From the NCBI GenBank assembly GCA_030740795.1, contig JASLWO010000037.1, positions 1 through 64,000 of the forward strand: DNA of 64,000 nucleotides, written 5' to 3'. Both the position numbers and the translations under genes were made by a program. Origin of the DNA: Acidimicrobiales bacterium. Its GTDB lineage: Bacteria; Actinomycetota; Acidimicrobiia; Acidimicrobiales; UBA8592. Below, piece by piece: positions 1 through 64,000 of the stretch; positions within the stretch are counted from its first letter, which is position 1, and each line of letters opens with the position of its first letter. The notes under the pieces are model-generated. The model saw nothing but the letters and a program-made list of their open reading frames with translations. It did no database searches and was not told where the DNA came from.

Positions 1-38
1 AAAGGTGGAGGACTTCTAAAAATCCTCCACCTTTTTTG
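1..38 (+). terminator. Rho-independent terminator of an upstream (off-window) gene
   Basis: 12-bp stem AAAGGTGGAGGA (1-12)/TCCTCCACCTTT (23-34) followed by a T run on + strand. Confidence 0.8.
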
Positions 39-106
39 TTACGTTTCTGTTAAGTCCTGCTTGATGACTAGGAATTAAAATGATCTTGTGCCTTTAATGG
101 GAATAG

Positions 107-227
107 ACCCCTGTTGGGGGCGGAGACCATAAGAACGCAGAGAACATTGAAAGCTCCTTGTGTGAAGAACTGTAACGGTTAGGTCTCTGCTTCCAACAGG
201 GGGCTTTGACTTTAATTAAGTCAAAGC
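107..227 (+). ncRNA. Candidate structured RNA (unknown class)
   Basis: Arms 108-128 and 182-202 pair over 21 contiguous positions (18 Watson-Crick + 3 G-U only in + orientation); adjacent hairpin CTTTGACTT/AAGTCAAAG at 204-226. Confidence 0.45.
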
Positions 228-820
228 GGCCAAGCATTTACTGCGTGACTTAGAGATTCAATTAATGTGTTTACTTGTTTAGCTCGTCCAATTCCACCAG
301 TATCAGACCAACCCCACTCATCACGGTTCCACCGCAATGTTGGCGGAAGTTCAACTTGCACTCCCGCAAATGGAGGAACATTTACAGGATTTTTGGGGTG
401 CAAGCCCCTTAACTCTTTGGGGATTTCATCTAAAGAGGTTTCAAATGAATAGTCTGGCAAGGCTACTCTAAGGAATGAAGCCAGATGCACGGCAAGTGAC
501 CGGTTCTGACCTCCTAATAGAACTGAATGAAATAAATGCTCTCTTCCGTATCCATGGATCGTTATAACGATTTTGACATGATCTAAAAAACTTTCTAAAT
601 TCTCGGATTTACCATCAATCATTTTCGTTGATGGGAAATGTGTTGGGTCATCACCACTTTGAATTAAACCGTAGTAAGAAGCCCCAGTAATTTCAGCTGC
701 CTCTCTGGCAACTACATCAGTAGCTTTCTCTAATGTCCCACCGTGATAAGCCATAAAGCCAAGAGTTGAACGAATGCAGAGTTCCTCTTTGATATCTGGT
801 TGTTTTAATATCTCACGCAT
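221..820 (-). CDS. Poly-gamma-glutamate hydrolase (PghP/YjqB)-family protein
   Basis: Motifs AYHGGTLEKATDVVAREAA, ITIHGYG, LGGQNRSLAVHLASFLR, HPKNPVN; start ATG overlapping upstream ccdA-like stop. Confidence 0.7.
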   Translation of the reverse strand: MREILKQPDIKEELCIRSTLGFMAYHGGTLEKATDVVAREAAEITGASYYGLIQSGDDPTHFPSTKMIDGKSENLESFLDHVKIVITIHGYGREHLFHSVLLGGQNRSLAVHLASFLRVALPDYSFETSLDEIPKELRGLHPKNPVNVPPFAGVQVELPPTLRWNRDEWGWSDTGGIGRAKQVNTLIESLSHAVNAWPL

Positions 821-1949
821 TTTCAGGTAAAGACCTTTCAAATTTTTGAGAATCTTTCCGCTTCCTAAAGGCTGCAAGAAAACTTAAATTAGAAAAAGTC
901 ACCAAACTTAGGAAGAAGACTATTTCCCAAAATGCTGCCCACCGAAAAGGATCACTAAACCAGTTCTGAAACCGAATAGGCAAATCACCTATGGTTCTCA
1001 CAAAAGGTACGAGTAATAGGTCGAATTCATAAATCGTTATTTCAATTAAGGCCAATAAACCTAAATAAACTCCGCGCAGAGAGAACCTTTTCTCCCTGTC
1101 TAGGACCTGGCTACTTCCAATCCAAATAAGAAATCCTATGACGATCATAAGACACGCCATAGCGAACCTTCCCCCTCCAACATCGTTGACCCAATTACTT
1201 AAGCGACCCGACCCACGAAGTGAAAGGTCCACCAAAGGATTCGTTCCGTAATTACCTCGCGAAACTTGTATCTCCCACCAACCATAAGCTGCGAGAAAAA
1301 ACCCAGAGATGGTTAGAAAGAACCCCGAAATAGTGTTCAGATGTTTAAGGACTTTTTTAAGGTGTTGAGCAATTGAAGATCGTGCTAAAGCAATACTGAG
1401 CGTCAAAACTGTTATTACTATGCTCATCCCTAACGCATAGGCAATAAATACAGCTATACCATCAACAATCCCATCTCGACTAAATGAACCGCCAACAGTG
1501 ACAAAAAAGATCGGTGCGGAACATCCAACAGAGACAATGGCGTAAGAAACCCCAAATAGAAACATTGATGGGAGTTGGCGATTCATTCCAGTGGTTTTTA
1601 ATCGAGGTATGTTCAAAACAGGATGAAATCCTCGAATCATAGCGAGTCCAAGAAGAATCAAAAGAATTCCTATAGTCAAAGTTATATATCCGGCCCGTTT
1701 TTCAATACTGCTTTCTGAGATGACGGTATTTGTTAGAACACCTAAGGCAGCAAAGATAAAAACAAACCCCATTGATAAAGCTAACGAAACTTTCAATCCA
1801 TTAAGAATGCCAAGATACCTATCGGTACCTGATTTGGTATCAACTCCAAGAAAATATGAAAGATAGGCTGGTAACATAGCAAACCCACAAGGGTTGAACG
1901 CCGCGATCAATCCTGCTGCGAGGGGGAAAGCAAGGTCAACGCTGATCAT
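813..1949 (-). CDS. CcdA/DsbD-like cytochrome c biogenesis transmembrane protein
   Basis: Multi-TM, NPCGFAMLPAYLSYFLG motif and GCSAPIFF motif. Confidence 0.85.
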   Translation of the reverse strand: MISVDLAFPLAAGLIAAFNPCGFAMLPAYLSYFLGVDTKSGTDRYLGILNGLKVSLALSMGFVFIFAALGVLTNTVISESSIEKRAGYITLTIGILLILLGLAMIRGFHPVLNIPRLKTTGMNRQLPSMFLFGVSYAIVSVGCSAPIFFVTVGGSFSRDGIVDGIAVFIAYALGMSIVITVLTLSIALARSSIAQHLKKVLKHLNTISGFFLTISGFFLAAYGWWEIQVSRGNYGTNPLVDLSLRGSGRLSNWVNDVGGGRFAMACLMIVIGFLIWIGSSQVLDREKRFSLRGVYLGLLALIEITIYEFDLLLVPFVRTIGDLPIRFQNWFSDPFRWAAFWEIVFFLSLVTFSNLSFLAAFRKRKDSQKFERSLPENA

Positions 1950-2515
1950 GGTCCAAAGTATTTCTCTAGTCGATTGTAGACATCATCAGCAGTCATAGCT
2001 TTAAGGTATTTCCCAACAATCACCCCATCGCTATTAACAAAGACAGTAAATGGTAAACCTACAGCTCCCACTTCTTCCAATAAAGTTCCATCATCACCAT
2101 AGAGAATCAGATAAGAAGCTCCTGTTTCAGAAATTAATTGTTGAGCTCTAACTTCATCTGTTTCACCGCTATTTATCCCCACAAATAGAACTGATCTTTC
2201 GTCAAGGTAAAAGGATGCTTCGGCAGTTCGGTAGTCTCTAGCATGGATCTTTTGGATTTCAATGATTTCTCTTTTGCAAGGATCACACCATGAGGCAAAA
2301 AAGTTGATTACGAGATTCTTCCCTGAAAGAAACGAAGTTTCGAATTTTGAACCACCAGATTCCCGTAATTTCTCTAGTTCAGATAGTTCAGTAAAGGAAC
2401 TCAAAGTTGTCTGATGTTTCTCTTCTGAAGATGAAGCGTAATCGTATATCTTTAATCCCAGCGCAAGAATAAGACCTAATGCTATAAAGGCTAGGAATAT
2501 TCGTAACACGCTCAC
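1946..2515 (-). CDS. TlpA/ResA-like thioredoxin-fold protein
   Basis: N-terminal TM; FFASWCDPCKREI active site; overlaps ccdA-like start. Confidence 0.9.
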   Translation of the reverse strand: MSVLRIFLAFIALGLILALGLKIYDYASSSEEKHQTTLSSFTELSELEKLRESGGSKFETSFLSGKNLVINFFASWCDPCKREIIEIQKIHARDYRTAEASFYLDERSVLFVGINSGETDEVRAQQLISETGASYLILYGDDGTLLEEVGAVGLPFTVFVNSDGVIVGKYLKAMTADDVYNRLEKYFGP

Positions 2516-2580
2516 TCTTTGAAACTAGCGTGTATCTAGTCAAATTTGATACTTGTCCTCATTCCTTAAAGGAATCTCTC

Positions 2581-2615
2581 ATCTGCCCCCGGCGTTTAAG
2601 ACGCCGGGGGCAGAT
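2581..2615. repeat. Perfect GC-rich inverted repeat/hairpin
   Basis: ATCTGCCCCCGGCGT-TTAAG-ACGCCGGGGGCAGAT, 15-bp perfect stem. Confidence 0.9.
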
Positions 2616-2678
2616 CGTTACTAGAAGCTCGCTTAAACCGTTGCTTCACGAGACGTGAGATGAGAGAAACCTTGCTGT

Positions 2679-3020
2679 TCAAGCTGTTTTTAGAAGGTCT
2701 TGAAGGTGCTCAGGTACCGGTATTTGCGGCATCTGTTCTTCAGGACGAGGGACCTTGGATGGTCTGCCACGACGCCGTTTGACCATCAATACCTTCCCAT
2801 TCATGAATAACTGACCGCCCCAAACCCCACAGGGCTCATTCCTCTCGATAGCTCCCTGAAGGCAGGGAGATATCACAGGGCAATCAGAGCAGATTTGTTT
2901 AGCCGCAGCTATCCCATGAATTTCTTCAGAGAAGAAAACGTCATTATTAACGCTGGGCGCCGCACATTCAGCGAACGCCTGCCATTCTTCAGCTGTGTAA
3001 GTTGTTGTTGTCATTTTCAT
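2679..3020 (-). CDS. WhiB-family Fe-S transcriptional regulator
   Basis: Cys pattern C...C-x2-C-x5-C, GVWGG motif, basic C-terminal KRRRGRPSK. Confidence 0.92.
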   Translation of the reverse strand: MKMTTTTYTAEEWQAFAECAAPSVNNDVFFSEEIHGIAAAKQICSDCPVISPCLQGAIERNEPCGVWGGQLFMNGKVLMVKRRRGRPSKVPRPEEQMPQIPVPEHLQDLLKTA

Positions 3021-3044
3021 TGTGTCTCCTTTAATAGTTGTTAG

Positions 3045-3080
3045 AGAAAAAGCAGAAAGACCGCCGGATTTTCCGACGGC
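3045..3080 (-). terminator. Probable rho-independent terminator
   Basis: On - strand CCGTCGGA-AAA-TCCGGCGG stem followed by TCTTTCTGCTTTTTCTC. Confidence 0.6.
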
Positions 3081-3107
3081 CTAAGGAAGTACTTTGCAGT
3101 TTGAGAG

Positions 3108-3308
3108 CTAGTACGCAAACTCCTTGGGCCGGACAGAATAAGGCTTAAAGGCCGTAGTTGAATAATGGCCTTTATGTGTAAAGGTAAATGGATTTACCGA
3201 AGATGAATCGGTAAATTCTCGAGAGATAAGACGATTAGAGTTCGCGCAGGAGAAACCCAAAACGGCTACAGCCGAGTCGGTATTAAGTGCAAAATTTCGT
3301 GCAACCAT
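3108..3308 (-). CDS. Small hypothetical protein (66 aa)
   Basis: Internal ATG at 3308 preceded by AAAGGAG Shine-Dalgarno (MVARNFALNTDSAVAVLGF...); own terminator downstream. Confidence 0.55.
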   Translation of the reverse strand: MVARNFALNTDSAVAVLGFSCANSNRLISREFTDSSSVNPFTFTHKGHYSTTAFKPYSVRPKEFAY

Positions 3309-3472
3309 TTGTTTCTCCTTTCTGATTGAACAGGTCATTAGCATATTCTGTTTTTCGTCGGACTCCACCTAAGTTTCTGTGAAGAAAGATATTTCTTCAA
3401 CCTAGGGGTTCCCTCAAGGGCAGCACTGAAAGCTCAATGTGTCAAGTGAATTAAATTCAAGGAAGGGAATTT

Positions 3473-4591
3473 TTAAGATTTCATTTGGTAAGTCATCAAC
3501 CCATTTTCGGTTTTGCGACCTAATTCCCCTAGTTCTTTGAGGTGTTCAAGGTGGGCAAATGTTTCGCTTTCAGCCATGTCTCCCCAAGCTCTTTTGCTGA
3601 AAAGCACTCTCATATAGTCAGTTACGGAACCATCAATAAGTTGTTGAGCAGCATTACGTATTGTTTCAAGTCTCTCTTCATGGTGTTCAATAATTTCAAG
3701 TGACCGTTCTCCAAGGTTCGCAAACGGGTGGCCATGGGCTGGAAGAGCTATGGAGACATCTTTGAAATGGGTCATTTTGTGGAGAGAAGCAAAGAACTTT
3801 GCTAATGGATCTGATTCAGGGGAAATCCCCCCGATATGAGGTGTGATCGTTGGAAGCACATGGTCACCTGAAAACATGACTCCATATTCTGGATCCCACA
3901 AACATAAGTGGTCGTTTGTATGCCCAGGGGTATGAATTGACAGCCATTCACGACCTCCAAGGCTTACAGGTTCATTATCAGTAACTTCTATAGTTGGTTC
4001 CGGTGTTCGGAACCAAGAAGAATTGAACCGCCCCATTTTTTTGAATCGGTCTATTTCTTCTGGGGGAGGCATACTTCTTTTAGATCCCCAGGGTAGTCTC
4101 TCAGAAAAGATCCTTTCAATCACCTGTTGTTGCGCTTCTTCAGAGTTTGGATCCAATGAGCTCGAATCTTCACTCTCTAGAATTTCTGTACGGTTGAAAG
4201 CATTTCTAAAGTTTTCATGTGTCAGGATATTCGCTTGAGTGTTTTCTCTTATCCGTTCCGCTGAACCGAAATGATCAAAATGCGAGTGGGTAACAACAAC
4301 GGTATGGATGTCTTCGATTTTGAACCCTGCGCTTTTAAGACGATTTGTTAACGCGGACCAAGAGTCATCCCCTGGCAAACCTGGATCCACAACGGCAATA
4401 CCTTGATTATCTTCCAAAACGTAGCAATTTACGTGTCCGAGACCGGGTAGATTAACCGGTAATTGCGTTCTGAGAATATTCGGGGCTACTTCTGAAACGG
4501 TTTCACTTGCAGGTTCTTGTTCTTCTTTTTTCGGGCGCTTTTCTTCAGAGACGTCGTCAGTGCCATTATTTTCAGAATGTGAGTGCGTCAT
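3473..4591 (-). CDS. MBL-fold metallo-hydrolase
   Basis: THSHFDHFG, SGDHVLP, PAHGHPF motifs. Confidence 0.9.
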   Translation of the reverse strand: MTHSHSENNGTDDVSEEKRPKKEEQEPASETVSEVAPNILRTQLPVNLPGLGHVNCYVLEDNQGIAVVDPGLPGDDSWSALTNRLKSAGFKIEDIHTVVVTHSHFDHFGSAERIRENTQANILTHENFRNAFNRTEILESEDSSSLDPNSEEAQQQVIERIFSERLPWGSKRSMPPPEEIDRFKKMGRFNSSWFRTPEPTIEVTDNEPVSLGGREWLSIHTPGHTNDHLCLWDPEYGVMFSGDHVLPTITPHIGGISPESDPLAKFFASLHKMTHFKDVSIALPAHGHPFANLGERSLEIIEHHEERLETIRNAAQQLIDGSVTDYMRVLFSKRAWGDMAESETFAHLEHLKELGELGRKTENGLMTYQMKS

Positions 4592-4594
4592 TAC

Positions 4595-5137
4595 CTACTC
4601 TTTGTCGTTTGAGAATAATTTTGAACGATAGAATTTCAGCTCTTCAACGCTAGCTTTTATATCTTCCATAGCCCTATGCCCACCATTTTTTTTCGGTGCG
4701 TCAACTAACTTTTCAGGGAACCACCGCTTCGCTAGTTCCTTAACACTAGAAACATCAACAGATCTGTAATGCAGAAAATTCTCAATTTCTGGAAGGTATT
4801 CCGCTAGAAATCTTCGATCCGTACCGATAGAATTTCCACACAGAGGAACGGTTTTTTCTTCCTGAATGTGTTCCTTCAAAAATGAGAGTGTTAAATCACC
4901 TGCTTCTTTTATCTTTATTGTGGAAGCTTTGATTTCTGGTAAAAGACCACTTTTTGTATGCATGTCAAGAACGAATGGATCCATTTTTCCCAACTCCGCA
5001 TCTGATGCGTGTATCACGAGATTCGGTCCCTCAGCAATAATTTCTAACTCATCATCAGTAATTAAAGTAGCGATCTCAACTATTACATTTTCTTCCGGAT
5101 CAAGTCCGGTCATCTCAAGATCTATCCAAGCAAGCAT
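4595..5137 (-). CDS. orn: Oligoribonuclease
   Basis: MLAWIDLEMTGLDPEENVIVEIATLITD start, DEDDh exonuclease pattern. Confidence 0.92.
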   Translation of the reverse strand: MLAWIDLEMTGLDPEENVIVEIATLITDDELEIIAEGPNLVIHASDAELGKMDPFVLDMHTKSGLLPEIKASTIKIKEAGDLTLSFLKEHIQEEKTVPLCGNSIGTDRRFLAEYLPEIENFLHYRSVDVSSVKELAKRWFPEKLVDAPKKNGGHRAMEDIKASVEELKFYRSKLFSNDKE

Positions 5138-5232
5138 TCCGCTGATTCTATGGCATTCCAGAGCAATTCGTACGGAAGCAAAGAATGTTGTTTTGTTAGG
5201 CAGCGAACTTAAATAGTCGCTACGCTTCCTGC

Positions 5233-5673
5233 GTGATGAAACTTCCAATTAAAAGACTTGATCCTGATTTACCTTTACCTAAATATGCTCAAGTTGGAGA
5301 TGCCGGTTGTGACCTGATCGCCGCTGAAGAAATTGTTCTCCCTCCAGGAGGGGGCAGAGCTCTAGTACCGACAGGAATCGCCATTGCTCTACCCGAGGGG
5401 TACGCAGGATTTGTCCAGCCAAGAAGCGGTTTAGCTAATAAACATGGGGTGACATGCCTTAACTCTCCAGGTTTAATAGACAGTGGCTACAGAGGAGAAC
5501 TCAAGGTCCTATTGATTAACACTGACCCTCATAATTCATTTGAAGTTAAAAGAGGAGAACGCATAGCTCAACTTGTTATACAAAAGGTAGAGCAAGCAGA
5601 CTTCATTGAAATGGAAGACTTGTCGCAAACAGAACGAGGAGATGGAGGCTTTGGTTCAACCGGAGTTAACTAA
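5233..5673 (+). CDS. dut: Deoxyuridine 5'-triphosphate nucleotidohydrolase
   Basis: dUTPase motifs [36 protein letters not shown]. Confidence 0.95.
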
Positions 5674-6052
5674 CGTCTTCGCTTTCAGCCGCAATTTCAA
5701 AAACAACCCAAGCTTTTTCTCTATTCACAACCACCTCGGTGACCAGAGGAAGGACAATAGATTGGAAGGTCTCAAACAATTCTTCCTTTATCTCCAATGG
5801 CTCCGTCGTTTGGGAGGCCACAGTTACCTGCATTCTTCTTTGTGAGAACTGGTAATTAAGGTGTAGCGGGGTTTCCCATTGCCGAGCAGAGATAAACAGA
5901 TTGGTTGTTTCTTTCATCACGGACCGGAGATCTTCTATTTCTTTCAAGGAAAACCCACTTCTTATTCCAAGATGCGCGATCGTAGTCTGCGCTACTTTCT
6001 CATAAGACGGAGAAGTCGGAAGTATCAGTTGAACTTGATCACTATTTTCCAT
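5666..6052 (-). CDS. RsbW-like anti-sigma factor/ATP-binding protein
   Basis: Length and HATPase-like N-terminal pattern ([19 protein letters not shown]...[14 protein letters not shown]); weak similarity by eye. Confidence 0.55.
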
Positions 6053-6117
6053 ATTTTTATGATTCTCTCACGCTTGTTGCCTTAATACCTTGAGGACATG
6101 AACCTATTACCTGCATT

Positions 6118-6372
6118 CTAAGGTCTTTTACGCAGTCCGGAGTCTTTCAACCTTCTAACAAGCTCTCTTGGTTCAGTTTGGACAGCTCCAAGTTCAACTG
6201 CTTCCAACCAAATCCGCTCCGGGATATCATAATGGTCGCCTTGGAATGCGCTTCGGGGGACACCTAACACAGCAGCGAAATTGTGAAGTTCCTCATAACT
6301 CGCATCGCTTACTAGGTGCGACCATAGTTCGCCACGAAATAGCCAAATCGGTTTATCAATTAGAATCGTCAT
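6118..6372 (-). CDS. DUF4031-type small protein
   Basis: MTILIDKPIWLFRGELWSHLVSDASYEELHNFAAVLGVPRSAFQGDHYDIPE. Confidence 0.7.
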   Translation of the reverse strand: MTILIDKPIWLFRGELWSHLVSDASYEELHNFAAVLGVPRSAFQGDHYDIPERIWLEAVELGAVQTEPRELVRRLKDSGLRKRP

Positions 6373-6598
6373 AAAAAGGATCAGAGGTTCTGTCTGAGAT
6401 GAAGCATAGAACTTGAAGAAAAAATATGAAACTATTGCAGCACCGATGCTAAATCCTTGATCCCGCAAACCTTGTTTCATGGCTACTAAAAAGCAAGGAT
6501 AGTAATAAAGGCAAATCCCTAAGCACCTACTAACCTAAACTGTTGACCGAATTAGTTCTAGAATCGGTAGACTCACCGACTAGCAATTTGAAATACAT

Positions 6599-6672
6599 GC
6601 CTCCGTAGCCAAGTCTGGTAAGGCAGCGGACTTTTAATCCGAAGATCGTGGGTTCGAATCCCACCGGAGGTA
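6599..6672 (+). tRNA. tRNA-Lys(TTT)
   Basis: Cloverleaf GCCTCCG...CGGAGGT-A; anticodon loop CTTTTAA; T arm GTGGGTTCGAATCCCAC. Confidence 0.95.
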
Positions 6673-6682
6673 CAGAATCACA

Positions 6683-7282
6683 TCAAATTTGATCAGGGTA
6701 AGTTTCTTCCTCAGGAGGCAGCAAATGAATTCGATCACCAAGATGTATTTCCTTACCTTCTACCTCAAACCACTGTGCGCCTAAGTTAGGGATCCGTCTA
6801 TATTCTCCACCACACAAGCTTTCAAGAGCGTAGATGCACCCACCATGAGTTACAACGACAATGGGGCTGTCACCTTCAGCATCGTTAATAATCCTTCTTA
6901 AACCTTTCCAAAGCCGAATTAGCAAATCCTCGTCCGATTCCCAGTCGTCTGGCCAAATGCCGTTCTTTAGAAAACCCGGAAACTGTTTATTAATTTCTTC
7001 TCTTGTTAATCCACTAAACGCCCCCGCGTCCCTCTCCTGAATTCGTGATTCCGTAATAATACGATTTTTGTCCCAACCTTTTGAGTCAGCGAAAATCTCA
7101 GCAGTTAGTTGTGCTCTTTGTAAATCAGAACAAGCAAGAATACTAAAATCTGGAATTTCTAAAGCAGCAAGTGACGCTTGTTCCATACCAAATTCAGTAA
7201 GTGGTGGGTCAGCTTGGCCTTGCCATTTCCCGACAGCATTCCATTCTGATTGCCCATGTCGCACTAGAAGTAATTTTGTCAT
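6683..7282 (-). CDS. Histidine phosphatase (phosphoglycerate mutase-like)
   Basis: LLVRHGQSEWNAVGKWQGQADPPLT motif. Confidence 0.9.
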   Translation of the reverse strand: MTKLLLVRHGQSEWNAVGKWQGQADPPLTEFGMEQASLAALEIPDFSILACSDLQRAQLTAEIFADSKGWDKNRIITESRIQERDAGAFSGLTREEINKQFPGFLKNGIWPDDWESDEDLLIRLWKGLRRIINDAEGDSPIVVVTHGGCIYALESLCGGEYRRIPNLGAQWFEVEGKEIHLGDRIHLLPPEEETYPDQI

Positions 7283-7306
7283 CGGTTCAGCCGATAGTCT
7301 TTATAT

Positions 7307-8800
7307 GTGGCAACTCTTCGACTTTTCGCATCTATAAGAGAAATAGCTGGTACCAGCGCAAAACAATCTGAAGCTGAAACAGTGAATGGAGTGATTACTG
7401 AAGCAATCACAGAATTCGGTAAAGATTTCGCAGATCTTGTTCCCACTTGTCGCATATGGATTAATGGTAACCCAGCAACAATGGAAGATGCAGTAACCGC
7501 AGAAGATGAAATTGCGCTCCTGCCACCAGTTTCAGGAGGATCTAGAAGAAATCTGATTCAAGACCAAATCCCAGATTTACATAACCGAGAACTGCACGTA
7601 GCCATTATTTCAATGCATACTTCCCCTCTCACACAACCTGGGCAAGGAGACTCGGGTGGAATGAATGTGTACATACGTGAGGTAGCTACGGCTTTGGCCC
7701 ACCGTGGAATCCAATGCACTATTTATGTGCGCAAATGGAACCCATCGCTTCCAAGAGAAGTACATCTTGAACCAGGAGTTGAAATTGTTTATATAGAAGC
7801 GGGAGATTATGACCTAGCAAAGGAAAGACTTCCCGAAATCATTGACCAATTCACAATGGGAGTCGAAGCTGATCTTAGGGGAAGAAAATCAATAGATATC
7901 ATTCACGCTAATTACTGGCTTTCTGGAGTTGTCGGCCATCGCCTAAAACATAAACTGGATATTCCATTAGTTACGACTTTCCACACGCTTGGAGAAGCTA
8001 AAAAAGAAACTGGCCACCCCGAACCTGAAGAAAGAATTATTTCTGAACGAGAAACCATTGGTTGTTCAGAAATAATTGTCGCTAATAGCTTGATGGAAAA
8101 AGAACAACTTATATCACTGTATGACGCCCCTGAAGACCGTATTCACATTGTCCCGCTAGGAGTGGAACACGCTTTATTCTCACCTGGTAATCAAGCGGCG
8201 GCGCGGTCAGCTTTAGGACTTCCTAACGGTTCAATACTTATGTTCGTAGGGCGTTTGCAATCGTTAAAGGGGGTAGATGTCGCGATAAATGCCCTTGCAG
8301 AAATGAAAGATAGAGAAGCGACGTTACTTATCGTTGGAGGTGCAAGTGGCCCACAAGGAGAATCCCATGAAAGGCGCCTTAGAGAGCTAATAGCCGAACT
8401 CCCTTCCAGCACCCACGTCGTATTTGTTCCCCCTCAACCTCACCACATTTTGAGCACCTACTACCGTGCTTCAGATATCGTCCTTGTTCCTAGCAGGTCA
8501 GAATCATTCGGCCTTGTCGCTTTAGAGTCAGCAGCGTGTGGAACTCCGGTAGTTGCCGCTGCAGTTGGTGGATTAAAAGATTTAATAGATGATGGTCACA
8601 CAGGGATCCTTGTTGAAGGCTGGAACCCAACTCACTATGAAAATGCTGTAAATGAACTTCTTTCTAACCCATTCCTTTCAACTGAGATCGCTATGAACGC
8701 AGCAGAAAAAGCAAAGGATTTCTCCTGGGGCCAAACAGCCAACGACCTTATTGAGATTTACGCTTCGATACTTTCAACAGCACTTGTTGATTGTCGATAG
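7307..8800 (+). CDS. mshA: Fusion protein: N-terminal MoaD/ThiS-like domain + MshA-like D-inositol-3-phosphate glycosyltransferase
   Basis: MATLRLFASIREIAGT...IWINGNPA...EDEIALLPPVSGG (MoaD-like) continuous with HVAIISMHTSPLTQPGQGDSGGMNVYIREVA... (MshA GT4). Confidence 0.88.
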   Translation: MATLRLFASIREIAGTSAKQSEAETVNGVITEAITEFGKDFADLVPTCRIWINGNPATMEDAVTAEDEIALLPPVSGGSRRNLIQDQIPDLHNRELHVAIISMHTSPLTQPGQGDSGGMNVYIREVATALAHRGIQCTIYVRKWNPSLPREVHLEPGVEIVYIEAGDYDLAKERLPEIIDQFTMGVEADLRGRKSIDIIHANYWLSGVVGHRLKHKLDIPLVTTFHTLGEAKKETGHPEPEERIISERETIGCSEIIVANSLMEKEQLISLYDAPEDRIHIVPLGVEHALFSPGNQAAARSALGLPNGSILMFVGRLQSLKGVDVAINALAEMKDREATLLIVGGASGPQGESHERRLRELIAELPSSTHVVFVPPQPHHILSTYYRASDIVLVPSRSESFGLVALESAACGTPVVAAAVGGLKDLIDDGHTGILVEGWNPTHYENAVNELLSNPFLSTEIAMNAAEKAKDFSWGQTANDLIEIYASILSTALVDCR

Positions 8801-8808
8801 AGAACTCT

Positions 8809-9270
8809 ATGAAGAATGACTTTGCTTCTCCCAGCGAGCTTAGCGAATTACAAAAAAAAGTTGATGAGTGGTTGCAGAATCAACTGAACGAAAATTTTGT
8901 TATCCAATCAGTTGATTATGACCAAGAAGAAGACCGATGGCATGTGAGAATTCTTGGAGAAGAAAAACAGAATTACATGATTTGGGTGACATTGGGTCAA
9001 AGAACTCTTCATTTTGAAACATATGTTATGCCAGAGCCCGAAGAGAATGAAGGAAAATTTTATGAACACCTGCTCCGAAGGAACCAAAAACTTCACGCGA
9101 TCTCATTTTCAATTGGAGCCGAAAATGCCGTATACCTTTCAGGTGAACTTCATAACCAATGGATCTCTGAGGAAAATCTTGATTGGATGATTGGCAGTAT
9201 CTACGCAGCTATTGAACTTAGTTTTAAAACCGCACTACGCATAGGTTTCGCATCAAGGTTCAACGAGTAA
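8809..9270 (+). CDS. YbjN domain-containing protein
   Basis: Size, composition and position after mshA as in other actinobacteria. Confidence 0.75.
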   Translation: MKNDFASPSELSELQKKVDEWLQNQLNENFVIQSVDYDQEEDRWHVRILGEEKQNYMIWVTLGQRTLHFETYVMPEPEENEGKFYEHLLRRNQKLHAISFSIGAENAVYLSGELHNQWISEENLDWMIGSIYAAIELSFKTALRIGFASRFNE

Positions 9271-9334
9271 CTACTTTCTAAACAATGCTTTTAAAAGGTA
9301 CTCACATCTATCTTGAACCTACTAGCTTTAAACC

Positions 9335-10126
9335 ATGGGAAAGAAGCTTTCAATAGTAGGTGGCGGCAAGATGGGAGAAGCGCTCCTTGCAGGACTTGTT
9401 ACTTCAAAATGGGCAGAACCTGACGAATTGTCAGTCATTGAACCTGATGAGAATCGCATCAAAGAACTCAAAGAGAAATATAAGGAGACGACCTTTTCTG
9501 ATGAACTTCTAGTCAGCGAAAATTTTCTTCTTGCGGTGAAACCCCAAATGGTTTCAGCTATATGTCAAGAGATCAACGAAATGAAACCAAAACGAGTAAT
9601 TTCAATAGCTGCGGGAATCACAATTAATTCGATAGAAAGCGAACTTTCAAAGGGAACAGCCGTAGTGCGCGTTATGCCTAACACCCCAGCGATGATTGGT
9701 GAAGGTATGTCAGCGATTGCACCTGGGACAAGTGCCACTAAAGAAGATCTTGACTGGGCTAGCTCAATTCTTTCCGCTGTCGGGGAAGTAGTAGTAGTAG
9801 ATGAGAATACGCTTGATGCAGTTACGGGACTTAGCGGATCTGGACCGGCGTACCTATTTCTATTAGCTGAAGCAATGATCGCAGCAGGGATAGCTAATGG
9901 GCTTGACCCAAGCGTCGCTGACTTGTTGACAAGGCAAACTCTGTTAGGGGCTTCGAGTCTCCTCTCTACATCAGGAGTTGCGCCTTTAGACCTTAGAACT
10001 TCAGTCACTTCTCCTAATGGAACTACCGCAGCCGCTATAGAATCCTTTGAAAAGAATCAATTTTTAGCACTAGTCAATGACGCTATTACTGCAGCGACTG
10101 AGAGATCAAAAGAGCTCGGACAGTAG
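9335..10126 (+). CDS. proC: Pyrroline-5-carboxylate reductase
   Basis: GGGKMGEALL, RVMPNTPAMIGEGMSA, LSGSGPAYLF, VTSPNGTTAAAI. Confidence 0.95.
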   Translation: MGKKLSIVGGGKMGEALLAGLVTSKWAEPDELSVIEPDENRIKELKEKYKETTFSDELLVSENFLLAVKPQMVSAICQEINEMKPKRVISIAAGITINSIESELSKGTAVVRVMPNTPAMIGEGMSAIAPGTSATKEDLDWASSILSAVGEVVVVDENTLDAVTGLSGSGPAYLFLLAEAMIAAGIANGLDPSVADLLTRQTLLGASSLLSTSGVAPLDLRTSVTSPNGTTAAAIESFEKNQFLALVNDAITAATERSKELGQ

Positions 10127-10177
10127 AGTCAGTCAATTCTCCTAGTTCGATTTGCACTTTCTCCACACGCGCCTAAG

Positions 10178-10405
10178 GTGACGCTTCAGGAGATGATGAG
10201 GCCATTTATGTTGAATGAAAAAACCCCACTACCGAAATTTATGACAGTCGGTGAGGTAGCGGACTTTATGAGAGTTTCTTCTATGACAGTTTATAGGCTT
10301 ATCAAAGCGGGAGATCTGCGAGCAGCTAGAGTTGGGAAATCTTACCGGATACGGGAAGAAGATATCAACGCCTTCTTGGCAAGTCGTTATAACCAGACTG
10401 GCTGA
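10178..10405 (+). CDS. Excisionase-family helix-turn-helix DNA-binding protein
   Basis: MTVGEVADFMRVSSMTVYRLIKAGDLRAARVGKSYRIREEDINAFL. Confidence 0.9.
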   Translation: MTLQEMMRPFMLNEKTPLPKFMTVGEVADFMRVSSMTVYRLIKAGDLRAARVGKSYRIREEDINAFLASRYNQTG

Positions 10406-10446
10406 AAACGACCTTAAAGAATTTCTAGAAACTGTACAATTGAATC

Positions 10447-11304
10447 GTGACTGTATCTAGATATTCAACAATCAGTTTCCTAAGCGATTTTGGCAGCAAG
10501 GACGAATTTGTTGGCGTGGTAAAGTCTGTGATCCGCTCAATAAATCAAGACGTGAAAGTTGTTGATATCACCCACGGTGTGAAACCACATGACATTAGGG
10601 CTGGTGGCTTAGCTCTCGCTCGAGCATCTCAGTATTTGAACCCAGGTGTTATTCTCGCAGTCGTCGATCCAGGTGTTGGTACCGCTAGAAGGGCGATCGC
10701 TTTAGAAATAAATAACGGAGAATATGTTTTCGTAGGTCCTGACAATGGTCTTTTAGCTCCCGCTATTGCAATGATTGGAGAAATAAGTCAGGCGGTTGAA
10801 TTAGATAAACCAGAATTTCATTTACCAACCTTGTCTTCAACATTTGCTGGGAGAGATGTATTTGCACCAGCAGCAGCTCATTTGTGCAAGGGGATAGAAA
10901 TTTGTGATTTAGGTACCTTGATTTCCCTATCATCTCTACACCCAGGATTACTTCCTGTTTCTTCGAAAGAAGACAACAAGGTTATTGCTGAAATTCTATG
11001 GAAGGATCATTTCGGCAACCTCCAACTGAATGTATCAGAAGAAGACATTGCCGATTTCGGTGAACACATGCTTGTGCATGTGGGTGGCAACGTACGAGGG
11101 ATCCGACGAGCAAAGAGTTTTGAGGAAATCCCAGAATCTGAAATTGGTATCATTGTTGACTCTTATGGATTGCTTGCTCTCACAATGTTTGGACGTTCGG
11201 TCGCAGAAGAACTCCGAGCAGATGAACGACAGCAGGTAAAAATTGAGAATGGTACGGCTTCAGAAGGTACTTCGACGCCAATCACATTAAAAGGAAAATC
11301 ATGA
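10447..11304 (+). CDS. SAM hydroxide adenosyltransferase (DUF62 family)
   Basis: SFLSDFGSKDEFVGVVK, DITHGV, VDPGVGTARR, VGPDNGLL, FAGRDVFAPAAA. Confidence 0.9.
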   Translation: MTVSRYSTISFLSDFGSKDEFVGVVKSVIRSINQDVKVVDITHGVKPHDIRAGGLALARASQYLNPGVILAVVDPGVGTARRAIALEINNGEYVFVGPDNGLLAPAIAMIGEISQAVELDKPEFHLPTLSSTFAGRDVFAPAAAHLCKGIEICDLGTLISLSSLHPGLLPVSSKEDNKVIAEILWKDHFGNLQLNVSEEDIADFGEHMLVHVGGNVRGIRRAKSFEEIPESEIGIIVDSYGLLALTMFGRSVAEELRADERQQVKIENGTASEGTSTPITLKGKS

Positions 11305-11390
11305 GAAAAGCGACGTCATTAGCGGTCTTCGTTCTTCTCGGCATGATTCTTTTAGCAAGTCTTTTGCAACTCTTCTTTCTCGCTAGATAA
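11301..11390 (+). CDS. 29-aa single-TM microprotein MRKATSLAVFVLLGMILLASLLQLFFLAR
   Basis: ATGA overlap with preceding CDS, AAGGAAAA upstream, single hydrophobic helix. Confidence 0.45.
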   Translation: MRKATSLAVFVLLGMILLASLLQLFFLAR

Positions 11391-11554
11391 TTTTCTGTTG
11401 CTCGGTTACCTCTAATGAAAAACCGCGATAAGTTTAGATAGAACAGTAAATAAATCTCAGCACACCAAAATCACTTTTGGTTTGGCACGAATGTTTCGTT
11501 TCAGCGATGCTAGAGATAGCCCACTAGGGCAAACTAATCAAGGATTGTCACAGC

Positions 11555-12817
11555 TTGTCTCTTGTCGTAATCGGAATTAATAACAGAACTATGCCGCTTG
11601 ATCTCTTTGAGCGCTTTGCTATCCAAGATGATGGCCTACCAAAGGCAATAGCGGATGTCATTGCTCGACGTAATGTGAGCGAAGCGATAGTTCTATCAAC
11701 ATGCAATCGGTTAGAGGTGTATGTATACGCTGAAAAATTCCATGGAGCGTATCAAGACGTGAGGGATTTCCTCACAGAGACTGCTGGTGTAGCCCCTGAG
11801 GAATTCAACGATTACCTATACGCACACTATGAACATGAAGCGATCAGTCATCTTTTCTCAGTTACCAGCGGTTTAGATTCTGCAATAGTCGGAGAGAACC
11901 AAGTACAACACCAAGTGAAGGTGGCTTGGGAGCGAGCACGAGAAGAAGGAGCATGTGGGACTGTAATCAATTCGGCATTCCGGCGAGCACTTGAAGTAGG
12001 GAAAAGGGTTCGGACAGAAACAAATGTTGGAGAAGATATTTCATCTATCAGTCAGGCCTGCGTTGAATTAGCTCAACGATCACTTGGCGGTTTCGCTGAC
12101 CGAAAAGTTTTAGTAGTTGGAGCAGGTGAAGTCAGCGATGGGGTAGCTAATTCGCTCAAGGATGAAGGAGCTAGTGAAATCTACTTCGTTAATCGAAGTT
12201 TTGATAGGGCCGAAGCACTAGCCAACATGTCAGGAGGTCATGCACTGCCATATGAGGAGCTTAATGAAATACTCAAAGAAGTTGATGTTCTCATAAGCGC
12301 CACGGCAGCGAACTCGTACATCCTCAATCAAAAACAAGTTCAAGAGGTAATGTCAAGCCGAGCAGGTAGGGAACTCCTAATGGTGGATATAGCAGTACCA
12401 CGTGATGTTGACCCGCAAGTTGCACATTTAGATGGAGTCACTCTTATAGATATAGATACGCTTTGGTCATCGCATTCGCATACAGCACTTATTGGGGATA
12501 ATAAGGAATACGTCAAGGCTTTGACAATCATACAAGAAGAGTTAAATAGGTTTCTGGAAGATCAATCAGCCCGGCAGGTAGCACCTTTGATAGCTGGATT
12601 CCGAAATGGGGCTGAAGAGATTCGACAAGCTGAACTGAAACGCTTTGCTAGCCAACTTTCAGATCTAACTGATGAACAACGAGAACTTGTGGAATCACTC
12701 ACCCAAGGTATTCTTGGGAAACTTCTTCATGATCCGACCGTTTCGCTCAGTGAAGCTGCTGGGTCGCCACGTGGTGAACGTTTAGCCGACGCTCTCCGCG
12801 AACTCTTCAATCTCTAG
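11555..12817 (+). CDS. hemA: Glutamyl-tRNA reductase
   Basis: STCNRLEVYV, SGLDSAIVGENQV, VVGAGEVSDGVA; TTG start. Confidence 0.96.
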   Translation: MSLVVIGINNRTMPLDLFERFAIQDDGLPKAIADVIARRNVSEAIVLSTCNRLEVYVYAEKFHGAYQDVRDFLTETAGVAPEEFNDYLYAHYEHEAISHLFSVTSGLDSAIVGENQVQHQVKVAWERAREEGACGTVINSAFRRALEVGKRVRTETNVGEDISSISQACVELAQRSLGGFADRKVLVVGAGEVSDGVANSLKDEGASEIYFVNRSFDRAEALANMSGGHALPYEELNEILKEVDVLISATAANSYILNQKQVQEVMSSRAGRELLMVDIAVPRDVDPQVAHLDGVTLIDIDTLWSSHSHTALIGDNKEYVKALTIIQEELNRFLEDQSARQVAPLIAGFRNGAEEIRQAELKRFASQLSDLTDEQRELVESLTQGILGKLLHDPTVSLSEAAGSPRGERLADALRELFNL

Positions 12818-12830
12818 TAGCGTAAAGGGA

Positions 12831-13694
12831 ATGAAGCTAAGGGCCGCGACTAGAGGAAGCCCACTTGCCCTCTGGCAAACAAGCTATGTTGCTTCACTTC
12901 TACAGCCCCTAGGTATTGAAGTTGAGCCACTTGTAGTAAAGACCGTGGGAGATCAAGACCAAAGTAGCCCTTTGCATGCAATCGGGGGTCAGGGTATTTT
13001 CGTTAAAGAAATCCAGCAAGCTGTTCTTGATGAGAAAGCTAACTTTGCTGTTCATTCGCTGAAAGATCTACCTTCGCTTCCAGTTAATGGATTATTACTC
13101 GCTTCAGTTCCAAGACGAGGTGATCCAAGGGATGTCCTTGTTGGTTGCAGATTAGAAGACTTACCTTCTGGCGCGAATATTGCAACTGGCTCAGTTCGAA
13201 GAAAAGCACAATTAACTGCTTTACGCCCAGATCTAAATTTTCATGAATTACGAGGGAATATTGAAACTCGACTCGCTAAAGCAGAAAATTTCGACGCTAT
13301 CGTAATGGCTTCAGTAGCACTTAAACGTCTTAATTTGAATCCCAGCATTGTTGACACTCTTGAACCAAGCATAATGATTCCCCAAGTTGGGCAAGGAGCC
13401 ATTGGACTTGAATGCCTGACCGAAGACACAGAATTGCGAATCCTATTGGAACGAATTGAAGACAGAGATTCGCGCACACTTATCAATGCTGAACGTGAGT
13501 TCCTCATTCAAATAGGAGCGGACTGCAGTCAACCAGTAGCGGGACACGCCACCTTTGAAGCAGGAAGTATTCGGCTAAGAGCATTTTTAGGCAATGAAGA
13601 AACGAAACGAGTTTTTTTTGATGACCGCATAGGATCAAATGCGGAACTCTTAGGGCGAGATTCAGCAACTGCGCTACTTGAAAAAATGAACTAA
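12831..13694 (+). CDS. hemC: Hydroxymethylbilane synthase
   Basis: ATRGSPLALWQ, FVKEIQQAVL, VHSLKDLP, GSVRRKAQL, LRGNIETRL. Confidence 0.96.
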   Translation: MKLRAATRGSPLALWQTSYVASLLQPLGIEVEPLVVKTVGDQDQSSPLHAIGGQGIFVKEIQQAVLDEKANFAVHSLKDLPSLPVNGLLLASVPRRGDPRDVLVGCRLEDLPSGANIATGSVRRKAQLTALRPDLNFHELRGNIETRLAKAENFDAIVMASVALKRLNLNPSIVDTLEPSIMIPQVGQGAIGLECLTEDTELRILLERIEDRDSRTLINAEREFLIQIGADCSQPVAGHATFEAGSIRLRAFLGNEETKRVFFDDRIGSNAELLGRDSATALLEKMN

Positions 13695-14455
13695 TGCGAT
13701 GCAATGAACAAGAAATATTTCAACCTAAAAAAACAATAGTTACCCGAGCGTTTTCACAGGCCACCCAACTCTTAGACAAACTTTCTGCGTTGGGTATAGA
13801 TCCAATTCCTTTACCAACCATTGAAATACAAGCTCCAAGTGATGGAGGTAAAGAATTACGTGAATCTATTCAAAATTTAGAAGACTATGACTGGGTAATT
13901 CTCACATCTGCAAACGGGGTTGAAATGTTCCTGCAGGAAGTAAGTGACATAAGCGTATTGGAGCGAACCCAAATTGCTGCAATAGGTCTCGGAACTAAAC
14001 AAGCACTGAAAGAGTACGGTTTGGAAACAGATCTAATTCCAAATGATTATGTGGCTGAAGGATTACTAGAAGTGTTTCCAGATTTTCAAGAAGAGGGAAG
14101 GATACTTCTTCCAAGAGGAGCTAAGGGGAGAGATGTTCTTCCCGAAACTCTTCGTGAAGCAGGGTGGATTGTTGATGTGATACCTACTTATCAAACATGT
14201 ATTCCTGAAAAATTTGACCCATTTGATAATCAAACGATTGGAGCGGATTCTATTATTTTCACTTCAGCTTCAACAGTTGAGAACTTTGTAAAAATGTACG
14301 GACTAGAGAATATGCCCCCCAATCTTATTTCTATTGGCCCAATAACAACTAAATCCATTCACTCATTAGATCTTCATGTTGCTTTAGAAGCAGACCCTCA
14401 CACTATTCAGGGAATAATAGACTGCTTGCAGGTCCAATTCGAAAAATTGCGTTAA
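13694..14455 (+). CDS. hemD: Uroporphyrinogen-III synthase
   Basis: Position between hemC and hemB; VILTSANGVEMF, IIFTSASTVENFV. Confidence 0.9.
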   Translation: MRCNEQEIFQPKKTIVTRAFSQATQLLDKLSALGIDPIPLPTIEIQAPSDGGKELRESIQNLEDYDWVILTSANGVEMFLQEVSDISVLERTQIAAIGLGTKQALKEYGLETDLIPNDYVAEGLLEVFPDFQEEGRILLPRGAKGRDVLPETLREAGWIVDVIPTYQTCIPEKFDPFDNQTIGADSIIFTSASTVENFVKMYGLENMPPNLISIGPITTKSIHSLDLHVALEADPHTIQGIIDCLQVQFEKLR

Positions 14456-14517
14456 CCATCTCTTTTATCATGGCCGTTGCCTTCGTGACCTGACAATGTC
14501 ACTCATATACTAGAAAA

Positions 14518-15492
14518 GTGCCATTCCCAGAACAAAGACTTAGAAGACTTAGAAGTACATCTTCGCTACGACGATTAATAGCGGAAACAACTCTTGAAGT
14601 TAATGATCTCGTTGCCCCTTTATTCGTTCGGGAAGGAATCTCAGAACCGCACGAAATCTCTTCACTTCCAGGTGTGGTTCAACACTCAAGAGAGTCTCTT
14701 GTTAGAGAAGTCAATGAGCTCCGAGACTTAGGTATTCCTGGGATTGTCTTATTCGGCATACCTGAGAGGAAAGATTCCACTGGTTCTGAGGCATGGAACC
14801 CCGAAGGCATAGTCCAAGAGGCTATACGGGACTGTAAGAAAGCCGTAGGAGAAGACATAGTTGTGATCGCTGACCTATGTGTAGATGAATACACAGATCA
14901 CGGCCATTGTGGGATCGTGAACGATGATGAAATTATAGACAATGATGCGACGCTGGGGCTTTACAAAAAAATAGCTCAATCACAGGCTAAAGCCGGTGCT
15001 GACATTATCGCTCCCAGCGGAATGATGGACGGACAGGTTGCTGCTATCAGAGAAGCTTTGGATGAAATAAATTTCCAACAAACCCCGATACTCGCGTATT
15101 CAGCGAAATACGCATCTGGATTATACGGACCTTTCCGAGACGCTGTTAATGTGTCATTGGAGAACAGTGACCGCAAGTCATACCAGCAAGATTGGAGAAA
15201 CGCGAGAGAAGCCTTAGCAGAAATCCGTGCTGACCTTTCTGAAGGCGCTGACATGATCATGGTCAAGCCAGCAGTCACATATTTAGACATAATTGCTAAA
15301 GCTCGTGAAATCACCGATGTACCAATAGCTGCTTATCATGTTTCAGGAGAATACGCGATGATCAAAGCAGCCAGTCAACAAGGTTGGATAGATGGCGATC
15401 AAGTTGCCCTAGAGCAACTAACAGCAATAAAAAGAGCGGGTGCGAATTTTATTTTGACGTATCATGCGAAAGAAACTGCAAAAATCCTGTGA
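14518..15492 (+). CDS. hemB: Delta-aminolevulinic acid dehydratase
   Basis: RLRRLRSTSSLRRLIAET, DLCVDEYTDHGHCG, MVKPAVTYLDII. Confidence 0.96.
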   Translation: MPFPEQRLRRLRSTSSLRRLIAETTLEVNDLVAPLFVREGISEPHEISSLPGVVQHSRESLVREVNELRDLGIPGIVLFGIPERKDSTGSEAWNPEGIVQEAIRDCKKAVGEDIVVIADLCVDEYTDHGHCGIVNDDEIIDNDATLGLYKKIAQSQAKAGADIIAPSGMMDGQVAAIREALDEINFQQTPILAYSAKYASGLYGPFRDAVNVSLENSDRKSYQQDWRNAREALAEIRADLSEGADMIMVKPAVTYLDIIAKAREITDVPIAAYHVSGEYAMIKAASQQGWIDGDQVALEQLTAIKRAGANFILTYHAKETAKIL

Positions 15493-16742
15493 ACGAAGAA
15501 TATTTCGAACGAGCAAAACTAGTGATCCCAGGAGGTGTCAACTCTCCGGTCCGCTCTTTCCGTTCTGTTGGAGGAACCCCCTATTTCGTAGATCGTGCCG
15601 AAGGGCCCTACGTATGGGATAGTGACGGCCAAAGATACATTGACTATGTAATGAGCTACGGTCCAGGAATTGTCGGACATTCTCATCCACAAATAATTGA
15701 TGCTGTTCAGCAATCTTCAGGCAATGGGGCGACTTATGGTGCCCCAACCCTCGGTGAAGTAGAGATCGCTGAAGAAATTTGTTCACGCGTTGAAGGTGTG
15801 GAAATGATACGCCTAGTTTCAAGCGGTACAGAAGCGACAATGACTGCTATTCGTCTCGCAAGAGGAGTGACAGGGCGCGATAAAATTGTTAAATTCTCAG
15901 GCCATTATCATGGTCACGCAGACAGCCTTCTAGCAGCAGGAGGAAGCGGTGTGGCGAACCAAGGCATATCCGGTTCTGTGGGAGTTCCCACCAGTGCTGT
16001 TGCAGATACTATCGTCACCCCATGGAATGAAATACCCGATTTGGATGATTCAACTGCGGCATTGATACTTGAGCCTCTTCCCGCAAATATGGGTGTAGTC
16101 CCCCCGAAAGAAAATTTCCTACAGGATTTACGCATAGCGTGTGACGCACATGGCGTACTTCTTATTTTTGATGAAGTTATCACTGGATTCAGACTCGCTA
16201 TGGGTGGGGCATCTCAATGGTTCGGAGTCCAACCAGATATTTGGTGTTTTGGAAAAGTAATAGGTGGAGGACTTCCCATGGGAGCTTACGGTGGGTCACG
16301 TGAGATCATGAGGCACGTCGCTCCTCTTGGTGATGTGTATCAAGCTGGAACCTTGTCAGGTAACCCCATAGCCACAGCAGCTGGACTCGCCCAACTGCGC
16401 CTTCTTAACGTCGATGCGTATGAAAAACTTGAAAAAACAGCAGAAAGACTCAGCGATGGACTTTCAAATATCTTCCAAAGCACAGGCATAGACGTGGTTG
16501 TGCCCAGAGTCGGGTCGCTCCTGAGTATCTTTTTCACCAATCAGAATCCATCTAACTTTGATGAAGCTCTAGCCGCTGCAGAAAATGGGATTTATGCAGA
16601 TTTTTTCCATAGCATGCTAAAGCGCGGCGTTGCTTTAGCTCCAGGTCCCTACGAAGCTTTATTCCTTAGCCTTGCCCATACGGACGAAATTATTGACCAA
16701 ACTCTTGAAATAGCACGCGAGGCAGCCGAAGAATTAACCTAA
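15489..16742 (+). CDS. hemL: Glutamate-1-semialdehyde 2,1-aminomutase
   Basis: GGVNSPVRSF, MSYGPGIVGHSHP, FDEVITGFR; GTG start overlapping hemB stop. Confidence 0.96.
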   Translation: MNEEYFERAKLVIPGGVNSPVRSFRSVGGTPYFVDRAEGPYVWDSDGQRYIDYVMSYGPGIVGHSHPQIIDAVQQSSGNGATYGAPTLGEVEIAEEICSRVEGVEMIRLVSSGTEATMTAIRLARGVTGRDKIVKFSGHYHGHADSLLAAGGSGVANQGISGSVGVPTSAVADTIVTPWNEIPDLDDSTAALILEPLPANMGVVPPKENFLQDLRIACDAHGVLLIFDEVITGFRLAMGGASQWFGVQPDIWCFGKVIGGGLPMGAYGGSREIMRHVAPLGDVYQAGTLSGNPIATAAGLAQLRLLNVDAYEKLEKTAERLSDGLSNIFQSTGIDVVVPRVGSLLSIFFTNQNPSNFDEALAAAENGIYADFFHSMLKRGVALAPGPYEALFLSLAHTDEIIDQTLEIAREAAEELT

Positions 16743-16749
16743 ATCTGAA

Positions 16750-17370
16750 CTACGGTCCCTTGCTTTTTCGATGCGCCCCAAGCCAATATACACCGATGAG
16801 CGACCCTATAAATCCTCCAGAAGTAGAAAGAAATAAATCACCTATCGTATCTCCATAAGTTAATCCTAAGCCTCCACCAGCACCGGTGGTATCTACAGCC
16901 CATTCCATAATTTCCCAAATCACGATCGCTAAAGCCCCAAATCCAACACCTAGTAAAACAGCGTCCTGGTTCTGGTCGTTACGTCGAAAGCGAAAAGCTT
17001 GAAACGCGCATACGAGAAAGACCCAATTGATGCAATGCAAAATATCATCAGTGACAGCGAAATTTTCATATAAACCAGCAACGTTACCGAAAGTGTCAAC
17101 CATGAAAGGAGCCACTAAAAAGGCGTCAGCGACATGAGGATACGGAACCCGTTTTACTTTCCGGAATTTTTCAAACACGGGAATCACAAGCGCCGAACCT
17201 ACAAATAGGGGCACTCGCATTCCCATTGCTTTCCCCTCCAAATAACTAATTGGGAGGAAGAGCGCCATCGCGAAAAGAACAACTATCAGCGTTTTGATTA
17301 GGTAGTTGATTCTCCGAGCCGTATCCGTCGTGTCAAAAAAAGCAACGTTATTGGAAAACGATGATGACAT
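16750..17370 (-). CDS. Multi-TM membrane protein (YjdF/DUF2238-like)
   Basis: DTFGNVAGLYENF..DDILHCINW, IWEIMEWAVD, YGDTIGDL pattern. Confidence 0.55.
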   Translation of the reverse strand: MSSSFSNNVAFFDTTDTARRINYLIKTLIVVLFAMALFLPISYLEGKAMGMRVPLFVGSALVIPVFEKFRKVKRVPYPHVADAFLVAPFMVDTFGNVAGLYENFAVTDDILHCINWVFLVCAFQAFRFRRNDQNQDAVLLGVGFGALAIVIWEIMEWAVDTTGAGGGLGLTYGDTIGDLFLSTSGGFIGSLIGVYWLGAHRKSKGP

Positions 17371-17375
17371 GGTAA

Positions 17376-18977
17376 TTATAAATCTCGATTTTTCTGATAC
17401 CTGTTGATAAGAGACTTAGTAGATGGGTCATGATCAGAGTTGTTTTTAGCCTCGGTAAGATCCGTTGCAATAGTCTCCGTTAGAGATTTCCCTAATTGAA
17501 CCCCCCATTGATCAAAGCTATTAATCTGCCAGAGAACACCCATCGTGAAAACCTTGTGTTCATAAAGTGCGATGAGTTGACCGAGCGTGAAAGGGTCTAA
17601 ACGGTTACCTAAAATCGTTGTACTAGGACGGTTCCCGTCAGAAGATAAATAACCAGTTTCGGTTTTGGAACCAATAGCAAGAGCCTTGCTTTGCGCAAAG
17701 CAATTGGCAAGTAGGATTTCGTGGTTTTTCAGAACCATTTCCCCATCCAAGGTTTCAGTCGGAGGTGTAGGATTACAGAAAGCTATGAAATCAACAGGGA
17801 TAACCGTCGTTCCTTGGTGAAGGAGCTGAAAAAAGGAATGTTGAGCATCTGTTCCTATTCCCCCTAATAGGATCGGGCTTGTTTCGGCATTTACTCTTCT
17901 TCCATCTTCACGAACCTGCTTCCCATTGCTCTCCATTTCTAATTGCTGAAGATAGGAGGGGAAATGTGTTAAGTCTGTTGAGTACGGAATTATCGCATGA
18001 TTTGCATGAGATAAGAAGTTTCTGTTCCAGACTCCAATCATTCCCATGAGAGCGGGAATATTTTGCGATAGTTCTGTTAACCGGAAGTGCTCATCAATAT
18101 TATGGCAGCCGTTCAGCATTGTTTGGAAATTCTCTGACCCAATTGCGATCATTGCTGCAAGACTCACTGAAGAACAGACGGAGAACCTCCCCCCAACCCA
18201 ATCCCAGGTAGGGAAAATATTCTCCGGCAGAATGCCGAAGCTTTCGGCTGCTTTGTGGTTAGCGGTGACGGCAACGAAATGCCGGTGGAGAAGATTAGAT
18301 TCTTCTCCCAATGTCTTTTGCGCCCATTTTAAAGCTACTTGGGCGTTCATAATTGTTTCCGAAGTAGTGAATGACTTTGAATTAATTATGAAAAGTGTTG
18401 ACTCTGGCTCTAAGTAACTCAACTGGGATTCAAGATTTTTGGGGTCAATATTTGATACAAACCGACAGGTAATGTCATTTCCCGAATAAGACCGTAACGC
18501 CGAACTGATCATTAAAGGTCCAAGATGAGAACCGCCAATACCAACGTTCACTATTGAAGTTATCGGCTTTCCTGTTACTCCGACCCACTCTCCGGCTCGC
18601 ACGTTCTCAGCGAACTCACTAGTTTTTATTAGCGCTTCTTTGACTAATGGACTTCCTTGGTCTTCGGATTCACTTGGAACCCGGAGAGCAGTATGTAGGG
18701 CAGGGCGATTTTCAGAAAAATTCATGACTTCACCAGCGAACAAGGACTGAATCTTTTCTGAAAGGTTAAGGCTATTAGCTAGCGATAAGAGAAGATCAAT
18801 TGTCTCATCCGTAACCAGTTGTTTTGAGAAATCAACAAACAAATCCCCAATGTCGAGTGACAAGCTTTCAACACGTGAATAATCTTCAACTAGGAGGTCT
18901 TTAAGCGCACTTGGTTTAAGTGACGAACTATGGCTCTCAAGAGCTTTCCATTCTGGAGAAAGTGTAGGATCAATCAC
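17376..18977 (-). CDS. pgi: Glucose-6-phosphate isomerase
   Basis: VGIGGSHLGPLM, SKSFTTSETI, GGRFSVCSSVSL, QLEMESNGK, INSFDQWGVQLGK. Confidence 0.96.
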   Translation of the reverse strand: MIDPTLSPEWKALESHSSSLKPSALKDLLVEDYSRVESLSLDIGDLFVDFSKQLVTDETIDLLLSLANSLNLSEKIQSLFAGEVMNFSENRPALHTALRVPSESEDQGSPLVKEALIKTSEFAENVRAGEWVGVTGKPITSIVNVGIGGSHLGPLMISSALRSYSGNDITCRFVSNIDPKNLESQLSYLEPESTLFIINSKSFTTSETIMNAQVALKWAQKTLGEESNLLHRHFVAVTANHKAAESFGILPENIFPTWDWVGGRFSVCSSVSLAAMIAIGSENFQTMLNGCHNIDEHFRLTELSQNIPALMGMIGVWNRNFLSHANHAIIPYSTDLTHFPSYLQQLEMESNGKQVREDGRRVNAETSPILLGGIGTDAQHSFFQLLHQGTTVIPVDFIAFCNPTPPTETLDGEMVLKNHEILLANCFAQSKALAIGSKTETGYLSSDGNRPSTTILGNRLDPFTLGQLIALYEHKVFTMGVLWQINSFDQWGVQLGKSLTETIATDLTEAKNNSDHDPSTKSLINRYQKNRDL

Positions 18978-19000
18978 AATTACTATGATTGCACGTTATT

Positions 19001-19801
19001 TCAACTAGATGCTTCTTCTAATGTTTCTTCGTAAGCTTCCAAAGCTTCTGGGTTCATCTCAACGAACTCCATAAAGCTTGCTGAAATAGACTGGGGAGAT
19101 ATTCCATCTTCCCATTCAGGTAACTCTCCTGATTCAGCCCATAGAATATAAGCCTCTAATTGTTGTGTACCTTCTAGACCATGTGTTACACGTTCGTAGA
19201 GGACAACTTCAAGAATTTCAATAGATTCTAAAGCTGCAAAACCAGGCATGACTCCCTGATTCTGAGCAATTCGCTGCCCACCTTCCCTGTTAGAGTCCCC
19301 GTAGGGTGTCCCAGCTGGTGAAGATCCATTTACTACCCAAGCGATGTGGCTCTCAACATCAGGGAAGGTCTTTACTACTTCCCCCTCGTTAAGTTGGTAT
19401 CCGACTCCACCTCCTCCTCCTGCTCCATGGCAGGAAGAGCAATTAGCATCGTAAACTGCACCACCAGCTGCTACTGGACCCTCGTCATCGTAGGTAGGTT
19501 TTTCTAAAGTCCCCCAAATCATAAATGCCCAAATTGGAAGGAATAACGCTACTGGTGCCATCCAAACTGGGATTTTTTTGCGTTCTTGTGCTGCTGTTAC
19601 CCAAGGGGCAATTGGTTTAGGTGGTTCAATTTTTTCAATTACTGGCTCAGTAACTACAGGTTCGGTGATAGTGGGTTCCGAAGCGGAGGCGGTAACTTCA
19701 GCAGAGTCGCTACCAGTAGCGTCATTACCTGATGCAGCGCCAGTAAGTTGCGCACGAGCTTCTCGCGAGCGCTCCAATAAATAATCAGGAATTTCAACCA
19801 C
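19001..19801 (-). CDS. Class I cytochrome c with N-terminal IPDYLLER tag and one TM
   Basis: NCSSCHGAGGGGG haem c motif; GTG start at 19801 with GGAGG upstream. Confidence 0.8.
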   Translation of the reverse strand: MVEIPDYLLERSREARAQLTGAASGNDATGSDSAEVTASASEPTITEPVVTEPVIEKIEPPKPIAPWVTAAQERKKIPVWMAPVALFLPIWAFMIWGTLEKPTYDDEGPVAAGGAVYDANCSSCHGAGGGGGVGYQLNEGEVVKTFPDVESHIAWVVNGSSPAGTPYGDSNREGGQRIAQNQGVMPGFAALESIEILEVVLYERVTHGLEGTQQLEAYILWAESGELPEWEDGISPQSISASFMEFVEMNPEALEAYEETLEEASS

Positions 19802-20237
19802 TGCGGCCTCCAAGGGCGGTAATTAGAGAAAAATCAATATTGCTATTTGATAAGAAAGCCCAGTTACCTTCTTCGAGCTTTCTTAATTCAAATACGTGTA
19901 CTGCGTACACTACCCTTCCTTTTCTACTAGGGGTTCGCTCCAAACAAAAACCATCGGAGTCCCTAAACACTGTGCCTTACGCTTATAAGAATAGTTCCCA
20001 ACCATAGATGTTCGCCTAGTCAAGACACACCCTTTTCTTTTTTGTGGAAGATCCACGATTGACAGAATACATTGCTTCTTAAGGTTGTTTACCGACCCTT
20101 AAATGATCACTCTTCCCCCTTGATATAAAAGATTGAATTTGCGCTACTTTTTTATCCCAACTATTCCTAACTTCTATCGGGATCTTCTGTGTAATAACTA
20201 GTTCTATAACGTAAAAATAAACTTAAGGGGTCTTATT

Positions 20238-20332
20238 CACCCTTTTCAGTAAGAAGGGTGCCACGATGTGTTAACGGCTGAAATGTCGTGGTAAAAATTA
20301 GATAAGCGCTTCTGCTCAAATTGAGTGGAAGC
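20238..20332 (+). promoter_or_regulatory. Structured 5' leader with three hairpins upstream of cytochrome operon
   Basis: Stems 38-46/52-60, 61-66/86-91, 308-317/323-332 (last digits +20000). Confidence 0.4.
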
Positions 20333-20366
20333 ATACTTGTGAACCACTCGCGAGGGGAAGTAAAAA

Positions 20367-20963
20367 GTGGCCCAACAAAGGCCTGTTGATGTAGCAGTAA
20401 ATAAATTCTACGGAGCGATGATTACAGCAACCGTAGCTATATTTGCCATCGTGGCTTTTTGGGTTGGGTTAACGCGGGACTCAAATGGGCGTCAATTCCC
20501 ATACTTAAATACAGCTTTCGTTTTGAGTTGGTTAATCGCAGTTTTTATGGTGGTTGGGATTCTACAATACGCCCGCCGGAGACCAATCAATCAAGAAGCA
20601 ACCTGGGCCGAGGCAAGCATATGGTCAGCGTATGTATTCTTCTTCCTATTCTGGATTTATGGGGTAATCCCTCACCAATGGCTGACCTTTGCTAGCAATG
20701 ATCTTTCTTGGCGTGCAGATAAAGAACTAATTGGTCCTACTGGGTTGGGATTTACAAACGGGGAAGGACTCCTGCAATGGGCTTTGCCGTTCAAATTGAA
20801 TTATTTAGTCGTGGGAGACTTAATTGTCGTTGTTATTTACGGGCTTGGTCTTGTAGCTAATGTAGTCCTCTGGTCAATCTGGCAAAACCGTGGAAAGGTG
20901 GCTCCACCTGAAATTGAAGAATCCACTTATGGTCGACCTCTGCTAAGAGAAGGGGCTTCATAA
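20367..20963 (+). CDS. Membrane protein of cytochrome operon (uncharacterised subunit)
   Basis: Several TM segments, GTG start with GAGGGGAAG upstream, tightly packed with downstream ferredoxin. Confidence 0.6.
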   Translation: MAQQRPVDVAVNKFYGAMITATVAIFAIVAFWVGLTRDSNGRQFPYLNTAFVLSWLIAVFMVVGILQYARRRPINQEATWAEASIWSAYVFFFLFWIYGVIPHQWLTFASNDLSWRADKELIGPTGLGFTNGEGLLQWALPFKLNYLVVGDLIVVVIYGLGLVANVVLWSIWQNRGKVAPPEIEESTYGRPLLREGAS

Positions 20964-21380
20964 ATGGGTGTTTTAGATGCAAACCCTCCGCTTCCTGAAT
21001 TCAGGGACGACTATGTTCTCCAAGAAGTTGACCTAGACTGGTTATCAAAGGCAGTAAAACCGAAACAGTTTATTCATATTGACCAATCCGAATGCATCAT
21101 GTGTGAAGGTTGTGTGGATATTTGCCCTTGGAAATGCATCCACATGGTACGACCAGAGGCAATAGATGTAGCAGTGGGTACAGAACAACCCGGGGATGAC
21201 CCTACCGATCATGTTATTTTCACAATTGATGATGACGTTTGTACCCGTTGCGCTCTTTGTGTTGATAGGTGCCCAACCGGCGTCATTATCCTCGGAAAGT
21301 TAGAAAATCCACCGGCAGGTGGAGACAACCATCAACGTATGCCAAGCCATGGGTATGGCTATGGGATGAGACTGGGCTAA
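20964..21380 (+). CDS. 2x[4Fe-4S] ferredoxin-like protein
   Basis: CIMCEGCVDICPWKCI and CTRCALCVDRCPTGVI. Confidence 0.92.
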   Translation: MGVLDANPPLPEFRDDYVLQEVDLDWLSKAVKPKQFIHIDQSECIMCEGCVDICPWKCIHMVRPEAIDVAVGTEQPGDDPTDHVIFTIDDDVCTRCALCVDRCPTGVIILGKLENPPAGGDNHQRMPSHGYGYGMRLG

Positions 21381-21442
21381 GAAAGAAATGGTAGAAACGA
21401 AAACTTTTCAAGACAAATCAAAGATTAAGGTAAGGAATTAAC

Positions 21443-22207
21443 GTGGCAAAACAGTCACTTGGCGAGAAACTCGCTGATATCTCTGAAAAAACTAAATCCT
21501 CGCAGGCGTGGAATTCTATTTTCCGTCCGGGATCAATATTTAGGAAAGGCTACTCTGATAGCCCTCGTAACCGGTCGTATGTTGTCATGAACAGCCTGAT
21601 CTACCATCTCCACCCAGTAAAAGTAAAACGACATGCAGTTAAAGTCAGCTACACCCTTTGTTTAGGCGGGCTTAGCTTCTTTCTATTTATTCTTTTGACC
21701 GTTACCGGAATTTTCTTAATGTTCTTTTATCGACCCACTGCTGCACAAGCATGGGATGACATATACACGCTACAGACTTCGGTGACCTTCGGGCTCTTTG
21801 TTCGAAATATGCATAGGTGGACAGCTCATCTGATGGTATTAACTGTTTTCCTTCATATGGCTCGAGTCTTTTACCATGGGGCTTACAAAGCACCAAGGGA
21901 GTTTAATTGGGTAATTGGAGTTATTCTCCTGACGTTAACGCTTCTACTCTCATTTACTGGCTACCTGCTCCCATGGGACCAGTTAGCACTCTGGGCTGTC
22001 ACAGTGGGAACGAATATGATGGGGTACACCCCTGTCTTTGGTGACCAAGTCCGTTTTGTGCTCTTGGGAGGAGTCGAAATAGGAACGGACACATTATTAC
22101 GATGGTACGTCCTACATGTTCTCATGTTGCCGTTCGTAGCCGTCATCTTTATGGCGATTCATTTTTGGCGAGTAAGGAAAGATGGAGGTATCTCAGGTCC
22201 ACTTTAG
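21443..22207 (+). CDS. Cytochrome b N-terminal domain (b6-type)
   Basis: FVRNMHRWTAHLMV, GAYKAPREFNWVIGV, TGYLLPWDQLALWAVTVGT. Confidence 0.93.
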   Translation: MAKQSLGEKLADISEKTKSSQAWNSIFRPGSIFRKGYSDSPRNRSYVVMNSLIYHLHPVKVKRHAVKVSYTLCLGGLSFFLFILLTVTGIFLMFFYRPTAAQAWDDIYTLQTSVTFGLFVRNMHRWTAHLMVLTVFLHMARVFYHGAYKAPREFNWVIGVILLTLTLLLSFTGYLLPWDQLALWAVTVGTNMMGYTPVFGDQVRFVLLGGVEIGTDTLLRWYVLHVLMLPFVAVIFMAIHFWRVRKDGGISGPL

Positions 22208-22221
22208 GATGAGAAAAAAAC

Positions 22222-22950
22222 ATGGCTGAAATTCCTGAACATTTATTAAAAAGAGCTGAAGAAGCTAAAGCACGAGCAGGTGCAGAATCAGAAGGCGAAC
22301 CCGTCCCTAACGAAGCTACTGAAACCAAAGTTCCCGAAGAACTTCTTGACCGAACCAAAGCCGCTGGAGACCGAGATACGACGCTTGCAACCAAAGAGTC
22401 AGGGACACAAGTAGAACCGCCACAACTACCAGCACCAACAGGGTCAGGTCCGGCTGGCCACACTCAGAGGCTACTTACAGTAGTTAAGTCAGGGTCTATC
22501 CAGGACGTAAAACTAAAACCGGTAGATAAAGTCCATGTCTGGCCGCATCTCCTTGTTGTTGAATTCGTTGCTGCATTAGCAATAACTGCTTTTTCTACTG
22601 TCTTTTCAATATTTGTGAATGCGCCACTTCTAGAGCTAGCAAACTTTAATCAAACTCCGAACCCTTCAAAAGCCCCATGGTATTTCCTCGGACTTCAAGA
22701 ACTTTTAACAATGTTCCATCCGATGGTGGCTGGAGTAACAATTCCAGGTTTAGCCCTTTTCCTATTGATCTTGGCTCCATACATAGATAGAAACCCTTCC
22801 AACAAACCTGAAGACCGTAAATTCGCTATCTCATTAATGACTATCCATCTAATGTTTTGGGCGGTACTCGTAATGATTGGGTCCTTCTTCCGCGGGCCAG
22901 GATTCAACTTCATATTCCCTTGGGCAGATGGGCTCTTCTTCGAACTATGA
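22222..22950 (+). CDS. Cytochrome b C-terminal domain (subunit IV-like) with N-terminal IPEHLLKR tag
   Basis: MAEIPEHLLKRAEEAK...; NPSKAPWYFLGLQELL plus TM helices. Confidence 0.88.
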   Translation: MAEIPEHLLKRAEEAKARAGAESEGEPVPNEATETKVPEELLDRTKAAGDRDTTLATKESGTQVEPPQLPAPTGSGPAGHTQRLLTVVKSGSIQDVKLKPVDKVHVWPHLLVVEFVAALAITAFSTVFSIFVNAPLLELANFNQTPNPSKAPWYFLGLQELLTMFHPMVAGVTIPGLALFLLILAPYIDRNPSNKPEDRKFAISLMTIHLMFWAVLVMIGSFFRGPGFNFIFPWADGLFFEL

Positions 22951-23002
22951 CCTATTACTCACCGATCGTTATTCACTCAGACAAGGGAATTAATAAAGAG
23001 AC

Positions 23003-23884
23003 TTGGACCTATCAGTGGTAGTTCTAGCTTTTGCCATACCGGCTGTAGTAATTCTCGGATCTCTTTTACTCTTTGCTGCTTCACGCCGTAGCGAAACTAC
23101 GAAAGCTGAAGGGCAGCTAAGTAAAGAAACGCGCCAACGAGACTTAGATTCTCAAGGGTCTGATGAAACCGCTTCTACCGGATCGGGGCAGATAAGCGGA
23201 CGAGAAATAGAGAGAGCGGCAGTAATAGAAAGACTCGGACGAGACGAGATTGAAGAACCTGAAATAACCGTTCCAGTCCAATGGACTGCTCCAGATGAAG
23301 AAGCCGTTGGAGTGGCAAGGAGACAGTTTTTAAACAGAAGCATCGTTGGTTTAATGGGTTTGTCAATAACAAGCTTCGGAGCGGCCTGTATAGCGTTTCT
23401 ATACGGAGGAGGAGGCGGCGGCGGATTCGGTTCAAAAATCAAAGTAGGGAACGTAACCGATGTAGAAGCGAAAATAGATGCTGCGAATGGTTTCCTTTAT
23501 GTTCCCGAAGGACGTATGTGGGTCACAAAATATCCTTTAGGGTCGATTAAAAAAGCGGAAGCCGCCTATTCATCTCCTGAACTTGCAGGAATGCAATCAG
23601 GACTCGTTGCTTTGTACCAGAAATGCCCACACCTTGGTTGTCGAGTACCAGAATGCTTAACATCTCAATGGTTTGAATGCCCATGCCATGGTTCACAATA
23701 CAACCGAGTAGGAGAGAAAAGAAGCGGGCCTGCTCCAAGGGGAATGGATCGATTTGCAATGGAAGTTAAAGACGGAGTTTTCGTAGTCGATACGGGAACC
23801 ATTATTCAAGGACCCCCTATAGGTACAAACACCACTGGACAAGAAGCCGAAGGACCTAACTGTATAGGACAGTCAGATCATTAA
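23003..23884 (+). CDS. Rieske [2Fe-2S] protein (QcrA/PetC-like)
   Basis: CPHLGCRVP...FECPCHGSQYN. Confidence 0.92.
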   Translation: MDLSVVVLAFAIPAVVILGSLLLFAASRRSETTKAEGQLSKETRQRDLDSQGSDETASTGSGQISGREIERAAVIERLGRDEIEEPEITVPVQWTAPDEEAVGVARRQFLNRSIVGLMGLSITSFGAACIAFLYGGGGGGGFGSKIKVGNVTDVEAKIDAANGFLYVPEGRMWVTKYPLGSIKKAEAAYSSPELAGMQSGLVALYQKCPHLGCRVPECLTSQWFECPCHGSQYNRVGEKRSGPAPRGMDRFAMEVKDGVFVVDTGTIIQGPPIGTNTTGQEAEGPNCIGQSDH

Positions 23885-23914
23885 ATAGGAAACCCAAGAA
23901 GAGACAACGAACAA

Positions 23915-25174
23915 ATGACACTTTACGCAGCATCAACTCAGAGAACGATAGGACTGGTTCTAGCTATCGTTGTCGCCATAGGTTTTGCTGTATACGTACT
24001 CATCAACATACGTGCAGGTCGAAAAGAAATAGGCTCTGAAATAGAACTTGCCCCAAATCGAAAACGATATTTTGAAGATGAAATTCTTGAAACAAGACGC
24101 TTGGATATAGCGTTGACCGCTGGGTTAGCGATGCTGATAATTATTGCGCTCTGTCTGCCTCTTTATTGGTTGGGAGAACCCGGACGCCAAGACGGATTTG
24201 AGAATTTAACTGGTAACCAGTTCGCGAGCAGAGGTAGTGAAATCTACGAAGAGCAATGCACTCGATGTCATGGTGCTGGTGGCGTCGGAGGGGAAGCCGA
24301 TTACACGATCCTAGATGATCAAGGTAGATATATTACGGCAGTGAATTGGACTGCTCCAGCCTTAAATACGATCCTCTACAGGTTCAGTGAAGAAGAAGTA
24401 ACTCATATTCTGAATTATGGTCGCCCGCAATCACCTATGCCGGCTTGGGGTGGTCCCGGGGGTGGACCACTAACAACTCAACAACTTGAATACATCGTGG
24501 GGTACTTAATTGAGATTCAGTTAACTCCTGAACAGATGGCATCAGAAGTTCAAGAGGGACTTCGGGAAAGCGTCCTCAAGGAAGTTCGAGATGTGGACCC
24601 TGGCGCAACAGATTCTGAGTTAGTGGAACTTTACAATACCCTTTTCGATGGGTTGGGAGACGCTTACCTGCATGATTTAGAAATCAAACAGAACCCTGAA
24701 GCAGATGTGGAAGAAATTGAAGAAGCGGAAGAAGATCTCCAGCATTTGTTAGATGATTACCTTGTAGATCTCGCAGAGAAGAATGCCGCAAAATACGGAG
24801 AGTATCTATTTAACAATCCAGCCGCAGCTGGGTCGTATGCTTGCGCTCGATGTCATACTGCAGGGTCATCTTGGAATGCAGATGATCGCCTCGCTTCAAA
24901 TAGTGATCTAGTAGGTCTTATCAACCCTGAAATCCCTGGAAGTGGCGGGTTTGGCCCATCTCTAATAGGGGTAATATCACAATTCACATTGGCACAAGAC
25001 CAAGCAGAGTTTATCTCTACTGGTTGCGAACCAAACTTACAATACGGACTGAACGGTGTCTGTGAACCTTCAGGTCAAATGCCCGGATTTGGTGTAAACG
25101 CAACTGACCTAGAGGGCTCTGTACTTACTCAAGACCAAATATCCGCAATCGTTGAATATGAGAGAGGATTGTAA
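23915..25174 (+). CDS. Dihaem cytochrome c, membrane anchored
   Basis: Two CXXCH motifs: CTRCHGAGG, CARCHTAGS. Confidence 0.9.
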   Translation: MTLYAASTQRTIGLVLAIVVAIGFAVYVLINIRAGRKEIGSEIELAPNRKRYFEDEILETRRLDIALTAGLAMLIIIALCLPLYWLGEPGRQDGFENLTGNQFASRGSEIYEEQCTRCHGAGGVGGEADYTILDDQGRYITAVNWTAPALNTILYRFSEEEVTHILNYGRPQSPMPAWGGPGGGPLTTQQLEYIVGYLIEIQLTPEQMASEVQEGLRESVLKEVRDVDPGATDSELVELYNTLFDGLGDAYLHDLEIKQNPEADVEEIEEAEEDLQHLLDDYLVDLAEKNAAKYGEYLFNNPAAAGSYACARCHTAGSSWNADDRLASNSDLVGLINPEIPGSGGFGPSLIGVISQFTLAQDQAEFISTGCEPNLQYGLNGVCEPSGQMPGFGVNATDLEGSVLTQDQISAIVEYERGL

Positions 25175-26385
25175 TGATTGATAAATTGCACCTCTTCCAG
25201 ATCGTTGCCGGAATTAGTTGGGATCCTGAAATTCGAGGAGCGTTAACGGTACTGGTCGGATCTGCTGTTCTTTTCGGTTCAGTCTGGCTCATATTAAATA
25301 CGAATCTAGGAAGTCGTCTCGGGACGATGATCGCATTGACGGGTTTTTTCGGATGGATGATGATTATGGGAATCGTATGGTGGATCTACGGGATTGGTTT
25401 AAAAGGAGACAGTCCCACGTGGGAACCCAAGGAAATTATCTACGGAGATCTCGGAGAGTCTGAAACAGATGTTAAGAAATTAGGATCGGGGAAAATAAAA
25501 GTAACTGAAGCTAGTGAAATAGTAGACATTTATTGCCCCGGCTTGGTAGACGCTACGGTTGATGTCCAACGAGCACGGTACGTGGAAGATAATGTTGACC
25601 TAAAGCTTGACTACGATGCCCCACAACCCTATTGCACGGAATCAATTGGGGAGAAACTTGCCGTAGATGAAGAAACACTTGCAGATACGACAATGGAAGG
25701 CAACGAGCGACTTCTCGCTGATGCAGAACAGAACGGAATAGAAGACTCACGAATCCTTACAGAAGAACAATTATCGGAAGAAATAGCAAAAGTCATTAAT
25801 GACCAGGAAATAAAATTAAGTCAGTTGACACTCAGCGGGTTAGCTGCTCTCAGCGGGGAAATCATTGATGACGCCCGTTCGGACGGTTTGCTTGATTTCA
25901 ATGACTGGAACCTACTATCAACTAGCAGTGCAGGTGAAGCCATAGCATCCGCCGATGCTTTCTTGAAAAGTGACTCAGATAGCCCATTTTTCAATAGATC
26001 TAGCGATGATTTCTTTGTCCTGAACACATTCCAAAAAGGTGGCAAACCTAAACGAAGTAGCGACAGTGTTATTGACCGAGTTGCAAACGAGATCCGAAAC
26101 ACGATTATTTTCTGGCATCCCACAAACAGGGTTGTCGTAACTGTCGCACCAACGATTGATAAAGAACCAATTGCAGGTCAAGCTCCTCCTTTCCCTGAGA
26201 TAGATCCCGCTGCGCAAAAAGTTTCGGTAGTGATGGAAAGAAACCTTGGAACCTTACGTCTACCAGCTGCGTTAACGACGATTGGTTCAGCGCTTGCTTT
26301 CTTTGGACTGTGCTTCATGCTCAGTCAACGTGAGCGCGAACTTCAAAGACGGACAGAAGACTGGGAATCATCAACGGCCACATAG
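25174..26385 (+). CDS. Uncharacterised membrane protein with large soluble domain
   Basis: TM pair at N-terminus and TM at C-terminus, between cytochrome and nuo genes, ATGA overlap. Confidence 0.6.
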   Translation: MIDKLHLFQIVAGISWDPEIRGALTVLVGSAVLFGSVWLILNTNLGSRLGTMIALTGFFGWMMIMGIVWWIYGIGLKGDSPTWEPKEIIYGDLGESETDVKKLGSGKIKVTEASEIVDIYCPGLVDATVDVQRARYVEDNVDLKLDYDAPQPYCTESIGEKLAVDEETLADTTMEGNERLLADAEQNGIEDSRILTEEQLSEEIAKVINDQEIKLSQLTLSGLAALSGEIIDDARSDGLLDFNDWNLLSTSSAGEAIASADAFLKSDSDSPFFNRSSDDFFVLNTFQKGGKPKRSSDSVIDRVANEIRNTIIFWHPTNRVVVTVAPTIDKEPIAGQAPPFPEIDPAAQKVSVVMERNLGTLRLPAALTTIGSALAFFGLCFMLSQRERELQRRTEDWESSTAT

Positions 26386-26406
26386 GCTAAGATTGAGGGG
26401 GGCACC

Positions 26407-26874
26407 TTGTTAGGTCAATATTTACCAATCCTCGCCATGATGATTCTTGGCATCATCTTTGCCGGCATTAGCCTTATCGCTTCTCGCCTATTAGCTCCAC
26501 GACAACCAACAAAAGCAAAAGAAGATCCTTATGAATGCGGTATAACTTCTTCACAAGACCCTCCAGAGCGCTTCCCAGTCCGTTTTTTCCTTGTCGGCAT
26601 GATCTTTATCGTTTTTGACGTTGAAATTATCTTCATGTACCCATGGGCAACAACATTTCGAGAGATTGGCTTGTTTGGCCTCGTCGCTATGCTCATTTTC
26701 TCATTTGCAGTATTCGAATCCTTCTTATACGTCATTGGTAATGGAGCCCTTGAGTGGGGACCTACCAAAAAACTTAAAAAACAACGCATCATAGATCCAA
26801 ACAGAACTACTAATTCAACTATTCGCCGAGTTGGGCTTGAAGGAAGAGTCCCTGAACAAGAGGAAGCCGCCTAA
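26407..26874 (+). CDS. nuoA: NADH-quinone oxidoreductase subunit A (copy 1)
   Basis: [42 protein letters not shown]. Confidence 0.95.
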
Positions 26875-27473
26875 TGCCCAAACTTCCAATACTTGGTGAA
26901 ACAAGCAACATAAGCGAAGATGGACTTGCCGGTTTCGACCACAATTTCCTCACTGGGAAAATTGAAGATCTAGTAAAGTGGTCTAGAACACGAAGCATGT
27001 GGCCAGCAACTTTTGGTCTAGCTTGTTGCGCTCTAGAAATGATGGCAACTGGTGCCGCTCATTACGACTTAGCACGTTGGGGAATGGAAGTATTTCGAGC
27101 CTCTCCAAGACAAGCAGACCTGATGATCGTTGCGGGACGAGTATCTCAAAAAATGGCTCCAGTCCTTAGACAGGTGTACGACCAGATGATGGAACCCAAA
27201 TGGGTTATATCAATGGGAGTTTGTGCAAGTTCTGGCGGCATGTTCAATAACTATGCCCTAGTACAAGGAGTAGACCAGATAGTTCCTGTCGATGTTTACG
27301 CTCCAGGTTGCCCACCAGGCCCTGAGACTTTAATGCATGCAATTCTCCAACTCCACGAGAAAGTCGAAAATGGTGAAATTACCCGCCGTCGAAAAGAAAT
27401 GGATGGGGGTGCTGGAATCATGGTTGAACAACGTGATGGTCAGACAGCTACAAAAGTAATTATTGGCAAGTGA
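26874..27473 (+). CDS. nuoB: NADH-quinone oxidoreductase subunit B (copy 1)
   Basis: [27 protein letters not shown]. Confidence 0.97.
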
Positions 27474-27482
27474 GAAACCATA

Positions 27483-27980
27483 ATGCCTGACGATACAAAA
27501 ACAAATGAAGACAATGATGGGACAATCCCCTCCACGATGTCTCATGGGCAAAACGTCCTCCACCCCAATCGCGAAAACCTTCTCGAAGTAATAAAAAATC
27601 TCCGAGAAGAAGGTTTCGTAGTTTGCATTGACATAACCGCAGTTGATTATCTAGAAAATCCCAAGCGAGACTTGCCCGCATCGGTCAAGCCAGAACGCTT
27701 TGAGATAGTAATCAACCTACTTTCCCACACGAAACGAGAACGACTCCGCCTCCGAGTGCAAATCCCTGAACTGGAACCGACGCTACCAACGCTTTTTGAT
27801 ATCTACCCAGGATCTGAAGCTTTGGAACGAGAAGTACATGATTTATTTGGGATTACTTTCGAAGGCCATCCAGATATGACGAGAATCCTTATGCCAGAGA
27901 ATTGGGAAGGGCATCCTCTCCGAAAAGACTATGACATTGGGAAAATTCCTGTTCAATTTAAAGAAGCGCCTGGTTCCTAA
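27483..27980 (+). CDS. nuoC: NADH-quinone oxidoreductase subunit C (copy 1)
   Basis: EREVHDLFGITFEGHPDMTRILMPENWEGHPLRKDY. Confidence 0.95.
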   Translation: MPDDTKTNEDNDGTIPSTMSHGQNVLHPNRENLLEVIKNLREEGFVVCIDITAVDYLENPKRDLPASVKPERFEIVINLLSHTKRERLRLRVQIPELEPTLPTLFDIYPGSEALEREVHDLFGITFEGHPDMTRILMPENWEGHPLRKDYDIGKIPVQFKEAPGS

Positions 27981-29272
27981 TGAGTCAAGAAACGGAAATA
28001 AACGAATCACACGGCTCAGAAACAGCAGAAAGAGTTTTCCGCCGCGGCGAAGATTCAGCGATTCTTCGTCTTTCAGAAAGCCAGGTCCAGTCATATACCC
28101 CTGATGATGACCGACGAATGGTAATAAATATGGGACCTCAACATCCATCAACGCATGGGGTCCTTCGACTTTCCCTTGAAATGGAAGGTGAAACGGTTCT
28201 GAGAAGCAAACCAATTATCGGTTACCTGCATACAGGCATGGAGAAAACGGGTGAACAACTAAGTTTCTTACAAGGCCCAACAAATGTTACTCGGATGGAC
28301 TACTCATCTCCGCTCTTTGGCGAACTGGCTTTCTCACTTGCCACCGAGAAACTTTTAGAGATTGAAATCCCTGAAAGAGCTACTTGGATACGGATGCTCA
28401 TGTGTGAATTGAACCGAATCAGTTCCCACCTGCTTTTCCAAGCAACCAACGGAATGGATATCGGAGCTGTTGGCGCAATGATCTATGGCTGGAGAGAAAG
28501 AGAAGAAGTCCTAAGACTGTTTGAAAAAATAACCGGTCTAAGGATGAACCACAACTACATACGACCAGGTGGTGTAGCAGCGGATTTACCAGATGGCTGG
28601 AGAGACGACACCCTCAGGGTCCTAGAAAACCTACCTGACAGGTTAGATGATTTTGATAGCTTATTCACTGGGCAACCGATCTGGCACGAACGTTTACAAG
28701 GCGTGGGCGTAATCAATTCGGCAGAATGCCTCGCCTTAGGTATAACAGGACCGCTTCTAAGATCTACAGGGTATGCGTGGGACCTCCGGAAAGACATGCC
28801 TTATCTGCGGTATGAAGAAGTAGATTTTGATGTACTTGTTGGTTCTTATGGGGATTGTTTTGACCGATTCGCCATACGACTAAACGAAATAAGGGAATCA
28901 ATTCGGATAGTTCACCAAATCCTAGAAAAAATACCAACAGGGGATTACAAAATACAAGATAAGAAGGTAACCCCACCGCCTCGTTCCCGAATCGATGAAT
29001 CAATGGAAGCGCTCATCCACCACTTCAAAATATTTACAGAAGGGTTTAAAGTCCCCGCGGGAGAAGTTTATGTAGCAGTGGAATCTCCGCGCGGAGAGTT
29101 AGGTTGCTACATGGTTTCAGATGGTGGTCCTAAACCATACAGAATGCACATAAGAGGGCCATCATTCACTAATCTTCAAGTACTGCCACACATGCTTCAA
29201 GACTGCCTCGTCGCTGATGCAGTGGCAGTCATTTCCACTGTCGACCCAATTATGGGAGAGGTAGACAGATGA
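27980..29272 (+). CDS. nuoD: NADH-quinone oxidoreductase subunit D (copy 1)
   Basis: NMGPQHPSTHGVLRL, HTGMEK, TRMDY, YIRPGGV, IMGEVDR. Confidence 0.97.
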   Translation: MSQETEINESHGSETAERVFRRGEDSAILRLSESQVQSYTPDDDRRMVINMGPQHPSTHGVLRLSLEMEGETVLRSKPIIGYLHTGMEKTGEQLSFLQGPTNVTRMDYSSPLFGELAFSLATEKLLEIEIPERATWIRMLMCELNRISSHLLFQATNGMDIGAVGAMIYGWREREEVLRLFEKITGLRMNHNYIRPGGVAADLPDGWRDDTLRVLENLPDRLDDFDSLFTGQPIWHERLQGVGVINSAECLALGITGPLLRSTGYAWDLRKDMPYLRYEEVDFDVLVGSYGDCFDRFAIRLNEIRESIRIVHQILEKIPTGDYKIQDKKVTPPPRSRIDESMEALIHHFKIFTEGFKVPAGEVYVAVESPRGELGCYMVSDGGPKPYRMHIRGPSFTNLQVLPHMLQDCLVADAVAVISTVDPIMGEVDR

Positions 29273-29880
29273 GCCGATTAAACGAAGAAAGCCTCCGAAT
29301 AGCTAATGAGATAATTAACCGGTACCCAATTAAAAAATCAGCACTGATACCTCTACTTCATTTAGCTCAAGAACAAGAAGGATGGGTGACAGATCAAGCA
29401 ATGCGCCACATAGCTGAGATTCTTGGAGTTACCCCTGCGGAAGTTCTGGGAACATGCAGTTTTTACGAAATGTTCAAACGAAGTCCAGTAGGAGAATATC
29501 AAGTCAATGTCTGCCACGGAATTTCTTGCCACCTACTTGGGGCAGAAAACCTCCTTCACCACGCTGAAGATACTTTAGGAATTAAAGAAGGAGAAACTAC
29601 CCAAGATGGGAAATTCTCATTAGAAGGAGTTGAGTGCATAGCCGCATGTACCGAAGCTCCATGCCTGCAAGTCAACTACCGGTATCAAAACAAGGTAACA
29701 ACATCCGATTTCAATGAGCTAGTACAAGAAATCATCGACGGAGAACGTTCAGACATACCGAAACATGGCTCATTGGCAAAGGTAAGACAAAATATTTCGC
29801 CCGAGCGACTTGCTGGAATTGAACCAGTTGAGCATGCTGAACAACCCGAATGGTTGAACCGGAATGGGCAAGACTCATGA
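29269..29880 (+). CDS. nuoE: NADH-quinone oxidoreductase subunit E
   Basis: CHGISCHLLGAE, CIAACTEAPCLQVN. Confidence 0.95.
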   Translation: MSRLNEESLRIANEIINRYPIKKSALIPLLHLAQEQEGWVTDQAMRHIAEILGVTPAEVLGTCSFYEMFKRSPVGEYQVNVCHGISCHLLGAENLLHHAEDTLGIKEGETTQDGKFSLEGVECIAACTEAPCLQVNYRYQNKVTTSDFNELVQEIIDGERSDIPKHGSLAKVRQNISPERLAGIEPVEHAEQPEWLNRNGQDS

Positions 29881-31199
29881 CGTTTCCACATATCACCACA
29901 AGTAGATGGGAGATAGAGGATGCTCATACACTTGATCGCTATCTTGAAACAGAAGGGTATAAAGCTCTAACCAAAGCTTTAACAATGACTCCGGCGCAAG
30001 TTCATGAAGAGGTTAAAAAAGCTTCTCTACTTGGAAGGGGAGGAGCGGGTTTCCCTGCTGGTGTTAAATGGGGATTTCTGCCAGAGAATGTTTGGCCACG
30101 GTACCTAGTTGTAAATGGAGATGAATCTGAACCCGGTACTTATAAAGACCGTATCCTTCTCGAACGAGACCCGCATCAACTCATAGAAGGCTGTCTTATA
30201 GCCTGTTACGCCTTAGGCCTATCCCAATGTTTTCTTTATGTACGAGGCGAGATGGCTCACGGGCAGGAGAGAATAGCAAATGCACTTAATGAGGCTTACG
30301 AAGCTGGATATGTAGGGAAAAACATACTTGGAACAGAATTCTCAGTAGATATCATCCTCCATTGGGGTGCAGGCGCTTACATCGTAGGTGAAGAGACAGC
30401 CTTGATAGAAAGCCTTGAAGGCAACAGGGGAATGCCTAGGCTCAAACCACCTTTTTTCCCTGCTTCAATTGGACTGTACGGGAAACCTACAATTGTCAAT
30501 AATGTAGAAACCCTTTCCAACGTTCCATGGATTGTTTTGCATGGGGGGGAAGAGTTCTCAAAAATTGGTTCAGAACAATCAACTGGAACACGAATATTTG
30601 CTGTCTCTGGGCATGTGAATAACCCAGGTGTATTTGAAGTCGAATTCGGCACTACAACATTTCGTGACTTAATCATGGGAGATGAATACGGCCAAGGAAT
30701 TAGAAACGGGAACCAGATGAAGGCCTTCATTCCCGGTGGGGCATCAGCCCCATGGTTTTTTGAAGAACACCTTGATGTGTCATTAGAGAAATCGACTGTT
30801 GACCAGGCCGGTTCCATGCTTGGCTCAGGAGCAATAGTTGTCATGGATGAAACGACAGACATAGTTCGGGCATGCCACAACGTCGTCAGATTCTTTTCAA
30901 GAGAGTCATGTGGTAAATGCGCTCCATGCCGTGAAGGAACAAACTGGTTAGAGAAAATACTTCGAAGAATCATCGATGGCAACGGAAGAAAAGACGATTT
31001 AGATCTCCTTCTTGACGTCTGTGACAACATCAGCCCCGGAATTACTTGGCCACCGAAGCAAACAACGATATGCCCACTCGGACCATCGGCAGTTTCGCCT
31101 ATTTCATCAGCTATCAAACGATACAGATCAGAATTTGAAGCATATGTAACGCTGCCTCAAACAGGAACCTCTGTCGGGATCCAAGGTGGAACGTCATGA
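29877..31199 (+). CDS. nuoF: NADH-quinone oxidoreductase subunit F
   Basis: LLGRGGAGFPAGVKWGF, VNGDESEPGTYKDR, ESCGKCAPCREGT; ATGA overlap with nuoE. Confidence 0.97.
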   Translation: MTFPHITTSRWEIEDAHTLDRYLETEGYKALTKALTMTPAQVHEEVKKASLLGRGGAGFPAGVKWGFLPENVWPRYLVVNGDESEPGTYKDRILLERDPHQLIEGCLIACYALGLSQCFLYVRGEMAHGQERIANALNEAYEAGYVGKNILGTEFSVDIILHWGAGAYIVGEETALIESLEGNRGMPRLKPPFFPASIGLYGKPTIVNNVETLSNVPWIVLHGGEEFSKIGSEQSTGTRIFAVSGHVNNPGVFEVEFGTTTFRDLIMGDEYGQGIRNGNQMKAFIPGGASAPWFFEEHLDVSLEKSTVDQAGSMLGSGAIVVMDETTDIVRACHNVVRFFSRESCGKCAPCREGTNWLEKILRRIIDGNGRKDDLDLLLDVCDNISPGITWPPKQTTICPLGPSAVSPISSAIKRYRSEFEAYVTLPQTGTSVGIQGGTS

Positions 31200-33703
31200 G
31201 CGAAACCATGCATAGTCAGGACCTCATCAACTTCACTCTAAATGGAGAAGAAGTCAGCGCAGCTAATGGCGATAATCTCATCGATGCCTGCGAAAAGGCT
31301 GGAGTTGAAATTCCCCGATTCTGCTATCACAAGCGAATGAATTCTGTAGGAATGTGTCGTATGTGCATCGTGGAAGTTGACACAGGAAGAGGTCCTGCAC
31401 TCCAACCAAGTTGCATGCTTACCGTGAGTGAAGGAATGGCTGTAAACACAGAATCTGAAACCACCAAAAAAGCTCAGGATGGGGTACTAGAATTTTTGCT
31501 CCTCAATCACCCTTTAGATTGTCCTATCTGTGATAAAGGTGGAGAATGCCCTCTCCAAGACCAGACAATTGCATTTGGGCCTGGCGAAACACGGTTCGTA
31601 GAAGAGAAACGCCACTTTGAAAAACCCATATCAATTAACGAAAATGTGTACCTAGATAGAGAACGTTGCATACTCTGCGATCGTTGCACACGTTTCGCCG
31701 ATGAAGTCGTAGGTGACCCGTTGATTCATTTCATTGATCGAGGAAACGCCACACAAGTTAATACATTTCCTGATGATCCTTTCGCATCCTATTTCAGCGG
31801 CAATGTAGTACAAATCTGCCCGGTTGGGGCATTAACCGCTAAACCATACAGATTTAAAGCCCGGCCATGGGACCTAGAAGAAATTGAATCGACTTACCCC
31901 AATCCGCTCGGAGATAGAATCACCATTCAATCATCTAGAGATCAAGTCCTCCGATTCCAAGGCCTAGATAAAGAATCAGTTAATTGGGGTTGGTTGACGG
32001 ATAAGGACAGATTCTCTTTTCAGGCTTTTCAAAGCGAGTACAGAGTTCAAGAACCACTAGTAAGAGGAGGAGGTTTAAATAGGCCCGATAGAAATGGCCT
32101 CGGTCTCGTCGCTTCTTCATGGTCTAATGTTCTCACTATGGCCACTGATGCTATCAAGCAAACAGTGCCGGATCGGATTGCTGTAATTGGAGGATCCCGA
32201 TTAACAAATGAATCACAATATTCATGGACAAAATTGGCTAAAGGTATTATTGGAACCGATCATGTTGATGCAAGTCTCGGAGATGAACTCCCACCTCAAG
32301 CCATATTAGGACTTCCAAAAACAACGGTCAACGAAGTTTGTTCTGCTGGCAACACCGTAATTTTGATAGCACCTGATCTAAAGGAAGAATATGGAACCCT
32401 GTACATTCGGTTACGTCATGCTGCTTTAGAAAATGACGTTAAGATCATTGAGCTTTCCCCAACGGAAACCGGGCTCAGTAATGTCGCTGCAATCACGCTT
32501 CACCCAAGACCCGGTGAAATCGCTAAAGTGGTCCATTCGCTGCTCACCGGCGAAGGCCCAGTTGAAATAGGTGGTATTCCCAAAGAACTAATCCTTCAAG
32601 CCCATGAACTGGTCAAAGACAGAGATCTTAAAGTTGTTTACGGCAAGCAATCAATAGCAGAATCTGATCAGCCAATAATTGAAGCTCTCTCCTTGTTGAA
32701 ACGGAACCCTAACTCAAAGTTCCTACCTTTAGTACGTAGAGGGAACGCCATGGGTGCGATTCAGATGGGTATGGCTCCAGGTCTTCTACCTGGCCAGGTG
32801 ACCCTTGCTGAAGGCTCTGAAGCGTTCAATGATATTTGGCCAAACTTACCAAATAAACAAGGAATGGGAACAGAAGAAATTCTCCAAAGCGCAGCTGATG
32901 GAATGATTGACGTTCTATTTATCCTAGGAGCTGACCCGTTATCAGATTTCTACGACCCTGAACTTGTTGAAAAAGCATTAACCACTGTTAAGTCCGTAAT
33001 TTCGGTTGACCTATTCGTAAATGCATCCGCTTATCATGCTGACATATTTTTCCCAGCTTCAGCGTTTATCGAGGTAAACGGTAGTCACACAAATATTGAA
33101 GGAAGGATTACCCCAATCCGGAAAAAAGTAACGTCACCTGGAACCACGAGACCAGATTGGATGATTGCTGCTGAAATCGCAAACAGGCTTGATCATGATT
33201 TACGCATTGAAAAACCGGAAGATGTATGGGGTGAATTGAGCCCAAGATCAATAAGCCACGCTAATGTCAGCATGGATTCAATCGGTGCAACACCTGAAGG
33301 GCAACTTCTAGAATCAACAGATGTAATAGAATTAGAAGAAATTGAAGAAATTTCAGACACCCGACCGTTTGATTCGTATTCCTTGCGGTTAGTTCTTGCA
33401 AAACGAATGTATGACAGAGGAACCGTAACTCAAATGTCTCCATCTCTAAAAGAATTTACGGGTACAAGCCAACTTCATATTAACCCAACTGATTTTAAAG
33501 CTATGGGGATCCAAAATGGTAAACCAGTTCTTGTCACGGCTGGAGATAGAAATCTTACAGTTCTAGTTATTCCTGACAAAAGAATCCCTCGGTCAATAGC
33601 ATTTGGTTATCTAAATCAAACGGGGGAAGATCTTAGAACACTTTTGATTAAAGGAGCGGACAGCATAGATATCCGTATTGACCCAACATCGAGGGTAGGT
33701 TGA
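31196..33703 (+). CDS. nuoG: NADH-quinone oxidoreductase subunit G
   Basis: RFCYHKRMNSVGMCRMC, CDKGGECPLQDQ, CILCDRCTRF, molybdopterin-oxidoreductase-like C-terminus. Confidence 0.95.
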   Translation: MSETMHSQDLINFTLNGEEVSAANGDNLIDACEKAGVEIPRFCYHKRMNSVGMCRMCIVEVDTGRGPALQPSCMLTVSEGMAVNTESETTKKAQDGVLEFLLLNHPLDCPICDKGGECPLQDQTIAFGPGETRFVEEKRHFEKPISINENVYLDRERCILCDRCTRFADEVVGDPLIHFIDRGNATQVNTFPDDPFASYFSGNVVQICPVGALTAKPYRFKARPWDLEEIESTYPNPLGDRITIQSSRDQVLRFQGLDKESVNWGWLTDKDRFSFQAFQSEYRVQEPLVRGGGLNRPDRNGLGLVASSWSNVLTMATDAIKQTVPDRIAVIGGSRLTNESQYSWTKLAKGIIGTDHVDASLGDELPPQAILGLPKTTVNEVCSAGNTVILIAPDLKEEYGTLYIRLRHAALENDVKIIELSPTETGLSNVAAITLHPRPGEIAKVVHSLLTGEGPVEIGGIPKELILQAHELVKDRDLKVVYGKQSIAESDQPIIEALSLLKRNPNSKFLPLVRRGNAMGAIQMGMAPGLLPGQVTLAEGSEAFNDIWPNLPNKQGMGTEEILQSAADGMIDVLFILGADPLSDFYDPELVEKALTTVKSVISVDLFVNASAYHADIFFPASAFIEVNGSHTNIEGRITPIRKKVTSPGTTRPDWMIAAEIANRLDHDLRIEKPEDVWGELSPRSISHANVSMDSIGATPEGQLLESTDVIELEEIEEISDTRPFDSYSLRLVLAKRMYDRGTVTQMSPSLKEFTGTSQLHINPTDFKAMGIQNGKPVLVTAGDRNLTVLVIPDKRIPRSIAFGYLNQTGEDLRTLLIKGADSIDIRIDPTSRVG

Positions 33704-33704
33704 G

Positions 33705-34928
33705 ATGATTGCTGGACTTGACCCGCTCTTTCTAGGTGATGCAGGGACAATGGAGGTCTTGTTAATCGTTGTTATGAAAGTAGTAGTTGCATTCGCGTTA
33801 TTACTAGTATCCGTAATGCTTTATATCTGGTGGATGAGGAAATTTATTGGAGCCATGCAAAACCGTGTTGGTCCCAGTCGAGCTGGCCCATTTGGCATAT
33901 TACAAACACTGGCAGATGGAATAAAACTTTTCTTTAAGGAAGATCTCATCCCAAATAAAGCTGACAAGCTGGTATTTAGAATTGCACCCTTTTTCTCTAT
34001 AGTTCCGGCCCTTTTGGTCTTTTCAGTTGTTCCAGTCGCAGGAGATTTTAGTAGTGGCGGGGATGGCACAGTTACGTGGTTCGGTAACAAGACTTTCGTA
34101 CAGTTAGCAGACCCTCATATCGGGATCCTATTTGTCCTAGCCATGTCATCAATCGCAGTCTATGGAATTATGTTGGCCGGGTGGTCGTCAGGTTCAAAAT
34201 ACCCCCTTCTAGGTTCTGTTAGAGCTTCAGCTCAAATGGTCTCCTATGAAGCCGCTCTAGGTCTTGCCTTAGTTGCAGTTCTGATGAAAACTGGAACGCT
34301 ATCAACACATGATATTGCGCTTAGTCAAAATGGTGGAATAACCGACTGGGGCCTTGTGATTACTGGCTTTGTCCCTTTCATTGTTTTCTTTATTGCGACA
34401 ACAGCAGAATTGAATTCACCTCCATTTGATCTTGTAGAAGCTGAACAAGAACTTGTTGGAGGGTTTCACACCGAATATAGCTCAATACGATTCGCTCTTT
34501 TCTTTATGGCTGAGTTCATGAACGTAATAACCATGTCGGCAGTGATGGTTACTTTATTTTTTGGCGGACCTGGCGGGTACTACCCTTCATTCGGACCAGC
34601 GTGGCTTTGGGGACTTTTCTGGTTTGTAGGAAAAGTTTTCATCTTCGCATCAGTTTTTGTTTGGATGCGTGGAACTCTCCCTCGTCCAAGATATGACCAA
34701 CTTATGGATTTAGGATGGAAAATACTTATTCCTTTAGCGTTAGGGTGGGTGCTGCTTCTAGCGACATTAGATGTGTTCGAAGACCGAGGAAATGATGGAG
34801 GGTTATCCCAAATCCTTGTTCTCGTTGTTAGCGTAACCACGCTAACTCTTTTAGCCGGTTTACTCATGAAATCAATCACCATAGGCAAAGAGCGAAGAGA
34901 AGCAGAAGGAGAAGAGGTATTCGGATGA
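33705..34928 (+). CDS. nuoH: NADH-quinone oxidoreductase subunit H (copy 1)
   Basis: MQNRVGPSRAGPFGILQTLADGIKL, AELNSPPFDLVEAEQELVGGFHTEYS. Confidence 0.96.
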   Translation: MIAGLDPLFLGDAGTMEVLLIVVMKVVVAFALLLVSVMLYIWWMRKFIGAMQNRVGPSRAGPFGILQTLADGIKLFFKEDLIPNKADKLVFRIAPFFSIVPALLVFSVVPVAGDFSSGGDGTVTWFGNKTFVQLADPHIGILFVLAMSSIAVYGIMLAGWSSGSKYPLLGSVRASAQMVSYEAALGLALVAVLMKTGTLSTHDIALSQNGGITDWGLVITGFVPFIVFFIATTAELNSPPFDLVEAEQELVGGFHTEYSSIRFALFFMAEFMNVITMSAVMVTLFFGGPGGYYPSFGPAWLWGLFWFVGKVFIFASVFVWMRGTLPRPRYDQLMDLGWKILIPLALGWVLLLATLDVFEDRGNDGGLSQILVLVVSVTTLTLLAGLLMKSITIGKERREAEGEEVFG

Positions 34929-34977
34929 ATCAAATCTCCCCCTTCAAGTCTTTTAAATCTCAGAGAGGGTCACCCCA

Positions 34978-35616
34978 ATGAGTATGCTCAATTTTTTTAA
35001 AGGTTTCGCTGTTACCTTTGGCAAACTCAATCATGCTACTAAATCCGGAAAGGTCGTCACTACAAGCTACCCGAAGGAGAAAAGAGATAAACCTCTAAGA
35101 CTCCATGGAAGGCATGTACTGAATCGTTATGACGATGGAATGGAAAAATGCATAGGATGTGAACTTTGCGCAAGCGTCTGCCCAGCGAATTGCATCTACG
35201 TACGCGGAGCTGACAACGACCTTGACCAACCAACATCGCCTGGGGAGCGCTTTGGTTTCATTTACGAAATAAATTACCTTCGCTGCATCCATTGCGATCT
35301 CTGCGTTGAAGCATGCCCTACACAAGCAATTACAGAAACCAAACTTTTTGAGTTTTCCTTCACTGATCGTCAACAAGCTATATACACCAAAGAGGAGTTA
35401 GTAGTTGATGACACTGGGAAACCCAAACACCTTCCATGGGAAGACTGGCGACCTGGTGAAGATGAATTCACCTCAGCATGGATGCGAGCGACTTCACCTT
35501 CTGGCGCAGCCAGCTATGCAGGTAAGGTCCAATGGACTCCAGAACTTGGATATGGAACCCGCCAACCAGAAAAAGGTCAAAGCGAACAGATACTAGAAAC
35601 AGAAGGTGATCAGTGA
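34978..35616 (+). CDS. nuoI: NADH-quinone oxidoreductase subunit I (copy 1)
   Basis: CIGCELCASVCP, CIHCDLCVEACP. Confidence 0.96.
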   Translation: MSMLNFFKGFAVTFGKLNHATKSGKVVTTSYPKEKRDKPLRLHGRHVLNRYDDGMEKCIGCELCASVCPANCIYVRGADNDLDQPTSPGERFGFIYEINYLRCIHCDLCVEACPTQAITETKLFEFSFTDRQQAIYTKEELVVDDTGKPKHLPWEDWRPGEDEFTSAWMRATSPSGAASYAGKVQWTPELGYGTRQPEKGQSEQILETEGDQ

Positions 35617-36350
35617 TGGAAGCTGTAACTTTCTTTATCGCCGCTTTAATTGCAGTCGCCGGCGCTTGCGGAGTCGTTTTTCTAAAGAACCCCGTACACG
35701 CTGCCCTCTCTCTAGTAGCCACTCTGTTTGGAGTAGCTATTCATTTCATAAATTTAGAAGCCTACTTCTTAGCAGTCGTCCAAGTTATTGTGTATGCAGG
35801 TGCAATCGTCATCCTATTCCTATTTGTCATAATGCTCTTAGGCGTGGACAGGGCTGAGAGTATGGAAACAGACCCAATCATCGGCCAGCGGCAAATAGCT
35901 CTTCTTGCAACCGTCGGATTATTAATACTAGGAACTCTCATTGGTGTCGCATTCTCAGGAGATGTAACCGGGATCCCACCAATCGAAGCTCAACAATCAA
36001 CTTTTGATGGCGGATTGGTTATAGATAATGGGTCTATAGATGAAGGAATTCCGCCACAACAAAACATCAAAGAAATAGGAAGAGGACTATTCTCCACAAG
36101 GTATGTATTTGCGTTAGAAATTACCGCACTTCTTCTTACGATAGGTGTCGTAGGAGCAGTGGTACTGACCAGAAGACCTAAATCAGCGTTGGATCCTCTG
36201 CCCGATGAAGAACCATCAGCGATAATGCGCAACTCAGAAGAAGAATTAGCAGAAACTCCAAGTGAGATTGAAGAAACCCCTACCGAAGAAACCGGAAAGT
36301 CCGATACAGAGAATCTTTCCAATGAAGAATCGGAGGTAATCGGAGAATGA
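35613..36350 (+). CDS. nuoJ: NADH-quinone oxidoreductase subunit J (copy 1), acidic C-terminal tail
   Basis: [51 protein letters not shown]. Confidence 0.94.
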
Positions 36351-36664
36351 CTTTAGCTCTAACAATAGGAACCGAATACTACCTAGCCCTTTCAGCCTTA
36401 CTTTTCACAATCGGTGCCGGAGGGCTACTTGTTCGGAGGAACCCACTGATTATGTTTATGTGCATTGAATTAATGCTCAATGCCGCAAACCTAGCCTTCG
36501 TTAGCTTTGGGAAAGAAATGGGTGATCTGGGAGGTCAACTATCAGTTCTTTTTGTTCTTGTAGTAGCAGCAGCCGAAGTGGTAATCGGATTAGCGATCGT
36601 AGTAGCTGTAATGCGTAGGCGACCTAAAGCATCAATTGACGAAGTATCGGTTCTAAGAGGGTAG
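36347..36664 (+). CDS. nuoK: NADH-quinone oxidoreductase subunit K (copy 1)
   Basis: [23 protein letters not shown]. Confidence 0.95.
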
Positions 36665-38622
36665 TGATGGATAATCTTGTTTGGTTAATACCCGCCTTCC
36701 CTCTCATCGGCTTCACCCTTCTTCTTCTTTTCGGTAAACGACTAGGAGAACCAAATGCGGGATGGCTTGCCACAATTATGGTTTCTGGCTCGTTCATTTC
36801 AACGCTATGCGTTTTCATCGGAATGGTAGGGAAACCTGGGGAGGAGCGAGTATATGAGATAACGCTTTTTGAATGGATTCCATCTGGGGAACTAACCGTA
36901 GGACTGGGCTTTCTAGCAGATCCTCTATCTATAACTATGGCCCTTTTCATAACCGGCGTAAGTGCCTTAATTCACATGTATGCGATTGGGTATATGCATG
37001 GAGACCAGAATTTCTCTAAATTCTTTATTTACCTCAACTTATTTGTTTTTTCTATGCTTATGCTCGTCCTTGGCGACAACCTCTTAATAACTTTCTTAGG
37101 TTGGGAAGGAGTAGGGGCCTGTTCATATTTACTTATTTCCTTTTGGCACCAAGACCCAGCAAATGCCTCAGCAGGCAAGAAAGCTTTCGTCACCAATCGG
37201 GTAGGTGATTGGGGCTTTATGGTCGCGATGTTCCTACTTTTCTTCAATATCGGCTCCCTAAAATACAGTGATATTTTCTCTTCAGTAATTAATGCCGATG
37301 CATTAACTCAAACAACAGCAACGGCTATCGTGGCCATGCTGTTCATAGGAGCTGCAGGTAAATCAGCACAGTTCCCACTTTATTTATGGCTCCCAGACGC
37401 CATGGCAGGACCAACCCCAGTCTCGGCTTTAATCCATGCTGCGACGATGGTTACATCTGGAGTCTATTTATTGACAAGAATGAACCCAGTTCTAGCTGAA
37501 GCAGCTGGCTGGTCAACCAATTTAATTTGGATAGTGGGCTTATTTACTGCTCTATTTGCTGCTACTGCTGCAGTTGCACAAAACGATATAAAGAAAGTTC
37601 TCGCATACTCGACGGTAAGCCAACTTGGTTTCATGTTTGTAGCTGTTGGCTCAGGCCTTTATGTAGCAGCAATTTTTCATATGATTACACATGCCTTTTT
37701 CAAAGCCCTTCTTTTCCTCGGGGCAGGATCAGTAATTCATGGAATGCATGATGAGCAAGACATGAGAAAATATGGGGCTTTGAAAAAAGTCATGCCAATC
37801 ACCGCCAGCACATTTATTATCGGCTGGCTAGCAATTTCAGGGATCCCTCCGTTTTCAGGATTTTGGTCCAAGGACGAAGTTCTCCTTGCAGCCTGGAATG
37901 AGAATAGGGTCGCTTGGGTACTTCTCCTAATAGCAGCGATAATGACTGCGTTCTACATGAGCAGACTTGTTTTTATGACTTTCTTCGGCGAGAAGCGATG
38001 GGGAGAGGAAGAAAAGGAAACGAATTTACTAGATGAAGGTGAAGAAATTCTACCTTCAGACGAAGATCAGCCACACACCGTTAACCCTCATGAATCTCCA
38101 GTGTTGATGTGGTTCCCGTTAGTAGCATTAGCAGGACTCGCAGTGTTCGCGGGAATATTGAATCTACCGTTTAGCCACGACACTAAATATCTTGAAAAGT
38201 GGTTAGAACCTGTCCTTTTCGGAAATGAAGTACACGTTCTTGCTTCAACCTCAACAAAATGGCTTTTAGCTATTATTGCGATCATAGGAGCGACAATTGG
38301 CGTAGTTAGCGCCGCTTGGGTGTATTTAAAGAATCGTTTCGACTCCACTAAAATAGAACTTCCCATCCTTCAAGATGCTTGGAGATTTGATCGCTCTGTA
38401 AGCGAATTTATGGGAGGGCCCGGAAAGAAAGTATTTGAATTAGTGACTTGGTTCGATAGAACCGTTATAGATGGCGCAGTAAATGGGGCTGGGAAATTAA
38501 CCCAAGGTTTAGGAACACGGTTACGCGCCACACAAACTGGCCTAATTAGAACGTACGCATTGGGAATGGTCATTGGCGCTGTCGCTATTCTTGCTTATTT
38601 CGTTTCAAGGATGAACTTCTAA
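36664..38622 (+). CDS. nuoL: NADH-quinone oxidoreductase subunit L (copy 1)
   Basis: WEGVGACSYLLISFW, LPDAMAGPTPVSALIHAATMVTSGVYL. Confidence 0.96.
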   Translation: MMDNLVWLIPAFPLIGFTLLLLFGKRLGEPNAGWLATIMVSGSFISTLCVFIGMVGKPGEERVYEITLFEWIPSGELTVGLGFLADPLSITMALFITGVSALIHMYAIGYMHGDQNFSKFFIYLNLFVFSMLMLVLGDNLLITFLGWEGVGACSYLLISFWHQDPANASAGKKAFVTNRVGDWGFMVAMFLLFFNIGSLKYSDIFSSVINADALTQTTATAIVAMLFIGAAGKSAQFPLYLWLPDAMAGPTPVSALIHAATMVTSGVYLLTRMNPVLAEAAGWSTNLIWIVGLFTALFAATAAVAQNDIKKVLAYSTVSQLGFMFVAVGSGLYVAAIFHMITHAFFKALLFLGAGSVIHGMHDEQDMRKYGALKKVMPITASTFIIGWLAISGIPPFSGFWSKDEVLLAAWNENRVAWVLLLIAAIMTAFYMSRLVFMTFFGEKRWGEEEKETNLLDEGEEILPSDEDQPHTVNPHESPVLMWFPLVALAGLAVFAGILNLPFSHDTKYLEKWLEPVLFGNEVHVLASTSTKWLLAIIAIIGATIGVVSAAWVYLKNRFDSTKIELPILQDAWRFDRSVSEFMGGPGKKVFELVTWFDRTVIDGAVNGAGKLTQGLGTRLRATQTGLIRTYALGMVIGAVAILAYFVSRMNF

Positions 38623-40268
38623 TGGGTTTACTAACTATCTTTGCCGCCGCTTTACCAGAAACATCATTCCCTGCCATCCCCGTGCTTGTGTTACTCCCGG
38701 CATTTGGAGCAGTTGCCGTAGCGTTAACTCCGAATGCAAGAATTGGCTTACACAAACTACTAGCAACGGTCTTTACTGGAATAACAGGAGCCATCTCCGT
38801 ATGGGTTTTAACAGCGTTTGAGAGCAATGGCGATTATCAATTCTTATCTGAACAGACCTGGGTGGACAGTCTTGGGATTCAGTGGTTAGCAGGTATAGAT
38901 GGAATCTCACTGTTTCTGGTAGTACTCACTGGTTTATTATTCCCATTCGTAGTTATTGCCATAAACCCACATCATGACCACAAGGCTTACTACATCTGGA
39001 TCCAACTCCTTCAAACGGGATGCATGGGCGTATTCGTTTCCCTTGACCTGTTTATGTTCTTTGTCTTTTTTGAGATCGTTCTCGTTCCCATGTATTTCCT
39101 TATAGGGAAATGGGGACACGGAAATGCTAGATATGCCGCCACGAAATTCTTTCTTTACACGATGCTTGGTTCCGCTTTGATGTTGGTCAGTATCATCTCT
39201 TTGGTCGTGCTTCACTCCAAAAATGCAGGTACAGACCTAACCTTTAATTTAATAGAAATAGCCTCCAACCCTGCCATTTCAACAACATCAGCACGAATAA
39301 TCTTTCTAGGATTCGCACTAGCTTTCGCCGTGAAAGTTCCACTATTCCCAGTTCACACATGGCTCCCTGACGCACATACTGAAGCTCCAACAGCAGGATC
39401 GGTCATCCTTGCAGGAGTAATGCTTAAATTAGGTACGTACGGATTTATTAGATTCGGGTTATATCTTTTCCCAGAAGCCTCGCACTTTTTTGCACCGCTA
39501 TTTATAACACTTGGCGTTGTCGGAATTATTTATGGGGCGATAGTCGCAACAATGCAAAAAGACCTCAAGCGGCTCGTGGCGTACTCTTCAATAGCTCACC
39601 TTGGCTTCATTGTGCTAGGAACCTTCGCTCTCAATACTCAGGGAATTCAAGGCGCCACAGTTCAAATGATCAATCACGGACTATCTACTGGCGCACTTTT
39701 CATGCTTGTCGGGCTCATCTATGAGAGAAGGCATACTCGTCAAATTTCTGAGCTCGGAGGAATACAGAAATCGGCGCCTGTGTTAGCTGGAACTTTCACA
39801 TTAGTAATGCTTTCATCAGTTGGACTCCCAGGTCTTAACGGCTTTGTTGGAGAATTCCTCATTCTTCTCGGAGCTTTCACAGCTCATCGTTGGTGGGCAC
39901 TTCTCGCGGCTACTGGCGTTATTCTCGCAGCTCTCTACCTCCTATGGGCTTACCAAAGAGTTTTCCATGGGCCTGAAAATGGTGCAGATGATCAAGACAA
40001 TACAACACCAGATTTAACTAACTGGGAACGACTTACTCTATTTCCCCTGATAGCAGGGATTATCTTCCTAGGAATTTACCCGAAACCCATGCTTGACCGA
40101 ATAGAACCAGCCGTAGACAAACTAGTTACCCATATAGAAGAAACAATTGGTGATGATTCATTCACTGAACCTGTACCAACTGTTCAGATTCGACAATCAT
40201 TTACCGATCTTCTTGAACAAACTCACGAAACACACGAAGACAACACTCATTCAGGAGGGCATGAATGA
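38622..40268 (+). CDS. nuoM: NADH-quinone oxidoreductase subunit M (copy 1)
   Basis: FFEIVLVPMYFLIGKWG, HTWLPDAHTEAPTAGSVILAGVMLKLGTYG. Confidence 0.96.
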   Translation: MGLLTIFAAALPETSFPAIPVLVLLPAFGAVAVALTPNARIGLHKLLATVFTGITGAISVWVLTAFESNGDYQFLSEQTWVDSLGIQWLAGIDGISLFLVVLTGLLFPFVVIAINPHHDHKAYYIWIQLLQTGCMGVFVSLDLFMFFVFFEIVLVPMYFLIGKWGHGNARYAATKFFLYTMLGSALMLVSIISLVVLHSKNAGTDLTFNLIEIASNPAISTTSARIIFLGFALAFAVKVPLFPVHTWLPDAHTEAPTAGSVILAGVMLKLGTYGFIRFGLYLFPEASHFFAPLFITLGVVGIIYGAIVATMQKDLKRLVAYSSIAHLGFIVLGTFALNTQGIQGATVQMINHGLSTGALFMLVGLIYERRHTRQISELGGIQKSAPVLAGTFTLVMLSSVGLPGLNGFVGEFLILLGAFTAHRWWALLAATGVILAALYLLWAYQRVFHGPENGADDQDNTTPDLTNWERLTLFPLIAGIIFLGIYPKPMLDRIEPAVDKLVTHIEETIGDDSFTEPVPTVQIRQSFTDLLEQTHETHEDNTHSGGHE

Positions 40269-41788
40269 TCCAGAATATGTCCTTCATTGCAAGTAACTCC
40301 CTACAAACGCCATCTGTTTCCTGGTCAGGGCTTTTGCCAGCAATAATCCTTGCGGCAGCAGCAATCCTACTTTTAACAATCTGCTCACTTACACCAATCA
40401 AGATTACCAATCAGCAACTAACCATCTATACCTGTGTTGCAGCAGTTGGCAGCCTTGTAGCTACGATTCCACTTTGGTTAAGAGTCCAAGACGAATCAAG
40501 GGGCCCTTTCTCTACCATTTCAGGCGCCTTTGGTATAGATGGGTTCTCTCTTTTCGTGACGATGCTTCTCACCGTCAGCGTCATTCTTGTCTCATGTCTA
40601 GCAGGAGTATTTTTAAAGTCGGAAGACATAGAAGGCCCAGAATCATATGTTCTTCTTCTTCTGTCAGCAACTGGCGGAATAATCATGGCTGGAGCAAATG
40701 ATTTCATAATTCTCTTTTTAGGGATAGAGGTTCTTTCTATATCCGCATATGTACTTGCGGCAATGAACTTAAAGCGAATTCAATCCCAAGAAGCGGGCTT
40801 AAAGTATTTCGTTCTCGGAGCCTTTGCCTCAGGGTTTCTCCTGTATGGAATCGCTCTCCTTTATGGGGCGACAGGATCAACTGAACTAACTGCTATCCGA
40901 AACTTCCTTGTAGATACAGAACTTACAAATGACACTCTGCTCTTAGCGGGACTAGCACTAATCATCGTTGGATTCGCGTTTAAAGTTGCAGCAGTTCCCT
41001 TCCACTTCTGGGCTCCAGACGTATACCAAGGAGCCCCCACACCATTTGTGGCCTACATGGCTTCTGCAATTAAAGCAGCAGGGTTTGCTGCTATGTTGAG
41101 AGTGCTTTATGTGACGTTCGGTCAATATCGGGCTGACTGGCAGCCTGTTATCTATGGAATCGCTATAGCGACGTTACTTCTAGGCTCGCTCCTTGCAATC
41201 GTCCAAACAGACCTAAAGAGAATGCTGGCATATTCATCAATTAGCCACGCCGGCTATCTTCTCGTTGGAACACAAGCCGCATCAGACCAAGGCGTAGCAG
41301 CGGTACTTTTCTACTTAGCCACGTATGCATTCATGGTTATAGGAAGTTTTGCTGTCATATCTTTAAATTCTGGTCCAGCCGGAACCGAAACAGACTTGAA
41401 TTCAGTAACTGGGCTAGCAAATCGGAAACCAATGCTCGCAATTGCTTTCACGGTTTTCCTTCTTGGTCAGGCTGGAATCCCTTTAACATCTGGTTTCTTC
41501 GCTAAATTTTATGTCATCGAAGCAGTTATAGAAGAGGAATCTTTCGGCTTGGCCATTGTAGCGATGCTCGCAGCCGTGATCGGCGCATTTCTTTATCTTC
41601 GTATTCTGGTGAAAATATGGTTGACAAACCAGGAAACCGTTAGCGAAGAGGGAAAGATGATCGTTATCCCCAAGCAGGTATCCTTTGTTCTAACGATAGC
41701 TACAATAGTGACGCTCTTCTTGGGAGTATGGCCTGAACCTCTAGTAGAAATGGTTCAGCGAGCAGTCCCAGTTTTGATGGCGAGTTGA
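40265..41788 (+). CDS. nuoN: NADH-quinone oxidoreductase subunit N (copy 1)
   Basis: GIEVLSISAYVLAA, FHFWAPDVYQGAPTPFVAYMA. Confidence 0.96.
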   Translation: MIQNMSFIASNSLQTPSVSWSGLLPAIILAAAAILLLTICSLTPIKITNQQLTIYTCVAAVGSLVATIPLWLRVQDESRGPFSTISGAFGIDGFSLFVTMLLTVSVILVSCLAGVFLKSEDIEGPESYVLLLLSATGGIIMAGANDFIILFLGIEVLSISAYVLAAMNLKRIQSQEAGLKYFVLGAFASGFLLYGIALLYGATGSTELTAIRNFLVDTELTNDTLLLAGLALIIVGFAFKVAAVPFHFWAPDVYQGAPTPFVAYMASAIKAAGFAAMLRVLYVTFGQYRADWQPVIYGIAIATLLLGSLLAIVQTDLKRMLAYSSISHAGYLLVGTQAASDQGVAAVLFYLATYAFMVIGSFAVISLNSGPAGTETDLNSVTGLANRKPMLAIAFTVFLLGQAGIPLTSGFFAKFYVIEAVIEEESFGLAIVAMLAAVIGAFLYLRILVKIWLTNQETVSEEGKMIVIPKQVSFVLTIATIVTLFLGVWPEPLVEMVQRAVPVLMAS

Positions 41789-41983
41789 CATCATGGATCA
41801 AAAATTTTTTTATTCCCTGACCACGATTAACTTGTTCCCAGAAATGATCCTCAACGAAATCTCCCCCTATCGACTAACAAAAAATACTAAACCTGATTTA
41901 ATCACCTTTAGACGGCTACTCTGGAGTATCTTGGTGCTTTACGCCTTGGTCCAGTTGCCTTCTACTTACTACTATTTAACGAA

Positions 41984-42349
41984 GTGTCCGATTTTCTACG
42001 CAGTTATTTAACGGTCGCCGTTTTCGGTGTTCTGGCATGCGCCCTAGTAGGCGCTTTCGTAGGCCTGAGCGCGCTTATACGACCATCACGCAAACAGGAT
42101 CAAAAATACCTGACTTACGAATCAGGAGTTGACCCAGTTGGTACTGGGTGGGCGCAAAGCAATATCCGATACTACATTTTTGCGTTACTCTTCGTAATGT
42201 TTGATGTTGAGGCAGTATTCATATTCCCATGGGCCACACGTCTAGAGCAATACGGACTGTTTGGACTAGTTGAAATGGCAATCTTTATCTTTATTCTTTT
42301 ATTAGGACTCTTATACGCATGGAGAAAAGGGGTGCTCAAATGGCACTGA
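41984..42349 (+). CDS. nuoA: NADH-quinone oxidoreductase subunit A (copy 2)
   Basis: [44 protein letters not shown] start. Confidence 0.94.
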
Positions 42350-42377
42350 TCACCGTTCTCGCGAAAAGGAGGGGAAT

Positions 42378-42878
42378 ATGGGCTTAGTGGAATCCGGCAA
42401 AATGCCCAAACCTCTTACAAAGCTACTCAACATGAGTCGCAGATATTCCATGTGGGTGTACCAATGGGGTTTAGCATGCTGTGCAATTGAAATGGGGGCA
42501 GCCTTTGCTTCCCCTCGCTATGACGTTATGCGACTTGGAGTAATTCCTCTCCCAGCAAGCCCAAGACAAGCCGATTTCCTTGTGGTCTCAGGGACTGTTA
42601 CGGACAAGATGGCGCCAGCAGTTCGAAGACTCTGGGAACAAATGCCCGACCCAAAGTACGTAATCTCAATGGGGTCGTGTGCTAATTGCGGAGGCCCATA
42701 TTGGGACTCATACTCAGTAACTAAAGGAGTGGACCAAATTATCCCAGTTGATGTTTATGTTCCTGGATGCCCACCAAGACCCGAAGCTTTATTAGAGGGA
42801 ATTGTATTACTCCAGGAAAGAATCATGAATGAGGATATGGCTGAACGATGGAAAGGTGATCCAATTGTTGTCGAATAA
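42378..42878 (+). CDS. nuoB: NADH-quinone oxidoreductase subunit B (copy 2)
   Basis: [54 protein letters not shown]. Confidence 0.97.
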
Positions 42879-42919
42879 ACGAACCACGCTTCGCCTTTAC
42901 CCTAGAGAAGGGAAGATCC

Positions 42920-43684
42920 ATGTCTGAGATACCTGAACACCTCCTCAAACGCGCACAAGCAGCGAGAGAAAAAGCTGAATCAAGTCAAGAACCAACAGAT
43001 AACGCGTCCCCTACCAAAGAGACAAATAGCCAGACTACCGTCGCTGTCGCAGATGAAAGCCCAATACAAGAAATAGATGAAAAGGCAGAAGAAATTCTAG
43101 AAAGAATTAGTAAAGGTCTCGGGCAAAAACTTATATCATCTCACATAGCTCCCAATAGAGGTTTATGGATACGCGTCTCCAGCGATGATTGGCGAGAGAC
43201 GGCACAATTCCTTCGGGACCAACTCGATTGCCGATTCTTTGACTGGCTATCGGTTATTGACTGGATGCCATCACCATATGGAAGAGAATTAGAAACCGAA
43301 CAAGACGTAGACTCACAAGCTGAAAGAATTGAGGATCAACCCATAGAGTGGGGTTACACAGGCGGAAAAACAAGATTTCAACTTATAACCCGGGTCTACT
43401 CAATATCCTTAGGGATAGGGGTAATGGTCAAAGCAGATTTAGATGACCATAATCCGCGAGCACTGTCACTTATCCCTGTTTATCCAGGAGCAAACTGGCA
43501 TGAACGAGAAGCGCGTGAAATGTTCGGGGTTACATTTGATGAACATCCAGATTTGAGAAACATATACCTTCCAGGTGATTTTGAAGGCCACCCGCTTAGA
43601 AAAGACTACCCACTTCTTTCAAGAAGAATAAAGCCTTGGCCTGGAATTGTGGATGTAGAAGCAATGCCTGGAGAAGAGAAATGA
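42920..43684 (+). CDS. nuoC: NADH-quinone oxidoreductase subunit C (copy 2) with N-terminal IPEHLLKR tag
   Basis: MSEIPEHLLKRAQAAREKAE...; EREAREMFGVTFDEHPDLRNIYLPGDFEGHPLRKDYPL. Confidence 0.94.
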   Translation: MSEIPEHLLKRAQAAREKAESSQEPTDNASPTKETNSQTTVAVADESPIQEIDEKAEEILERISKGLGQKLISSHIAPNRGLWIRVSSDDWRETAQFLRDQLDCRFFDWLSVIDWMPSPYGRELETEQDVDSQAERIEDQPIEWGYTGGKTRFQLITRVYSISLGIGVMVKADLDDHNPRALSLIPVYPGANWHEREAREMFGVTFDEHPDLRNIYLPGDFEGHPLRKDYPLLSRRIKPWPGIVDVEAMPGEEK

Positions 43685-44856
43685 GTATGACCTCAGAGAG
43701 TGACCAATTGGCGTACATCGCTTCACAGGCTGCGGACGCTCGAGTAAATGTTGAGGTTGAAACCGACGAAGGAATGACACTGAATTTAGGGCCTCAACAC
43801 CCAGCAACCCACGGGACCCTTCGCATCATTGCAAAACTTGACGGAGAAAAAGTAGTAGCGGCAGAACCAATCATGGGATACATGCACCGAGGTTATGAAA
43901 AATTAACAGAAGTAAGAACGTACCCTCAAGTCACGACACTCGTTAACAGAATTGACTGGTTAGGGAGTTTCGCAAACGAAGTACCTTTTATCTTGGCAGC
44001 AGAACAACTTATGGAAGTTGAAGCACCTCCGCGTGCCCAATGGATCAGGACAATATTATTTGAACTCAGCCGAATAGCGAATGTATGCCTCTTCCTTGGA
44101 GATATGGCAGTCCAAATAGGAGCGACAACACCTGTCTTCTACGCCTTCAGAGATCGAGAATTCGTTCTTAATCAAATAGAACGTGTCACTGGAGGTCGGT
44201 TCCATCCTAACTTTGACCGAATCGGAGGACTCAAAGATGATCTTCCAAAAGGGTGGATTGAAGAAACACGAGGCGCTTTAAATCGAATGACAGATTTCTG
44301 CGACGAGATGGAAGAACTTGTCCTCGGAAATGAGATATTCCAAGCACGAACCAGGGGAATTGGAACCATACCAAGTGACGTCGCATTGGCTTATGGCCTA
44401 TCTGGAGCTAACCTCAGAGCTTCCGGAATCGATTGGGACATCCGCCGCGATGCAAACGTAGGATTGGTTTATGACCAAGTTGATTGGAAGGTCTGGACTC
44501 ATCCCGATGGCGACTCATTTGCTCGATTCTGGGTACGACTCCAAGAAACCCGAGAAGCTTGTAACATCATTGACCAGTTACTAGGGACAATACCTTCAGG
44601 ACCGATTATGGCAAAAGTGCCAAGAATTATTAAAGTCCCCCCCGGTGAAGCTTATGTAGCGACAGAAAACCCACTCGGAGAAATGGGTTTCTACGTAGTT
44701 AGCAAAGGGGACCTTACCCCGTTTAGAGTAAAGATTCGATCAGCGAGCTTTTCAAACATGTCAATCGCCCCTTGGGTGCTTAAAGACGTTTTCGTCCCAG
44801 ATATCATTTCAATACTCGCGTCCCTATATTTCATACTTGGAGATATAGACCGATGA
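43684..44856 (+). CDS. nuoD: NADH-quinone oxidoreductase subunit D (copy 2)
   Basis: NLGPQHPATHGTLRI, HRGYEKLTE, PRAQWIRTILFELSRI. Confidence 0.94.
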   Translation, partial: SMTSESDQLAYIASQAADARVNVEVETDEGMTLNLGPQHPATHGTLRIIAKLDGEKVVAAEPIMGYMHRGYEKLTEVRTYPQVTTLVNRIDWLGSFANEVPFILAAEQLMEVEAPPRAQWIRTILFELSRIANVCLFLGDMAVQIGATTPVFYAFRDREFVLNQIERVTGGRFHPNFDRIGGLKDDLPKGWIEETRGALNRMTDFCDEMEELVLGNEIFQARTRGIGTIPSDVALAYGLSGANLRASGIDWDIRRDANVGLVYDQVDWKVWTHPDGDSFARFWVRLQETREACNIIDQLLGTIPSGPIMAKVPRIIKVPPGEAYVATENPLGEMGFYVVSKGDLTPFRVKIRSASFSNMSIAPWVLKDVFVPDIISILASLYFILGDIDR

Positions 44857-45890
44857 TTGATCTCCTCGCGTTAAGCCCAGCATGGTGGCAAGAAACATTC
44901 TTAATAAAAGTACCGATAGGGCTATTAGCTGTGCTCTTACCAGCAGGGACAATTGTTTACCTTTACTTGTTCAAAGCAATCTCTTTCATGCAAAGTCGTT
45001 TAGGCCCCATGGAAGCAGGTCCATACGGGTCGTTACAGCTCCTGGCAGAAGTGGGTAAATGGATTCAGAAAGAAGATATCTTTCCATCAAAAGCAGACAA
45101 ATTCGTTTTTGCAGCCGCTCCCTTCGTTGTCTTAATGTCAACTTTCTTACTGGTTGTTGTAATACCCGCTGGCCCAGATGCTTTATTTGTGGATCTTGAC
45201 GCAGGCATATATTTTGCGATGGCGATCTCATCAGTATCAGTAATTGGAATTCTCATGGCCGGTTGGTCATCTGCTAATAAATACTCTCTGCTGGGAGGGA
45301 TCCGAGCAGCGGGACAATTGATAGCGTACGAACTTCCTCTGATACTTGCAGTCGTAGGAGTTGTTATCCAAGCAGGAACTATGAATATGCAGGGAATAGT
45401 TCTCTCTCAAGCTGAAGGAGAAATTTTTGGATGGGGAGGAATTGGAAACCCATTTATTCTCACACAATTCATTGGATTCGCAATCTTTATGATCGCCGTG
45501 CAGGCTGAACTAACCCAAGCCCCATTTGATATGCCGGTTGCTGAATCAGAGCTAGTAACTGGCTACCTAACTGAATACTCAGGTATAAGGTTTCTGCTTT
45601 TCTTTATAGGCGAATTCGCATCAGCGGGTGTCTTCTCCGCAATCGCTGCAGTCTTATTTTTTGGAGGATGGTACGTTCCAGGAATAGATCCAGCTAACCA
45701 GATATTTAATGTCATAGGACCTTTAGTACTAGCTGCAAAGATGATGCTTATCGCTTTCCTTATCTTCTGGTTCCGGTTTACATTCCCTCGGTTTAGAGAA
45801 GATCAATTGCAACGCCTTGCTTGGAAATTCCTCATACCATTAAGCCTTGCCAACATCGCTTTAACCGGTGTCCTTAAGGTGGCAGCATGA
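44853..45890 (+). CDS. nuoH: NADH-quinone oxidoreductase subunit H (copy 2)
   Basis: MQSRLGPMEAGPYGSLQLLAEVGK, AELTQAPFDMPVAESELVTGYLTEYS. Confidence 0.95.
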   Translation: MIDLLALSPAWWQETFLIKVPIGLLAVLLPAGTIVYLYLFKAISFMQSRLGPMEAGPYGSLQLLAEVGKWIQKEDIFPSKADKFVFAAAPFVVLMSTFLLVVVIPAGPDALFVDLDAGIYFAMAISSVSVIGILMAGWSSANKYSLLGGIRAAGQLIAYELPLILAVVGVVIQAGTMNMQGIVLSQAEGEIFGWGGIGNPFILTQFIGFAIFMIAVQAELTQAPFDMPVAESELVTGYLTEYSGIRFLLFFIGEFASAGVFSAIAAVLFFGGWYVPGIDPANQIFNVIGPLVLAAKMMLIAFLIFWFRFTFPRFREDQLQRLAWKFLIPLSLANIALTGVLKVAA

Positions 45891-45942
45891 TAGAAATCAA
45901 TCTAACTAAACCCAATCAACAAGCGATTGGAGGCCACTTCTG

Positions 45943-46479
45943 ATGTCACAATTGCCGGGAATTCTAAAGGGACTAAAAGTTACCTTTAAAACAATGATGA
46001 AAACCCTATTCCCTGGGGGACTCTTAAAGCCAATACCAAAGCCAAGCGAAGGAGCACTTACTGTTCAGTACCCTCATGTCAAGGAAGCGCCGCCGTCGCG
46101 AGCCCGTGGCGTAATAGCACTCCATGAAGGTAACTGCACAGCGTGCATGCTGTGCGCAAGAGAATGCCCAGACTGGTGCATTTACATTGAAGGTCATAAA
46201 GAACTAGCCCCACCAAGGCGAGAAGGTGGCAAACCTCGTCAAGTTAATGCTATTGATCGCTTTGATATTGACTTCTCGTTGTGCATGTTTTGTGGAATTT
46301 GCGTGGAAGTCTGCCCATTTGATGCATTATTTTGGACACCAGAATATGAATTCTCCGAACTAAAATTAGCTGACCTTCTACACGACAAAGAACGGCTTGG
46401 AGAATGGATGGAAACCGTGCCAGACTTTGAAGAGTACGAAGACGGGTCCGAACAGAAGGTCAGGAAGGTACCACGCTGA
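45943..46479 (+). CDS. nuoI: NADH-quinone oxidoreductase subunit I (copy 2)
   Basis: [31 protein letters not shown]. Confidence 0.95.
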
Positions 46480-46976
46480 TGGTCGCACAAAACGTTTTCT
46501 TCTCCATCCTCGCCCTTTTGATGATTGCTTCCGCCTTAAAGGTTGTATCAACCAAAAACATCGTTCATGCCGCACTCTGGCTAGTTCTTGTCTTAGCGGG
46601 GGTCGCTGGCCAATTTCTTCTCCTCGGAGCCGAATTCGTCGGAGTAACACAAATACTCGTATACATCGGCGCAGTAATAGTCCTACTTCTTTTCGGAGTG
46701 ATGCTGACTAAAGCGAATATCGGTGAAGAAGAAAATATCAATATGCCCAATAGAGCCATTCCCGCTGTTATAGCCACGTTAATGTTCGCAGTTATGTCTT
46801 ATTCCATCATTGATAGTTTCCGCGGAGAAAAACTTCCGAAAGAAACAGTAACAAACGCCGCGACCGTTTCCGACTCAATCTTTTCCGACTTCATAATTCC
46901 CTTCGAAGCAGTTTCCGTCCTCCTTCTCGCAGCGTTAATTGGTGCGGTTGTAATAGCTAGAAAGGAAACGGCATGA
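46479..46976 (+). CDS. nuoJ: NADH-quinone oxidoreductase subunit J (copy 2)
   Basis: NIVHAALWLVLVLAGVAGQFLLLGAEFVGVTQILVYIGAVIVLLLFGVML. Confidence 0.94.
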   Translation: MVAQNVFFSILALLMIASALKVVSTKNIVHAALWLVLVLAGVAGQFLLLGAEFVGVTQILVYIGAVIVLLLFGVMLTKANIGEEENINMPNRAIPAVIATLMFAVMSYSIIDSFRGEKLPKETVTNAATVSDSIFSDFIIPFEAVSVLLLAALIGAVVIARKETA

Positions 46977-47272
46977 CAATTACGCAGTATCTACTTCTAA
47001 GCTCTGTTCTTTTTTGCATAGGCATTTATGGAGTTCTTTCCCGTAAAAACGGAGTGATGGTGCTTATGTCAATCGAGTTAATACTCAACGCCGTGAACAT
47101 CAACCTGGTCGCTTTTTCAGCTTTGACAGACAACATCGCAGGAGAAGTATTTGCATTATTCATAATCGCTATCGCAGCAGCTGAGGTTGGAGTTGGACTC
47201 GCAATAGTCCTTCTTATATTCCGTAACAAGCAGAGTGTTGATTTGTCAGAAATCGATCAGATGAAGGGATGA
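46973..47272 (+). CDS. nuoK: NADH-quinone oxidoreductase subunit K (copy 2)
   Basis: GVMVLMSIELILNAVNINLVAF. Confidence 0.95.
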   Translation: MTITQYLLLSSVLFCIGIYGVLSRKNGVMVLMSIELILNAVNINLVAFSALTDNIAGEVFALFIIAIAAAEVGVGLAIVLLIFRNKQSVDLSEIDQMKG

Positions 47273-49566
47273 TGATGATAAATCTACTAGCACTTACCTC
47301 ACCCATTCCATCCAAAACCGTTCAAGCAGGAGGTTGGTTCCTAGAGACCGCTTGGTTAATACCTGCCTTACCTGCTATTTCGTTTGTTCTGATTTTGTTC
47401 TTTGGCAAAAGAATGAAATACAAGGGAGCTGAATTCGGGATAATTTCAATAGCGATAGCATTTATTCTTGCGATTTGTTGCGCTGGTCAATGGATAAATC
47501 AAGTAAACAACGCCGGGAACAATCATGGTCAAGAACAACACCACAATGATGACCATGGAGAAGAACATCACGAAGCTCTAAGTACAGAAAAAATAGAAAT
47601 AGCATCTCCTGAGGACATTACGATTTACGCAGCAGAAGAAAAAGATGGCGGACACGAGTCAGTAGGGGTAGATGCTGTAATACAGAGATTTACTTGGTGG
47701 GAAAGTGGGGGCAGAACTTTCCAAGTGGGGATAATGGTTGATGGGCTCACTGTAATGATGCTCTTTGTAGTGACCGCAATCTCACTTCTTGTTCACATCT
47801 ATTCAACTGATTATGTTTCAGGTGACAGAAGGTACACGCATTATTTTGCATTTCTTAGTTTGTTTTCCTCTTCAATGCTTTTCTTTGTCCTCAGCGAAAA
47901 TGTTCTACAGACCATAGTTGGATGGGAACTCGTAGGTGTATGTTCGTTTGCTTTAATTGGACACTGGTGGGAAGAGAAACCCAACTCAGATGCTGCATTG
48001 AAAGCCTTTCTAACAAACCGAGTCGGGGATATAGGGCTATTAATCGGTATGACAATTCTTTTCTGGTCCGCAGGAAGTTGGAGCATTGTTGATATCAATA
48101 TGGCTGCAATAAATCACGATATAGGCCATTCAACCCTACTCATAGCCTCACTATGTTTAACAGCTGCTGTGATGTCGAAATCTGGACAATTTATTCTTCA
48201 CACATGGCTTCCTGACGCGATGGCCGGGCCAACACCCGTTTCGGCGCTTATACATGCTGCAACCATGGTTGTCGCTGGGATATATATGGTGGCGCGCCTG
48301 TATGGTGTTTTCTTTGAAGGGTACGATATCGCTGGTTCAAGTTTCAACGTGTTAGCACTAGTCGGTTCCGTTACCCTAGTAGGTGCCGGCTTGCTCGCAT
48401 TCGTCCAAGACGATATAAAGAAAGTGCTTGCTTACTCAACAGTTTCGCAACTGGGATATATGGTCATGGCATTGGGTGTTGGAGCATGGACAGCGGCGGT
48501 TTTCCACCTATTCACACACGCATTCTTCAAAGCCGGCCTATTCCTAGGCGCTGGTTCGGTAAGCCACTCAGTTCATAGCTTCGACATGAAGAAATCAATG
48601 GGCGGGATGAGAAAATTTATGCCGACCACATATAAAACATTCGTAATCTGCACGATCGCGCTTATGGGACTTCCTCCTCTCGCTGGTTTCTGGTCCAAAG
48701 ACGAAATTCTTGTTGGCACTGGAGGTTGGGGTCTCTTTGGAGGGACAGGAGGAAACGGGACATACACTTTCGCACTAGTGATGGGAATCATAGGAGCAGC
48801 GTTGACGTGCGCTTATATGACGAGGGTTATCTACCTTACGTTCTTCGGTGAATTCCGAGGTGACACTCACGAGCATGGCGAACCTCACGAATCAGGAAAG
48901 AGAATTACTGTACCGCTCATAATTCTTGCAACTATGGCCGTTGGGGCAGGTTTCCTAAATCTCCCAGTCGGTTTCTTAACAGGAAACGAAACAGGTTGGC
49001 AGGAACGGTTTGGACATTATGTTGAACCCGTTGCCGCATATTTCCCACCAATCTCGCACGGAACGCCTAGTTGGTCTCTTGCAATTGTCTCTACTCTTGT
49101 AGCGGTATCCGGGGTAGCTTTAGCTGCTCACTATTTCTTCGTAAAGGTAAAAGCGCAAAGCCCAGCAGCTACGGAATTAACAAATGGCTTAACTTCTAAA
49201 AATAAACTTGCCAAAGCAGGGCACACAGTTCTCAAACAGAAATACTATCTGGACCACTTATACACCGACATTATCGCTAACGGGACTAAAGGTCCTGTAG
49301 CTGATGCGGCGTATTGGACAAATCAAAAGGGCATTGATGAAGTTGTCAACCAGGTAGGGAAACAGGTGACGAGATCTGCCACTTTTGTGTATGAGAAAAT
49401 TGATCAAAACTTGGTTGATGGTGTGGTAAACCTTTCAGGTAAAGCTTCTGAAGGGCTTGGTGAAACCACACGTACTATTATCCAGCGCGGCAAAGTTCAC
49501 CAATACGCCGCCATTATGTTCGCAGCCACCACAATTTTGGCTGGCTTATTTATTGTGTTTGTCTAG
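47269..49566 (+). CDS. nuoL: NADH-quinone oxidoreductase subunit L (copy 2) with His-rich loop
   Basis: WELVGVCSFALIGHWW, LPDAMAGPTPVSALIHAATMVVAGIYM. Confidence 0.95.
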   Translation: MMMINLLALTSPIPSKTVQAGGWFLETAWLIPALPAISFVLILFFGKRMKYKGAEFGIISIAIAFILAICCAGQWINQVNNAGNNHGQEQHHNDDHGEEHHEALSTEKIEIASPEDITIYAAEEKDGGHESVGVDAVIQRFTWWESGGRTFQVGIMVDGLTVMMLFVVTAISLLVHIYSTDYVSGDRRYTHYFAFLSLFSSSMLFFVLSENVLQTIVGWELVGVCSFALIGHWWEEKPNSDAALKAFLTNRVGDIGLLIGMTILFWSAGSWSIVDINMAAINHDIGHSTLLIASLCLTAAVMSKSGQFILHTWLPDAMAGPTPVSALIHAATMVVAGIYMVARLYGVFFEGYDIAGSSFNVLALVGSVTLVGAGLLAFVQDDIKKVLAYSTVSQLGYMVMALGVGAWTAAVFHLFTHAFFKAGLFLGAGSVSHSVHSFDMKKSMGGMRKFMPTTYKTFVICTIALMGLPPLAGFWSKDEILVGTGGWGLFGGTGGNGTYTFALVMGIIGAALTCAYMTRVIYLTFFGEFRGDTHEHGEPHESGKRITVPLIILATMAVGAGFLNLPVGFLTGNETGWQERFGHYVEPVAAYFPPISHGTPSWSLAIVSTLVAVSGVALAAHYFFVKVKAQSPAATELTNGLTSKNKLAKAGHTVLKQKYYLDHLYTDIIANGTKGPVADAAYWTNQKGIDEVVNQVGKQVTRSATFVYEKIDQNLVDGVVNLSGKASEGLGETTRTIIQRGKVHQYAAIMFAATTILAGLFIVFV

Positions 49567-49578
49567 GAGAAACCTGAT

Positions 49579-51222
49579 ATGGATTTTGAAAATAATTGGC
49601 TCCTAAGCCTGATGATATTCCTTCCACTAGCTGGAGCAGCAGCCATTATGGCAGTTCCTAAAGCTAAGGAGGATGTGATAAAGGCAGTAGCCCTATTGAC
49701 GTCTATTTCGACAGCGGTGCTGGGAGCTGTCATGCTGATTTGTTTTGATTACGGCAAAACAGCTGACCTCCAGTTTGTCGTTGATAAAGACTGGATAGGC
49801 GTTATAAACAGTCGATATATCTTAGGTATTGACGGAATGTCGTTACCCCTCATAGCGTTGACGGTCTTCATCGTCCCCTTATGTATTTTCTATACATTTG
49901 GCCATTTTCCTGAACCGAGGAACCCCAAAGCGATCCTCGCGTTAATCCTTATCCTGGAAACTGGGATGATTGGAACTTTCGTCTCGCAAGATCTCATACT
50001 TTTCTTCGTCTTCTTTGAAGTAGTGCTTTTGCCGATGTTCTTCATGATTGCTGTATGGGGCGGTGAAGATAGGCGCTACGCATCATTAAAATTCTTTCTG
50101 TACACAATGTTTGGGTCTGCGCTGATGCTTGTCAGCTTCCTAGCTCTATACTTCCTCGCTGATGGGTCAATCGTCGGAGACGAAGCTCAAACCTTTTCAA
50201 TGGTTGCCCTTTCCGATGGGGCTACGTTAGGGATAAGCCGTACGGCCCAATTATGGATCTTTGCAGGAATGTTCGTCGGTTTCGGAGTCAAGGTTCCTAT
50301 GTTCCCATTCCATACATGGCTGCCAGATGCTCACACGCAAGCACCTACAGTTGGCTCGGTCATCCTTGCAGCTGTCTTATTAAAATTGGGAACATATGGA
50401 TTCATAAGAATAGCTATCCCGATGCTTCCCGAAGCTGCAGCAGCGTGGGCTCCATTTATTGGATTGCTTGCAGTGATAGGCATTATTTACGGGGCTTTAG
50501 GGTGCCTTGCTCAAAGAGACATGAAACGGCTAATAGCATTTTCTTCAGTCGCCCATATGGGATTCGTTATGTTGGGTATCTCTACACTGACGGATTTTGG
50601 TATTAATGCAGCTATCTTCGGCATGGTTGCTCATGGTTTAATTACGGGAATGCTCTTCTTCCTTGCCGGATCGATGAAAGACCGGTATCACACGTTAGAT
50701 ATGAACAGATTAGGAGGACTTCTAGTTTCGGCGCCACGAATGGGATGGATCCTTGGATTCTGCGCTATGGCTTCGCTAGGGCTTCCAGGATTAGCAGGAT
50801 TCTGGGGAGAATTTCCAGCGATTTTAGCAAGTTATAATCCGGCATCTATCTTGTCAGAAACGACATTCCGAGCGTACATGGTTGTTGCTGCACTGGGTAC
50901 GGTCTTAGCTGCAGGATATCTCCTATGGATGCTTCAAAAAACCGCTATGGGTACCCCTAGCGAAGAATTCAAAGACAATCCCGAAATATCGGATGTCAAA
51001 TCATACGAATGGATTTCATGGGCACCGATCCTCGCTCTTATTCTTTTCTTTGGTCTTTACCCAAGACCAATATTTGCAACGACAGATGATGCTGTAGTGA
51101 AGTCATTAACTGTAAATGTGCAAGGTCAAGAAACAGAGAATTGCCTTGAAATTGATGGCGAAGAACAAGGGAAAGCCTGCTTCGCAAGTATTCGCGAACT
51201 TTTAGAAGAGGCAGGGAAATAA
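49579..51222 (+). CDS. nuoM: NADH-quinone oxidoreductase subunit M (copy 2)
   Basis: FFEVVLLPMFFMIAVWGG, HTWLPDAHTQAPTVGSVILAAVLLKLGTYG. Confidence 0.96.
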   Translation: MDFENNWLLSLMIFLPLAGAAAIMAVPKAKEDVIKAVALLTSISTAVLGAVMLICFDYGKTADLQFVVDKDWIGVINSRYILGIDGMSLPLIALTVFIVPLCIFYTFGHFPEPRNPKAILALILILETGMIGTFVSQDLILFFVFFEVVLLPMFFMIAVWGGEDRRYASLKFFLYTMFGSALMLVSFLALYFLADGSIVGDEAQTFSMVALSDGATLGISRTAQLWIFAGMFVGFGVKVPMFPFHTWLPDAHTQAPTVGSVILAAVLLKLGTYGFIRIAIPMLPEAAAAWAPFIGLLAVIGIIYGALGCLAQRDMKRLIAFSSVAHMGFVMLGISTLTDFGINAAIFGMVAHGLITGMLFFLAGSMKDRYHTLDMNRLGGLLVSAPRMGWILGFCAMASLGLPGLAGFWGEFPAILASYNPASILSETTFRAYMVVAALGTVLAAGYLLWMLQKTAMGTPSEEFKDNPEISDVKSYEWISWAPILALILFFGLYPRPIFATTDDAVVKSLTVNVQGQETENCLEIDGEEQGKACFASIRELLEEAGK

Positions 51223-51225
51223 AAA

Positions 51226-52758
51226 ATGTTCGACCTCCTATTCCCCGTCCTCGGGGTGTTTGCTACAGCAGCAGAATTCAATAGACCTCCTATTGATTGG
51301 CATGCAGTAGCGCCCGAACTTTGCCTCCTTGGAGGTGGGGCTATTATCACTCTTCTTGACATAATCTGGAGAGAAAAAGGCCGGGCCATCACTTCAGCGC
51401 TCACGGGTCTTTTCTTCCTCGCCCCACTCATTCCGATACTGACATTGGCTATTGATTCAGAAGATCGAAGTATGTTCAATGGAGCATTCGTAGTAGATAA
51501 ATACTCACTAATCGTAAAAGCGATTTTCCTGCTTAGCGGCTACCTAGTCATTCTCCTATCCACAAACTACATAGCAGAAGGGGAGTATTGGGAAAACGAA
51601 TATTACGGAATGCTTCTTTCATCAATTCTTGGGATGGTTATTATGGCCTCCGCTCGGGATTTGATAACTATTTTTGTCGCCTTAGAACTACTCTCAATAC
51701 CTGCTTACATGCTTGCGACATGGAGAAAGAAAGACCTCAAGAGTAATGAAGCAGGACTTAAGTATTACCTTATGGGCGTTTTCGCCTCTGCAATAATGCT
51801 CTACGGGATGTCTCTGATATTCGGAGCCAGCGGCAGTACGCTTCTTCAAGAAATTAATGCGTCAATCAGCGCTGAAGAAACAAGTACCTCCATAATCACC
51901 TTAGGAATCATTTTTGTTACTATCGGTTTTGGATTCAAAGTTTCCGCTTTTCCTTTTCACACCTGGGCCCCTGATACATACGAAGGAGCGCCAACACCTG
52001 TTACAGCATTCCTTGCTGTCGCCTCAAAGGCAGCAGGATTTGTCGCCTTGATGAACGTAGTCATTGTTGGCTTCCTAGGCAGAGAAGATGTATTTCAACC
52101 CCTGATTTGGATCCTTGCAGCATTATCAATGACTGCAGGGAATGTCATGGCTTTGCGCCAAAAAAATATAGTTCGATTAATGGCCTATTCAGGAATAGCA
52201 CAAGCTGGGTTTATGCTCGCCCCATTAGCTGTCGCAGGCGAAAGCCTAGAAACCGCCGATAAATCTGTTTCCGCTGTAGTCACATACCTGGCGATTTATG
52301 CTGCTATGAACCTTGGAGCATTCGCAATAATTCTTTCAGTTGAGCGAGCTACACAAACGGTTGAAATTGATAGTTATCACGGGTTGTTCAAAACCGCCCC
52401 GAGCTTGGCGGTAGTGATGACGGTATTCCTTGCATCACTAGCCGGAGTTCCTCCTTTAGGGGGATGGTTTGCTAAATTCTCTGTCTTCACATCTCTTACA
52501 AGCGCAGATACGAACTGGGGTTATGGATTAGCAGTTATCGCTGCTATCAATGCCGTTATTGCCTTTGGATATTACGGGCGAATCGCAATGAAGATGTGGG
52601 TTGAGGAACCTCATGAAACGCACACTTCTCAGATTAAAGTTCCTGCTTCGCTAACTACTGCCATAGTGATTACTACATCTATGACACTTGCATTTGGAAT
52701 AGTGCCGGGAATCGTAACTCATTTCACTGACGTTTCACTCATTGCTCTTGGGGGTTAG
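51226..52758 (+). CDS. nuoN: NADH-quinone oxidoreductase subunit N (copy 2)
   Basis: ALELLSIPAYMLATWRKKDLKSNEAGLKYYLMG, FHTWAPDTYEGAPTPVTAFLA. Confidence 0.96.
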   Translation: MFDLLFPVLGVFATAAEFNRPPIDWHAVAPELCLLGGGAIITLLDIIWREKGRAITSALTGLFFLAPLIPILTLAIDSEDRSMFNGAFVVDKYSLIVKAIFLLSGYLVILLSTNYIAEGEYWENEYYGMLLSSILGMVIMASARDLITIFVALELLSIPAYMLATWRKKDLKSNEAGLKYYLMGVFASAIMLYGMSLIFGASGSTLLQEINASISAEETSTSIITLGIIFVTIGFGFKVSAFPFHTWAPDTYEGAPTPVTAFLAVASKAAGFVALMNVVIVGFLGREDVFQPLIWILAALSMTAGNVMALRQKNIVRLMAYSGIAQAGFMLAPLAVAGESLETADKSVSAVVTYLAIYAAMNLGAFAIILSVERATQTVEIDSYHGLFKTAPSLAVVMTVFLASLAGVPPLGGWFAKFSVFTSLTSADTNWGYGLAVIAAINAVIAFGYYGRIAMKMWVEEPHETHTSQIKVPASLTTAIVITTSMTLAFGIVPGIVTHFTDVSLIALGG

Positions 52759-52807
52759 CCTCAAAAGCATAAATCCTTATTGCAGTAACCTGAAACTGTG
52801 ACTCAGC

Positions 52808-53836
52808 ATGACTATAGATGAAACAATAAAACAGAAAATATTTGAACAAGGGCCACTTCCTTTCAGTCAATACATGCAAATAGCTCTCTATGACCCTGAA
52901 CAAGGTTTCTATGCTGATGGAGGAGCTGGAAGAAAAAAAGACTTTATAACAAGTTCTGAATCCGGACCTCTGTTTGGAAAACTTGTTTCCAAAGCCATAG
53001 ACCAGTTGTGGGTCCAACTAGGAAGCCCTAATAATTTTACTTTTTTAGAATGCGGAGCAGGGCCGGGAACCTTGGCGCGTTCAATTCTTCGTTCAGAACT
53101 CAACTGTAGAAAAGCACTTCAATATGTAGCGGTAGAAACAAGTGAGTTGCAGCGAAACGAACACCCAACTGAAGTCGAATCAATGGAGACAATGCCCTCG
53201 AAAATAGAAAATGGAATTGTTTTCGCGAACGAACTACTTGATAACCTCCCTTTTGACATCTTCGAATCTGGCGAAGCTGGCACATGGAAAGAAGTCCGTG
53301 TAGGAACACAAGATGGGTCACTCACAGAAGTTCTTACCCCTGCTATAGAAGCTAAACCTGAATTCACTGTAAACGAAATTGGAATTCGCGTTCCATCCCA
53401 ACGAGCAGCGCAAGAGTGGCTCAAAACAGCACTTGAAACACTCTCAAATGGTCAGATAATAATAATTGATTATGCCGTTGAAGAGTATCCCTGTTCTTCT
53501 CATCGGAACTGGTTACGAACCTACATGCAACACCAACAATCAGATGACCCCCTACTAAACCCAGGAGCGAAAGATATCACATGCGATGTGGACATAAGTC
53601 AACTAGGTCGAGTACGGCAACCATCATCAATAAGAACACAGAGACAATGGCTTATTGAACTTGGGATTGAAACATTCGTAACTGAAGGTAAGGAATACTG
53701 GTTACAGAATGCTCATAAACCAGATCTTGCTGCTATTGAAGCAAGGAGTCGGGTAACGGAATCAGAAGCTCTACTTGATGCAAATGGATTAGGAGGATTC
53801 AAAGTTATTGAGTGGGAAGTTAAATCTTCTCTTTAG
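52808..53836 (+). CDS. SAM-dependent methyltransferase, NDUFAF7/MidA (DUF185) family
   Basis: GPLPFSQYMQIALYDPEQGFYA, DFITSSESGPLFG, FLECGAGPGTLARSIL, ANELLDNLPF. Confidence 0.9.
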   Translation: MTIDETIKQKIFEQGPLPFSQYMQIALYDPEQGFYADGGAGRKKDFITSSESGPLFGKLVSKAIDQLWVQLGSPNNFTFLECGAGPGTLARSILRSELNCRKALQYVAVETSELQRNEHPTEVESMETMPSKIENGIVFANELLDNLPFDIFESGEAGTWKEVRVGTQDGSLTEVLTPAIEAKPEFTVNEIGIRVPSQRAAQEWLKTALETLSNGQIIIIDYAVEEYPCSSHRNWLRTYMQHQQSDDPLLNPGAKDITCDVDISQLGRVRQPSSIRTQRQWLIELGIETFVTEGKEYWLQNAHKPDLAAIEARSRVTESEALLDANGLGGFKVIEWEVKSSL

Positions 53837-53898
53837 GTCGCTCCATGTGACGCATAGGAGTAATGTCTTAAGAAGAACTATGCAAAAGGGGGCTAAGA

Positions 53899-55896
53899 AT
53901 GGCAGATAATCCAGCTATTGAAGAGTTCTATGTAGAGAATAGGACATTTCCACCGTCGAATGAATTTGCACAGTCAGCTTTGATAAATGACAGTTCACTT
54001 TACGAAGAAGCAGAGGCGGACTTTGAAGCTTTTTGGGCTAGGCAAGCGAGAGAGTTACTCACTTGGGATAAAGACTTCACCACAATTCTTGAATGGGATC
54101 TCCCCTATGCGAAATGGTTTGCTGATGGGCAACTAAACATTTCATACAATTGTTTAGATCGCCACGTTGAAAATGGGAAAGGAGACAAAGTTGCTTTTCA
54201 TTGGGAGGGAGAACCAGGAGACACGAAAGCAATAACTTATAGTGAGTTACTCATTGAAGTTTCAAAGTTTGCAAATGTATTGAAAGGTTTTGGTCTTAAC
54301 CGCGGCGACACAGTCGCTATTTACATGCCAATGATATTGGAATTACCTATAGCGATGCTTGCTTGTGCTCGAATAGGTGTAGCCCACTCAGTGATTTTCG
54401 GCGGGTTCAGTCCCGATGCGATAATTGACCGGTGCGAAGATGCTGGAACAAAAGTTATTATCACTGCGGATGCCGGCTATAGAAGAGGTGAACCATCAGA
54501 ACTAAAGGTAAATGTTGATGCAGCTCTAAAATCAGGAGCCCCGACAGTGGAAAGTGTAGTTGTGGTGAATAGATGTAATGCATCAGTTGATATGAAAGAG
54601 AATCGAGATTACTGGTGGCATGATCTAATGCACGATGCTTCTCCGGATTGTCCGGCGGAGCCTATGCCTTCAGAACAACTTCTCTATCTTTTGTATACAT
54701 CAGGAACGACTGCAAAACCAAAAGGAATAATGCACACATCAGGCGGCTATTTAACCCAGGTTGCTTTCACCCACAAGTACATCTTTGATTTGCAACCAGA
54801 AACAGATATCTATTGGTGCGCAGCAGACATTGGGTGGGTCACAGGTCATAGCTATATCGTCTATGGGCCTTTAGCTAATTGTTGCACTTCAGTAATGTAC
54901 GAAGGAACTCCTGATACTCCAAGGGAAGGATTAAGAGACGGCCCAGACCGCCTTGGGTGGTCAAAAGATCGGTTATGGGACATTATTGATAGGTACAACG
55001 TGACTCAGTTGTACACTGCCCCCACAGCTATCAGAACATTCATGAAATGGGGAAGTGGCGAACTAGAAAATCATGACCTGAGTTCACTTAGAGTGCTTGG
55101 AACAGTCGGAGAACCAATAAATCCTGAAGCTTGGATGTGGTATCACGAAAATATTGGAAATTCGGAAACGCCGATTGTTGATACGTGGTGGCAGACAGAA
55201 ACAGGAGGTCACATGATTACCCCACTCCCTGGTGTAACCACAACTAAACCTGGATCTGCTTGTTTCACAATTCCTGGCGTTTTCGCTGAAGTTGTAGATG
55301 ATGGAGGGAACAAAGTAGAACAAGGCGGAGGGTATCTCACAATTACCCGCCCGTGGCCGTCGATGCTAAGGGGAATCTGGGGTGATCCCGAAAGGTACCT
55401 TCAAACTTATTGGAGTACCTACGAAGGAAAGTACTTTGCCGGAGACGGCGTAAAAATAGATCACGGGGGCTACTTATGGCTTCTCGGAAGAGTTGATGAT
55501 GTAATGAATATTTCCGGTCATAGAATTTCAACAGCTGAAGTTGAATCAGCACTTGTTGACCACCCAAGCGTCGCAGAGGCAGCTGTTGTAGGAGCAGCAG
55601 ATGACACAACAGGGCAGGCAATAATTGGCTACGTCATACTCCGGGGTGGTTTTGAATCCTCCAAAGAACTCCGTGATGGGATAAGGGCTCACGTAGCAGA
55701 AAAGCTCGGACCTATAGCACGACCAAAGGCAGTTTTTCTAGTCCCAGATCTTCCAAAAACACGATCTGGGAAAATCATGCGCCGCCTTCTACGCGATGTT
55801 GCAGAAGGCCGAGATCTCGGTGATACGACAACACTGGCTGATACAAACGTAGTTTCTGAAATCCAAGAAGGTGCCCGAGTTTCTTCAGAGGATTAA
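53899..55896 (+). CDS. acs: Acetyl-CoA synthetase (AMP-forming)
   Basis: LLYTSGTTAKPKGIMHTSGGYL, DTWWQTETGGHMI, RTRSGKIMRRLLR. Confidence 0.94.
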   Translation: MADNPAIEEFYVENRTFPPSNEFAQSALINDSSLYEEAEADFEAFWARQARELLTWDKDFTTILEWDLPYAKWFADGQLNISYNCLDRHVENGKGDKVAFHWEGEPGDTKAITYSELLIEVSKFANVLKGFGLNRGDTVAIYMPMILELPIAMLACARIGVAHSVIFGGFSPDAIIDRCEDAGTKVIITADAGYRRGEPSELKVNVDAALKSGAPTVESVVVVNRCNASVDMKENRDYWWHDLMHDASPDCPAEPMPSEQLLYLLYTSGTTAKPKGIMHTSGGYLTQVAFTHKYIFDLQPETDIYWCAADIGWVTGHSYIVYGPLANCCTSVMYEGTPDTPREGLRDGPDRLGWSKDRLWDIIDRYNVTQLYTAPTAIRTFMKWGSGELENHDLSSLRVLGTVGEPINPEAWMWYHENIGNSETPIVDTWWQTETGGHMITPLPGVTTTKPGSACFTIPGVFAEVVDDGGNKVEQGGGYLTITRPWPSMLRGIWGDPERYLQTYWSTYEGKYFAGDGVKIDHGGYLWLLGRVDDVMNISGHRISTAEVESALVDHPSVAEAAVVGAADDTTGQAIIGYVILRGGFESSKELRDGIRAHVAEKLGPIARPKAVFLVPDLPKTRSGKIMRRLLRDVAEGRDLGDTTTLADTNVVSEIQEGARVSSED

Positions 55897-55930
55897 TTAA
55901 GTTAGATTCTTTCTTTGCTGCATTGCCAAT

Positions 55931-58519
55931 TTACGTCTTTGCTAGAAGTTTCATTATCTCCCGAGCAACCATAGGAGCAGCATTCTGATTCTGCCCAGTA
56001 ATAATATTTCCATCCACTTCCCACCAATTTGCAAATGGATCTCTGAATCGGTGAGTGCAACGGAAATCAGCTTCAAGTCGTCTTAATTCCGTTTCTGGAT
56101 GATGAGGAGTAGCGGTTATACGTAAGTCCCGAATTTGCTTATCGGTTACACCGGTGACACGGCGTCCTTTAACTAAGGGCTCGCCATTTAAAGCTTTGGC
56201 TTTAAGGAAACCAAGTGGGCCATGGCACACTCCGCCAAGAATCTTTCCTTTTTTATTCGCTTCTGTTACCTTCTCGCCAACAGCTTCGGAAAATCCCAGA
56301 TCAAATGCTGCTCCCCAACCTCCAGCAAAATAAATCACATCATATTTATCAATATTTACATCTTCAATAGCTGACGATTCAGAAAGCTTTTTCTGGAGGT
56401 AACCATCTTTGAGAGATCTATCATCGTGGCGAGTTCTCATTACTGGCCTATAGGACTGAGGGTCAACGGGTATTACGCCACCCAGAGGACTCGCCAAGTC
56501 AACATCCATTCCAGCATCACTCCAAATGTAATAGGGAACAGTCATTTCCGAAGCAAAAACGCCAGTAGGTTTACCATTCAACATTTGATCTGTATTGGTG
56601 CAAACTATCAACGCTTTCTTACCGGTTACATCTTTTCCGAACTCTTCTGTATCCTCGGGATGCAAACCTGCTTTACGTAAGAGGGCGCGCAAACCCATAG
56701 CTAGAGCTGGTGGTTTCTGCCCCGCTAACTGTGCATCCGGTGGCTTTCTCTTAACATAGGGCCGCGGATTATTCCGCTTCGGAAGCGAATGAATTCTCTC
56801 TCGATTAAGTCGTCGCCTCATGTAATCAAATACATCCTTTACATTTGGTTCGTTCCAGAGGTTCACTGATTCAATGGGGTCATTCGTCAAATCATATAAC
56901 TCATACTGGTCAGGTATCATTTCAGTTCTGTATGTTTCACCCATTGCGCCGGACGACGATAGATTAGCCTCGTTCGGAATAGTCCATGTTTCCGGATCAT
57001 CATGAGCACGGGTTATTTTCCATAAAGAATCATTAATTTCGGGAATTTCGCTACATGTGATTCCGACTACGATCCCCTCAAAATTAGTACTCACGTGTGG
57101 AGGGACCTGTATTTTTAATGGTCGTGGCGGATTATCGGCTTTCCCTAGACCACGAGCTAGTCCAGAGGCAAGGGTGTCGCCTTCGAGCATGTTATCCCGT
57201 GTCATAAAGTAAATTGCCCTGTTTTTGAATTGCTCTATTTCAGGATCTACCAAAAGTGGGCTTAAATCCTTTCCTGGAAGCGGGTGAAATTCTGAGAACA
57301 ATGGTGCTAGACGCTGTTCTAATTCGTGTTGATCCAGCCCTGCGAGCGCCAAGGCAGTTGGGATTAAATCAACATGTGAAGTCGGAACTGAATCAACGAT
57401 TCCTTTAGGGCCAATTTCGTTTCCGCATTTAACTATTTCAAAAGGAACTCTTGTCGCCTCGTCGTAAAGGTTAAACCATTTCTGGTGAAGACCACCGTGA
57501 GCTCCCAGTAGGTCTCCATGATCTGAAGTTCTAAAGATTACCTTCTCCCGAGAATTATCAACAGTGAGTGCTTTTCGAACTCTCTCGAGAGGGCCATCGA
57601 CTTCTAAATGTAAACGGTAATAAAGATTCCTATATTCCTGCTCGTTGTTTTCGTACGCTCCCTGCACAACTCGTTGGGGGCCATATCCGGAGTAATAAGA
57701 ATTCTTGTACGCGATCTGGGCTGCAGGTTTCGTGGACAAATCTTCATATCGGGTGGGAGGTATAGGGATATCTGGCGGATCAAGTTCAGAAGGTGTGATT
57801 GGGTTGATATCTGGTCTCCGAATAAACATAGGCAAAAGCACAATGTCGTGTGGATTAACAAAGCTCACAACCAGAAGAAACGGTTTTTGAGCATCCTTAT
57901 CACCTAAGCTTCGTTTCAAATATCTTTCTTCAAGCCATTTAACTGTCCTATCAGCGATTAGCGGGTCGCGAATAAACCCAGTATTAGCAATCAGCGCCCC
58001 ATGAGGTTCTGGCCCAACCCAACCTGAGAAGCCGAATTCGTTGAGCGGGTTCTCCGCTAGGTAACGGTCAACAGAGTCCTGTAGGACAGTACCATCAGAT
58101 GTGTTAGTCGCTAAGGGGTTTCCTGTTGCTTCGTCTATCAGATCTGCATGGCTGATATGCCATTTACCGTCGTAGTGGGTGTCATATCCCGCTGCTCTAA
58201 ACCAATGACCAATTGTTGGAACCTCCCGAGGGAGTAACCATCTCATTCGCGAGTCATGTTCGTCTTTTCCTAAGCCGTCAGTTTGTGTAACACCGTGCAC
58301 GTCAGGAAACTGACCGGTAAAAAGCGTCGGGCGACTCGGCACACATGCCAAAGACCCTGTGTAGTGTCGATTAAAACTTACCCCATTTTCTTTGAACCAA
58401 TTTCGACCGCTAAGTGTTTTATTTCGCCACTCCAGAACTTCTGGTGTTTCATATGGAGGGATTGCTCGTTCTTCATCTGTCATAAAAATAATTACATCGG
58501 GCTGGTTTGTATTATTCAT
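55931..58519 (-). CDS. Fusion protein: N-terminal type I sulfatase + C-terminal DJ-1/PfpI domain
   Basis: CVPSRPTLFTGQFPDVHGV sulfatase signature; C-terminal 230 aa GKKALIVCTN...IYFAGGWGAAFDL...ILGGVCHGPLGFL. Confidence 0.88.
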   Translation of the reverse strand: MNNTNQPDVIIFMTDEERAIPPYETPEVLEWRNKTLSGRNWFKENGVSFNRHYTGSLACVPSRPTLFTGQFPDVHGVTQTDGLGKDEHDSRMRWLLPREVPTIGHWFRAAGYDTHYDGKWHISHADLIDEATGNPLATNTSDGTVLQDSVDRYLAENPLNEFGFSGWVGPEPHGALIANTGFIRDPLIADRTVKWLEERYLKRSLGDKDAQKPFLLVVSFVNPHDIVLLPMFIRRPDINPITPSELDPPDIPIPPTRYEDLSTKPAAQIAYKNSYYSGYGPQRVVQGAYENNEQEYRNLYYRLHLEVDGPLERVRKALTVDNSREKVIFRTSDHGDLLGAHGGLHQKWFNLYDEATRVPFEIVKCGNEIGPKGIVDSVPTSHVDLIPTALALAGLDQHELEQRLAPLFSEFHPLPGKDLSPLLVDPEIEQFKNRAIYFMTRDNMLEGDTLASGLARGLGKADNPPRPLKIQVPPHVSTNFEGIVVGITCSEIPEINDSLWKITRAHDDPETWTIPNEANLSSSGAMGETYRTEMIPDQYELYDLTNDPIESVNLWNEPNVKDVFDYMRRRLNRERIHSLPKRNNPRPYVKRKPPDAQLAGQKPPALAMGLRALLRKAGLHPEDTEEFGKDVTGKKALIVCTNTDQMLNGKPTGVFASEMTVPYYIWSDAGMDVDLASPLGGVIPVDPQSYRPVMRTRHDDRSLKDGYLQKKLSESSAIEDVNIDKYDVIYFAGGWGAAFDLGFSEAVGEKVTEANKKGKILGGVCHGPLGFLKAKALNGEPLVKGRRVTGVTDKQIRDLRITATPHHPETELRRLEADFRCTHRFRDPFANWWEVDGNIITGQNQNAAPMVAREIMKLLAKT

Positions 58520-59024
58520 TTCGGGATTCCAATTCAATAATCTTTTGCTTCAGAAGCGATATCTGATCTTCAAGTTTTTTTAACGGCTTTACGTTCTCTA
58601 TAAACTCTTTAAGGTCTTTAAGCATGCCTGCATTAATTCTTCCAAATGCTAGGCAGGCTAAACCGGCGATAGGCGTAGCAGGTCGACGAATAGGAATTAT
58701 CTCAATGGTTAGTGTTAATTGAACGCCAATTCTGCTTGGTTCTAGCGACCAAGTATTCAAAACATGTTTGAAAACCGGAGGCAATCCCCGTATTTCGTAT
58801 GCTAAATATCTTGAATCTTCCCATCTCGTGACATGCTCGGTTACTGCAGAATTGCCAGTCTGTATTCTGCGACAAGTACCTACTCCTTCTAACTGCTTTG
58901 ATAGCAGGCAAGAATGCGAGACATTCTCGGCCCATTCTGAGATATCCTCAAACGCTGCTAGAACTTCCCATGCTTCTGCTACTGAACACGCAATATCAAT
59001 TTTCCTAGCTACCGCCGGCATCAA
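58512..59024 (-). CDS. SRPBCC/polyketide cyclase-like protein
   Basis: KIDIACSVAEAWEVLAAFEDISEWAENV pattern. Confidence 0.75.
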   Translation of the reverse strand: MMPAVARKIDIACSVAEAWEVLAAFEDISEWAENVSHSCLLSKQLEGVGTCRRIQTGNSAVTEHVTRWEDSRYLAYEIRGLPPVFKHVLNTWSLEPSRIGVQLTLTIEIIPIRRPATPIAGLACLAFGRINAGMLKDLKEFIENVKPLKKLEDQISLLKQKIIELESRNE

Positions 59025-59122
59025 ACTCCTTCATACATTTAAGTTTAATAACGACTATTATTAATAACAAAATTTCACACTTACGAAAATACTTGACTGT
59101 AAAAGCAGAGAAACTACTGCAA

Positions 59123-59599
59123 TTAATCGTAATAACCGCTATGTACAGAAACTGGAGGAATACTGTGTTTCTTAAACATTGCGATATTTTTCGGATCATC
59201 ATCGAAAACCAGAATTGGATTTAAAGAAGCAGCTAAAATTTCACCGACAGCTGAGAGTTTCATTTCCGCAGACCCTAAATGGTCTTGGTCCGAACGCATG
59301 ATCAAGGCATTCCAACTGACACCATGGCGACTCAGCCAATCAAGAGTTTCCGATTGAACAATCACAGGACGTGCCGTGAGAATGATAATCCCTTTAAATT
59401 CACTAATGAGATTAATCAGTCTCACTCCCGATGCAATCGGAGGGTCCTTAGTACACGCAGAGAAAAACCCATCCCAATCCTTCTCTACGTTCTTGAGAAA
59501 GTGCTGTCGATGAGATGCATCACTAATTACACCGTCAAGGTCAAAAATAACTACATCGCTTCCTTCAGGCAATTCAATGTTCCATGTCCACGCCGGCAT
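59123..59599 (-). CDS. HAD-superfamily phosphatase (polynucleotide 3'-phosphatase-like)
   Basis: VIFDLDGVISD, IILTARP, LVFDDDPKNIAMF. Confidence 0.8.
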   Translation of the reverse strand: MPAWTWNIELPEGSDVVIFDLDGVISDASHRQHFLKNVEKDWDGFFSACTKDPPIASGVRLINLISEFKGIIILTARPVIVQSETLDWLSRHGVSWNALIMRSDQDHLGSAEMKLSAVGEILAASLNPILVFDDDPKNIAMFKKHSIPPVSVHSGYYD

Positions 59600-59619
59600 T
59601 TTTGCCCCTACAATCTGCT

Positions 59620-60108
59620 TTAATCTCGGAAGTTTCCAAATTGCAAAGGTATTCCGAAATCGTTGTCCTTCAGAGCAGTAATAATATTTTGTAAATCATC
59701 TCGTTTTTTTCCTGAGACACGAACCTGGTCACCCTGGGTCTGCGACTGAATTCCCTTTAGGCCCAACGCCTTTATAAACTTGTTGATGTCTTTGGCTTTT
59801 TCTGAATTAATGCCAGAAGCTAAAGCAATGGTTTGGCGTCTTCGTCCTCCTGCAGCATCTTGAACCTGAAGACGGTCTAATGCTTTAAGAGAAACCTTTC
59901 GCTTAACCAGCTTTTCTTCAAGAACTGTCCGTAGGGCATTTAGTCTGTCATCTGAAGAAGATTCAATATCTATAGCTGTTTCTGAAAGATCAATTGAGCT
60001 ATTCGTGTCCTTAAAGTCATAACGTTGACCTACTTCTCTGGAAGCTTGATCTGTTGCGTTCCTTACCTCTTGCATGTTAACTGTTGAGGTAGCATCAAAC
60101 GAGGGCAT
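59620..60108 (-). CDS. YajQ-family nucleotide-binding protein
   Basis: MPSFDATSTVNMQEVRNATDQASREVGQRYDFKDTNSSI. Confidence 0.95.
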   Translation of the reverse strand: MPSFDATSTVNMQEVRNATDQASREVGQRYDFKDTNSSIDLSETAIDIESSSDDRLNALRTVLEEKLVKRKVSLKALDRLQVQDAAGGRRRQTIALASGINSEKAKDINKFIKALGLKGIQSQTQGDQVRVSGKKRDDLQNIITALKDNDFGIPLQFGNFRD

Positions 60109-60279
60109 TCTGGTCCTTCCATTTAAATATCGTTAGTTCATGAAATACTAATTCGCATATCCCAAATTCCCTATTCTTATTACAAAGTCACCCAGTTTGA
60201 GATATCGGAATTGTTAAATTATCTTATCTAGTCTCTGGGGGTGGGATCTTGTGAGACTAACGCTAGTATCACCACTTCA

Positions 60280-60362
60280 GGGTCGGTGCCCGAGTGGCCA
60301 AAGGGAACGGGCTGTAAACCCGTCGGCGTTAGCCTTCGGAGGTTCAAATCCTCCCCGGCCCA
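60280..60362 (+). tRNA. tRNA-Tyr(GTA)
   Basis: Long variable arm; anticodon loop CTGTAAA; acceptor GGGTCGG/CCGGCCC. Confidence 0.95.
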
Positions 60363-60439
60363 CAAAATTTAAGAACTAGATTTGAGCCTAGATTCGGCAT
60401 TCAAGACGGGCGTCTAGAATAATGGGGGAAAGGAGATCA

Positions 60440-61081
60440 ATGAAAACTCTACGGTTATGGATTTCTGTAATCACAGTTTTTTTGATTTTTATTCCAGCTT
60501 GCGGGAGCCAAAGTGAAATAACTGTGGCAGCTACAGGAACTAGAGATGTAGATCCAGGTCCTGGCATGTTCCTTCAGGCTTCAGAGGCTAAACAGCGCGC
60601 TATTGAATTAGGATGTGATGGAAGTCATGAGCACCTCATGGATGGCAAGACATGGTTTATGCCTTGTAGTGACCATGTAGCATGGGCGATGTTAACAGGG
60701 GAAACTCATGATCACGCCGTTGAAGAGTCTCAAGACAGTGGAGACAACCATGGTCATAGCCACGATCACGACCATGGCTCATCAAACATGATGATGAGTG
60801 TTTCACCAGACGTTGCCGATGTGGTGATAGAAATTGAATTTCGTGATGGGACAGTCGTTACTTCCGAGGATCGTGTTTCGGTTTCTAATGGAGATCAAAT
60901 AGTGTTCTCTGTTGTTTCTGATGTAGATGAAGTCGTTCATGTCCATGGAGTTGATCTCATGGGTGAGGTCTCCTCTAATCGTTCTGAGAACTATTTTGGT
61001 TTTGAGATTAACGCCTCAGGAATCTTTGAAGTTGAGTTTGAGTACTCGGGTGTCTTCATAACAGAACTCTTGGTGAGTTAG
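60440..61081 (+). CDS. Secreted lipoprotein with His-rich linker and cupredoxin-like C-terminal domain
   Basis: Lipobox FIPACG; DNHGHSHDHDHG; start ATG 60440 after AAGGAGATCA. Confidence 0.65.
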   Translation: MKTLRLWISVITVFLIFIPACGSQSEITVAATGTRDVDPGPGMFLQASEAKQRAIELGCDGSHEHLMDGKTWFMPCSDHVAWAMLTGETHDHAVEESQDSGDNHGHSHDHDHGSSNMMMSVSPDVADVVIEIEFRDGTVVTSEDRVSVSNGDQIVFSVVSDVDEVVHVHGVDLMGEVSSNRSENYFGFEINASGIFEVEFEYSGVFITELLVS

Positions 61082-62382
61082 TGATCCTTGATGTTCTCGG
61101 GCATGGGTTAGGATCTCGAGGAGACCTTCCAATCCCCTTATGGCAATTTACTTGGGCAGCAACTGCCGCACTAGTAATCTCCTTTGTTTCATTAGGGGCA
61201 TCCTGGCGACAACCAAAACTCACATTTCATGAGACGGGGCGGACCTTACCTAACCTGTCCAGAATAGCAAAAACTAGTGAACCGCTAATCAGGATTCTTT
61301 CAATGGGGTTATTCTTTCTAGTATTAGTTACTGGACTTTTTGGGACCAACAACTCAGACCAGAACCTAAACCCGGTGACTTTATATGTAATTTTTTGGGT
61401 TATCCTGCAAATCCTCACTTGCTTCTTAGGGGATATATGGAAAGTCCTCAGCCCTTTTGACACGATCGCACAGTTTCTAGAACGCCGTAACCTAACGAAT
61501 TCTTATGCAATCCCAACTTGGAGTCATTGGTTTGCTCCGATAGGGGCGTTCAGCTTTCTATTCTTTGAGTTGATACACCCTAGTGGGGACTCGCCTTTTT
61601 TTCTTGCTCTAGGCATGCTTGTATATTCAACCTGTCTAATTACTGGTTCTATTCTTTGGGGCCGGGATTGGCTTCAGGTGGGGGACACCTTCGCAGTCCA
61701 CTTTCGACTACTAGCCCAAATGGCGCCATTACACATAAGCCATAAATCAATTCGTTTCCGAATCCCTCTTAGCGGTCTTTCATCTTCCCGCTTCTCAAGC
61801 CCAGAAGTAGCGACACTTCTTGTCGTCTTGGGTGGCGTTACCTTTGATGGATTCGGTGAATCAGAAATGTGGAGAGATTTAGTTGGGCGTAAAACAGGTT
61901 GGGCGAATGCCGCTATTCGCCTATTTGGCCTGATTGATTCAATAGCGGTGATAGCTTTACTCTTCCTTATTTCTGTAAAATTTATGGCTAACCTCACGGA
62001 CCAAAAACCGAGACTCTTGGCTAAGATATTTGCTCCATCGCTTGTTCCAATAGTTTTTGGGTACACCCTTGCCCACTACCTCCAATTGGCTATAGACGAA
62101 AGTCAGACTTTTTTTTTCCAACTATCAGATCCATTTGGTAAAGGGTGGGACCTATTTGGGGCAAGCGGGAGTCGCATTAACTTCAATCTAGCTAATGCGA
62201 CTGTGATTGCTTGGGTGCAGGCAATAGGAGTTGTTTCAGGACATATCGCTGGCGTGATTGTTGCGCATGATAGAGCTGTAAGTTCATTCTCAGAGAAAGA
62301 CGCTGTTCGTAGTCAGTACGTCATGTTTCTTGTAATGGTTGTTTATAGCGTTCTCGGATTATGGCTTCTTTTAAATGCCTAG
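61081..62382 (+). CDS. Multi-TM protein resembling actinobacterial proteins annotated 'fenitrothion hydrolase'
   Basis: LGHGLGSRGDLPIPLWQFTWAATAALVISFVSL N-terminus; GTG start overlapping previous stop. Confidence 0.6.
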   Translation: MILDVLGHGLGSRGDLPIPLWQFTWAATAALVISFVSLGASWRQPKLTFHETGRTLPNLSRIAKTSEPLIRILSMGLFFLVLVTGLFGTNNSDQNLNPVTLYVIFWVILQILTCFLGDIWKVLSPFDTIAQFLERRNLTNSYAIPTWSHWFAPIGAFSFLFFELIHPSGDSPFFLALGMLVYSTCLITGSILWGRDWLQVGDTFAVHFRLLAQMAPLHISHKSIRFRIPLSGLSSSRFSSPEVATLLVVLGGVTFDGFGESEMWRDLVGRKTGWANAAIRLFGLIDSIAVIALLFLISVKFMANLTDQKPRLLAKIFAPSLVPIVFGYTLAHYLQLAIDESQTFFFQLSDPFGKGWDLFGASGSRINFNLANATVIAWVQAIGVVSGHIAGVIVAHDRAVSSFSEKDAVRSQYVMFLVMVVYSVLGLWLLLNA

Positions 62383-62465
62383 AACACCTTTACATTTAAT
62401 ACGTTTGAGGTTGGGACCTCTCCCACACCGTGGCATCATAACCAATAGCATAGACAGTTGTCTAC

Positions 62466-62538
62466 GCTCCCTTAGCTCAGTCGGTAGAGCGTCTCCATGG
62501 TAAGGAGAAGGTCGAGAGTTCAATTCTCTCAGGGAGCT
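62466..62538 (+). tRNA. tRNA-Thr(GGT)
   Basis: Acceptor GCTCCCT/AGGGAGC; anticodon loop ATGGTAA. Confidence 0.95.
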
Positions 62539-62569
62539 CATCTAATAATTAGATAGAGTTTAATTCCTT

Positions 62570-62643
62570 GGCGGCGTAGCTCAGTAGGTAAGAGCGCTCG
62601 ACTCATAATCGAGAGGTCGACAGTTCAAATCTGTCCGCCGCTA
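62570..62643 (+). tRNA. tRNA-Met(CAT)
   Basis: Acceptor GGCGGCG/CGCCGCT; anticodon loop CTCATAA. Confidence 0.93.
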
Positions 62644-62684
62644 CAAACAGTTAAGTTAGTTCATACCACAGTGGGGGTTATTCT

Positions 62685-63179
62685 ATGGAAATACGAATAG
62701 CACAAATAGGTGATGCAGAATCTATTAGAGAGATTTATAACAATGAAGTCACTTCTGGGACCGCTACTTTTGACCTAACTCCTAGAACTCTTGAAGAACA
62801 GCGCGAATGGTTGTCAGAGAGATCCGGCGCCCACGTCGTTCTCATAGCAGAATCCCAAGGAGAAGTGATCGGATTTGGATCATTATCTCGTTACCAGAGA
62901 CGACCCGCGTACAGCACAACCGTAGAGGACTCTGTTTATGTCCGACCAGATAAACAAGGTCAAGGGGTTGGTTTGTCGATACTGGATGCCTTAATTGAAA
63001 AAGCATCAGAGCATGGATTCCACACCGTTATTGCAAGGATCAGCGGCGAATCAGATGGATCCATCGCAACACATACAAAGGCTGGATTTAAAGAAGTGGG
63101 GCGAGAGAGGGAAACAGGGAGAAAATTTGGAAGGTGGCTGGACGTTGTAGTGATGCAACGATTTGTAGATTCCTCCTAA
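62685..63179 (+). CDS. GNAT acetyltransferase (phosphinothricin N-acetyltransferase-like)
   Basis: IREIYNNEVTSGTATFDLTPRTLEEQREWL, VYVRPDKQGQGVGLSIL. Confidence 0.9.
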   Translation: MEIRIAQIGDAESIREIYNNEVTSGTATFDLTPRTLEEQREWLSERSGAHVVLIAESQGEVIGFGSLSRYQRRPAYSTTVEDSVYVRPDKQGQGVGLSILDALIEKASEHGFHTVIARISGESDGSIATHTKAGFKEVGRERETGRKFGRWLDVVVMQRFVDSS

Positions 63180-63282
63180 TCCAATTTTACAGTGGATTGT
63201 ATAAATAGAAAAGATCACATGCTATGAATGCATTAGAAGATTAAATAGCGTTTACGGTGGTATCCTCTGTAAGTCATCCTTT

Positions 63283-63355
63283 AGGGCAGTGGCTCAATTG
63301 GTAGAGCACCGGTCTCCAAAACCGGCGGTTGGGGGTTCGAGTCCCTCCTGCCCTG
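63283..63355 (+). tRNA. tRNA-Trp(CCA)
   Basis: Acceptor AGGGCAG/CTGCCCT; anticodon loop CTCCAAA. Confidence 0.95.
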
Positions 63356-63427
63356 CGAGTTTGCATTAAATCCCCAAAAGTAAAATACAATTGAAAAGAC
63401 AAAACGAATCGTCAACAAGGAACAGTT

Positions 63428-63727
63428 ATGTCCCTAAATCGTGAACAAAAAAGAGCACTACAAAAAAGAGGTGAACTCGGTGAAGATGGCACCCCTATTG
63501 CCACTCGCCGTCAACCTGCCGGTCGCCAGCAAAAAGAAGAGCGCGTAGGTTTCAGAAAATACCTTTCAGAAGTCCGAGCAGAGCTACGAAAGGTTGCCTG
63601 GCCTACACGGTCAGAAGTCATAAACTATTCAATTGTGGTTCTAATTACCTTAGTCATTGTTACTTCAATGATTGCCCTTATGGATTGGGGATTTGGTGAA
63701 GGCCTGCTTAAGCTATTTGAACGTTGA
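63428..63727 (+). CDS. secE: Preprotein translocase subunit SecE
   Basis: FRKYLSEVRAELRKVAWPTRSEVINYSIVVLITLVIV. Confidence 0.93.
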   Translation: MSLNREQKRALQKRGELGEDGTPIATRRQPAGRQQKEERVGFRKYLSEVRAELRKVAWPTRSEVINYSIVVLITLVIVTSMIALMDWGFGEGLLKLFER

Positions 63728-63755
63728 TAACACCCCCAGAAAATGAGAAGAACAA

Positions 63756-64000
63756 ATGGATAATATTGCCACCAATGAAGAAATAGAAGATAACCATTTA
63801 GGATCTGAAACAGATTCCAAATTTGAACAATTACTTGATGCTGAAGAACAAAAACTTGATCAAGAATCACCCGTTGTGACTGACGTAGTTGACAGTAACG
63901 GTGAGAGCGGAGACGCCGTTTCCGAAGAAGGTTTGATTTTTGAGAAAGAAGACAAAGCACCAAAGGTTGTTAGCCCTTATGACCGGCCAGGGAAATGGTA
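63756..64000 (+). CDS. nusG: NusG, 5' part (runs off window), acidic N-terminal extension
   Basis: MDNIATNEEIEDNHLG...VVSPYDRPGKW; follows secE. Confidence 0.85.
   Translation, partial: MDNIATNEEIEDNHLGSETDSKFEQLLDAEEQKLDQESPVVTDVVDSNGESGDAVSEEGLIFEKEDKAPKVVSPYDRPGKW

Follow-up and report, generated by a model that had tools for sequence, protein, structure and literature searches.

Why should three unrelated respiratory proteins, encoded in a single window of Acidimicrobiales DNA (the whole stretch analysed, 64,000 nucleotides), share a short N-terminal peptide with the consensus M-x-E-[IV]-P-[ED]-[HY]-L-L-x-R-[AS]? This peptide (hereafter the tag) was described in an earlier note on the same DNA and is present at each position given there: 19801 on the minus strand, 22222 on the plus strand, with a second copy at 22327–22374, and 42920 on the plus strand. 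As that note had claimed, the hosts are non-homologous, with Pfam assignments to cytochrome c, Cytochrom_B_C and Complex1_30kDa, respectively.

Tagged proteins and their genomic surroundings

The first carrier is a membrane-anchored c-type cytochrome (19001–19801, minus strand; Pfam Cytochrom_C/CBB3), which consists of the tag (MVEIPDYLLERSREARAQ, 19748–19801, minus strand; predicted helix at residues 6–20, pLDDT ~80), a disordered linker, one transmembrane helix (residues 79–98 in the AF2 model) and a CxxCH domain. Its proposed start codon, GTG at 19801, is supported because ATG, GTG or TTG is kept at the same position in 57/57 tagged cytochrome c loci, a count in which some genomes appear twice. 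The second carrier is the C-terminal (subunit IV-like) part of cytochrome b (22222–22950, plus strand; PF00032, Cytochrom_B_C), which begins with one copy of the tag (MAEIPEHLLKRAEEAKARA, 22222–22278, plus strand; predicted helix at residues 6–21) and, as sequence comparison indicates, bears a degenerate second copy (KVPEELLDRTKAAGDR, 22327–22374, plus strand), in which P38, L41, L42, and R44 are invariant among 58 orthologues. This gene belongs to a bc-type complex operon (20367–25174, plus strand, defined by ORF content and Pfam) that encodes a transmembrane protein of no known family, a 2x[4Fe-4S] ferredoxin-like protein, the N-terminal half of cytochrome b, the tagged C-terminal half (the two halves being split at 22207/22222), a Rieske protein, and a di-haem cytochrome c subunit with two CxxCH motifs (ORF 23915–25174).

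The third carrier is NuoC (42920–43684, plus strand; Complex1_30kDa), whose tag (MSEIPEHLLKRAQAAREKAE, 42920–42979, plus strand), recovered in a profile search of the genome, scores as a tag of the cytochrome b type. Its earlier assignment to complex I stands, with the correction that the enzyme is the 11-subunit form, encoded by a nuoABCDHIJ(K)LMN cluster without nuoEFG (41984–52758, plus strand, by ORF order and content; nuoK, too short for the ORF length cut-off applied, is inferred), and not the 14-subunit form at 26407–41788, whose own NuoC is untagged. Next to nuoN in the window lies a Methyltransf_28 protein of the NDUFAF7 family.

Distribution and conservation of the tag

The window's own 2.05-Mb assembly was scanned with six-frame HMM and pattern searches. 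The tag HMM (E ≤ 0.05) gave exactly three matches, all on respiratory proteins; the unanchored DNA pattern found the same three tags and one further match that was not at a gene start and was dismissed as lying outside a gene. Across the phylum, the anchored pattern, in which the match begins at ATG, GTG or TTG, occurred 30 times in 22 of 397 genomes, every one of them in Acidimicrobiia, and the reversed pattern did not occur at all. False positives excluded on ORF inspection were transporters with ‘LRQxIVPEHLLGRVNS’, large ORFs with ‘IPDHLLVRQT’, and EF-G. Among orthologues in the order, the tag is present on 42/42 cytochrome b C-terminal proteins (37/42 with at least two recognisable copies) and on 45/45 cytochromes c; for NuoC the count is 16/40, divided into 16/16 in the window's family (f1) and 0/24 outside it, so the NuoC copy is a local gain. 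Conservation among orthologues thus holds for the two cytochromes but not for NuoC beyond f1. The tag recurs within Acidimicrobiia, the one class in which it has so far been found, rather than in Actinobacteria at large. Chance resemblance of three N-termini has in its favour a few isolated single matches inside EF-G, an MFS transporter and a large ORF of ~1000 aa; set against 30 anchored matches with none in the control, an HMM search returning only respiratory proteins and the orthologue counts, it was rejected, its probability being negligible.

Selection on the protein sequence of the tag is strong. Tags of orthologues are 90% identical on cytochrome b and 79% identical on cytochrome c, compared with just 20–21% for residues 23–40, and pairwise differences between tag codons amount to 0–6% at second positions and 42–58% at third positions. 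AF2 models give a helical tag and a disordered linker (linker pLDDT <50); the model of the cytochrome b C-terminal protein is of low overall confidence (mean pLDDT 58). Within genomes, the tags of cytochromes b and c co-vary (mean distance 8.43, against 9.43 when shuffled; 0/2000), but this relationship is confounded by relatedness and is therefore not counted as proof.

The full module and its carriers

Beyond the order, there is a longer module of ~33 residues that has the tag as its first half; its consensus is x-[IMA]-P-E-x-L-[LV]-x-R-S-A-x-A-R-A-x-x-x-G-x-x-V-[ED]-x-V-L-A-[EA]-[MW]-x-G, it is probably a helix-turn-helix and it is found in one to five copies (five in L205 and L201). Within the class the module occurs at N-termini, at C-termini, and in internal arrays of at least seven non-homologous proteins, which bears out strongly the earlier description of a portable element: the cytochrome b C-terminal protein, cytochrome c, a FixO-like cytochrome c, NuoC, NuoI, KorA (2-oxoacid:ferredoxin oxidoreductase, POR_N/POR), and a transmembrane protein in the coxC-coxD-ctaG oxidase operon. 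The 11-subunit complex I gained the module twice, on different subunits: NuoC in f1 and NuoI in family f114, where the cluster of L441 is complete and lacks nuoEFG. The tag on KorA is confined to part of f114, and a search of the window's own assembly (90% complete) gave no KorA match. A few members of the order have a C-terminal tag on an Nfu_N-like protein (G308, G128, and G025) and on a small LPD30-like protein; these are not electron carriers, so the theme may be wider and extend to Fe-S or respiratory assembly.

Two types of module are distinguished by position 30, which is M, L, I or F on the cytochrome b C-terminal protein, KorA, and NuoI and W on cytochrome c, the FixO-like protein, and the oxidase-operon protein; these types match the two halves of the electron chain. 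In L337 and L338, the modules of cytochrome c and the FixO-like protein are 97–100% identical in DNA over 150 bases, and copying between genes therefore happens. Such copying, and the frequent adjacency of tagged genes, would suit a passive N-terminal extension that was spread by recombination between neighbouring genes and persisted for the sake of translation start or solubility. Residues, however, are held although synonymous sites are scrambled, copies are also internal and C-terminal, the linkers in the same genes are not conserved, and further carriers lie on other contigs (KorA and the oxidase operon), all of which makes such an origin very improbable. An element acting at the level of DNA or translation is ruled out by the third-position divergence and by the internal and C-terminal copies.

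Searches of Pfam, NCBIfam, and PDB with the tag or the module returned no natural homologous family, the best PDB matches of the module being designed repeat proteins with few residues aligned; as judged from sequence comparison, the 33-residue module appears to be undescribed. By eye, its length and P...L...A...G...V spacing resemble those of E3_binding/PSBD (PF02817) and ribbon-helix-helix (PF01402) domains; both assignments were rejected, as module-bearing proteins gave no Pfam match to either family and a profile search of PDB (E ≤ 10) gave none either. None of the papers searched contains the string IPEHLLKR or treats Acidimicrobiia together with a respiratory supercomplex, or together with both cytochrome bc and complex I.

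A candidate docking module for electron-transport proteins

The same module sits on non-homologous proteins that are consecutive in one electron chain, and for this reason docking or localisation that tethers the complexes offers, on sequence grounds, the best explanation of the distribution of carriers; we consider it fairly likely that the module is a portable docking element holding electron-transport proteins of Acidimicrobiia together and that the tags of the window are its short form. Because the transmembrane helix of cytochrome c comes after the linker, its tag is placed in the cytosol, and topology suggests the same side for the tags in general; NuoC, NuoI, and KorA are cytosolic. Carried in one to five copies on long disordered linkers, probably at the cytosolic face of unrelated redox proteins, the module would most likely bind either other copies of itself or one common cytosolic partner, and many weak and flexible contacts would keep the bc complex, its cytochrome c, and the oxidase near each other. 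In some lineages, the ferredoxin-type complex I may also be drawn in, along with the enzyme that supplies it with reduced ferredoxin; with the NuoC tag present in a single family and the tag on KorA in part of f114, the class as a whole cannot depend on complex I or KorA being tethered. A more elaborate form of the docking hypothesis, which we hold only tentatively, is a dockerin-like metabolon linking 2-oxoacid:ferredoxin oxidoreductase, the 11-subunit ferredoxin-type complex I, the bc complex, cytochrome c, and the oxidase, with two cognate module types (M on the quinone-reducing side, W on the cytochrome c/oxidase side) and a valency tuned by copy number on cytochrome b.

The module could instead be recognised by a factor for assembly or quality control (a chaperone that inserts Fe-S or haem, a protease adaptor or a membrane-targeting factor) and play no part in holding finished complexes. 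The main carriers are all cofactor-bearing or encoded in the oxidase operon, the Nfu_N-like protein with a C-terminal tag (G308, G128, and G025) is a homologue of an Fe-S scaffold, and the gene next to nuoN in the window encodes an NDUFAF7-family protein; yet c-haem, b-haem, Fe-S, and TPP enzymes, whose assembly routes differ, are all among the carriers, and multivalent assembly better accounts for five copies on one stable subunit and for two types divided by chain segment, which leaves this alternative rather unlikely. Less probable again is that the module sets a membrane or cell location (by binding lipid, a pole or part of the cytoskeleton) while the tagged proteins make no direct contact with one another. 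The tag is a predicted helix of moderate hydrophobic moment (0.20–0.36) and many carriers are in the membrane, but a negative mean hydrophobicity and a net charge of ~0 are ill suited to binding lipid, the majority of carriers are already integral membrane proteins, and KorA is soluble.

Docking of this kind would have parallels elsewhere. Cellulosome dockerins are portable docking modules of enzyme assemblies. PKS/NRPS docking domains (PMC9113145) are portable docking domains of the same broad kind. Like the module, both are small, fused to many non-homologous enzymes of a single process through linkers that are flexible, N- or C-terminal, and sometimes repeated; the module differs in having no sequence match and in its respiratory, mostly membrane carriers, and neither a cohesin-like receptor nor another binding partner was found here. 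In Mycobacterium and Corynebacterium, the bc complex is linked to the oxidase in an obligate III2IV2 supercomplex through a QcrB loop and the di-haem QcrC, without free cytochrome c (PMC8361435). If docking holds, one resemblance lies in an actinobacterial bc-oxidase linkage made in part by an extension of cytochrome b; another is that the bc operon encodes a cytochrome c subunit with two haems (in the window, ORF 23915–25174). In contrast, cytochrome b of the window is split rather than a single-chain QcrB, a separate, membrane-anchored cytochrome c is tagged, and the module is also found on other proteins. For the 11-subunit complex I, the direct electron donor is treated as open in a section of PMC11238625, which cites the view that the enzyme is a platform on which several donors dock; NuoC of the window and NuoI of L441, the tagged subunits, both belong to nuo clusters without nuoEFG, whereas that section describes no docking tag.

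Respiratory supercomplexes in general have fixed interfaces. If the docking hypothesis is true, a portable, repeated module marking one electron carrier after another would organise a respiratory chain in a different manner, and the list of carriers would serve as a map of expected neighbours in it. In part of f114, the ferredoxin-reducing KorA and NuoI of the 11-subunit complex I share the module, which bears on the electron donor of this enzyme. In UBA5794, a sister order of Actinomarinales, KOR replaces 2-oxoglutarate dehydrogenase (PMC12008989), which makes it plausible that this group uses reduced ferredoxin as a substrate for respiration.

A shared N-terminal tag in the window and its relatives

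Three proteins of the window begin with the peptide M-x-E-[IV]-P-[ED]-[HY]-L-L-x-R-[AS]: a membrane-anchored cytochrome c (19001–19801, minus strand), a cytochrome b C-terminal subunit (from 22222, plus strand) and NuoC (from 42920, plus strand). The earlier note had reported this tag on unrelated proteins, and each peptide was found exactly where it had been placed, on proteins whose domains (cytochrome c, Cytochrom_B_C and Complex1_30kDa) are indeed unrelated. Within the 2.05-Mb source assembly (GCA_030740795.1), an unanchored pattern recovered the three tags plus a single further match, which lies at no gene start, and a tag HMM (E ≤ 0.05) matched exactly these three. The objection that the motif occurs at random frequency fails: the start-codon-anchored pattern gave 30 matches in 22 of 397 phylum genomes, every one in the window's class, and the reversed control pattern gave none in the 397. 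The class is taken as Acidimicrobiia because the best relatives of the cytochrome b subunit among named genomes, marine and other MAGs, are mostly labelled Acidimicrobiales, Acidimicrobiaceae or Acidimicrobiia.

Orthologues were sampled from 60 relatives (most of the window's genus, plus a single genome for each family of its order). The expected conservation held for cytochrome b (42/42 tagged) and cytochrome c (45/45) and broke down for NuoC, tagged in 16 of 40 orthologues, all within the window's family (f1); the 24 outside it have no more than a low-complexity extension, mostly acidic. Scored against the two tag profiles, the NuoC tags fit that of cytochrome b far better than that of cytochrome c, so this tag was probably gained from a cytochrome-b-type copy. 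Between orthologues the tag is 79–90% identical, against ~20% for the nearby linker, and its codons keep the residues with third positions differing in 42–58% of comparisons. Cytochrome b and c tags resemble each other within genomes, a similarity confounded by relatedness. Of the cytochrome b proteins, 37/42 have at least two copies; the second reads [SG][KR]IPAHLLERSKAAR, and the window has a degenerate version of it, KVPEELLDRTKAAGDR (22327–22374).

Two complex I clusters adjoin in the window, one of 14 subunits with nuoEFG (26407–41788) and one of 11 without (41984–52758); it is the 11-subunit cluster that encodes the tagged NuoC. Directly 3′ of nuoN lies a Methyltransf_28 gene (52808–53836) of the NDUFAF7-like complex I arginine methyltransferase family, and a similar gene fragment is also 3′ of nuoN at L441, a locus of another class genome. 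The bc operon opens (20367–21380) with a transmembrane protein that falls into no clear family, followed by a ferredoxin-like protein with 2x[4Fe-4S], an arrangement suggesting that ferredoxin contacts the bc complex. Between this operon and the first nuo cluster sits a 403-aa protein (25174–26385) with transmembrane segments, a soluble middle and a weak DUF6594 match only. An 868-aa ORF (55931–58537) is an unusual fusion, in which a sulfatase domain is followed by a DJ-1/PfpI domain at the C-terminus.

The full module and its carriers

Elsewhere in the class, outside the window's order, cytochrome b subunits start with [IV]PEHLLRRSAEAKAKALGxPVEQVLAEMKGE, a 33-residue module present in 1–5 copies separated by Pro/Ala/Glu-rich linkers (about five each at L205 and L201). 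The tag is half of this larger module, of which mainly the first helix is retained in the window's order. AF2 with orthologue alignments predicted a helix at residues 6–21 of cytochrome b and 6–20 of cytochrome c, followed in both by disordered linkers; the cytochrome b model was weak overall. A full-module profile matched none of ~310 phylum members outside the class at E ≤ 0.001.

To find carriers, class genomes (148 in one search, 20 in another) were searched with profiles and the ORFs were then read; the inventories rest on six-frame searching of MAGs, not all of which are complete. The proposal of a portable element was strengthened by these carriers: a divergent cytochrome c; a FixO-like mono-haem cytochrome c adjoining the cytochrome c gene; a multi-transmembrane protein with no Pfam match, after CtaG in a coxC-coxD-ctaG operon (L434, L350); NuoI of an 11-subunit complex I (L441, entire cluster read); and KorA (2-oxoacid:ferredoxin oxidoreductase), with copies at both termini. 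KorA is present class-wide and tagged only in part of f114, a 1-Mb, 34–37% GC family that we infer from its size and GC to be Actinomarinales-like (f1 and f114 are labels specific to the present analysis). In the window's order, the short tag also occurs in a small LPD30-like protein (one genome) and, as VPAHLLERSRAARARLKG at the extreme C-terminus, in an Nfu_N-like protein of three genomes (L429:559–1332, L430:476–922, L431:1254–1601); the Pfam match of the Nfu_N-like protein is weak (E 0.0012).

Two module types and exchange of copies

Module position 30 is M, L or F in 47/47 distinct assigned cytochrome b copies, M or I in 5/5 KorA copies and L in the single NuoI copy; it is W in 23/24 cytochrome c copies and 9/9 FixO-like copies, and also on the oxidase-operon protein. 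This split matches the two halves of the electron-transport chain. At L352, at least one N-terminal cytochrome b copy has W at this position; the gene is interrupted by Ns and the copy was left out of the assigned set. In adjacent FixO-like and cytochrome c genes (L338:3879–5700 and L337), the N-terminal modules are 97–100% identical in DNA in both genomes; therefore copies are being exchanged, which points to gene conversion or a recent duplication.

Probable docking, a rival assembly role and a candidate donor for complex I

The module belongs to none of the Pfam, NCBIfam or natural PDB families within search reach; E3_binding and RHH membership were rejected, neither giving a match in the reachable family databases. 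In mycobacterial III2IV2, the link is made by a QcrB loop and di-haem QcrC (PMC8361435), whereas the window has a split cytochrome b and an anchored cytochrome c as a separate protein, and that arrangement was rejected.

In the AF2 model of cytochrome c, the tag precedes a single transmembrane helix and then the haem domain. Because of this order, and because NuoC, NuoI and KorA are cytosolic by family, the tags are predicted to face the cytosol. A module that is small, conserved and repeatable, hangs on flexible tethers and is borne by successive carriers of one chain looks like a docking or scaffold-binding module, and may work much as a dockerin or docking domain does; we infer that it binds. 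The main rival, recognition of the tag by an assembly factor, is slightly favoured by the Nfu-like carriers. The direct electron donor of the 11-subunit complex I is described as open in one report (PMC11238625). Since KorA and NuoI carry the same tag, our results suggest KorA as a candidate electron donor for this complex in f114.
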